Virus record (IMG/VR): IMGVR_UViG_3300017783_000112
Span: 1-32,425 of that record
DNA length: 32,425 nucleotides
Origin: a virus
Strand: one strand, 5' to 3'
Shown here one piece after another: positions 1 through 32,425 of this stretch (positions within the stretch are counted from its first letter, which is position 1; the number at the start of each line of letters is the position of its first letter). A program made the position numbers and the translations under genes. The notes under the pieces are model-generated. The model had not been told where the DNA came from. It was given only the letters and a program-made list of their open reading frames with translations, and ran no database searches.

Positions 1-141
1 AACGGGTTCACCGTATTCAGGGTCGTCCTTTTTTATAAGGTGACCAATACCGAACGTGGGATAGCCGAGATGATCAAGGTAAATCTCATGTCTAACACCC
101 TCGTCAATAGCGAGTTCTTTTTTGAGCTTATCTAAGTTCAT
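1..141 (-). CDS. Endolysin, GH24 T4-type lysozyme (3' end outside window)
   Basis: Peptidoglycan-cleaving muramidase for host lysis. Only the first 47 codons are in the window; the C-terminus continues beyond base 1. I read this frame directly. The N-terminal region contains DEGVRHEIYLD followed by GYPTFGIGHL. Glu14, Asp23 and Thr29 line up with T4 lysozyme Glu11, Asp20 and Thr26, each shifted by exactly three residues, so the active site looks intact. The start is the ATG at 141, whose A is shared with the TAA stop of the upstream ejection-type gene (TAATG), suggesting coupled translation. No signal peptide is seen, so it should need a holin; two holin candidates lie near 26 kb. Family assignment is secure; the C-terminal half cannot be judged. 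Confidence 0.93.
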   Translation of the reverse strand, partial: MNLDKLKKELAIDEGVRHEIYLDHLGYPTFGIGHLIKKDDPEYGEPV

Positions 142-3100
142 TATTGTATCCCAAATGTTGCACGGGTTGTTGGATCAGGAACCAAGAGGGGAGAGACTTG
201 AGACGGGGTTCCAGAAGCAGGAGGCGTGATTTGCGGAGCCATGGTTTGGGCAGCTTGTATGGTTTGCTGAACCATAGGATCTAGCTGTTGTTTTGCCGCT
301 GTCATAGCAGGACGAGCTTCTTCTTGCGCTTGTCCAGTCAGCATTCTACCACCCTCTATAGTGGCTGCACCTGCTAACTGCCACATGGCTTGGAAACCCT
401 GTGCAAGAGGATCGTTTGCCTTGAATTTACCAGACAGGAACTCCTTGACAGTGTTTGGTTTGCGTGAAGCCATCATCATTTTTAAGACCTTTGGGTTACG
501 CAATGCTTTTGACATCACACTGTATGCTAACGCGGTTGGTAGTGTGGCAAGCGGGTTCATGATGAAACTGACAACACCAAGACCTAGCGCAATCTGCGGT
601 GCGGCAAGACCACCCTTCCCTGTAATAGCAGCGTTAGATGCGCGAACCATTGTTTCAGCCATTTCATTTAATGCTTTAGAAGCACCAGGCTGGAACATAG
701 CGTCAATCGTTTCAGGGCCGTAAGATCGAAGAACAGACTGCAACTTATTACCTAATCTGCCAGATTTGAAGGCTTCCACAAAATCGTCTGTCATACGAAT
801 TTCGCCAGCTTCGTCCACGGTAGCACCAATTTGCTTCAGTATTCTACCCATGGAAGCATCTCTGACTGATTCCATTGTTTCAGCGGGAAGAAATTCTTTT
901 GCTTGTTTGATAGAAGAAGGTGTTTTGAAGACAGTTTGAGCGATGACTTCTGGGTCAGATGTACTGCGGAGTGTGTTCATAATCACATTTTTGTCCACAC
1001 TAGCTCGTTTTGCCTGCTCCGCTTGAAAGTCAAACAGAGCTTGACCAAGAGGTTTACTACGAAGTTGCTGAATAACGCCAGGGGCAAGATTCGACTTACC
1101 GCGCTCCAACACCGTTAGAACATCGTCAAGAGCTTTCTTGTCTTTGCCAAACAACTTGTTAACAGTGGTTCCTTTTTCACGGATGTTTGCAGCAAGAGCA
1201 ATTGGATCAATAACCTTTTCCCCTGTTCTTGCATCTGGAATCAGTGATTTTTGGATAGCACGATCAAGATACATCCGAGCTAGGTTTTGACGAACCTGTT
1301 CTGCCTGTTCCGCACCAGTGCCTCTGAGTGTAGCTTTGCTTGCGGCTTCTCTTTCCATACGAAGAGCCGCCCGTTCTACATCTCTGCGCACAAGGTTGTT
1401 TGCTGGCAATGTAGCCCTAACTTCTTCTAGGACTTCTAAGATCGGTTTTCCAGCATACTTCCCTTGGCTTAAAATTCTTTTGCCTTCATCCAAATCAATT
1501 AAACCACGTTCAGCACCAAGAGCCTTACCAGATGGGGCACCACGAATCGCTTTTAACAGCTCTTCTAACGCTTCAGGGTTGTCTTCTTGAATGATTTTGT
1601 CGAACACAAACTTCGTATTCAACCTGTTCTGTTGAGCACCTTTAATGATGTCCTGCACAACAATGTTATCAAACCTGCGTATTCCTGATTTGTAGAAGTT
1701 GTTGGCTCTTCTAAGATTAGATAGTGCGGTAGATAGATCTTCAAAGGCTGCCCCAGAAGCCTTCATTGTCCCTGCACGAGTGGCTAAACCCAAAGCAGCC
1801 TCATCAAAAGAACTGTTAACCGCTTGCTTTAATCCACCAAGTTGATAAACGGCGGTGTCATTCAATAAGGCAGGGTTTTTTGAGGCGTCCATCAAACCTG
1901 TTCTTATGCGACCCATGGTTTGAGCGGTGACATATTCACCCTCTTCAGCTAGTTTATTTATCTGTTGTGCAAACTTAGTTGCTCCAATATCAGCAATGCT
2001 TTGTTTATCCAGTTCGTCTAAAGCGGCTTTGACTCCTCTGATAGGTATGATTTTTTCACTCTTTAAGATTTCGTTTACCTTAGTGTAAATTCTATCAACA
2101 TCTTCATCAAAGATAGCTTTGCGCTGACGGATCATGTCATTCAAGTCTTTTGGAACAACATCACCTTCTTTTAGGTTCTTCATAATGGTGTCAAGTTCAT
2201 TCTTGACAGCATCATCCATGTTACGCTGTGCCCCAGCCAAGGCTTCATCAGATGTTGAGTAGAAGTTGTCGATATCTCTTTTGACAATCTCATCCAGATT
2301 ATTGATAGCTGTCTCGTCTTTTAGACCAAGCGCACGAAGATCATCAATCACAGTAGCTAGATTAATGTCGGCGGCTTTCTTGTTTGGAAACACACCTTCA
2401 TAAACCGCTTGTAAACGGTTTAAGATAGGACGAAAGCTCTCATCCGTAGCACCAGCAATCGTGGGGCGGTAGCCTTTGTTGATGACTTCACGAGCCTGTG
2501 CACGCAAGGCTTCATTAGCCTCGCCTCCTGGGCCTTTGATAATACGACCAAATATCTTTGAGATGCCTCGACCAACACCTTCACCAGCGGCACCAAACGC
2601 GCCTTCAAAGGCAGTGTCTCTAGCAATCTCGCCAGCGGACTGCATTTGTAGTCCTTGCGCAGATTCGATACCTTCGTCAAGAAGTTTACCGCCAGCCGTA
2701 GCGGCACCGACAATCAACATACCGGGGAGAAACCCTACACCTGACGCCATAAGACCAGCACCTACGCCAGCCGCAATAGGCAGTGCGGTAGCACCGAAGA
2801 ACTCTTTTACGTCATTGAAAGAGAAACCTTCTTCGTCAATCGCAAGCTCACGACCTTCACCAAGACCAAGTTTGTTACGACCCTCTCCTGTGAGGATAAA
2901 CCGACCTAAATCATCTTGACGATAGCCTTCGTCACCAACAACCGTGCGAAGATAGTTTGCTCGTTCCGCATCGTTGTCCATACGACCAAACTGAAACCGA
3001 GAGAACCCACCTATACTGTCAACACCAGTGCTGTAATCTACACCGGGTTCTTTGTATGTGCTGATATATTCTTCTTCGGTGAGTTGCTTTCCAGTTCTAG

Positions 3101-3302
3101 GGTCTACGCCAAGCGAACGCATTTGTCTTGCGTAATCTAGTATCTCTTCCTGACTAGCGGTGACTAGGTCAACAGAGGGAGCCGAGGGCTGAGAAGCAAA
3201 AAACTGAGCATCAATATCTGCAAGTTCTTGCTGAGTTGGTTCAGTGCCTTCAATCTCTACTTGAACAACTCCTTCAGGAGTTTCTACTTTTATAACACCC
3301 AT
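141..3302 (-). CDS. Large internal virion / DNA-ejection-type protein (1053 aa)
   Basis: Probably carried inside the capsid and ejected with the genome. Seen: 1053 residues, mostly helical and charged, with many Lys/Glu heptad-like stretches. A hydrophobic Gly/Ala-rich segment lies at about residues 171-205 (ATALPIAAGVGAGLMASGVG onward) and a second near 910-940, before a Pro/Gln-rich end. Helical bulk plus membrane-active Gly/Ala segments fits ejection proteins such as P22 gp16 or T7 gp16, though no specific homology can be proven by eye. It is the last of a run of internal-protein candidates and is followed directly by lysozyme, as is common in podoviral operons. Both ends use one-base TAATG overlaps (3302 and 141). 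No transglycosylase motif is recognised. It could instead be a tail-associated structural protein. Confidence 0.8.
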   Translation of the reverse strand: MGVIKVETPEGVVQVEIEGTEPTQQELADIDAQFFASQPSAPSVDLVTASQEEILDYARQMRSLGVDPRTGKQLTEEEYISTYKEPGVDYSTGVDSIGGFSRFQFGRMDNDAERANYLRTVVGDEGYRQDDLGRFILTGEGRNKLGLGEGRELAIDEEGFSFNDVKEFFGATALPIAAGVGAGLMASGVGFLPGMLIVGAATAGGKLLDEGIESAQGLQMQSAGEIARDTAFEGAFGAAGEGVGRGISKIFGRIIKGPGGEANEALRAQAREVINKGYRPTIAGATDESFRPILNRLQAVYEGVFPNKKAADINLATVIDDLRALGLKDETAINNLDEIVKRDIDNFYSTSDEALAGAQRNMDDAVKNELDTIMKNLKEGDVVPKDLNDMIRQRKAIFDEDVDRIYTKVNEILKSEKIIPIRGVKAALDELDKQSIADIGATKFAQQINKLAEEGEYVTAQTMGRIRTGLMDASKNPALLNDTAVYQLGGLKQAVNSSFDEAALGLATRAGTMKASGAAFEDLSTALSNLRRANNFYKSGIRRFDNIVVQDIIKGAQQNRLNTKFVFDKIIQEDNPEALEELLKAIRGAPSGKALGAERGLIDLDEGKRILSQGKYAGKPILEVLEEVRATLPANNLVRRDVERAALRMEREAASKATLRGTGAEQAEQVRQNLARMYLDRAIQKSLIPDARTGEKVIDPIALAANIREKGTTVNKLFGKDKKALDDVLTVLERGKSNLAPGVIQQLRSKPLGQALFDFQAEQAKRASVDKNVIMNTLRSTSDPEVIAQTVFKTPSSIKQAKEFLPAETMESVRDASMGRILKQIGATVDEAGEIRMTDDFVEAFKSGRLGNKLQSVLRSYGPETIDAMFQPGASKALNEMAETMVRASNAAITGKGGLAAPQIALGLGVVSFIMNPLATLPTALAYSVMSKALRNPKVLKMMMASRKPNTVKEFLSGKFKANDPLAQGFQAMWQLAGAATIEGGRMLTGQAQEEARPAMTAAKQQLDPMVQQTIQAAQTMAPQITPPASGTPSQVSPLLVPDPTTRATFGIQ

Positions 3303-5581
3303 TAGTTGACCCTTTTATAAACGCCGTCTACCAATTCGTATTTACCTACTGATTGTGTTGGTTGCATACCTAAAGCAGCTTGTGCGCTAGATGGAAGATC
3401 AAACTGTACTGGCATTCCAGAGCTATAGGTCATTCCAAAAGTTGACGCTTGCGCTTGTTTAAGCACATTAAGAGAATTTTTTTCTTTAAGTTCCAGTTTA
3501 ACTAAAACATTCTGAAGTTTGTCTTGCATTACTTGTGGATCCCTAAACACATACCCGCCGTACCCTGAATAAAGACCTACGATTTCATCTGCAAGTTCAC
3601 GGTCTACGTTAGAGACGTTTCTTCCACCTTCGTTCAAAAGTTCTTTGATCAACTGGTTGGAAACTTTTCTCATGTCAGCGTTATACTCTGCAACAGACTG
3701 ATACTCTTTGCCTAGATCAACACGAACAGAGTTTGCCGCGCCGTTTACTAATTGTTCAAAAGCAGGGCCAAAACCAGTGATGTCTCCTTCTGCTAACTGG
3801 ATTAAGTTTCCTTGAACAACCTGACGAAGTGTGGTAGCACTTGCGTATTCCACTCCTGCTTCATTAACCTTAGTAGTTAAGTCCACAACGTCTTTTGGAT
3901 TCATAATCCTCTTTTGTTGCGCTTCCAAAAGTGCTTTCTGAATATTGGCGGATTGTTTTAAGGCAGCTTCAGCGTATGCTGAAGTGGTTAAACCAGAGGG
4001 TAACCCGTTTTCGAGTATGTAACCTGTTTGCACAGGCACGGTTTGTCCCTTTTTATATTCCTTGCCATCAAGAGTAATGTCTTCATCAGCTACAAAATAG
4101 TTGAGTTTTCGATCCTCTCTTGCCGCCAGTCTGCTTTCTCCTCGCATTTTACCAACTTCACCAAGTCCGTATTGCAGTGCTGAAAGGTTAAGCTGGCGAT
4201 CAAACTCGTCACGTTTAGCCTTATCTTTGATTAATTCATCCGCACCATCAGACATTGCGGATGCGATATTTTCAATAGCGCGAGGACTTTTCCCTGCCGC
4301 CATAGCAAAACCCATCTTAGCAAGAATCAAGCCTTGATCAGCTCCTTCGTATCCGGGAGCTTTATCCATAAACTCTTTAATAAAGCTATCAAGAGTTTTC
4401 TCCTGTTCTTCGGGAGTGCCTTCGGTGATTACACGGGTAATCTCTTCTTTCGGAGAGGCGTACTCTTTCTCGTAAGTGCCAGCTTCACGAACCGCCTCAC
4501 GATCTTCAGGAGTGGCAACAGCCGCATCTTCCCCTGCGGCTTGCGCGGTAGCATCTTCCCCTGCCGTGGCGGCATCTTCTCCTGCCGTGGCGGCATCTTC
4601 GTATGTTTTTGCATAGGTTCCAGCTTCACGAATGGTTTCAAACGTAGGACCTTGCTGTGTTACACCAACTTGAGCACCAGGCATGGTTCCAGCGACAGCT
4701 AGTGCTGCCGCTTCGTCTTCTGGAGAAACTTGAGCTTTGCTATATTCTCCTTGATCTGGAGAAGCGGCTGCGCCAATCTTGATCAGATCAACCCCGCCAG
4801 ATTCTACATCACCGCCAAGTAACGCCGTTCTAAGACGTGGTGGAAGCATAGTAGGGTCAGCATTAAACTTCGCGGCTTCTTCATCCGTAAGCGTGTCTGC
4901 ACCAGACAGCAGTTCTTCTTCGCGCTCTGGTGTCATCATACTTAAAGTACGACTAATTTCTGACCGACTTTGTGAAGCCGTTTCTATCAACGGCACAGCA
5001 GCAAAATCAAATATAGCTGGAACTGTTTTAGCTACAGTTCTTAAAGCCTTTTCTCCCTGTGTTTTAGGTACATCTTGACCGTACAAAAGCTGTTCTGTCG
5101 CTGATGCCATAGGGTATCTTTCTGCAAACTCTATTTGGCTGGTTGGCCTAAGCATACCCCCTAATAAATTGGTAGATGGGCGGTTTGGATCTTGTTGTTG
5201 CTGTATGAGTGAAGCGATACTACCCGTTTGATCCGCGCTCAAAGACACTTTTCCAGAAGGAGCAACTGTCCCCATAGGTAGTGAACTACCCGTATTGGAT
5301 GCAAAATTTGTTCGTGTGTTTAGTTGTGGCGATCTAAATCGAGACAACACCTGCGCTGCTACGTTTGCGCTAACCGGACTTGCCCCTGTCTGGGTGCGTA
5401 AGTATACTTGTGGGTTAGCCCCAGACGTAATCATATAGTTCTGGTTACCTATACGAAAACTATCCGTTCCAACCGAACCTCCGGCTTGAAACTTCTGTAC
5501 AGGCAGACTTCTAATGCCTGCGGCTTTGTTCAGACCGTCACGAGCATTACGCTTGAACATCTTGCGGTTAGTTACGTTCAT
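3302..5581 (-). CDS. Internal virion / ejection-type protein with AGEDA repeats (759 aa)
   Basis: Function inferred from position between two other ejection-type genes. The N-terminus is basic (RKMFKRNARDGLNKAAG) and is followed by FQAGGSVGTDSF, an example of the GG-x-V motif shared with several small proteins here. The middle is acidic and carries short tandem repeats of AGEDAAT type (about residues 325-360, bases 4524-4600), flanked by two copies of a REAGTYxKxY block. The C-terminal half (about 440-700) is helical and charged. No catalytic motif or clear membrane segment is seen. It starts at a TGATG overlap with the upstream gene and ends in a TAATG overlap with the next. Analogy with P22 gp20 or T7 gp15 is only positional. 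Confidence 0.8.
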   Translation of the reverse strand: MNVTNRKMFKRNARDGLNKAAGIRSLPVQKFQAGGSVGTDSFRIGNQNYMITSGANPQVYLRTQTGASPVSANVAAQVLSRFRSPQLNTRTNFASNTGSSLPMGTVAPSGKVSLSADQTGSIASLIQQQQDPNRPSTNLLGGMLRPTSQIEFAERYPMASATEQLLYGQDVPKTQGEKALRTVAKTVPAIFDFAAVPLIETASQSRSEISRTLSMMTPEREEELLSGADTLTDEEAAKFNADPTMLPPRLRTALLGGDVESGGVDLIKIGAAASPDQGEYSKAQVSPEDEAAALAVAGTMPGAQVGVTQQGPTFETIREAGTYAKTYEDAATAGEDAATAGEDATAQAAGEDAAVATPEDREAVREAGTYEKEYASPKEEITRVITEGTPEEQEKTLDSFIKEFMDKAPGYEGADQGLILAKMGFAMAAGKSPRAIENIASAMSDGADELIKDKAKRDEFDRQLNLSALQYGLGEVGKMRGESRLAAREDRKLNYFVADEDITLDGKEYKKGQTVPVQTGYILENGLPSGLTTSAYAEAALKQSANIQKALLEAQQKRIMNPKDVVDLTTKVNEAGVEYASATTLRQVVQGNLIQLAEGDITGFGPAFEQLVNGAANSVRVDLGKEYQSVAEYNADMRKVSNQLIKELLNEGGRNVSNVDRELADEIVGLYSGYGGYVFRDPQVMQDKLQNVLVKLELKEKNSLNVLKQAQASTFGMTYSSGMPVQFDLPSSAQAALGMQPTQSVGKYELVDGVYKRVN
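4524..4600 (-). repeat. Short tandem repeat, 21-base unit, coding AGEDA motifs
   Basis: On the plus strand the unit GCATCTTCCCCTGCCGTGGC occurs at 4551 and, with one base change, at 4572. A diverged and longer copy begins at 4524, and a partial copy starts at 4593. The unit is 21 bases, so the reading frame is kept and the protein gains seven residues per copy. Slippage could vary copy number without disrupting the host gene. Confidence 0.85.
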
Positions 5582-6462
5582 CAGCCGCCTCCACCGAACG
5601 GGTTAAGTCCGCTAAATATACCACCTTGCCCAAATGCCCCAGATTGTTGCAGACCTGCGATACCCATACCGATACCGCCAATTTGAGATAACGTGCTAGG
5701 TGATGGAGAAGTTGTAGACGTAAGAGTGCTGGTTGTAGACGGCACGCCACGGAAGATATCTGACATAAATCCAATACGCTGATACGGCTCAAACTGCCGC
5801 TCAAGGTTGGTTGCACGCTGTGCTTCCAGTTCGGCTTGCTGTTGCTGTTGCTCCATGCCGCCAAGTTGCGAGAGCATAGAAACGTCTCTACCTTGTGCCG
5901 CCTGCGCTGATTCACCCAGTGCCGCTTGTTGTAGTCCGAGTTTACCAAACAGCTCACCCGCTTGTTGCGCACGATCTTGCGCACTTTCAAATGCCTGTGC
6001 TCTTAATTGAGCGGACTGTTTAGCAAATGCGTCACCCACGTTACGCTGTAGCTCTTGTTCCGCCACTGCCTGCCGTGAACCACCAAATGCACCTGACTGA
6101 ATAGCCTGTGCACCAATCCGTTGACGCTCCATGTCCGCTTGACGCTGTAAGTCCTGAAGGCTTTGTCCTAATACCTCGTCCATATATGGTGACATATATT
6201 GCTGGTAGCCTTGAGGGCCGAGTTGCGAGACTCCCTGCTGCAACGTCTGAGCACCTGCTTCCATCATAGGCTGATATGCGCCAATGCCTGACCCAAGCTG
6301 GATAGCTTGCTGTTGCAACGGTGTCATTCCCGCTACTTGATACCCAGGAATAGATGTTGGTTGGTCAGCAATAGCCGAGGTGCTGGCCAGCAAATCCTTT
6401 AAGAAGGTTTCTTGGTACTCTGGAAGTACCGTTACTGCTTCGGTGCGGACTGTTTCAGCCAT
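5581..6462 (-). CDS. Internal virion protein, Gln/Ala-rich helical (293 aa)
   Basis: Probable core or ejection protein. It is rich in Gln, Ala and Ser, with long amphipathic helices (about residues 45-210). A conserved-looking QSGAFGGSRQAVAEQELQ block sits around residues 122-139; from memory this block is typical of internal proteins in marine podoviruses. The last 60 residues turn Thr/Ser/Pro-rich, then Gly-rich, ending GLNPFGGGG. No signal peptide is seen. It starts in a TAATG overlap at 6462 and ends in a TGATG overlap at 5581. The context (tail hub upstream, two large internal-protein candidates downstream) supports a role comparable to P22 gp7 or T7 gp14. Direct homology to either is not visible. 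Confidence 0.82.
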   Translation of the reverse strand: MAETVRTEAVTVLPEYQETFLKDLLASTSAIADQPTSIPGYQVAGMTPLQQQAIQLGSGIGAYQPMMEAGAQTLQQGVSQLGPQGYQQYMSPYMDEVLGQSLQDLQRQADMERQRIGAQAIQSGAFGGSRQAVAEQELQRNVGDAFAKQSAQLRAQAFESAQDRAQQAGELFGKLGLQQAALGESAQAAQGRDVSMLSQLGGMEQQQQQAELEAQRATNLERQFEPYQRIGFMSDIFRGVPSTTSTLTSTTSPSPSTLSQIGGIGMGIAGLQQSGAFGQGGIFSGLNPFGGGG

Positions 6463-7256
6463 TACGCCATCCTTTCAAACTTATCCATTAAGGCGTACAT
6501 GCGTTTGGCACCCTTATTAGGGTCGCCATTTCCTGCGCCTTCAACTGCTTTTTTGGTCATAACAAACTCCTGATGCGAGAGTCTCGCTTCTTGGACTTTC
6601 TCACCGTTTTGATAAATGCCCGCTTTTACGTCATCTGAAGTTCCCGTTCCGGGTCCTTCTATGTAGCCACCGGGGGCGAATGCTGCAATTCCGCCTTGTG
6701 CGAAATTGTTGTCTTTCCGCTCTTGAACAGCGTTCTCTAATTCTTCAACCGTATTATACGCTTTTCCTGTCGTTTGATCCACAAATAATCCAGCTATTGG
6801 TGAACCCTCGTAATCAGGGCGAGATTCAAGGTCAGAAGCGTCAAAATCCTCAATTTCTTCAGGCTCTTCTAATAGACCAAGTAACGAAGACCCCAAGAAA
6901 ATATCGCCGCCAGTAATGCCCGTACCTAAGATACCCTTTTGAGTTGCTGCTTGTGTAGCCGCCTGTTGTGTAGCTGCTTTTGCCGCCGCCTGTTGTGTAG
7001 CTGCTTGTGTAGCCGCTGCGCCAGTGGCAGATTGTGCTGTTCCCGCACCTGCAACTCCTGCGTTACCGAGCAAAGAACCTGACCCACCAGCCAAAATAGC
7101 GTTCATCACCGCATCTTTTGGTTTACCACCAGCCGCTAATGTGCCGATGCCAGAGCCGAGAGCCGCGTTCATAGCCGCACTACCCGCAGGACCGCCAAAG
7201 AAATACCCTGCCGCTGCGCCAGCTATTGGAAGAAGTGATTTTAAACTAAGTCCCAT
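6462..7256 (-). CDS. Probable internal/ejection-module protein with Ala/Gln/Thr repeat (264 aa)
   Basis: The N-terminal 60 residues are Gly/Ala-rich and hydrophobic (AGAAAGYFFGGPAGSAAMNA), resembling membrane-active segments of ejection proteins. Residues about 75-107 are a low-complexity AATQQAA-type repeat. The C-terminal part contains FAQGGIAAFAPGGYIEGPG, then GIYQNGEKVQEARLSHQEFV and a helix ending KRMYALMDKFERMA. The final block is, from memory, a recurrent signature in marine phage structural proteins; its function is not known to me. GGIA and GGYI are looser members of the GG-x-[VI] motif seen elsewhere. One-base TAATG overlaps link it to both neighbours. I infer a virion role from position only. 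Confidence 0.78.
   Translation of the reverse strand: MGLSLKSLLPIAGAAAGYFFGGPAGSAAMNAALGSGIGTLAAGGKPKDAVMNAILAGGSGSLLGNAGVAGAGTAQSATGAAATQAATQQAAAKAATQQAATQAATQKGILGTGITGGDIFLGSSLLGLLEEPEEIEDFDASDLESRPDYEGSPIAGLFVDQTTGKAYNTVEELENAVQERKDNNFAQGGIAAFAPGGYIEGPGTGTSDDVKAGIYQNGEKVQEARLSHQEFVMTKKAVEGAGNGDPNKGAKRMYALMDKFERMA
6945..7020 (-). repeat. Low-complexity repeat coding Ala/Gln/Thr
   Basis: On the plus strand TGTTGTGTAGCTGCTT and close variants (TGTGTAGCCGC) recur several times. They encode AATQQAA-type units within the 264-residue protein. The region looks slippage-derived and in frame. Confidence 0.65.
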
Positions 7257-7486
7257 TACGTTACTACCTTTACCGTGCCACTATCATTATACAGTGCTCC
7301 GCTCTCAAGTCCAGAGGCGGATGTAGGAAGGTCTGTAAGCGTTATTTTTGTACCCCGCAACTCTCCTGCTGTACGCTCTTGATCAATGAACGCCTCTATA
7401 GCTCGGACTAGATCATCCATATACTGTCTGTCATATTCAAATGGAGCAGTTGGTAGTCTGGGAGGTGTTAAGCCAACTAATGCCAT
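7256..7486 (-). CDS. Small conserved tail-module protein (76 aa)
   Basis: Not recognised at family level. It starts MALVGLTPPRLPTAPFEYDR, then a helix (YMDDLVRAIEAFIDQERTAG) and a short beta-rich end with TKITLTDLPTSASGLESGAL. The GLESGALYNDSGTVKVV ending is reminiscent of the collagen-like or fibre 'phage tail' segment that introduces bound structural elements, but is too short to assign. It directly follows the tail-hub gene (stop TAA adjacent to ATG) and overlaps the next ORF by one base. It is probably a virion or tail-assembly component, perhaps the needle or plug of the P22-like tail by position; that is inference. Confidence 0.75.
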   Translation of the reverse strand: MALVGLTPPRLPTAPFEYDRQYMDDLVRAIEAFIDQERTAGELRGTKITLTDLPTSASGLESGALYNDSGTVKVVT

Positions 7487-9340
7487 TTACCGCCTCCCAT
7501 CTTCACGAACATCGACTCTGGGTGCGCCGATTCTCCATCGAGTGCCTACTGAATCGGAATCAACTTTAATAGCAAATGAACGCCCTCGTAAACGCATGTC
7601 CAACTGATTTGTAAACTGCTCAACGGGAGATGTAGCAGATCTAGTGACGGATTTTGAAACAGTGGTATCATATGCCGCTCCTGGATATTCTCGTGTTTCT
7701 AATGTGAAGTTGGCTACGGGAGTACCACTAGTGGATCCCGTAAACGTGAGATCAGGTATAAGTCTGTGTATGAGTAAGAACTTGTCGCCATCTCCAATGT
7801 CTATTTGACTGGACTCTATGTAAGCATCCATGGCTGACCCGTCATCGTCAGAACCAATTTCGTGGTTGTACAAGTAATTACTACCACTATCTGCCCCTGC
7901 CGCTATTGGTAGAGAGCGTAATCCTCTGTCAATCCAAGCAGTGCGAGAAAGACTACCGTAATACCACGCTTTTTCTAGGTAGTTGAAAACAACGTAGCTG
8001 TCATTTTCATCGCTTCCTAATGAAGGATAGAACCAGAAAACCTCTCCCCACTGTGAGTTTAAACCAGCTACAACCTTACTTGATTGAGCCTGATTGAAGT
8101 TTCCAAAGACATAATCTCGCACCGTACAAGGTAGATTGGCCGTTCTACCATCATAAATGTAGAAGTTATCTTGCCCCATCCAAAATACGAAATCTTCTGC
8201 CGCAACACCTGCGTTTGGACCCATTATGGTAATATTAGAGGCAAGTTGCTGTATGCCAAAAGTAAAAGGCGGTCCTACAAAGCGCATCGAATGAAGGGAG
8301 CGATCTGTAAATACAAGGATTTCTCGTTTAGTTTCAATAGCTGTAATAAACTCGGAGCCAGAGCCGAGACGCAAGTCCCCCGCAGTATTAGTCGCGGTTG
8401 GGGTCCAGTCAGTTAAACTTTCTTGGTCGGAAAAACGAATAAGCAAAGGATCCTGATCCGCACTTCCTAGAGCGTTAACACCAAACGCAATAACGTGTCT
8501 ATCGTTATCTGAAACAAGAATCTGTTTAGCTATAGTAGGTGTATTAGAAGCTCCTCCTAGCGTACCTATTTCTACGGCTCTTGCTGAAAGTGTTGATGAC
8601 TTGTCCCAATAGTATATTGCGCTATCTCGTGGGTTAATCAATAAGTCTTCGCCGAAGTTGTCGTGTGACCAAAGGCGTAGTTCAGCGTCAGTGCCAATAG
8701 TTGCGGCAGAACCCCAAGTACCTCTACTCCATGTACTTGCACCCCAACCCGTGCCACCAACTTGAGTATCCAAACCAACATTAATTTGATATGTCCCTAC
8801 GACACTTGCACCACCGTTACCCGTGTCTGATGCATTTGCCGCCAATGCAAGAGTAACTTCATAGCTGTCAGCGTTAACAATTTGCGTAATTTGGTATTCT
8901 TGATTTAAAACCTCTGCGGTAACTAAACCTCCAAGGGTCGCCGCACCGGAAAAAGTCACAAAATCATTTTCATCTGCACCATGACTAGTGTCCGATACTG
9001 TAAGCGTTGTACTACCGTTTGTAGCAGAAAAAGTCACATCACCCGCAGAAGTAGTGGCTCTAATAGGCGTAATATCGCTAAAACTGCCACCTTCTTCAAC
9101 GTAATACTTAAAGTTAGTTCCTACACCCATGTAATTAGAACCATCAAGCGCGATCCAATTATGTAATGCTCTAGCAGTACCTAGATATGTGCTTGAACTA
9201 TATTTTTGCCAACCGCCGATCTTTTCAGGGTATCCTAGATGAAAGCGAACCTTATCACAGTCAAACCAACCGCCTTCGTTAGCGTATGAAGTTGACTCGC
9301 GGTTTATTCCTGGTCTGAATTGAAGTTTGGCTAGTGGCAT
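7487..9340 (-). CDS. Tail hub protein, P22 gp10-like (packaged DNA stabilisation / tail tube B type)
   Basis: Structural protein closing the portal and neck, 617 residues. It begins LAKLQFRPGINRESTSYANE and GGWFDCDKVRFHLGYPEKI, the N-terminal pattern of gp10-like hub proteins in short-tailed phages. Repeated blocks such as EILVFTDRSLHSMRFVG, FVFWMGQDNFYIYDGR and VVFNYLEKAWYYG resemble beta-propeller blades. A Ser/Thr-rich beta domain (about residues 95-190) looks inserted and ends in a Trp/Gly motif TGWGASTWSRGTWG (197-210) also found in the fibre protein at 13473-14384. RBS AAGGA lies eight bases before the ATG. It sits after a 53-base gap with a promoter-like sequence. The gp10 assignment is by pattern and position; T7 gp12-like would be the alternative name. 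Confidence 0.83.
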   Translation of the reverse strand: MPLAKLQFRPGINRESTSYANEGGWFDCDKVRFHLGYPEKIGGWQKYSSSTYLGTARALHNWIALDGSNYMGVGTNFKYYVEEGGSFSDITPIRATTSAGDVTFSATNGSTTLTVSDTSHGADENDFVTFSGAATLGGLVTAEVLNQEYQITQIVNADSYEVTLALAANASDTGNGGASVVGTYQINVGLDTQVGGTGWGASTWSRGTWGSAATIGTDAELRLWSHDNFGEDLLINPRDSAIYYWDKSSTLSARAVEIGTLGGASNTPTIAKQILVSDNDRHVIAFGVNALGSADQDPLLIRFSDQESLTDWTPTATNTAGDLRLGSGSEFITAIETKREILVFTDRSLHSMRFVGPPFTFGIQQLASNITIMGPNAGVAAEDFVFWMGQDNFYIYDGRTANLPCTVRDYVFGNFNQAQSSKVVAGLNSQWGEVFWFYPSLGSDENDSYVVFNYLEKAWYYGSLSRTAWIDRGLRSLPIAAGADSGSNYLYNHEIGSDDDGSAMDAYIESSQIDIGDGDKFLLIHRLIPDLTFTGSTSGTPVANFTLETREYPGAAYDTTVSKSVTRSATSPVEQFTNQLDMRLRGRSFAIKVDSDSVGTRWRIGAPRVDVREDGRR

Positions 9341-9362
9341 GAGCGTATCCTTTGATCAAGGT

Positions 9363-9391
9363 ATTTTACAACATAAACGCCCAAAGGTAAA
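9363..9391 (-). promoter_or_regulatory. Candidate sigma70-type promoter upstream of tail hub gene
   Basis: On the minus strand TTTACC is followed by 17 bases and TAAAAT (four and five matches to the -35 and -10 consensus). It lies in one of the few intergenic gaps, just upstream of the tail hub gene. AT-rich DNA gives such matches by chance, so confidence is low. Confidence 0.3.
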
Positions 9392-9393
9392 TA

Positions 9394-10068
9394 TCACAGT
9401 ATTTTACGCATATTACCTAAAGGAAAGCATGGAGCAGTGACTTGAAAAAAGAAAGTTATAAGCGTTAATCTTGTTTCGCCTTCTTTTATGTTAGTCTCCG
9501 CTTTATGAGGTTGATGGCCATCAAATATCAAGTGGCTGTTAAACACAGAGTCAAAATGTGCAGCCCTGTAAAACTTACTGTTGTGGGCTTCAAGTTCTTT
9601 AAAATATTCTTCTTTGTCTTCTATAGAATTTTCATGGTAATGATTAAATTTTGATTCCTTTGCTTTATCGGAGTAGTAGACATCCCCTGTTGACTTAGGC
9701 AAATAGATTCCTGTGCCGTTACCTAACATATTAGGCGATAAATATACAATAGACGTGAGCGTAGCTTCCCTATCGTCATGCACCCAAGTTTTAGTACCGT
9801 CAACAAGGTCGTCATAAGTTATCTTTTGAAAACGAGACTCTGCATTCCAGTAGATAAAAGACGATTTGTCTGTGATTCCAGGATAAAAAATAGACAATGT
9901 TCTTTGACAAAAGAACCTGAAAAACTCTGGAGCAACAAGAGTCATGTCCTCCGTCCTTGCTCCAGGGTATGTTCCTAGATTTTTTTCGTATTCTAAAGAA
10001 TCAGCGAAATGAATGATATCATATGGGTTATCAAAAAAGTTTAATATTTGCGTATTAGGGAAATTCAT
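9394..10068 (-). CDS. 2OG-Fe(II) oxygenase-like protein, DUF6445-type (224 aa)
   Basis: Predicted iron-dependent oxygenase fold. The sequence shows YPGART near residue 34, the metal-type motif WVHDDREATLTSIVYLS (His97, Asp99), a distal His188 in FDGHQPHKAE, and Arg200 in GETRLTLITFFF. This His-x-Asp...His...Arg layout is that of 2-oxoglutarate dioxygenases; the YPGAR block and size recall the DUF6445 family. I chose ATG 10068 rather than an upstream start at 10098 because GGAAG lies five bases before it and it follows the previous stop by two bases. Second of two adjacent oxygenases in the fibre region. The substrate is unknown; candidates are virion protein residues, nucleotides or host metabolites. 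Confidence 0.8.
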   Translation of the reverse strand: MNFPNTQILNFFDNPYDIIHFADSLEYEKNLGTYPGARTEDMTLVAPEFFRFFCQRTLSIFYPGITDKSSFIYWNAESRFQKITYDDLVDGTKTWVHDDREATLTSIVYLSPNMLGNGTGIYLPKSTGDVYYSDKAKESKFNHYHENSIEDKEEYFKELEAHNSKFYRAAHFDSVFNSHLIFDGHQPHKAETNIKEGETRLTLITFFFQVTAPCFPLGNMRKIL

Positions 10069-10070
10069 TA

Positions 10071-10616
10071 CTACTTCCAATCTGGGCCTTCTATCCAAGA
10101 AACTAAACTACGTCTTAGTCCTTTAGTCACAGGTTCCACTTTATGTGGACGAAAGGAAGGAAAAACTAAAACAGAACCTCGTTCTTTAAATCCTTCTGGC
10201 TCATTGTCCCAAAAAATAAACTTCCCGCCCTCGTAATCAGAGGAGTCGGAAAGTTGAATAACCATAGATAGCTTCCTGTTAAAACCTCCGTGTTTTGCAA
10301 AAGTATCAATATGCCAATCAAAATGACCTTTTTTTCCACCTTTATATTCAGTGTATTGAATGTCATACACGGTTGTCGCATTAACACCAAACTCTCTGTT
10401 CGCATGTGAAAAATATTCTTGAACTAAAGAGGATAAAAAATTATCTTTTTGAACCCATCGAATATCACTTATCCTTACTTTAGGTTTAGTGTTGTCTACT
10501 TGGTTCTCACTATTAAGAATTGCCGCTTGCTGTGGCTCAAATTGATATGATTTTTCTATAATTAAATCGCATGTTTTTGAATTTAGTTCACCCTTCCATA
10601 ACCAATAAGCATGCAT
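10071..10616 (-). CDS. 2OG-Fe(II) oxygenase, prolyl 4-hydroxylase-like (181 aa)
   Basis: Predicted dioxygenase coupling 2-oxoglutarate decarboxylation to substrate hydroxylation. The double-stranded beta-helix signature is complete: HFDWHIDTF gives His102 and Asp104, then RKLSMVIQLSDSSDYEGGKF, and GSVLVFPSFRPHKVEPVTKG supplies His158, followed by Arg168/Arg169 for 2OG binding. The LSDSSDYEGGxF and FPSFRPHxVxPVTxGxRRSLVSWI blocks are typical of the P4H/PiuC-type family. Start taken as ATG 10616, the second of GTG-ATG, because GAGG lies seven bases before it and the ATG overlaps the methyltransferase stop (TGATG). It is one of three oxygenase-like genes here. The natural substrate cannot be read from sequence. 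Confidence 0.93.
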   Translation of the reverse strand: MHAYWLWKGELNSKTCDLIIEKSYQFEPQQAAILNSENQVDNTKPKVRISDIRWVQKDNFLSSLVQEYFSHANREFGVNATTVYDIQYTEYKGGKKGHFDWHIDTFAKHGGFNRKLSMVIQLSDSSDYEGGKFIFWDNEPEGFKERGSVLVFPSFRPHKVEPVTKGLRRSLVSWIEGPDWK

Positions 10617-11125
10617 CACAGCACCTCTATTTTTGAGTCAGATATAGATACTGTTGGATATGTATGCTCTTGCACAATATTTTGACCTCTGTCACCAGTG
10701 TAATGGTTGCCCGTCATCAAAACCCTCCCGTTTTCTGTCGTGCTATTTAAAAGACGTTTTATAAATGTTTTTTGTTTACAATAAGGAATATAGGGTAATA
10801 CCGCACCCATGCAAAGCACTAAATCGTACTTTTCAGTTGGCCACTCGTGACGAAAATCTAGTTCAGGGTGTAGTTTTTTAGCGGCATCGTGAATATCATA
10901 ACACACTACGGGGAAGGGTAGTGCCGCTTCGATGTCCCCATTTCCACAGCCAATAGATAAAACAGTCCCACCAAGGTAACGCTGTTTTATTCGATCTACT
11001 TGTTTGTTTACATAAAACTCATAATTAGGAAACAGCTTTTTATACGAGCCGTTAATCATACATGAATAAAAGTCTGTTATGTTTTCGGATATTGTGCTTT
11101 TATTGCAGCAACATGAGCTTGCCAT
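10616..11125 (-). CDS. SAM-dependent methyltransferase, class I (169 aa)
   Basis: Predicted Rossmann-fold methyltransferase. Motif I VLSIGCGNGDIEAA is at about residues 55-68, the acidic end of strand 2 is YDIHD (76-80), and the motif IV region is YDLVLCMGAVL (100-110). It is short for a class I enzyme (169 aa) and ends soon after a strand-5-like region, so it may act as a minimal or partner-dependent enzyme. The given ATG overlaps the upstream gene by 49 bases and has a poor RBS; an internal ATG at 11059 lies downstream of that stop but would remove part of the N-terminal helix. It is followed by a TGATG junction to the oxygenase, suggesting co-translation. The substrate is unknown. Confidence 0.82.
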   Translation of the reverse strand: MASSCCCNKSTISENITDFYSCMINGSYKKLFPNYEFYVNKQVDRIKQRYLGGTVLSIGCGNGDIEAALPFPVVCYDIHDAAKKLHPELDFRHEWPTEKYDLVLCMGAVLPYIPYCKQKTFIKRLLNSTTENGRVLMTGNHYTGDRGQNIVQEHTYPTVSISDSKIEVL

Positions 11126-11451
11126 GCTTCTAGCCCGTTTTCTGTAATATATTCAATCTGCGAGTCTGTATTACCGTAAGCATCAACTCTATCTTGATAC
11201 CATTGTGGCATATAAACAGGATCTACCTGTGTTTCTGTTTGACCAGGAGCAGGTGAAGCTGTTCCTGTTCGCCCTTGAGCAAGAAAACTAGGTGCTGAAG
11301 TATCGGGCAGTGGTTTGTAGTTCCAAACTACGGCATCAAATTCTTCTTGAGTCATATTACTGTAAGTTTTGACTCTTGCCCATGAACCGTTCGGAAACCG
11401 TACATCTACGTCACCATTATCGTGAATTGTTTCTACTGTATAATCGCTCAT
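11077..11451 (-). CDS. Fibre-region protein of unknown function (124 aa)
   Basis: Not recognised with certainty. The N-terminal 45 residues (YTVETIHDNGDVDVRFPNGS, then WARVKTYSNMTQEEFDAVVW) form a small beta-plus-helix unit. A Pro/Thr/Gln linker with SPAPGQTETQ follows, then an aromatic patch YMPQWYQDRVDAYGN and a C-terminal helix. Such two-part small proteins near adhesin genes are often fibre-assembly chaperones or attachment factors, but this is positional inference. The start ATG is one base after the stop of the 46-residue zinc-ribbon gene. It overlaps the methyltransferase gene by 49 bases if that gene uses its first ATG. Confidence 0.75.
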   Translation of the reverse strand: MSDYTVETIHDNGDVDVRFPNGSWARVKTYSNMTQEEFDAVVWNYKPLPDTSAPSFLAQGRTGTASPAPGQTETQVDPVYMPQWYQDRVDAYGNTDSQIEYITENGLEAWQAHVAAIKAQYPKT

Positions 11452-11452
11452 T

Positions 11453-11593
11453 TTACCACTTCCTCATAGGACATTTACTCGTTTCAATCTTGGTCTTTAA
11501 GTACATAAGACACCCACATTTTTTGCATTGATTAATAACAGGTCTAAGCCACTCGCAACTTTTACAAATCGCCATACGCTCTTCTGCCGTCAT
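11453..11593 (-). CDS. 46-residue zinc-ribbon protein
   Basis: A small gene that I read from the minus strand. It encodes Cys10-x2-Cys13, then Cys23-x2-Cys26-x-Cys28, and Cys41 in the ending SKCPMRKW. Paired CxxC and CxxCxC knuckles suggest a single zinc (or possibly iron) site. The pattern ICxxC...CxxCGC...KCPxxKW is, from memory, recurrent in cyanophage and other marine phage genomes with no assigned role. The start ATG at 11593 shares its A with the TAA of the glycine-rich adhesin gene (TAATG) and the stop is one base before the next ATG, so it fits exactly between two genes. It may assist fibre folding or regulate late genes. Confidence 0.85.
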   Translation of the reverse strand: MTAEERMAICKSCEWLRPVINQCKKCGCLMYLKTKIETSKCPMRKW

Positions 11594-12789
11594 TAAGTAG
11601 CCCCTTGAACAGTGCCATTATTAGTGAACGAGCAAGCTACACTTTGTAAAAGTGCGTTTCCAGCCGCACCGCCAGCTTGACCGCTACTTCCAGCTTGACC
11701 ACTAGACCCACCAGAACCGTTAATAAATCTTTCAGAAGAATCGCCGCCATCACCAGGAGCGTTTGAGGCACAACCGCTCCAACCGTAGGAACTGGCAGAA
11801 CCTGTTGAGCCTGTTGAGCCAGCTTGACCGCTACTTCCAGCGGAGCCAGCATTACCAAAACTACCGCCATCACCGCCAGAACCGCCGTTACCGCCAGAGC
11901 CGCCTGTGCCACCGTTGCCTGGGTTAGAAAACCCCGTTGTAACACCTTGACTGCCGCCAGAACTTCCCCCTGAACCGCTACTACCTGTCCCGCCGCTACT
12001 ACCTGTTCCAACATCCTGTTGGTACCCCTGCCCAACACCGCCAGAGCCAGCGGAGCCAGCGGAGCCGCCAGAACCGCCAGCACCACCACCGGATGGTCCA
12101 AAAACAGCGTAACAGTTAGGGCGACTGCTGTCACCCATAGCACAACTTGCACCACCACCAAATGGAACCAGATTGGAGGGGCAGGGGCCGCAGGGTTGGG
12201 TCACAGGAGGGCCATTAGTAAACGCTGGACCACCAGCACCACCAGCACCACCTGCACCACCTGCACCGCCATTGCCGCCAGCACCACCGCCACCGCGTAA
12301 CGTACCGTTGTTAGTAAAGGTAACACTAGGTGTATTAACACGAACGGCAGAACCGCCAGCACCACCACTAGGACCGCCAGCACCTGTAATTGTACCTTGA
12401 TTCGTAACAGTGATTGCACCAGAAGAACCAGATGAAACGTGAATACCGTACTGGGAGTTACTTTCGCCGCCTAACTCTACCCCAGACTGAACCTCTACTT
12501 GCTTTGGGTAATCAACAGCGTAATCGTCACCAAAAACTGTAGATAAGTCTTGGTTTGTAGCTGTTGACGAATACGTCTTTTTAAATCCTTTAGCGGTATT
12601 CCGATAATCAGAAAAGTCTAACGCTCCAGATTCAGGAACACTTGCCGCTAAATTCGTTGTAGAATTATTTCCTGCATTAGCACGAACATTCGTAGTGCCT
12701 CGATAGTAGTCTGATATAGAAACTGCACCAGACCCACCAAACTCAGTACGAATATCGCTGAATGAAACGGTACCAGAACCAATAGGCAT
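11593..12789 (-). CDS. Glycine-rich tail-fibre adhesin (398 aa)
   Basis: Probable receptor-binding protein. The N-terminal region starts MPIGSGTVSFSDIRTEFGGS and contains two SDYxR blocks (ISDYYRGTT, FSDYRNTA), a module I know from marine phage fibres. A beta-rich region with repeated TNxGTI/TNNGTL strands follows, then about 220 residues dominated by GGxGG, GSGGS and GSAGS stretches. It closes with a second SFTNNGTVQGAT strand. Long glycine-rich runs separated by short variable segments resemble the polyglycine-II sandwich of T4-like gp38 adhesins, where the variable loops bind receptor. Six cysteines lie in the Gly-rich part, including CGPC. The stop of the upstream fibre gene directly abuts the ATG. 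Frame-shifted copies in this repeat are shadows. Confidence 0.85.
   Translation of the reverse strand: MPIGSGTVSFSDIRTEFGGSGAVSISDYYRGTTNVRANAGNNSTTNLAASVPESGALDFSDYRNTAKGFKKTYSSTATNQDLSTVFGDDYAVDYPKQVEVQSGVELGGESNSQYGIHVSSGSSGAITVTNQGTITGAGGPSGGAGGSAVRVNTPSVTFTNNGTLRGGGGAGGNGGAGGAGGAGGAGGPAFTNGPPVTQPCGPCPSNLVPFGGGASCAMGDSSRPNCYAVFGPSGGGAGGSGGSAGSAGSGGVGQGYQQDVGTGSSGGTGSSGSGGSSGGSQGVTTGFSNPGNGGTGGSGGNGGSGGDGGSFGNAGSAGSSGQAGSTGSTGSASSYGWSGCASNAPGDGGDSSERFINGSGGSSGQAGSSGQAGGAAGNALLQSVACSFTNNGTVQGAT
11640..12300 (-). repeat. Glycine/serine codon repeat of the adhesin
   Basis: The plus strand shows repeated CCGCCAGAACC, CCACCAGCACC and GCTTGACCGCTACTTCCAGC units, encoding GGSGG, GGAGG and AGSSGQA on the minus strand. 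The block AGCTTGACCGCTACTTCCAG appears both near 11672 and near 11820. Such internal identity allows recombination that would alter adhesin loops. Confidence 0.7.
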
Positions 12790-13416
12790 TTATGGACTCC
12801 CAAATGCTGTGATGTCATTCGCTGATGTTAAAGCACCATTAGATGCAACTTTGAAAACAGTTGTGCCGTTGTATTGGAACAACAAATCATTATCCCCTGC
12901 ATCTAACAGGACACCCCATTTACTACTTCCAAATAAAATAGAGTTCCCATTAGTGTCAAGATTTCCACCTAACTGAGGAGAGGTATCGTTTACCAGATCG
13001 GTAGGAGGACTTAAACTCCCAACCGCCGCACCTGCGCCTGCACCGTCAGCGTAAATAAATGCTGAGTTACCATTGGAAACAGTGACGTTTGCTCCAGACC
13101 CCTGTGTGAAGATCGCGTCTTGTCCGGAAGCATTTACTACAGCGTAAAATTTTGCGGCATCATTTGGGGCAATCGTTATAGTGTTTGTTCCTGATGGTGA
13201 GCCACCTAGAATAAGGATTTTATACATCCCGTCCGACAAAGCTCCGTCAGAGGTTGTAAGCGTATGAGTTGTTCCAGAAAGAGTGATTGATCCAACACCG
13301 TTTATAGCGCGATCAACAATATCGAGGTTCAGGTTGGTTGTAGTACCCCAAGTACCCGACTGTTCCCCTGTTCCGATTTTTTCTATTCCGGTATTAGGTG
13401 TGTATGTGCTTGCCAT
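12790..13416 (-). CDS. Tail fibre protein (208 aa)
   Basis: Structural fibre protein. The opening MASTYTPNTGIEKIGTGEQS, then GTWGTTTNLNLDIVDRAING, is a standard start of tail fibres in marine phages (ExxGTGExSGTWGxxTNxN). A beta-rich repeat domain follows, with SNGNSAFIYADGAGAGA and PQLGGNLDTNGNSILFG, the latter a common 'LGGNLDxNGxxI' fibre element. It ends in short strands and FGSP. The RBS AGAGGA is well placed. The gene sits immediately downstream of the strongest promoter-like sequence in the window, suggesting that it heads a fibre transcript. The stop abuts the start of the glycine-rich adhesin, consistent with this being the shaft and the next the tip. Confidence 0.88.
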   Translation of the reverse strand: MASTYTPNTGIEKIGTGEQSGTWGTTTNLNLDIVDRAINGVGSITLSGTTHTLTTSDGALSDGMYKILILGGSPSGTNTITIAPNDAAKFYAVVNASGQDAIFTQGSGANVTVSNGNSAFIYADGAGAGAAVGSLSPPTDLVNDTSPQLGGNLDTNGNSILFGSSKWGVLLDAGDNDLLFQYNGTTVFKVASNGALTSANDITAFGSP

Positions 13417-13440
13417 GTTAAGTTTCCTCTACTAGATGGA

Positions 13441-13469
13441 ATTATATCACTGTTTTAAACAAATGAAAA
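13441..13469 (-). promoter_or_regulatory. Candidate promoter with extended -10 upstream of fibre genes
   Basis: On the minus strand TTTTCA, 17 bases, then TATAAT preceded by TGA (extended -10, TGnTATAAT). It lies in the 56-base gap before the tail fibre gene. The -10 is a perfect consensus match; the -35 has four of six. Transcription would start about base 13434, leaving a short leader with RBS AGAGGA. Confidence 0.5.
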
Positions 13470-13472
13470 GTG

Positions 13473-14384
13473 TCATGCCGCTACCTCTGTCCATGTCGTC
13501 CCTGGATTCGGAGAAACACTTGTCCAGCTCGTTCCTGGGGCAGGCTTTATTTTACCCCAAACTACTAAATTTTCTAAATTTGCAGTAGCAGATACAGACG
13601 TAAGTTCGACTGTTGCAGTTCCTGTAACGGATTCAGAACCAATAGCTGTTGTCCCAGCCAACCCTGTTGGCTGTACATCTACCTGTATTGTTACCGTAAC
13701 GCTTCCTAACTGCGATGTACTAGAAACACCTGTAGTAGGCGCACCTGTATCAGTCACAGGAACAGGAACACCTGTTTCCCCTGTCCCAGAAACACCTGTA
13801 AGAGTTAGGTTACAGGTTCCAACAACCGATTCTTCACCAAGCCCTACAGAGCCTGTCATACCGTCTTCTGTTACAATCGCTCCCGCACCAACAAGTACGG
13901 ATTCAAGCAAGGTTGTACCAGAAACACCCGTTGGCACGACAACAGCAGAAGCCGCAACACTTAAAGACCCAACGGCACCCGTTGCTGTATTAAGTGAAAC
14001 AGGGATAGTTTGTCCAACATCAGCAAATACGCCTCCGCCCCAAACACCCTCACTCCACGCTCCTAAACCCCAACCTGTTAGGCTTTCTGTTGTACCAGAA
14101 ACACCCGTTGGAGAAACCGTAACGGGAACACTTACAACTACAGCACCTAGATGTACTTGGTTGTAAAAAGAAGGAGCTGTTACATTTGCAGCTTGAAAAC
14201 TTTGGACAGTGCCCAATGCAGTAGTCGTTAAAAGTGAAGAAACATCAACGGGGGCAGAACCAGAAGCAGTTTCATCCCCCAGCGTTGCCGTACTAGAAAA
14301 CCCAGTAGCCGCAATAGTAACATTGACTAGACCACCCCAGCCAGTATCACCCCATGCGCCTTCACTCCAGCCGTTAGCTGACAT
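13473..14384 (-). CDS. Repeat-rich fibre/adhesin-type structural protein (303 aa)
   Basis: Probable surface structural protein. It contains about six copies of a beta-repeat of the form PTG[VL]SGTTxLGSVxV (for example at residues 92-102, 151-164 and nearer the C-terminus as PTGLAGTTAIGSESV). Trp/Gly motifs are at residues 5-18 (GWSEGAWGDTGWGG) and 104-118 (GWGLGAWSEGVWGGG), and the C-terminus has GTSWTSVSPNPGTTWTEV. The composition is Thr/Val/Ser/Gly with almost no Lys or His, suggesting an extended beta-solenoid or stacked fibre. The Trp/Gly motif recurs in the tail hub protein, which may point to a shared docking element. No enzymatic motif is seen. It starts 11 bases after the previous stop. 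Confidence 0.82.
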   Translation of the reverse strand: MSANGWSEGAWGDTGWGGLVNVTIAATGFSSTATLGDETASGSAPVDVSSLLTTTALGTVQSFQAANVTAPSFYNQVHLGAVVVSVPVTVSPTGVSGTTESLTGWGLGAWSEGVWGGGVFADVGQTIPVSLNTATGAVGSLSVAASAVVVPTGVSGTTLLESVLVGAGAIVTEDGMTGSVGLGEESVVGTCNLTLTGVSGTGETGVPVPVTDTGAPTTGVSSTSQLGSVTVTIQVDVQPTGLAGTTAIGSESVTGTATVELTSVSATANLENLVVWGKIKPAPGTSWTSVSPNPGTTWTEVAA

Positions 14385-14395
14385 AGCAGCTACCT

Positions 14396-14851
14396 TTACG
14401 CGATGCGAATAATCGCGCTAGATGCGTTAGCTGTAGGAAACTGAATAGTGAAAGTTCCAGAAGTTGAAGCCTTATCGCCCCCAAAGTCTAAAGCAGCCAC
14501 GGCTTTATTAGAAGCAGAGCTATTATAGATTAATGCGCCACGAGCGGTAATTGTCGCTGTAGTAAAGCTAAGATCTGTAAAATCGGTAAACGCAGTTGTA
14601 CCAGAGGAGGTTGGGGTCACATTGGTTAATGCACCACCACCTGTAGCGTATGTACCACTAGAAGCAACTTCACCTGTTGTAGTAAATGCAGTTGTAGATG
14701 CACCAAGAGTTGCGGTTGTAGAGGATTTACCACCGCTACCGATAGCGTAAAGAGCCAGCTTAAATGTATTGCCGGAACTGTTTGTAAAATTATGTGTGCC
14801 TGTTAAAAGTTCCGTTTTAAACGAAGTACACATCGCCTGAGTGATAGCCAT
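14396..14851 (-). CDS. Beta-rich virion structural protein (151 aa)
   Basis: Not recognised by name. It starts MAITQAMCTSFKTELLTGTH, continues TFKLALYAIGSGGKSSTTAT, and is rich in Thr, Ser and Ala; the pattern of KLALY, GGALTNVTPTSSGTTAF and ARGALIYNSS is one I recall from small structural proteins in many phages (tail-fibre or head-fibre related). I chose the ATG at 14851, the second of two adjacent ATGs, because GGAG then lies six bases upstream and the start overlaps the previous stop as TGATG. Located between a short helical protein and the repeat fibre protein, it probably belongs to the fibre set. Confidence 0.78.
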   Translation of the reverse strand: MAITQAMCTSFKTELLTGTHNFTNSSGNTFKLALYAIGSGGKSSTTATLGASTTAFTTTGEVASSGTYATGGGALTNVTPTSSGTTAFTDFTDLSFTTATITARGALIYNSSASNKAVAALDFGGDKASTSGTFTIQFPTANASSAIIRIA

Positions 14852-15141
14852 CATATTCTCCTAATAAAATCAGCCAAGTCTTGTTGACCCGCTTCACGGA
14901 TCTTCTGGACGATTGTAGCACGTTCCTCGCGTCCAGCCAAGTCAATGTATTCTTTAAGCACCACTCTGATGTTTTCCTGAAATGCAATAGCTTGATCCTT
15001 GATGGGTTCCGGTGCGGTACTGGCTACGTTCAATATCTTATCCATGGCTAGATCCGTGATCTGATCTGCGCTAAGACCTCCGCCATCCGAAGTAGATACA
15101 TTTACGCTCATTACCGTTATACCTGCTCCAACACTAACCAT
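14851..15141 (-). CDS. Short helical protein of unknown function (96 aa)
   Basis: No assigned function. After a short Ser/Gly N-terminus (SVNVSTSDGGGLSADQI) it is a predicted helical bundle: TDLAMDKILNVASTAPEPIK, then a helix with FQENIRVVLKEYIDLAGREE and a last helix ending DLADFIRRI. Similar short helical proteins occur in marine phage structural clusters as far as I remember. Start ATG 15141 has GGAG nine bases upstream and overlaps the previous stop by eight bases; an in-frame ATG at 15111 is a weaker alternative. It ends in a TGATG junction. Confidence 0.78.
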   Translation of the reverse strand: MVSVGAGITVMSVNVSTSDGGGLSADQITDLAMDKILNVASTAPEPIKDQAIAFQENIRVVLKEYIDLAGREERATIVQKIREAGQQDLADFIRRI

Positions 15142-15886
15142 TATATGTGACTCCCTCGATATCGTGCCGTCCTATCATCACAGGCTGTCGTGCATCCAAA
15201 GCCTCTGGACTGGTTAACTCTTCTTCCTCTTGTGCCTCATGCTCAGACTGCCTAACAACGACAATGTTTCCATCTTGTATGTACTGAACCAGAGGATCAT
15301 CTAGTCGATGGTATCCGTACAACTTCTCGTTTAAGGGAACATTTGTATCAAGAAAGGCTGATTGCCCTGCAGTTTCAACCACAACACCTCTCGTCAATGC
15401 AATTGCTGCCCAAAACTCACAGCAAGCTCGTCCCGCTTCTGCAAAATGTATGTTCTTTTTGTATGAAAAATCAATGCCGTAGAGGCTTATCTTTTTAACC
15501 TTTGCCATGATTGCGTAAGCTAAAGCGTAAGCTACAGTATTGTTGAAATAAGAATAGCCGACTTCCGTTATAACCTCCGCAAGCGGATACTCAACAATTT
15601 CTGGAACTCTTTCATCAAGACAGCAAGAATATATCGGGCCTTTGTTCGGAGTCTTCAGTAAAAACTCTGCCGCAATTCCAGTCTGCGTACCTGCCTTAAC
15701 ATCATCGAGAAAACGACTCGCAGGATCCATCATAAAGGTGCGGTCAACATGAATTATGCCGCCAATACTATTAATACCCCAGACTTCATCAAATTTTTGC
15801 GAATTAATACGAGCCATTACATAGTCAGCGTAACTGCCTCCAAGACCCACAATAGCTATTGATTTATTTTTTAATTTTTTTTTCAT
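15134..15886 (-). CDS. Rossmann-like protein, MptE/DUF115 or glycosyltransferase-like (250 aa)
   Basis: Predicted nucleotide-binding alpha/beta protein. The N-terminus KSIAIVGLGGSYADYVMARI is a glycine-rich Rossmann loop, followed by FDEVWGINSIGG and VDRTFMMDPASRF. Further blocks are SYFNNTVAYALAYAIMAKVK and KISLYGIDFSYKKN. The GLGGS...VWGIN...D order resembles the DUF115/MptE-like fold that includes 6-hydroxymethylpterin kinase-like and sialyltransferase-like enzymes; sugar transfer to a surface or virion component is possible but unproven. I chose ATG 15886: GAGG lies six bases upstream, whereas the longer alternative begins with TTG. The start overlaps the upstream oxygenase by 23 bases in an A-rich segment. 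The C-terminus is acidic (EHEAQEEEELTSPE). Confidence 0.75.
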   Translation of the reverse strand: MKKKLKNKSIAIVGLGGSYADYVMARINSQKFDEVWGINSIGGIIHVDRTFMMDPASRFLDDVKAGTQTGIAAEFLLKTPNKGPIYSCCLDERVPEIVEYPLAEVITEVGYSYFNNTVAYALAYAIMAKVKKISLYGIDFSYKKNIHFAEAGRACCEFWAAIALTRGVVVETAGQSAFLDTNVPLNEKLYGYHRLDDPLVQYIQDGNIVVVRQSEHEAQEEEELTSPEALDARQPVMIGRHDIEGVTYNG

Positions 15887-16490
15887 TTTGATCCTCAACC
15901 TTGACTGCGTTTACTGTAAAGTTAGCCGATAAAATAACACGCCCTTCATCACAACTATTTGTGTAGTGCATTAAACTAGAGGGGAAAATTAGAAAATCAC
16001 CTTTTTTTACCTCCACCGTATAATTATTAGTAGTATTTAGTTCGTTAGGAACGAAAGTTAGTTCTGTATGATCGTTGGGAACTTTTAAATAACAAGATAT
16101 AGAATACTCAGGGCTAAACATATGCCCTGCTCCATGCACATGCGGCTGTACAAAACTATCTAAAGAGTACCAAGCCACCCATACATTTGAGTAGAGAGAG
16201 TTTACATTATAACTTTCACCCCGATTAGTTACTAAAAGAGGTTTAATTTGAGAGAAAGAAATAATTGTTTCAGTAACTTTGTCTGAGAATTTCTGAAAGA
16301 CAGGGTTGAACTCTTCTTTTTGAAAAAGCTGCCATCCCGTTCTTTTCGTGTTTTTTAAATTACACTCAATATCTTCAATAAAAGGTCTAGCAGTTTTTTC
16401 TATTTCATCACAAAGAGCGTCTTCTATGCGGCCTTTTAATATAGTTGTTATTCCGCCTATTTCAATTCTATCGTGGTTTAAATTCTTCAT
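15864..16490 (-). CDS. 2OG-Fe(II) oxygenase-like protein (208 aa)
   Basis: Predicted iron/2-oxoglutarate enzyme of the PF13759-like group. The likely metal region is VQPHVHGAGHMFSPEYSISC (His117 and His119), followed by CYLKVPND; the distal part VKKGDFLIFPSSLMHYTNSC provides His175 and DEGRVILSANF provides Arg184. An HxH rather than HxD first motif is usual in this subgroup as I recall it. Its low GC relative to neighbours and very Lys/Asn-rich ends suggest recent acquisition, but that is only an impression. The start ATG follows directly after the previous stop (TAA then ATG). Its substrate is unknown; it may work with the Rossmann-like protein encoded next. Confidence 0.85.
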   Translation of the reverse strand: MKNLNHDRIEIGGITTILKGRIEDALCDEIEKTARPFIEDIECNLKNTKRTGWQLFQKEEFNPVFQKFSDKVTETIISFSQIKPLLVTNRGESYNVNSLYSNVWVAWYSLDSFVQPHVHGAGHMFSPEYSISCYLKVPNDHTELTFVPNELNTTNNYTVEVKKGDFLIFPSSLMHYTNSCDEGRVILSANFTVNAVKVEDQNEKKIKK

Positions 16491-17138
16491 TTATGTTTTT
16501 GGTATTCGTACTAACCCCGTTCTATAAGCGTCAGTATTCTCTACCCCTTCCCCGTAATTTTTCAGCCTCTGTGCGGCTTCAACAAAACGATTCTGGTACA
16601 TTGCCATCACGTCAGCCTCACCCTTCATAAATGTATAAGCCTCGATTAGCGACCCATACAACAATGCGTCTGGCGCGTTCGTGCCAAACCATGACGTACC
16701 ATCGGTTGTTACTGTTATTGATTGTGGTCGATAGTAGTAATGTAGTTCAACAGCATAATCAGCGTTTGGTGTTGGCGCAAGAATAAAATTGTCCACGTCA
16801 AACGTAGAATAGTAACGAGGCTCACCAGTAGTTGAAGGATTGGGATTAAAAGACTGTAAGAAGTTTACATCCTTCTGCAACAAGAATACCTTTTCACCAC
16901 TCGTGTTTGTGAAGGAAAGAGAAAACGAAGCTAAGTAATCCGCTGGCATTGAAAGATACTGATTACCGCTAGTCATAGAGGCACTAGCGTTTTCCCTGAA
17001 ATAATCTAGCTCTACCAGCTTTAATAAACGCTCTTCTGCATTTGTGATGAAACTATTGAGATTGTTCACAAAAGTCGTTTCCGAGTTTTGTGTGTAATCT
17101 TGGATGGCTTGTTTTAATGTCGTAAATGTATAGCTCAT
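16491..17138 (-). CDS. Head-tail connector/adaptor-type protein (215 aa)
   Basis: Probable neck or tail-completion protein. Seen: an N-terminal helical region (SYTFTTLKQAIQDYTQ, then NNLNSFITNAEERLLKLVEL), a mixed beta core with NQYLSMPADYLASFSLSF and VDNFILAPTPNADYAVELHY, and a C-terminal helical part YGSLIEAYTFMKGEADVMAM. The layout (helices, beta insertion with a LP/MPxDYL turn, helices) matches adaptor proteins such as T7 gp11 or P22 gp4-type proteins in marine podoviruses. It overlaps the preceding ORF by four bases (ATGA). Position after the capsid module and before the fibre set supports a connector. Exact family name not established. Confidence 0.8.
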   Translation of the reverse strand: MSYTFTTLKQAIQDYTQNSETTFVNNLNSFITNAEERLLKLVELDYFRENASASMTSGNQYLSMPADYLASFSLSFTNTSGEKVFLLQKDVNFLQSFNPNPSTTGEPRYYSTFDVDNFILAPTPNADYAVELHYYYRPQSITVTTDGTSWFGTNAPDALLYGSLIEAYTFMKGEADVMAMYQNRFVEAAQRLKNYGEGVENTDAYRTGLVRIPKT

Positions 17139-17449
17139 GATGTACTTACCGTAACTGTTCCAACCCCACCTCTAGCAGTAGGATTATCCTGGTATACTAA
17201 AGTAGTTAAACTAAACGTGGGAAAGGTGATTGTTTCCGAGATAATGTTTTGTGTGTCTGGTCTGGCATCCCTAAGAGCTTGAGCGTCCGCACGAACATGA
17301 ACAGGTTCAAGTTGAGGATGCTTTGGTTCAAATTCGTCAGGACCCACTAATAAGCCGTTCCATTCCTTACGCATTTCACGCAGACGGTAACGAAAACCTG
17401 ACCGATCGGATATACCCCAAGCATTTGCTCCCGCCGCATAATTACCCAT
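17135..17449 (-). CDS. Small neck/connector-region protein (104 aa)
   Basis: Role inferred from position between two adaptor-like genes. Conspicuous block: WGISDRSGFRYRLREMRKEW followed by NGLLVGPDEFEPKHPQLEP. From memory this SDRSGFRYRxxEMRKEWNG...KHPQL pattern is recurrent in phage structural clusters and has no clear function. The second half is less conserved-looking and beta-rich (FSLTTLVYQDNPTARGGVGT). Starts at a TAATG overlap and ends in an ATGA overlap. Not enzymatic as far as can be seen. Confidence 0.8.
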   Translation of the reverse strand: MGNYAAGANAWGISDRSGFRYRLREMRKEWNGLLVGPDEFEPKHPQLEPVHVRADAQALRDARPDTQNIISETITFPTFSLTTLVYQDNPTARGGVGTVTVSTS

Positions 17450-18117
17450 TAGTTCACCGCATAATATCTAAGGTTTGGTGCAACTTGAAATGTAGCACGA
17501 TCTCTGTCTTCAGTTCTCGCTCGGTCAAACTCTTCTTCATACACCGCTTTCAATAACGTGACCCGTTCAGGCGCACGTTTCATGGCTAGATAGTAAGCTA
17601 GACCCGCTGCCAAGCAAGGATAGAATCGAAAGGGAACCTCCACAGTGTTTGTCATTGTATCCGCGTCCTCTATACGAGTTAACGCATCATACACAACAAT
17701 ATCTGTGCTGTTTTCTGGCGTAGGCCATACTTTAAGGTTCGGTGTTATCTGTCTATCTAAAAAGAACTGAGTCGGGCGGCTCTCTGTGCTTTTGCTTGGA
17801 ATAGCAAGATACTCATCTCGACTTAATCTGTCCATTGTAAGATCCGTGGTGTCACGCCGAAGAACAGCCGACATAATGTCGATGACATCACTACCTAGAG
17901 CATACTCAGCCGTTCCATCTATCATAGTGGCTGTCCGCTGTGTGATCGTCCATTGATTAAGACCTCGATTAGCCCAGTCAGCAAACAACAGGTTCAACGA
18001 TCTCTTGGCTGTTTTTAAGTCGTAGCCAGTTTTAACTTCCAAGCCACAACGCTCAAAAGCCTCTTCAATGTAGTCAGCTACATCTAATTCAAAGTTTGTT
18101 GAACCTGAAGTTGTCAT
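17449..18117 (-). CDS. Head-tail adaptor, P22 gp4-like (222 aa)
   Basis: Probable tail accessory factor bound to the portal. N-terminal helices (LDVADYIEEAFERCGLEVKT, then YDLKTAKRSLNLLFADWANR) are followed by a beta region with QWTITQRTATMIDGTAEYAL and GSDVIDIMSAVLRRD, an aromatic PTQFFLDRQITPNLKVWPTP strand pair, and C-terminal helices (FYPCLAAGLAYYLAMKRAPE). From memory this helix-beta-helix pattern with 'ADYIEEAFERCGLE' and 'AGLAYYLAMKRAPE' is frequent in gp4-like adaptors of marine podoviruses. Length about 222 is somewhat above P22 gp4 (about 166). The start is in a TAATG overlap with the 39-residue repeat peptide. Confidence 0.83.
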   Translation of the reverse strand: MTTSGSTNFELDVADYIEEAFERCGLEVKTGYDLKTAKRSLNLLFADWANRGLNQWTITQRTATMIDGTAEYALGSDVIDIMSAVLRRDTTDLTMDRLSRDEYLAIPSKSTESRPTQFFLDRQITPNLKVWPTPENSTDIVVYDALTRIEDADTMTNTVEVPFRFYPCLAAGLAYYLAMKRAPERVTLLKAVYEEEFDRARTEDRDRATFQVAPNLRYYAVN

Positions 18118-18236
18118 TACTTTTTCTTTCTTTTAATCATGCCGCCACGCATTTTCTTGACCATGCCGCCACGCATCATCTTTACGGGCTTCTTTTTGAC
18201 CATTCCGCCACGCATTTTACGCATAGGTTTTTTCAT
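18117..18236 (-). CDS. 39-residue basic repeat peptide (MRGGMVKK repeats)
   Basis: A short ORF that I read directly. It begins MKKPMRKMRGGMVKKKP and has three copies of the unit KMRGGM[VI]K (residues about 7-14, 20-27, 28-35), ending IKRKKK. About 40 percent of residues are Lys or Arg and there are no acidic residues. The ATG has GGAGA seven bases upstream, lies 20 bases inside the end of the preceding gene, and the stop TAA shares its A with the adaptor ATG (TAATG). A packed virion protein, DNA-binding peptide or assembly factor is possible. Such MxGGMV-type peptides are, from memory, widespread in marine phages and uncharacterised. Confidence 0.82.
   Translation of the reverse strand: MKKPMRKMRGGMVKKKPVKMMRGGMVKKMRGGMIKRKKK
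18138..18215 (-). repeat. 15-base near-identical repeats encoding MRGGM
   Basis: Plus-strand CATGCCGCCACGCAT is at 18138 and 18162, and CATTCCGCCACGCAT is at 18201. Spacings are 24 and 39 bases, both multiples of three. A related CATGCCGCCACTCAT occurs near 25110 in another gene. Confidence 0.85.
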
Positions 18237-18696
18237 CGTATTTTCTCCAATCTCGCCTGTCTGCGATGAGTTTTTCATAATCACTAGGGTCATACTGCTT
18301 GTAGTAACCCATTTTCTCTAACCATGCTGCAGCGTTATCTAGATGAGATAACCGCTGTATGAAGATCATCGTATAATCACCTTCAAAAGCCAAAAGCCAA
18401 ATGTCTTTTCCCTCATGAGCAAATCTTGCATTTAAGGCAAAGCAGTAATTTTCTGTTTCCTCGTAAGTTTGATTCCATTCATCAACAGCACAAATAACAA
18501 CTTTAAAACTGTCGTCAAACATATCTACTTCGGAAAAGACTGTTTTCCATAAATCTAGATCGCTCTGCCAAACAACTTTTACCTCGTTACTCAACCAAGC
18601 CTTTTTGGCATACGGGCACAAAGGTATATTGTTTGTTTCAGCACTGGGAATAGATACCTCATTCAAGATCCAATCCTCAATGCTTTGAGTGATCAT
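18217..18696 (-). CDS. Conserved-type protein of unknown function (159 aa)
   Basis: Not recognised. Globular, moderately acidic protein. Distinctive motif near residue 27: LCPYAKKAWLSNEVKVVWQ, followed by a DLWKTVFSEVDMFDDSFKVV region, a beta strand FKVVICAVDEWNQTYEETEN, and ALNARFAHEGKDIWLLAFEG. The CPYAKKAW block resembles one I remember from hypothetical proteins in marine phages and bacteria. No signal peptide or membrane segment. It overlaps the previous gene by one base (TAATG at 18696) and the start of the 39-residue peptide by 20 bases. It is the only non-basic member in this stretch of small basic proteins, so it may neutralise or chaperone them; that is speculation. Confidence 0.75.
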   Translation of the reverse strand: MITQSIEDWILNEVSIPSAETNNIPLCPYAKKAWLSNEVKVVWQSDLDLWKTVFSEVDMFDDSFKVVICAVDEWNQTYEETENYCFALNARFAHEGKDIWLLAFEGDYTMIFIQRLSHLDNAAAWLEKMGYYKQYDPSDYEKLIADRRDWRKYDEKTYA

Positions 18697-18896
18697 TACA
18701 TCATACCCCTCGGCTTGCGTACAACTGTAGGACTCTGCATCATCTGTCCTAGGTTTTGAGCAAAGAGATTTGCTCTTTTAACGTCCACAGTACCACCCAT
18801 GTTATAGCCCATCGCCATAGCTTTGCGAGGGCTTACCATGCCACCATCTTTATACTTGTCACTCTTCTTAGATTTCTTTGATCCGCAATTTCTCAT
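18696..18896 (-). CDS. Small basic protein with GG-x-V motifs (66 aa)
   Basis: Function unknown. It starts MRNCGSKKSKKSDKYKDGGM and has two GG-x-V elements (KDGGMVSPRK and NMGGTVDVKR), Met-rich stretches (KAMAMGYNMGG, LGQMMQS) and ends VVRKPRGMM. Calculated by eye it is strongly positive. RBS AAGGAG is six bases before the ATG, and the start overlaps the upstream stop by four bases (ATGA). The GG-x-V elements relate it to the 39-residue peptide and to the 126-residue protein at 24848-25228. It is likely a virion or packaging-associated polypeptide. Confidence 0.82.
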   Translation of the reverse strand: MRNCGSKKSKKSDKYKDGGMVSPRKAMAMGYNMGGTVDVKRANLFAQNLGQMMQSPTVVRKPRGMM

Positions 18897-19171
18897 GATT
18901 TTCTCCTTTTAACTGCCTTAACACGTCTTGGCTTACCTGCTGGCTGCCCTAAACGCTTCTTCTGCGATATTCTACTCTTTTTTTCAGATTTAGACAATTC
19001 ACCTGCCGTCTTAGGGGTTTTAGACGAAACCTTTTTCTTTGGCCGACAATAAGGCACACCACGTTTCTCGCCTTTCTTTCTGCCGCAAGGCTTGCCCGTG
19101 CGCACGTCTATCCACTCTTCCTTGAACCAGCGTTTGAGTGCAGCACCTTTTTTAGTCTTCCGAACAGCCAT
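18893..19171 (-). CDS. Basic protein, KRWFKEEW-type (92 aa)
   Basis: Highly basic protein. The N-terminal half carries ALKRWFKEEWIDVRTGKPCG followed by RKKGEKRGVPYCRPKKKV, a motif (A-L-x-RWFKEEW-x-D...KPCGR...YCRP) known to me from phages and large viruses without assigned function. The cysteines (CGRKKGEKRGVPYC) may bind metal. The C-terminal half is a Lys/Arg tail (KSEKKSRISQKKRLGQPAGK). Similar compositions fit DNA-condensing or head-internal proteins. Starts in a TAATG overlap and ends in an ATGA overlap, in a run of basic small proteins. Confidence 0.85.
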   Translation of the reverse strand: MAVRKTKKGAALKRWFKEEWIDVRTGKPCGRKKGEKRGVPYCRPKKKVSSKTPKTAGELSKSEKKSRISQKKRLGQPAGKPRRVKAVKRRKS

Positions 19172-19353
19172 TAGTATGTTTTACCCTTGCTTTTAGTTTT
19201 TCGTACCTTGCTCTTAGAAGATTTACCTTTTCCTCCAGTCCCCCAGTTTTTAGCTCCCACCTTTCGGCATTTAGCAATCGCGCCCGAAGCATACGCAGAG
19301 GGAAAGACCTTATATCGTGCTTTAACTTTTCTATAACATGCATCTTTTGCCAT
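19171..19353 (-). CDS. Small basic protein, DACYRKVKARYKVFPSAYASG-type (60 aa)
   Basis: Small basic protein beginning MAKDACYRKVKARYKVFPSA. The family signature (Y-x-x-VK-x-x...K-x-x-PSAYASG-x-x-x-KCRKVGAKNWG) recurs in marine phages, where I recall it as uncharacterised. The second half is a Gly/Ser/Lys/Arg tail ending SKGKTY. I chose ATG 19353 rather than the longer start at 19419: GAG lies seven bases upstream, it follows the previous stop at 19358 by four bases, and the extension looks non-conserved. A role in DNA binding or head assembly is plausible. Confidence 0.85.
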   Translation of the reverse strand: MAKDACYRKVKARYKVFPSAYASGAIAKCRKVGAKNWGTGGKGKSSKSKVRKTKSKGKTY

Positions 19354-19357
19354 CTTG

Positions 19358-19588
19358 TCACTCTTTTTCTGTGGTGGGTTTGATATTTGTTTGCTCATGG
19401 AACCACGCGAGATCGCCATTTCGTCTATCCTCTATAAAATCTGCCCATAAAACAGATAGCATCTTGTGGTTTTCGTCAACTTTTATTGCAATAACAGCAG
19501 TATCCGTCTTGAGATCAACCACAGACATGGCCACCCAACCTACAAAACCCGCTAACAAAGTAGCTATAACGGTTCTATAATCTAGCAT
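19358..19588 (-). CDS. Single-pass membrane protein (76 aa)
   Basis: Predicted N-in membrane protein: MLDYRTVIATLLAGFVGWVA with a transmembrane helix at about residues 6-25, then a soluble helical region (KTDTAVIAIKVDENHKMLSV, FIEDRRNGDLAWFHEQTN). One membrane span with a C-terminal amphipathic helix fits spanin, holin-regulator or tail-anchor types; nothing more specific is visible. I chose ATG 19588 because GGAG lies six bases upstream; it overlaps the previous stop (TAG at 19582-19584) by seven bases. It is the one membrane protein in a run of basic proteins. Confidence 0.72.
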   Translation of the reverse strand: MLDYRTVIATLLAGFVGWVAMSVVDLKTDTAVIAIKVDENHKMLSVLWADFIEDRRNGDLAWFHEQTNIKPTTEKE

Positions 19589-19845
19589 TTCCATCTCCGC
19601 CGTGCCGCACAAATGCGCTTCTTGGGTGTCTTCTTACAACTAATGTTATGCATCTTCATTTGTCCCGCAGACCGCTTACAGTAAGATGTCCTGCGTTTAC
19701 CGCCACTCGGTTGCGGTGCCTTCAGCTTAGAGCCTGTAGCCTTATTGTATTTCGCTCGGCCTTTTGCGGTCAATCCAGCACCTTTAGATGCTGGCAGCTT
19801 TTCGCCTTTTTTAACCGACAAGCTCACACTTTTCTTGGTTGCCAT
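19582..19845 (-). CDS. Basic Cys-containing protein, AGLTAKGRAKYN-type (87 aa)
   Basis: Very basic protein of the type seen in cyanophages and other marine phages (DUF6321-like from memory). Key elements: GAGLTAKGRAKYNKATGSKL, then GGKRRTSYCKRSAGQMKMHN and CAARRRWKC. Four cysteines (56, 70, 79, 87) could bind zinc or form disulphides. I chose ATG 19845 because it shares its A with the TGA stop of the 27-residue ORF upstream (TGATG); the codon before it is TTG. Its stop lies near the start of the membrane protein. Presumed structural or DNA-binding. Confidence 0.82.
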   Translation of the reverse strand: MATKKSVSLSVKKGEKLPASKGAGLTAKGRAKYNKATGSKLKAPQPSGGKRRTSYCKRSAGQMKMHNISCKKTPKKRICAARRRWKC

Positions 19846-19928
19846 CAACGACCCCTCAACCGCCCCCGGCAGTTCGCAAGAACCCCGGAAGCGTGTAGAT
19901 GTTTTGCAATAACTTTATTGCCTGCCAT
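19845..19928 (-). CDS. 27-residue basic mini-protein
   Basis: Short ORF read directly. It begins MAGNKVIAKHLHASGVLAN and ends with CRGRLRGR, so the C-terminus is arginine-rich. The start ATG 19928 shares its A with the TAA of the upstream structural gene, and the stop TGA shares its A with the next ATG (TAATG then TGATG). This precise tiling supports translation. It is part of the run of basic small proteins and could be a DNA- or RNA-binding peptide. No family can be assigned with certainty. Confidence 0.6.
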   Translation of the reverse strand: MAGNKVIAKHLHASGVLANCRGRLRGR

Positions 19929-20200
19929 TAGCCAAAGAACCCGGTAATAGAGTCTACGTTGGTAAGTGTTACATGACACTCATCGTCAAAGATTATGCCG
20001 TGATCAGGGATGGTGATCTGATTGTCGTCTGTTGTATGAAACACCATTGACAACAATGTTGAACCACCGCTTCCGTTTTTAAAGACAACAGCAGGTGACC
20101 CGCTAGAGGCTGTCTTCACATAGAAAGCCTTTAAACGAGTTCTGCCACCTTGCAACGTGCCTGTAGCTGTAACAGTATTTGCTGTGATAGAACCAGCCAT
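19928..20200 (-). CDS. Small beta-rich virion protein (90 aa)
   Basis: Probable virion component. Begins MAGSITANTVTATGTLQGGR, then strands TRLKAFYVKTASSGSPAVVF, LLSMVFHTTDDNQITIPDHG and ends TNVDSITGFFG. The jelly-roll-like alternating pattern and position next to the 153-residue protein suggest a head-associated or neck structural protein; from memory, similar sequences are frequent in marine phages. Strong RBS AGGAGG five bases from the ATG. No enzyme motif. Confidence 0.8.
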   Translation of the reverse strand: MAGSITANTVTATGTLQGGRTRLKAFYVKTASSGSPAVVFKNGSGGSTLLSMVFHTTDDNQITIPDHGIIFDDECHVTLTNVDSITGFFG

Positions 20201-20212
20201 AATAACCTCCTA

Positions 20213-20674
20213 TTAAGCTAGGTTGTTGTTTTGCTGATACAGAATTGTAAAACGAACAAGACCTGCGTTTGTCGCAGCGGAAGCAGTTACAGTCAAACGA
20301 ATGTCCGCTGTTCCAGTGTCTTGCCAAGCTAATGCACCGCCAGCTTGTGTTGTTGGGTACTTACGCCCAGCGTCTGTTCCAGATGCAAAGGTGTTCAGAA
20401 TTGTAGCCGCTCCACCTGCTGTATCGCCAACACTAAGGTTGGTCGTAGCATTTGCGGCTGTAATGATGTCAATCACACAGTCAATAATCTGAGAGTTTGC
20501 AGGAATAACAACATTCGTAACTTGTGCCGCAAGTGCGCCACCAGAAAGGTCTGCTGAAAAAGTTTGAGCCATAACAACTTGCCCAGTATTCGCGACATTA
20601 GAGCCAAGGGTTGTGCCTGTTGTGTGCTTAATTGTTCCGGCTTTAATAGGTCCGGAGAAAGTAGTTGTTGCCAT
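20213..20674 (-). CDS. Beta-rich structural protein (153 aa)
   Basis: Probable virion protein. Begins MATTTFSGPIKAGTIKHTTG and consists mostly of Ala/Thr/Gly/Val beta segments such as VVIPANSQIIDCVIDIITAA and IRLTVTASAATNAGLVRFTI. From memory the 'TFSGPIKAGTI' opening is widespread in structural proteins of marine phages, often beside the short 90-residue protein that follows here. RBS AGGAG is six bases before ATG. This is the first gene after two terminators and a promoter-like element, and so probably leads a transcript. Could be a head-fibre or head-decoration protein. Confidence 0.83.
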   Translation of the reverse strand: MATTTFSGPIKAGTIKHTTGTTLGSNVANTGQVVMAQTFSADLSGGALAAQVTNVVIPANSQIIDCVIDIITAANATTNLSVGDTAGGAATILNTFASGTDAGRKYPTTQAGGALAWQDTGTADIRLTVTASAATNAGLVRFTILYQQNNNLA

Positions 20675-20699
20675 GATATACTCCTGTCGTGGCTAGTGT

Positions 20700-20718
20700 C
20701 AGCTTCACCATGAAGCTG
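20700..20718 (-). promoter_or_regulatory. Leader hairpin before the 153-residue structural gene
   Basis: CAGCTTCA and TGAAGCTG form a perfect 8-bp stem with a 3-base loop, between the candidate promoter and the RBS. No T-tract follows, so it is not a terminator. It may stabilise the mRNA 5' end or modulate translation. Confidence 0.35.
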
Positions 20719-20730
20719 TCAGGATAACCG

Positions 20731-20759
20731 AGTATACCATTAAAAAAGAGGAGCCGCAA
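20731..20759 (-). promoter_or_regulatory. Candidate promoter overlapping the second terminator
   Basis: Minus-strand TTGCGG, 17 bases, TATACT. It directly follows and partly overlaps the capsid-module terminator hairpin, which is where a new transcript would need to start. Three or four of six -35 positions and five of six -10 positions match consensus. Confidence 0.35.
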
Positions 20760-20773
20760 CGAGTACGGCTCCT
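20742..20773 (-). terminator. Rho-independent terminator (second of two)
   Basis: On the minus strand AGGAGCCG pairs with CGGCTCCT around a 9-base loop, followed by C and TTTTTT. A perfect 8-bp GC-rich stem plus T6 is a textbook terminator. It lies downstream of the capsid gene and the first hairpin. Confidence 0.88.
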
Positions 20774-20800
20774 AGTTTAGGGGAGGAATACAATAATACC

Positions 20801-20831
20801 ATAAAGAAAGACGGCTATCAAACGATAGCCG
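20801..20831 (-). terminator. Rho-independent terminator (first of two) after capsid gene
   Basis: On the minus strand CGGCTATC pairs with GATAGCCG around a GTTT tetraloop, followed by the T-rich TCTTTCTTTAT. Stem of 8 perfect bp. It lies 38 bases after the capsid stop codon. Confidence 0.8.
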
Positions 20832-20869
20832 CCCTCTCAACCCAAAGACGAAACTAAGGGCGTGGTTAG

Positions 20870-21778
20870 TTATGCACCTTGTGAACCAAATACACAACGC
20901 GGATCAGAGAAACCGAAGCTGTAACGCTCACGAGCCTTGAAACGCATGTTACCTGTGTCAAAGTCTGCTTCCATCTGGGTTGACAGTGGCACACGCTCAA
21001 AGTGGACGAATCCACGCGGAGCATCTGTTGTCAAGAAGAAAGCATTTGGATCCGTTAGGAAGTCGTTGACGGCATAGCCATCAGGCAACATGCCCATTGA
21101 ACGAATCGCATTGACATCATTGTCGGCAGTACCAACACGAAGGTTGGATACCATCAGGCGTTCTGCAATGAACTGTAGCTGACGTGGAACGACCAGCTTC
21201 ATGCCGCGCAGAGCAACCTTCAGACCACGTTCGTCAACGAAACCAGCAATGCTGATTAGAGCGTCTTCAAGAGAAGTTTCGTTCAAGTCAGCGGCAGTTG
21301 TTGGTTCGTTAGCAAAGGTGCTACCGTTGGTCAGCGGGTGATCAGTTGCGCAAAGTGCTTTGCCATCGCCACCAGTTACGGTGCCGTCAAAGGCATTGTT
21401 AAGCACAGAGGCAGCTTTAACCTGCTTTGTGTGAGCCATTGAACGAGCAAGAGCACGAGTGTAGCGGCTGGAGAGACGATCATAAAGATTGTCTTCCACA
21501 GCTTCTTCAGTAATGCTGAATGCCAAAGCAATGGTTTCATGGTTGTAACGAGCAGTATATGCTTCGTTAGCGTCATCAAAATTCACCGCAGAACCTTCTG
21601 ATTTAGTAGGTGCCGCGCCAAACCCGGATAACATGACCTCCTCCTCGAATGCTCTATCAGAGGATTCGGTGGTGAAGATTTCGGCGTGCTGGTTTTCGTA
21701 GCGTGAATACTCCATACCAAATAGAGCATTAAGGCCAGGTTCCAGCTCTTTCGCCAATTGTTGACGTGAAATAGCCAT
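20870..21778 (-). CDS. Major capsid protein, HK97-fold type (302 aa)
   Basis: Forms the head shell. Assignment rests on length (302), globular composition without low complexity, position after scaffold and before connectors, and the sequence pattern: LAKELEPGLNALFGMEYSRY, AFEEEVMLSGFGAAPTKSEG near residue 45, then NEAYTARYNHETIALAFSIT and EEAVEDNLYDRLSSRYTRAL, and late PRGFVHFERVPLSTQMEADF and KARERYSFGFSDPRCVFGSQ. This resembles Mu gpT-like/HK97-fold capsids in marine phages. The RBS AAGGAGG lies eight bases upstream, the best in the window, fitting high expression. Two strong terminators follow. No N-terminal delta domain or protease gene is seen; the separate scaffold gene fits. Confidence 0.9.
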   Translation of the reverse strand: MAISRQQLAKELEPGLNALFGMEYSRYENQHAEIFTTESSDRAFEEEVMLSGFGAAPTKSEGSAVNFDDANEAYTARYNHETIALAFSITEEAVEDNLYDRLSSRYTRALARSMAHTKQVKAASVLNNAFDGTVTGGDGKALCATDHPLTNGSTFANEPTTAADLNETSLEDALISIAGFVDERGLKVALRGMKLVVPRQLQFIAERLMVSNLRVGTADNDVNAIRSMGMLPDGYAVNDFLTDPNAFFLTTDAPRGFVHFERVPLSTQMEADFDTGNMRFKARERYSFGFSDPRCVFGSQGA

Positions 21779-21786
21779 TGTCTAAG

Positions 21787-21793
21787 CCTCCTT
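21787..21793 (-). promoter_or_regulatory. Strong ribosome binding site of the major capsid gene
   Basis: Minus-strand AAGGAGG, a full match to the anti-16S core, eight bases before the capsid ATG. It overlaps the TAA stop of the upstream gene (21792-21794), so terminating ribosomes would release next to it. Confidence 0.85.
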
Positions 21794-22436
21794 ATACGCC
21801 AGTGGTTGAAACAGTGCCACCAGCCGCAGCACCATTGGCACTGTTGAAGTGGTTGTTCAAACGCACGATTACAGGGATACCAGCAGCAGTGAAGTCCTGG
21901 TTTTCAGGATCTTCTTGCCAACCCATAATACGCAAGTTGAGCGTATTAGTAGTAGCAATAGTGCTAACAGCAAGAGAAGCAGAGGAAATACCTGTTGTGG
22001 TAGAACCCGAAGTTCCTGTTGCAAAGTTAGCATTGGCGAACACATGTCCGCGCAAAGTTGCTTTGCTGGTTAATGACGCATTAGATGCAATTGCGTACAA
22101 CTGCATTGGGTCGTCATATACGAATGCCTTGACGGGATGATTGGTATCCGCGCCTGAACCAGGCCAGTAGTTTGAGAACACAGTCTCACCAGTTGTCGAG
22201 GACACATACTCACAGCCCCAGAAAACACCAAGCAAACCTACTGTTCCACCAGCCGCTGCGCCCACGATATCAATGTATCCTGTGGACAGAGGGATGACCG
22301 GGGAACCTTGGTAGATTGCGTTGCTATTGCCTGCAGCAATTTCGTAGAGTGTGTACCCTGACGCACCAGTTGAATTAGCATTCGATCCTAATTTTGCAAT
22401 AGGACGAAGGCCAAAAGAACCATTAGCGTTTGCCAT
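21792..22436 (-). CDS. Capsid accessory / decoration-type protein (214 aa)
   Basis: Probably a head accessory protein. Begins MANANGSFGLRPIAKLGSNA and contains GYTLYEIAAGNSNAIYQGSP, DPMQLYAIASNASLTSKATL and ends in Gly/Thr-rich TVSTTGV. From memory, the 'ANANGSFGLRPIA' opening and 'GYTxYxIA..N...I' pattern are seen in proteins encoded just before MCP genes of marine podoviruses. Thr/Ala/Ser-rich beta composition fits a cement protein. RBS GAAGGAGT is six bases before ATG. It immediately precedes the capsid gene and thus is likely co-expressed. Exact role unproven. Confidence 0.8.
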   Translation of the reverse strand: MANANGSFGLRPIAKLGSNANSTGASGYTLYEIAAGNSNAIYQGSPVIPLSTGYIDIVGAAAGGTVGLLGVFWGCEYVSSTTGETVFSNYWPGSGADTNHPVKAFVYDDPMQLYAIASNASLTSKATLRGHVFANANFATGTSGSTTTGISSASLAVSTIATTNTLNLRIMGWQEDPENQDFTAAGIPVIVRLNNHFNSANGAAAGGTVSTTGV

Positions 22437-22455
22437 GGGGTTACTCCTTCACAAG

Positions 22456-22917
22456 TTAATCGGAGTCGCGTTTGCGACCTCCAAAGGTTACACGACTTTG
22501 CCGTTCATTACTGATCGGCATTGAAGGATGTTGTTCCTTCATTAAGTCCTGGTCAACAGCGGTCATTTGTTCGCGGGTCCGTCCCCGGTAATAATCGGTT
22601 CTTTCCTGCGCTGTCTCTTCAGGTATACGGGCAAGCATCAGTCCACCAGTACCAATGATTCCAGCATGTTGCCCTTCGTCTATAGAGGCAAAATCAGATC
22701 CTGGGTACTCATCGGCTCTAACAGGTTCCCATCCTTCACGAAGTTTCGCATGGACGTTCATCTTGTCTTCATCACCTCTGAGTGCTGTACGGATCCAACG
22801 ATGTCTATATCCATCGGGAGCTTCCGGAGCCTCTAGTCTGCTGGGCGGTGCCCATGGTTTGCGGCGCGTTTCTTTTTCGCGTGTCTGGGTTGATCGTGGT
22901 TGTCTTGAATCACTCAT
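22456..22917 (-). CDS. Polar conserved-type protein of capsid module (153 aa)
   Basis: Function unknown. Arg/Glu/Asp-rich, no hydrophobic segments. The N-terminus (RKPWAPPSRLEAPEAPDGYR) has a Pro-rich linker, followed by HRWIRTALRGDEDKMNVHAK and REGWEPVRADEYPGSDFASI. A Gly strand GIIGTGGLMLARIPEETAQE and a basic C-terminus (RVTFGGRKRDSD) follow. From memory, the 'GYRHRWIR..L.G..D..NV..KLREGWEPV..DEYP' pattern is common in phages near capsid genes. RBS AAAGGAG upstream. Possibly head-assembly related. No motif ties it to a reaction. Confidence 0.8.
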   Translation of the reverse strand: MSDSRQPRSTQTREKETRRKPWAPPSRLEAPEAPDGYRHRWIRTALRGDEDKMNVHAKLREGWEPVRADEYPGSDFASIDEGQHAGIIGTGGLMLARIPEETAQERTDYYRGRTREQMTAVDQDLMKEQHPSMPISNERQSRVTFGGRKRDSD

Positions 22918-22921
22918 AGCA

Positions 22922-23800
22922 TTACTCCTTTACATACTTAGCGTATTCTTCAAGAGGAACACCAAGTTTTTTAGCCATTGCTACCTGTGATGGAGACAAC
23001 TTGACGGTCCTGCGCCCCTGTTTGTTACTGCGGGATGCGGAAGTTGAAGCCGAGGCGACCCTAGAACTTCCCCCGTTTTTGGGTTTACCCATTTCGTTTG
23101 GAAAACGGTTTTGTAAACGGGTATCCAATTCACTATAATACTCATCGCTTCCCGCGTCAAACCCTTCTTCAAGAAGTTGCTTGTCTATTACGAAAGCGGC
23201 ATTAGTCATTATCTCATCTTCGCCAAACCACTCGTGTCCTGCGGCCCATTTTTGTGCTTTGGGATCAGGTTGTTGTGCTTGTGGCTGTTGAACCTGTGGC
23301 TGTGGTGCAGGTTCTTGCTGCGGCTGTTGAACAGAAGCACTTTCCTGCCGCTGTTTTGCCAAGCGAAAACGCTCTTGTTCTATGGAAATTTTAGAAAGAG
23401 CCTGTTGAGCATCGAATAATGCATCAGCATCACCACGATCATGAGCTTCTCTGTAAGCCTGTTTTGCTGTAGACAACTGAGACTCAATACGATTTCCGTA
23501 CTCAGAAATGTAACCTTGGTCTAAGTTACTTAGCTTTGTTTTTAGCTGTTCGTTTTCTGTTTTTAAAACTTCCGCTAAACGAGCCGCTTCTTCTTTGTCT
23601 CGTTCTGCAAAGCGGTACTTTTCAGTTAGTTTTTTGATGCGCTTTTGCACACCCTTACTATAGTTGTCCAGTTCGTCTTCCGAAGTGTCCTGTTCCGCTG
23701 TCTCTACCTGCGGTGCAGTATCTTCTTCTTGCTGTTCAACCTGTTTTCCAGATTCGTCAAGGGTTACCTCAACTTCTTCTGTCATTTGTGCTTCTGCCAT
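22922..23800 (-). CDS. Scaffolding protein (292 aa)
   Basis: Probable head-assembly scaffold. Typical composition: acidic disordered N-terminus, a long coiled-coil region (about residues 50-150, for example KRIKKLTEKYRFAERDKEEA), a Gln/Pro linker (about 158-180) and a basic C-terminus (SNKQGRRTVKLSPSQVAMAK) that could bind the coat protein. Lack of cysteine and of enzyme motifs agrees. Position before the decoration and capsid genes matches P22 gene 8. RBS AGGAGG is well placed before the ATG. It starts 10 bases after the GroES-like gene. Confidence 0.87.
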   Translation of the reverse strand: MAEAQMTEEVEVTLDESGKQVEQQEEDTAPQVETAEQDTSEDELDNYSKGVQKRIKKLTEKYRFAERDKEEAARLAEVLKTENEQLKTKLSNLDQGYISEYGNRIESQLSTAKQAYREAHDRGDADALFDAQQALSKISIEQERFRLAKQRQESASVQQPQQEPAPQPQVQQPQAQQPDPKAQKWAAGHEWFGEDEIMTNAAFVIDKQLLEEGFDAGSDEYYSELDTRLQNRFPNEMGKPKNGGSSRVASASTSASRSNKQGRRTVKLSPSQVAMAKKLGVPLEEYAKYVKE

Positions 23801-23810
23801 TTATGCCTCC

Positions 23811-24281
23811 TCAGACCTGTTTTACATCATCTGGTTCTAAAATAGTGGCTATCACTTCGTCATCATTAATGATACGAACTTCGCCTCCATCAATCTTAAA
23901 CCGTGATCCTGCGTAGCGACCAATACACACCCACTGACCTTCTTGACACCACGCTTCTGGAGTATCTCCAAATTTGTTGGGGTCTTGGTAGGCCAAAGGT
24001 CCTAGCTTCAACACATAGGCTACTACTGTAGCCAAGGCTTCTCGCTCTCTCGCTTGGTCGGGAATTATAACGCCACCTTCTGTTTTAGCTCTGCCTTGAT
24101 AGGGCATAACTAAAAGCCTCCAGCCTGTAGGCTGCGGCAAGCGTTCTTTTAAGGTTTTTTGGAGTAGGCTAGGGTCAAGCACTTTTTCATTAGCGTTAAC
24201 GTAAGCCTCTTCAACTGAGGTGGATTTTTTATCGGCTACTTTTGCTGCGATATGATCAGGAACGTATAAAGTCTTCGCCAT
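23811..24281 (-). CDS. GroES-like co-chaperonin (156 aa)
   Basis: Predicted Cpn10-like partner for host GroEL, likely needed for capsid-protein folding. The Cpn10 core begins QPTGWRLLVMPYQGRAKTEG, with the mobile-loop segment KTEGGVIIPDQARE (GGVII at 69-73, compare GroES GGIVL), followed by ATVVAYVLKLGPLAYQD and the C-terminal strand VRIINDDEVIATILE. An N-terminal extension of about 50 residues is not in GroES, and residues about 100-120 (KFGDTPEAWCQEGQWVCIGR) replace the roof loop. I chose ATG 24281 (GGAG upstream); a longer reading starting 24386 lacks support. It overlaps the previous gene by 26 bases. No GroEL gene is seen. Confidence 0.9.
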   Translation of the reverse strand: MAKTLYVPDHIAAKVADKKSTSVEEAYVNANEKVLDPSLLQKTLKERLPQPTGWRLLVMPYQGRAKTEGGVIIPDQAREREALATVVAYVLKLGPLAYQDPNKFGDTPEAWCQEGQWVCIGRYAGSRFKIDGGEVRIINDDEVIATILEPDDVKQV

Positions 24282-24468
24282 CGTCTGTGTTTCTCTCCAG
24301 CAGGGATTTAATTTCTTCCTTGGCGTAGACAAGTCCCTGTACTTCTCCCACCAACCGCTGATACTGCTCAAAGTTTTGAACACCACCAGATGTTAACATG
24401 TCGGCAACCTGATATTCTCGTTGCTCTAACAATTTATATATGTATTTTGCGAAGTCTGCAACATCCAT
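24256..24468 (-). CDS. Short helical protein of unknown function (70 aa)
   Basis: Predicted three-helix small protein: DVADFAKYIYKLLEQREYQV, GVQNFEQYQRLVGEVQGLVY, then KEEIKSLLERN. From memory, short proteins with the opening M-D-x-x-x-F-A-K-Y-I-Y-K-L-L recur in marine phage capsid modules. Starts in a TAATG overlap with the Cys-rich gene and overlaps the GroES-like gene by 26 bases. No enzymatic motif. It might be a chaperone accessory or a virion part. Confidence 0.8.
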   Translation of the reverse strand: MDVADFAKYIYKLLEQREYQVADMLTSGGVQNFEQYQRLVGEVQGLVYAKEEIKSLLERNTDDGEDFIRS

Positions 24469-24848
24469 TATAAAATATCTTTGTAGCTTGCTTGTTTATC
24501 ACTTGTGATCGGGCCACCTTCTGCCCAACTATCACATGTATTATCGGACTCGCAAACAAACTTCCAGATCTGACAGTAGCCCGTGTCGCCGGACTCATCA
24601 CCTATGCACTCAAGCATATCTTCCGTCTGGTTATATGCAGAACAACTTCCACATACGTCATCTGCGCGGAAAGCCGAAGTGATATTAGGCTCACGATAGT
24701 TTGCTTCCTCTATCGCAATTTCACGGTTTTCTGCGTTTAGGTCAGCGTCTTGAGTAGGAAGAGGACATGCTTTTCCGTCATCATCGTCTGACATCTTATC
24801 TACCGGGATACCACCGTCCGCCATAATACTTATTATAATGGTAGGCAT
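24468..24848 (-). CDS. Cys-rich protein with HiPIP-like pattern (126 aa)
   Basis: Seven cysteines at about 28, 66, 69, 81, 92, 99 and 105. The C-terminal block DDVCGSCSAYNQTEDMLECI, GDESGDTGYCQIWKFVCESD and NTCDSWAEGGP contains CxxCxxYN, GYC and CDSW. High-potential iron-sulfur proteins have CxxCxxY...C...GWCxxW, so a 4Fe-4S site is possible, but extra cysteines and other spacings leave a zinc or disulphide fold equally possible. The N-terminus is acidic (SDDDDGKACPLPTQDADL). It starts and ends in TAATG overlaps, located between a GG-motif protein and the short helical protein. The presence of an iron-sulfur-like protein inside a head-assembly block is odd. Confidence 0.75.
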   Translation of the reverse strand: MPTIIISIMADGGIPVDKMSDDDDGKACPLPTQDADLNAENREIAIEEANYREPNITSAFRADDVCGSCSAYNQTEDMLECIGDESGDTGYCQIWKFVCESDNTCDSWAEGGPITSDKQASYKDIL

Positions 24849-25228
24849 TAGTATGTCCCGCTAAACTTTTTGCCTTTTACAGCAGAACCTGAACCTCGGC
24901 ACATGCTACCAACTTCAACAGACATGCCGTCTTTGAAGCCTTTAACTCTGCCGCCGTAACGATAAGTGCGACCAGTCTCTTTAAATAGATCAGACTTTAT
25001 TTCATCAACCATATCTTGATCGCCAGACTCTTGAGCCGATTTAAGCATCTCTTCTAGTTCTACAGTACGAACGTCTTCATCGATACTGCCGCCAGAACCA
25101 TATTTAACCATGCCGCCACTCATCATACTATTTTTCATAGCTTCAAAATCTGCACCCGTGATTGAGTCACGAGGTTCTGCTACACGAGCAATCTTCATCT
25201 GCTTGGCAGTATACTTGTTTTTTGACAT
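24848..25228 (-). CDS. GG-motif small protein (126 aa)
   Basis: Unknown function. Contains SMMSGGMVKYGSGGSIDEDV and YRYGGRVKGFKDGMSVEVG, i.e. GGMV and GGRV elements, and ends VKGKKFSGTY. Charged helices lie in between (EDVRTVELEEMLKSAQESGD). I chose ATG 25228, sharing its A with the TGA stop of the holin-like gene (TGATG), with TAGGAG six bases upstream. Its C-terminal 'KKFSGTY' resembles the ends of the proteins encoded at 29129-29509 (KNFKGSF) and of the 13-codon ORF (GKFRGIF). Probably a virion-associated or assembly polypeptide. Confidence 0.8.
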   Translation of the reverse strand: MSKNKYTAKQMKIARVAEPRDSITGADFEAMKNSMMSGGMVKYGSGGSIDEDVRTVELEEMLKSAQESGDQDMVDEIKSDLFKETGRTYRYGGRVKGFKDGMSVEVGSMCRGSGSAVKGKKFSGTY

Positions 25229-25686
25229 CACTTACTCCTAACATACTTCGACACGGCTCTGTTGCCGAACCAGAATGACATGATTGCAGCAAAAAGTCCA
25301 GTCGTTTCAGGACTCCACATCAAATCCACTGCTTCCTTCCAATCTCCGCCAGATTCTAAGACCTTCAGCATAATCACGACTTCAACCATGACAAACATCA
25401 GGAAAAAGGCGTAAGTAATAACAGGCCTAACGCTACCGCGCAGAGCGTTGACAAATCCTCCAGAGTCAATACTTCGATCATGTTCATAAATACTCTTTGT
25501 TTCTTGAATGTCAGCTTGCTTATCAAGTTCTTGTAGTTTAAGCGCAGAACGCTTTTCCATCAACTCTGCTTCCATCTTCATGGTTTCAAGTTTTTGCTTA
25601 TGTTCTTGTCCAGCCTTGAAATAGTTCAAAACCTCTGGAAGAAAACTTGTGCCGAAGCCAAGAAGGCTTCCTAATAAACTCATCAT
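25228..25686 (-). CDS. Holin-like protein of the 3TM GTA type (152 aa)
   Basis: Predicted membrane protein resembling the three-TM holin family found in gene-transfer agents and phages (PF11351-like from memory). N-terminal hydrophobic segment LLGSLLGFGTSFLPEVLNYF, a charged amphipathic helix region (ELMEKRSALKLQELDKQADI), then RGSVRPVITYAFFLMFVMVE (second hydrophobic segment) and TTGLFAAIMSFWFGNRAVSK (third). The conserved-looking VRPVITYAFF and FWFGxR blocks support it. I chose ATG 25686 (GGAGG nine bases upstream) over an overlapping longer start. Likely acts with the lysozyme at the other end of the window; structural role cannot be excluded. Confidence 0.78.
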   Translation of the reverse strand: MMSLLGSLLGFGTSFLPEVLNYFKAGQEHKQKLETMKMEAELMEKRSALKLQELDKQADIQETKSIYEHDRSIDSGGFVNALRGSVRPVITYAFFLMFVMVEVVIMLKVLESGGDWKEAVDLMWSPETTGLFAAIMSFWFGNRAVSKYVRSK

Positions 25687-25687
25687 C

Positions 25688-25915
25688 TCAATAAACCTCC
25701 ACTGAGCCTTCCTTAACATGCACGGGAACACAGTATGCTGTAGCGCGATCCCTTGAATCTAAGTAATCTTGATACATAAAGTTACCATATCTTTTAGTGA
25801 CTTGCGAGGCAAAGAAATTACAGCTTGTCACGCTACGAAAATACATAGTGTTACTAACCAGCCGTCTATCATCTCCAGCTCCAAGATAGACCATGAGCAG
25901 GAAGACATGGATCAT
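25688..25915 (-). CDS. Small protein with hydrophobic N-terminus (75 aa)
   Basis: Begins MIHVFLLMVYLGAGDDRRLV, a possible signal or membrane-leader, then RSVTSCNFFASQVTKRYGNF and ends CVPVHVKEGSVEVY. Two cysteines in the mature part could form a disulphide. It overlaps the upstream two-TM gene as ATGA and ends two bases before the holin-like start. In this lysis-like cluster (two-TM protein, this, 3TM protein) a spanin-like or lysis-regulator role is conceivable. Not recognised by family. Confidence 0.75.
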   Translation of the reverse strand: MIHVFLLMVYLGAGDDRRLVSNTMYFRSVTSCNFFASQVTKRYGNFMYQDYLDSRDRATAYCVPVHVKEGSVEVY

Positions 25916-26133
25916 TCCTCTGTTTGGTTAACAGAAGTAGGTTTACTGTTAACATACAAACCAAACCAAGCCGCTCCCGCACCAACGATCACGGAAAATC
26001 CACCAGCTTGAGCATTGTTCGGCTCTGGCAATGACATAAACCACTGACAAAACTGATAGAAAACTATCATATATGTAAAAATTAAGGCTCTTGGAACGAT
26101 GCGCCATGCATCTAATTTTTTAGGGGTTATCAT
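25912..26133 (-). CDS. Two-TM holin-like protein (73 aa)
   Basis: Predicted small membrane protein: N-terminal MITPKKLDAWRIVPRALIFT, with hydrophobic stretches at about residues 14-33 and 43-61 (AGGFSVIVGAGAAWFGLYVN) separated by a short Pro/Asn loop (PEPNNAQ), and a polar C-terminus. Size and two spans fit class II holins of marine phages. ATG 26133 has AAGGA eight bases upstream; an ATG at 26142 overlapping the previous gene is an alternative. Two adjacent holin candidates suggest either a holin/antiholin pair or one non-lytic membrane protein. Confidence 0.78.
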   Translation of the reverse strand: MITPKKLDAWRIVPRALIFTYMIVFYQFCQWFMSLPEPNNAQAGGFSVIVGAGAAWFGLYVNSKPTSVNQTEE

Positions 26134-26134
26134 A

Positions 26135-26608
26135 CTATTCATCCTTAAACTTAAAAAACCAAAGTAATAAAAGTAAAATAGCTACTCCAGTCACAATAGA
26201 CGCTACAATTACAACCCACTCTAAAAACTTCTGTCGTCTTTCGCGTTGACGGTACAGAGTTTCTTGCCTTTGCTTTCGTATTCTGCCTTCCATTGCTATG
26301 AGTTCATCCCAAGCCTTGGAACCAATGGTGTACTGCATCCATTGTTTTAACTCCGCTCTTTGCTTTTCGGCTTTCTTTTTAGCGGCATAGGCTTCTAATG
26401 CTTCCTGTTCAATACTTTTGCCAGAAAACATCTTCTTAAAAAGTGGGGGATTTTTAGCTTCTTTTTCCGCTTGATCAATGTCAGAAAGCGCACCCATCCA
26501 TCGGCTCAATTGACCGACCATGGACTCGATATCTCGACCTACCGCGAAGCCTTTTTTAATTGCAGAAAACGCCGCCGTAGCGGTTGCCATTGCACTAACT
26601 GGATCCAC
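26135..26608 (-). CDS. Tail-anchored membrane protein of unknown function (157 aa)
   Basis: Helical charged protein with a C-terminal membrane anchor: the first 125 residues are amphipathic and Lys/Glu-rich (IEQEALEAYAAKKKAEKQRA, RKQRQETLYRQRERRQKFLE), followed by WVVIVASIVTGVAILLLLLW as a transmembrane helix and a short FKFKDE tail. It starts with GTG, sharing its G with the TAG stop of the portal (TAGTG); the next ATG is at 26590. Position between the portal and holin candidates suggests a membrane or lysis role, possibly a spanin or internal membrane-targeting protein. Not recognised. Confidence 0.75.
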   Translation of the reverse strand: MDPVSAMATATAAFSAIKKGFAVGRDIESMVGQLSRWMGALSDIDQAEKEAKNPPLFKKMFSGKSIEQEALEAYAAKKKAEKQRAELKQWMQYTIGSKAWDELIAMEGRIRKQRQETLYRQRERRQKFLEWVVIVASIVTGVAILLLLLWFFKFKDE

Positions 26609-29088
26609 TAACTTTGACGCATCGCCGCCATATCACGCTGGTTTTGAATACGCTCCCTGTTCACATCTGCTCTGTCCTCCGCGATTTCCTCTTGGAGTTC
26701 AATTCTAGCTGCGTCAGTCATAGCTCGTTGTTGGAGCTTCTGGCGTTCAATATCTAACTCAGCGGCATCTTGCTGTGCTCGTCTTTGAGACTCCGCCGCT
26801 TTGATAGCTAGTTCTTGCTGACGAATTTGAACCAGCGGATCTTGCTGCCCCTGTGGAGCCAGCATCTGTAGTATTTCTTGAGTGAACTGCGCTTCAAGTT
26901 TTGCAACTTCAGCTTCTATCATTTCAGGCGACATCATTTGTGCTTGTTGCATTGCTTGTTGTGCCATCATAGGATCTACCGCGCCCATCTGTGCACCTAA
27001 TGCCATCTGTTGCGCTTGCGCTTGAGCTTGTTGCGCTTGTTGCATGACAGCTAAACGTGCTTTCATTGAAATGTGATCTTGGATATGTGCAATGTAAATA
27101 GCGTAGATGTTTGGAGAGCCAGCCACCATAGGCAACTTCATAAAGGTGACATGCGCCATAATATGGGCATCATGATCCTGCTCTTGAAACGCAGTCAAGA
27201 TCTCACCCTGTAATGCCTTCGCATTTTCGATGCTTGGGCTGGTAGGTTGCGGTTCTTTCTTGGCAGGCAATATCTCATCAATGTTCTGGACTTCTAACGC
27301 CTGATACATACGCTTGTATGCTTCGTACAGGTTGTGAATCTGCGGGTTGGATTGCGCCAGTTGAAGTTGTGTTTGCGCTAATGTTACGCGCTGGGCCATC
27401 GAGAAGATGTTCGGATCAGACACTGGAATAATGTCCACACGCCCGTCAAAGTCTTGCGCCATGATTTCTGATGGCGCACCAGCAACTTCATAAGGATAAA
27501 CCGCTGGCATGTTTTCCGCTAAGATCTTACCCAACAAACGGAACTCGGTCTTTTGCGCGTAATGCAACCGCTTGTGAATAGCTGACATAACTTTCATGCC
27601 ACGCTCAAGCAAAGCTACAGTTGTGCCTACAGGCATATCTCCACTTTGCCCCTCGCCAATCTGTTGATCAGCAATAGAAACGAAACGGCGACCACCCTCA
27701 ATCAACGAGCCTAGCAACTGAGCAAGAGTGCCTGACGGCTCTTTGAATGGAAGTGGAATGATTGAGTTTCTGATATCCCCACCAGGAGCATCAATATCTC
27801 TGAACTCACCAGGAGCTAGTGGCTCGTCTTCGTTACGAATACGAATACCTCGCGCCTTGAAACCAGATGGCAGGTTGGCCAGTGTACCAGCATCTATCAA
27901 CTGTCTAAGAATACTTGTCGCTGCACGACCTAACCCGCCGATCATATGAATTAGACCAAACCCGTAGAACCCTAGACCAGGGAGAAACTTGTAGTGCACG
28001 AAGTATTGACGCTTGCGCTTTAATGGATCTTGTTGATCATAGTTGCGAATAATGGAAAGAACTTCCCCAGAACCCTGATCAATCGTAACAATATATGGCA
28101 GCTTAATTCCCGTAGGCTCACCGTCCGTGCCCACGTCTTCAAAACCCTCTAACTCAAGATCGACATGCATCTCCAGTAAGGTGTGGATTTCATCAGTGTA
28201 TCCTTTGGAAATACCCTCTAGTTCATCTACCTTATCTCGAACCGGATTGTCTTGATCTTCTCCGTCTTCTGAAATCTCAACATCGCGGTAAACACCCGCA
28301 ACCTGCATTTTGCGAATTTGATTGCCGTCCATGCGAACAGTGTGAGTAACACGAGGAGCCGTAGCTAAATCAGTAGCAGAATAAGACACAACCAAGTCTT
28401 CGGCTGGGACGAATGCAGATACCGCACGTCCTTTAGTAGGGTCGTAGTAAACTTTCTTAAAAGTAGAACCGGACAACGGTAGATAGAACAACATCTGATC
28501 CGTGTCAGGATCAAACTCTTCCATCACTTCCGTGACTTGATAGTTCATAAAGTTCTTAACACGAGAAGACTGAGCTTCTTTCTCCGGTGTCTTTGCACCC
28601 ATGATCTGTGTTTTGACAGGGCCACCCGCTGGAAGCAACTCTTTGTAGGCTTGCGCCTGAAACTGCGTAACGGACTCGGAGATTAATGGATGAGTGACAC
28701 CAGATGAACCTTCAAAAGGCTGGCTCCGCTCTTGATACTTGATACCTAAAAGATCTAACCCCTTTGTGTATCCCTCTTCCCAATCAGAACGAGACTCCAT
28801 ATCTTCTTCATACAACCCACGAAGTTCACTGGATATCTCACCAAGAATGCCCTCGTCAACCACCTCGGCTAGGTTCGCCATGTGATCATACTGTTCAGTC
28901 TCGACCTCTATTCCGTCTGGCATCTCCCCACCCATAAGAGCCTGAATGAGCGCAGTTCCGTCAGCCTGTTCCATGACTTCCGCACCGCCAGCAAAATCTT
29001 CTACCTGCGGTATCTCTACGTTCATTCCTTCTGGAGCCTCGATTCCAGAATCTACTAAGCTGCCCATAGGGCGTGGAGGTATTGCCAT
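26608..29088 (-). CDS. Portal protein (P22-type, 826 aa)
   Basis: Dodecameric DNA entry channel at the head vertex. Evidence: position immediately after the terminase, large size, and typical segments: RSDWEEGYTKGLDLLGIKYQ, QPFEGSSGVTHPLISESVTQ, FQAQAYKELLPAGGPVKTQI, then YKFLPGLGFYGFGLIHMIGG and ILRQLIDAGTLANLPSGFKA, and later VGTTVALLERGMKVMSAIHK. The extended C-terminal 145 residues (from about 682) are Gln/Ala/Met-rich helical, compatible with a barrel-type P22 portal; total length exceeds P22 gp1 (725). RBS AGAGGG is upstream of the ATG. It starts at a TAATG overlap with the 13-codon ORF and stops in a TAGTG overlap. Confidence 0.92.
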   Translation of the reverse strand: MAIPPRPMGSLVDSGIEAPEGMNVEIPQVEDFAGGAEVMEQADGTALIQALMGGEMPDGIEVETEQYDHMANLAEVVDEGILGEISSELRGLYEEDMESRSDWEEGYTKGLDLLGIKYQERSQPFEGSSGVTHPLISESVTQFQAQAYKELLPAGGPVKTQIMGAKTPEKEAQSSRVKNFMNYQVTEVMEEFDPDTDQMLFYLPLSGSTFKKVYYDPTKGRAVSAFVPAEDLVVSYSATDLATAPRVTHTVRMDGNQIRKMQVAGVYRDVEISEDGEDQDNPVRDKVDELEGISKGYTDEIHTLLEMHVDLELEGFEDVGTDGEPTGIKLPYIVTIDQGSGEVLSIIRNYDQQDPLKRKRQYFVHYKFLPGLGFYGFGLIHMIGGLGRAATSILRQLIDAGTLANLPSGFKARGIRIRNEDEPLAPGEFRDIDAPGGDIRNSIIPLPFKEPSGTLAQLLGSLIEGGRRFVSIADQQIGEGQSGDMPVGTTVALLERGMKVMSAIHKRLHYAQKTEFRLLGKILAENMPAVYPYEVAGAPSEIMAQDFDGRVDIIPVSDPNIFSMAQRVTLAQTQLQLAQSNPQIHNLYEAYKRMYQALEVQNIDEILPAKKEPQPTSPSIENAKALQGEILTAFQEQDHDAHIMAHVTFMKLPMVAGSPNIYAIYIAHIQDHISMKARLAVMQQAQQAQAQAQQMALGAQMGAVDPMMAQQAMQQAQMMSPEMIEAEVAKLEAQFTQEILQMLAPQGQQDPLVQIRQQELAIKAAESQRRAQQDAAELDIERQKLQQRAMTDAARIELQEEIAEDRADVNRERIQNQRDMAAMRQS

Positions 29089-29129
29089 TAGAATATCCCT
29101 CTAAACTTTCCGCGTCTCTTGACCTTCAT
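29088..29129 (-). CDS. Putative 13-codon mini-gene (MKVKRRGKFRGIF)
   Basis: ATG at 29129 to TAA at 29088-29090, reading MKVKRRGKFRGIF. Its start shares a base with the TAA of the upstream gene and its stop shares a base with the portal ATG, so it exactly fills the 40-base gap. AAGGG lies nine bases upstream. Six of 13 residues are Lys or Arg and it ends KFRGIF, like the C-terminus KNFKGSF of the upstream protein. It may be a true micropeptide or only a leader that couples ribosomes to the portal start. Confidence 0.45.
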   Translation of the reverse strand: MKVKRRGKFRGIF

Positions 29130-29509
29130 TAGAAGCTGCCCTTGAAGTTTTTAATATTAACACTTCCGCCGTTACGAAACTCTTTAGTCTCGGTTTTTTT
29201 CTTATATTGTTTAGGTCCAGCTCTGTTATTAGCCTTGTATACATCGGCTACACTTTCTGCTTTAGAGCCATACCCAGCTTGTCCAGGGTATACCTTTAAA
29301 TAGTCGTTTACACCCTCAAGTGCTTCTTCAGGACCTGAGTTCATTTCATATTTTCCAGAAAGTATTTCGCGTTCTGCTATTGCCTTTGCAGCATTAAGCA
29401 TAGCGTTCTCATTTTTTCCGTATACTTCATCTGTTGGCTCTGGTGGTATACTTGCTGATGTTTCAGCCATGAGCTTGTTCAATGCTGCGTTTTTATCTTT
29501 TTTAGCCAT
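29129..29509 (-). CDS. Small polar protein after terminase, GG-motif (126 aa)
   Basis: Unknown function. Predicted polar, partly helical: MAKKDKNAALNKLMAETSAS, an Ala/Glu helix with ENAMLNAAKAIAEREILSGK, and a C-terminal basic part PKQYKKKTETKEFRNGGSVN ending IKNFKGSF. The NGGSV element belongs to the GG-x-[VI] set. I chose ATG 29509 because it shares its A with the TerL stop (TAATG) and AGGAG lies about eight bases upstream; the longer start at 29539 lies inside terL. A terminase or portal accessory role is possible from location. Confidence 0.8.
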   Translation of the reverse strand: MAKKDKNAALNKLMAETSASIPPEPTDEVYGKNENAMLNAAKAIAEREILSGKYEMNSGPEEALEGVNDYLKVYPGQAGYGSKAESVADVYKANNRAGPKQYKKKTETKEFRNGGSVNIKNFKGSF

Positions 29510-30969
29510 TAGTAATACTCCTTTTTGGTAGGATACCAATCTTGGTTGTCGTTTTCGCCTTCGAGTTCAATAAACCCGCCTTGTCGGAAACGTATCAAAG
29601 CCATCGTCATGCTATCCACGAAGTCGTCATGCTCCCCATGTGGGAACGCCAGACATTCTTCAATAACCTCTTCCGAAAACTTCTGTTCCGGTGCCCACAC
29701 CATCCCCGCCTCAAACAGCGGTGCTACCGTGTGCATTCGAGTTATCTTATCACGACCTTTGCTCGGTGTATAGTTCATAACGGGAATGCCTGCCGCACGC
29801 AGTTCATCCGTTAGCGGTTGCCCGGAAGCCTTCGCTTCAATAATGACCATATCCGGCTCCCAATACTCATACTCTTCCGCCGCAACGCTTTTAAGCTCTG
29901 GGAAATTCCATCTGCCACGCCGTGCATCCATAAGTATAACATTATCTGCGCCTGTCTCTTCATTTGTGAACACTCCCCAAGTAGTAATAGCGGAAAAATC
30001 CGCAGTTTCCTTCTTGCTGAACGCAGTATCATACGACTGTATAATATACTTAACTGAAGGTATGTCCTTTTTTTCCCAGACATTCCACCATTCCTTCTTA
30101 ACAATCGCGCCTTCTGCGGCAGTAGGGTTCTGTTGCCACTGAGCATTCCACTTACTAACAGGAAGAGATGCCTTAACCTTTAATAAGTCATCCTTGTTCC
30201 AAAACTCAGGCCACAACGGCTTTTCGCTCGGTAGTATAGCAGGAAACTCTACAACTTCCCACTCATCCGCCATCACGTCCGAACCTTGCATCTTGAGCAC
30301 TTGACCCGTCAGATCCTTCATGCCCCATCGCGTCATAACAATGATGATCGCCCCACCAGGCTGAAGACGCTGGCGAGGTCCTGATGTGTACCACTCAAAT
30401 GCGTTGTCAAATGCAGTAGAAGATAATGCGTCCTGTTCCGAATGCGGGTCATCAATGATCAATAGATCCGCGCCACGACCAGTCATCGCCGCTCCCACCC
30501 CCGCCGCGAAATATTCCCCGCCAACTGAGGTACCCCAGCGGCCAGCAGCTTTATCGTCAGACTTCAAAAGTGTGTCTGGAAACACTGTCGTATAATCAGG
30601 AGTCGCAATCAGATCTCGAACCTTACGACCAAACCGTACAGCAAGCTCCGTGTTATGCGTAGCCTGAATAATCTTTAGCTTCGGGTTCCGCCCAAGAAAC
30701 CATGCAGGCATCAAGTAGGAAGCAAACTCCGACTTACTGTGTCGAGGTGGCATGTTCACAACGAGACGTTTTAACTCGCCCCTCGCTACCCGCTCCAACT
30801 TCTCCGCAATAACGCGATGATGCGTGCCCTCAATAAACCCGTCATACACATGATGCACGAACGGCATAAACTCGTCCCGTGCTTTTTCACGGATTGTAAG
30901 TCTGACTTGCTGGTTCTGAAGGGCATATATTTCCTTCAGAACTTCCTCTGGAATAGTATCTAAGTTCAT
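29509..30969 (-). CDS. terL: Terminase large subunit (486 aa)
   Basis: DNA-packaging ATPase and nuclease. Residues 73-80 MPPRHSKS are the Walker A-like motif (classical PPRHxKS variant), 169-176 LLIIDDPH Walker B with catalytic acid, and 212-215 MTRW the coupling motif. The nuclease domain has SYDTAFSKK (Asp314), VIIEAKASG (Glu378) and HDDFVDSM (Asp448/449), so all expected metal ligands are present. Length 486 is normal. The start ATG 30969 shares its A with the TAA of the upstream ORF. It is followed by a small protein and the portal, as in P22-type genomes. No small subunit is seen upstream within the window. Confidence 0.96.
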   Translation of the reverse strand: MNLDTIPEEVLKEIYALQNQQVRLTIREKARDEFMPFVHHVYDGFIEGTHHRVIAEKLERVARGELKRLVVNMPPRHSKSEFASYLMPAWFLGRNPKLKIIQATHNTELAVRFGRKVRDLIATPDYTTVFPDTLLKSDDKAAGRWGTSVGGEYFAAGVGAAMTGRGADLLIIDDPHSEQDALSSTAFDNAFEWYTSGPRQRLQPGGAIIIVMTRWGMKDLTGQVLKMQGSDVMADEWEVVEFPAILPSEKPLWPEFWNKDDLLKVKASLPVSKWNAQWQQNPTAAEGAIVKKEWWNVWEKKDIPSVKYIIQSYDTAFSKKETADFSAITTWGVFTNEETGADNVILMDARRGRWNFPELKSVAAEEYEYWEPDMVIIEAKASGQPLTDELRAAGIPVMNYTPSKGRDKITRMHTVAPLFEAGMVWAPEQKFSEEVIEECLAFPHGEHDDFVDSMTMALIRFRQGGFIELEGENDNQDWYPTKKEYY

Positions 30970-32425
30970 TAGACAGATCTACCGAGTGCCGCTCCTGTTG
31001 GGCTAATCCCAGAAATTCCAGATTGTGGGCTTAATACAAATGGATTTAAAGGTTGCGGTTGGAACGGCTGATACGCTGGTTGAAATACAGGTGGCGCAAC
31101 TGGTTGAGCAGGCTGAACTGCACCCGTCATCTGATCAGTTGGTTGACACGAACCGTTCACCATCGCATATCCTGCTGGGCACGGATCTGCGGGAGCTTCT
31201 TCTACCATGTCCATAACTTGCGGTATCTGTTGCCCACCTTCTCGTTCAGGGGGATTTACCAAATTAGAAAATGCCCCTGTGTAATTCGGATCAGGCATAC
31301 CGCTATATGTTACGTTGCCAAACTGGTTCATCTGCAACTGCCCACTCGGAAGAGTCGCCTCTACTCGCCCTGTCTCCGGATTAAACGCACCGCCAAGATC
31401 AAACAAGTTTCTCATGTTCTGGCGACCCGCTTCCATGTTTGACTCTGATGGACTCGTGCCAGTTAAAGCCTCAACACCCTTGTTGAGTAACGAGAAATTC
31501 ATAAGTTGACTTATCGCGTTTGGACCGCGCATGGCATTCGACTGAAACTCACCCAGAGCCGCCGCATCTGGGAAACCGTACAACTCACCCTGTACTCCAC
31601 CAGGCACACCAAACACATCCGCTTGAAGTGTGTCTTCCCCGTAAAACTGACCTTGCGGTGCTGCCATCTGTGTTGCCGATGTAGCGGTTGGTCTGCCGCT
31701 ATCGCTAATACTTTCTACAGGAGTAACGCCAAGGTCTGTAAGGTTTGAATAAAAAGAGGAGGTTCCTGTGCCGGGAATAAAATCCGGTGTTGGTCCAATA
31801 CTTTGCATCTGCGCGGCTGGCGGTCCAATCTGTGGCGGAGCAAGAGAGTCAGCAAAAATCGCGTTTTGCGCATCTTCCATAGTAACAGGTGCCCCAGCAA
31901 ATAAATCTGGGTTCAAGGCTAAATCACCCGCTAAATCATCCGCCGCAAATGTGCTACTCCCCAAAGTGTCAGGAGCAAATTGATCTGTAACGCCCTGATT
32001 GAATGGCTGGATATACCCCTTTACCAAAGCGTTATCAAACAGAGACATCGCATCCTGATCACCCGCTAACGCACGGCGGTTCAGTTCAGCCTCGTTTACC
32101 GGATTTCTTATACCACGAGCCAACGCCATGTTCGTCATATTAGACATGTCCAGCGCAGGTGTTTGCATTGCTTGATTGAGCAAAGAAGCAAGAGGCGAGG
32201 GACTAGTTTCTGGTCGCGTTGTAGCTCCAGACATGAAACTACCCGTACCTGTAATACCAGCAATCCCCTGACCAATGGGAGGCTGTGCCCCGATACCCGC
32301 AGCTTCGTTAGCACGAGAAGGTTTAGCAACTTGTTGAGCACGCATAGCGTCTACCGCCTGCGAGATTCTAGAGCCGGGAGTCGGGACACCTAATGTCGAA
32401 CCAGCCGCTCTTTGTTGAGCCGCGA
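30969..32425 (-). CDS. Large Pro/Gln-rich protein, start beyond the window (at least 485 aa)
   Basis: An internal ATG is at 32345, but the frame is open to the window edge and upstream codons read as protein (AAQQRAAGSTLGVPTPGSRI then SQAVDAM), so the real start is probably beyond base 32425. Unrecognised. It is Gln/Pro/Ala/Asn-rich, with several FYxEDTLQADVFGVPGGVQG-like and NPETGRVEATLPSGQ stretches. A cysteine element DPCPAGYAMVNGSCQPT lies about 80 residues from the end, before a Pro/Gln tail (PVAPPVFQPAYQPFQPQPLN). It ends in a TAATG overlap with terL. It may be another internal or tail protein of the cluster that closes the circle after lysozyme; unproven. Confidence 0.75.
   Translation of the reverse strand, partial: AAQQRAAGSTLGVPTPGSRISQAVDAMRAQQVAKPSRANEAAGIGAQPPIGQGIAGITGTGSFMSGATTRPETSPSPLASLLNQAMQTPALDMSNMTNMALARGIRNPVNEAELNRRALAGDQDAMSLFDNALVKGYIQPFNQGVTDQFAPDTLGSSTFAADDLAGDLALNPDLFAGAPVTMEDAQNAIFADSLAPPQIGPPAAQMQSIGPTPDFIPGTGTSSFYSNLTDLGVTPVESISDSGRPTATSATQMAAPQGQFYGEDTLQADVFGVPGGVQGELYGFPDAAALGEFQSNAMRGPNAISQLMNFSLLNKGVEALTGTSPSESNMEAGRQNMRNLFDLGGAFNPETGRVEATLPSGQLQMNQFGNVTYSGMPDPNYTGAFSNLVNPPEREGGQQIPQVMDMVEEAPADPCPAGYAMVNGSCQPTDQMTGAVQPAQPVAPPVFQPAYQPFQPQPLNPFVLSPQSGISGISPTGAALGRSV

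Follow-up and report, generated by a model that had tools for sequence, protein, structure and literature searches.

The capsid-targeting sequence (CTS) of phage T4 is N-terminal and is removed by the head protease, whereas the cargo-loading peptides of encapsulins are short C-terminal sequences on unrelated cargo that are bound inside an HK97-fold shell. In T-even phages, diverse internal proteins have only a targeting sequence in common (PMC3012670), and the passages devoted to the cargo proteins of crAss001 place them in storage in the capsid and the tail (PMC10172136). Here we analyse a 32.4-kb virus record of an HTVC023P-type podovirus (32,425 nucleotides, referred to as the window), in which a short GG-x-[VI] peptide motif had been predicted to recur in proteins that are not otherwise alike.

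The window probably covers only part of the genome of an HTVC023P-type podovirus, and its portal protein is 42-50% identical to the portals of HTVC027P, HTVC023P, DSL-LC04, 023Pt_psg01 and CRP-902. Read along the minus strand, TerL is followed by small genes, the portal gene, further small genes, GroES, the probable scaffold and the capsid gene; then come small basic genes (DUF6321, PSAYA, DUF5872), the tail adaptors, the nozzle and the ejection module (Table 1). Because the ORF calls come from a simple longest-ORF method, some of them are spurious. The PHROG family matched by the probable scaffold has no assigned function, and among the PHROG and Pfam profile matches of the window, none pointed to a separate gene for a prohead protease.

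Table 1. Features of the window that carry the motif or the tag, or that delimit the gene slots discussed in the text.
Feature	Position	Strand	Motif, profile match or remark
759-aa ejection-module protein	3302..5581	-	N-terminal KFQAGGSV, residues 30-37 (AGGSVG near residue 34)
264-aa ejection-module protein	6462..7256	-	FAQGGIA, FAPGGYI ahead of GPGTGTSDD tape-measure-like segment
Small ORF (58 aa)	18117..18293	-	three RGGM[VI]K repeats; overlaps 18217-18696
66-aa protein ahead of tail adaptors	18696..18896	-	YKDGGMVS, YNMGGTVD; homologue in relative L006
DUF5872 protein	18893..19171	-	such bodies bear second tag form in relatives
PSAYASGA-domain protein	19171..19419	-	phrog_727; such bodies tagged in relatives
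Major capsid protein, candidate tag partner	20870..21778	-	phrog_371
Probable scaffold, candidate tag partner	22922..23800	-	adjoins capsid gene, and composition; phrog_28737
GroES-like co-chaperonin	23811..24386	-	slot boundary; phrog_3188
Tagged protein, 127 aa, portal-GroES slot	24848..25231	-	internal SGGMVK, SGGSID, YRYGGRVK
C-terminal tag of the 127-aa protein	~24851-24898	-	CRGSGSAVKGKKFSGTY, last 16 codons
Portal	26608..29088	-	slot boundary; phrog_1216, SU10_portal
13-codon ORF, almost only a tag	29088..29129	-	MKVKRRGKFRGIF; best candidate third product; translation predicted
Tagged protein, 126 aa, TerL-portal slot	29129..29509	-	contains NGGSVN; tail EFRNGGSVNIKNFKGSF, tag ~29132-29170
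TerL	29509..30969	-	slot boundary; RFRQGGFI segment excluded from motif count

Every peptide string quoted in the original prediction was found where it had been placed, and the recurrence of GG-x-[VI] in unrelated proteins proved to be real and more extensive than noted, exceeding both shuffled and mirrored controls. In the window, GGx[VI] was commoner than in 1000 composition shuffles (29 copies versus 11.4 expected, with a maximum of 23), a 2.5-fold excess that became 6-fold in proteins shorter than 170 aa (12 versus 1.9), and it was carried by 16 proteins, compared to 8.2 in the shuffles. Some copies were left out of the motif count. Inclusion of QGGFI from TerL was a mistake because the second G of its segment, R[FYL]R.G.[FLM], is not kept; it is often N, S or W, and GG is kept in 75 of 109 tails. 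The copies of GroES, the portal, a methyltransferase and a Gly-rich tail are likewise left out, several of the GGxV matches being ordinary sequence of folded domains. Among the small carriers, the family of the 127-aa protein has nine members in which the GG and RG.G.AV.GK.FSGT columns are invariant, and the 58-aa RGGM ORF, which overlaps its neighbour, is nevertheless identical in L006. Three gene products had also been said to end in K-x-F-x-G-x-[FY]. Two products of ordinary size do (KKFSGTY and KNFKGSF), but the best candidate for the third, the 13-codon ORF, fits only F-x-G-x-F. This ORF is joined by TAATG overlaps to the preceding gene and to the portal gene behind it, and its peptide is identical in the relatives L130 and L159.

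For the analysis across relatives, we used 1340 dominant-strand proteins from 109 loci, namely the window, five cultured relatives and 103 IMG/VR loci retrieved with portal, ejection and small-protein queries. These proteins fell into 515 homology clusters, each reduced to one representative to remove homology, and the mirrored pattern, whose composition expectation is identical to that of the true motif, served as control. The sharper motif [FYMW]xxGGx[VI] outnumbered its mirror 40:5 in proteins shorter than 200 aa, 14:6 between 200 and 400 aa and 29:8 above 400 aa, with G preferred at position -4, D at -1 and mostly V at +3. Glycine and lysine are frequent in these small proteins and plain GG is only in mild excess in the window (126 versus 112 in shuffles), as would be seen if the motif merely reflected chance and composition. 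Such an artefact is refuted by the mirror controls and the shuffles, and the slot restriction and the absence from other pelagiphages described below also speak against chance, to which we attach almost no probability.

In many proteins GGx[VI] forms the first half and F-x-G-x-[F/Y] the second half of a single C-terminal tag, of the form ΦxxGGx[V/A]-RGxGAA[IV][RK]G[TK]KFKG[VTI][F/Y]-stop with [F/Y/M] as the first residue of the consensus. When motif copies were listed in context, many lay just ahead of the stop codon, and from there unrelated proteins ran on to F-x-G-x-[FY]-stop. The joining of the two had been missed in the original prediction. The per-cluster consensus reads R(-16) G(-15) G(-13) A(-11) [IV](-10) [RK](-9) G(-8) [KT](-7) K(-6) F(-5) K(-4) G(-3) [TVI](-2) [FY](-1), positions -5, -3 and -1 being fixed by how the sequences were selected. 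The tag has a fixed C-terminal position, and conservation extends to the final residue. Of the 244 tagged proteins, 161 have GGx[VIAL] among their 30 C-terminal residues, compared with 62 for the reversed pattern, and the N-half is therefore frequent and not obligatory; [F/Y/M]xxGGx[V/I] is also found alone, without the C-terminal half.

The abundance of the tag was estimated with DNA patterns, for which IMG/VR counts include redundant contigs and chance expectations are our own arithmetic. GG-V--K-F-G-[FY]-stop matched 82 IMG/VR contigs versus 4 for its codon-order mirror, and the matches listed were in frame and at ORF ends. The four mirror contigs are apparently copies of one sequence. RG-G-A--G--F-G-[FY]-stop matched at least 120 IMG/VR contigs with many different bodies, compared with about 0.6 estimated by chance, and the fused form KGGMVRGxGAAIRGTKFKGIF was often seen among the matches listed. 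The same pattern gave six matches in 257 Gb of prokaryote genomes versus about four estimated by chance; at least one of the six is evidently a marine phage contig inside a MAG. None of the Pfam and PHROG profiles covered the tag region of the window proteins or of ten tagged relatives, in which only the PSAYA body (phrog_27331, residues 1-46) and, below threshold, a coiled coil in one body were matched. Peptide searches of a phage collection with tag queries of 22-25 aa returned HTVC023P itself or nothing, probably due to short length and low-complexity masking. No description of this C-terminal tag was found in the literature searched, and the P-SCSP1u structure paper contains nothing on small ORFs.

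The tag is modular, under protein-level selection, C-terminally fixed, slot-restricted and group-specific. The 244 unique proteins that end in it are mostly basic, small, variable and unrelated, and their bodies formed 70 BLAST clusters when the tail was cut off and the motif masked, a procedure adopted because permissive clustering merged most bodies via internal motifs. Between the window, L159 (TerL 96% identical) and L130, TerL and portal are conserved in nearly identical DNA, while the body of the 29129..29509 gene is replaced without clear similarity and the tag is kept; similarity sets in again near the GG codons of GGSVNIKNFKGSF, and the tag DNA is again nearly identical. Taken by itself, this resumption at the tag would fit a translated DNA element, such as a recombination or regulatory site. 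However, third codon positions vary freely at invariant tag residues across 55 distinct tail DNAs, and tags inside one genome share just 48% of codons at identical residues. A DNA-level element is rejected in view of this codon variation, and we hold such an origin of the tail to be highly improbable. The figure of 48% also leaves recent intragenomic copying of tags unsupported. Tags of different bodies were no more alike within genomes than between them (P = 0.26), which gives no indication that tags co-evolve with a single partner in each genome. Tagged genes can stand in tandem, with three in L027, four each in L250 and L271, and six consecutive TerL-portal genes ending in FKG[TV][FK] or FTGVK in L272. 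Endings are also exchanged on a given body: the PSAYA body has one of three endings, of which the first is the F-x-G-[FY] tail and the second GCGxV[ML]xxRRKxTK. This second tail, found on at least 120 IMG/VR contigs, occurs on DUF5872-like bodies as well.

Tagged genes were found only in three slots: TerL-portal, portal-GroES and just before the tail adaptor. No tagged small gene was present among 229 upstream of TerL, 67 between adaptor2 and nozzle, 123 in the open slot that follows the capsid gene and 83 after the nozzle, and the motif followed the same slots as the tag (portal-GroES, 77 versus 5 mirrored). In loci not selected for tags, tag or motif occurred in 24 of 28 portal-GroES and 21 of 42 TerL-portal intervals, compared to five and five for the mirror motif; the F-x-G form was present in 12 and 9 of these intervals, respectively, so that the tag is not in every genome. 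Homologues of the core genes of this group are held by 213 of the 217 tag-bearing loci, and the carriers are HTVC023P/HTVC027P-type phages, which rank among the most common phage groups of the sea. In HTVC023P itself, the tag is borne by gp51 and a variant of it by gp32. HTVC010P and HTVC019P, pelagiphages of the same host, have neither the tag nor a copy of the motif. The partner of the tag is therefore probably phage-encoded, and a general partner encoded by the host is disfavoured. This absence also bears on the idea that, by imitating the mobile loop of GroES (GG-[IV]-[VI]), the motif directs proteins to GroEL to be folded. The portal-GroES slot adjoins the phage GroES gene, and GroES-like proteins of this group bear GG[VIL][IV] in their loop region, which we take to be comparable to the GroES mobile loop. 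GroEL ligands of the mobile-loop kind, though, should have GG followed by consecutive hydrophobic residues, and position x of the tag is mostly occupied by a polar or small residue (K, R, S, M or A in many copies); moreover, the tails look disordered and the tag is absent from other pelagiphages that share this host chaperonin. We therefore consider mimicry of GroES very unlikely.

The N-half of the tag reaches the ejection module. In the 759-aa protein, F-x-x-GG-x-V near residues 26-37 is retained by 13 of the 14 relatives whose N-terminus is complete, even though the central part is often unalignable among them. The 264-aa protein, which has weak matches to tape-measure PHROGs, shows a related [FM]AxGGI[VA] that is kept in relatives. 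AlphaFold models were obtained for the family of the 127-aa protein and for the PSAYA protein (mean pLDDT of 54 and 64 for the two models). The former showed a helical hairpin at residues 52-86 (pLDDT ~80) and a disordered tail at 88-127 (pLDDT <50), and the latter two confidently predicted helices within residues 1-32, with a low-confidence linker and tail. Since both models are poor overall, they support only an unstructured lone tail, and the tag is probably unstructured when alone.

All in all, the prediction of a shared tag on head-module and internal proteins stands as regards a modular, position-restricted tag selected at the protein level, and of the roles proposed for it, head targeting appears to fit best. 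Processing at GG is not favoured, because conservation runs to the last residue and cleavage at GG would remove the conserved C-terminal part. The reading that we prefer, and to which we would give roughly even chances, is that the tag is an unstructured docking peptide. A head component encoded by the phage (the scaffold, the inside of the capsid or the portal) would recognise it and thereby recruit the tagged bodies into or onto the procapsid, from where they would be packaged and delivered, much as with the CTS of T-even internal proteins but through a C-terminal peptide of different sequence. Docking is favoured because of the 82:4 ratio of tag to mirror, the 70 body clusters, the body swap with the tag kept, the slot restriction, the free third codon positions, the N-half in the ejection-module protein, the predicted disorder of the tail, the T-even precedent and the up to six tandem tagged genes. 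Against it count the absence of the tag from some genomes, the lack of genome-specific tag likeness and a basic character that fits nucleic-acid binding.

Because tails and bodies are basic, with a net charge of +0.19 per residue in the last 16 residues and +0.08 in tagged bodies versus +0.02 in other small proteins, the main rival is a nucleic-acid-binding tail, RG/GG-rich and with aromatics, that coats or condenses packaged DNA or binds RNA. The neighbouring PSAYA, DUF5872 and DUF6321 proteins are strongly basic too, and any location in the head would then follow from DNA binding. The strict F-x-G-x-[FY]-stop and the fixed spacing nevertheless exceed the needs of basic RG tails, and we regard this explanation as rather unlikely. 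Less likely still, in our judgement, is a tag that docks non-virion helpers of packaging or capsid assembly to portal, TerL or scaffold, the helpers leaving before the virion is complete: the tagged slots do flank portal, TerL and GroES, but swappable bodies would be unusual for essential assembly factors, and the N-half is kept in an ejection-module protein too.

Going one step beyond docking, and more tentatively, the tag may be a zip code at the C-terminus, existing in at least two interchangeable forms (..KFKGVF-COOH and ..GCGxVMxxRRKxTK), by which swappable small effector-like proteins are loaded into the virion. If so, the tagged TerL-portal and portal-GroES bodies would be candidate proteins delivered to the host at infection. 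Used as a marker, the tag would allow many unknown genes to be placed as likely virion-internal or assembly-associated from their last 20 residues. If it loads cargo, it would offer a large testable catalogue of proteins that may be injected by these phages, as well as a new peptide handle with which foreign proteins could be loaded into phage shells.

If they are internal to the virion, the tagged proteins resemble the ejection and cargo proteins of crAssphage, P22 and T7, which are virion-internal proteins encoded in the structural module. The cargo domains of crAss001 bind portal and tail barrel, and the passages that treat them describe no short shared terminal tag (PMC10172136). With encapsulin cargo-loading peptides the tag has in common that a short C-terminal peptide stands on unrelated bodies; unlike the phage heads considered here, encapsulins are cellular compartments, and their consensus is another. 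As for the CTS of T4 internal proteins IPI-IPIII, a short shared terminal peptide is found on diverse small basic head-module proteins, and the bodies vary while the peptide stays (PMC3012670). One short peptide on unrelated proteins of the same phage is likewise found here, on 70 body clusters. The tag was not filed as a T4 CTS because it is not N-terminal, only its N-half being so in the ejection-module protein; unlike the CTS it is C-terminal, of other sequence and conserved to the last residue, and the swappable bodies in front of a constant tag suggest a previously unrecognised address label, probably for loading proteins into the head.

Between the TerL and portal genes, a 13-codon ORF (MKVKRRGKFRGIF) has TAATG at both ends, where it overlaps the stop codon of the preceding tagged gene and the portal start codon. 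Its predicted peptide contains little beyond the C-terminal tag itself, and it is identical in L130 and L159, the near relatives in which the body of the tagged gene is replaced.

A 605-aa ORF in contig L218, with QKGGPV internally, terminates in VPRGSGVAIKGKRFGGIY. No core genes of the window's phage group were found in the contig stretch around it. This end may reflect presence of the tag beyond the group, in other phages, or a chance match.

Unrelated small proteins of the group share a further C-terminal ending, GG[ED]V[VTE][VI]..G..YIKDL[IL]. Repeats such as TKGYRxGGxV or KKKGYARGGAM make up almost the whole of tiny proteins at three loci; in the window they correspond to the RGGM[VI]K motif repeated three times at 18117-18293 (- strand). 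In nearly all TerL proteins of the group the C-terminus is an acidic segment and then ...YY-stop, possibly a separate docking tail.

Features and their coordinates (L-numbers, IMG/VR loci or contigs)
Feature	Location	Strand
13-codon ORF	29088-29129	-
605-aa ORF	L218:6279-8096
Further ending, small proteins	L041:2578-2952, L055:6893-7192, L040:5154-5513
Tiny repeat proteins	L062:11279-11488, L120:1828-2013, L013:8608-8787
TerL	29509-30969	-
Putative oxygenases	9394-10098, 10071-10619, 15864-16490	-
DUF5872, PSAYASGA, DUF6321 small basic proteins	18893-19848	-

By eye, three ORFs look like 2OG-Fe(II) oxygenases, which are annotated close to the tail genes in HTVC023P and HTVC027P. In relatives, DUF5872, PSAYASGA and DUF6321 bodies bear the tags. 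Cyanophage proteins contain domains related to these small basic proteins, for example T4-GC 119, located between gp16 and gp17.
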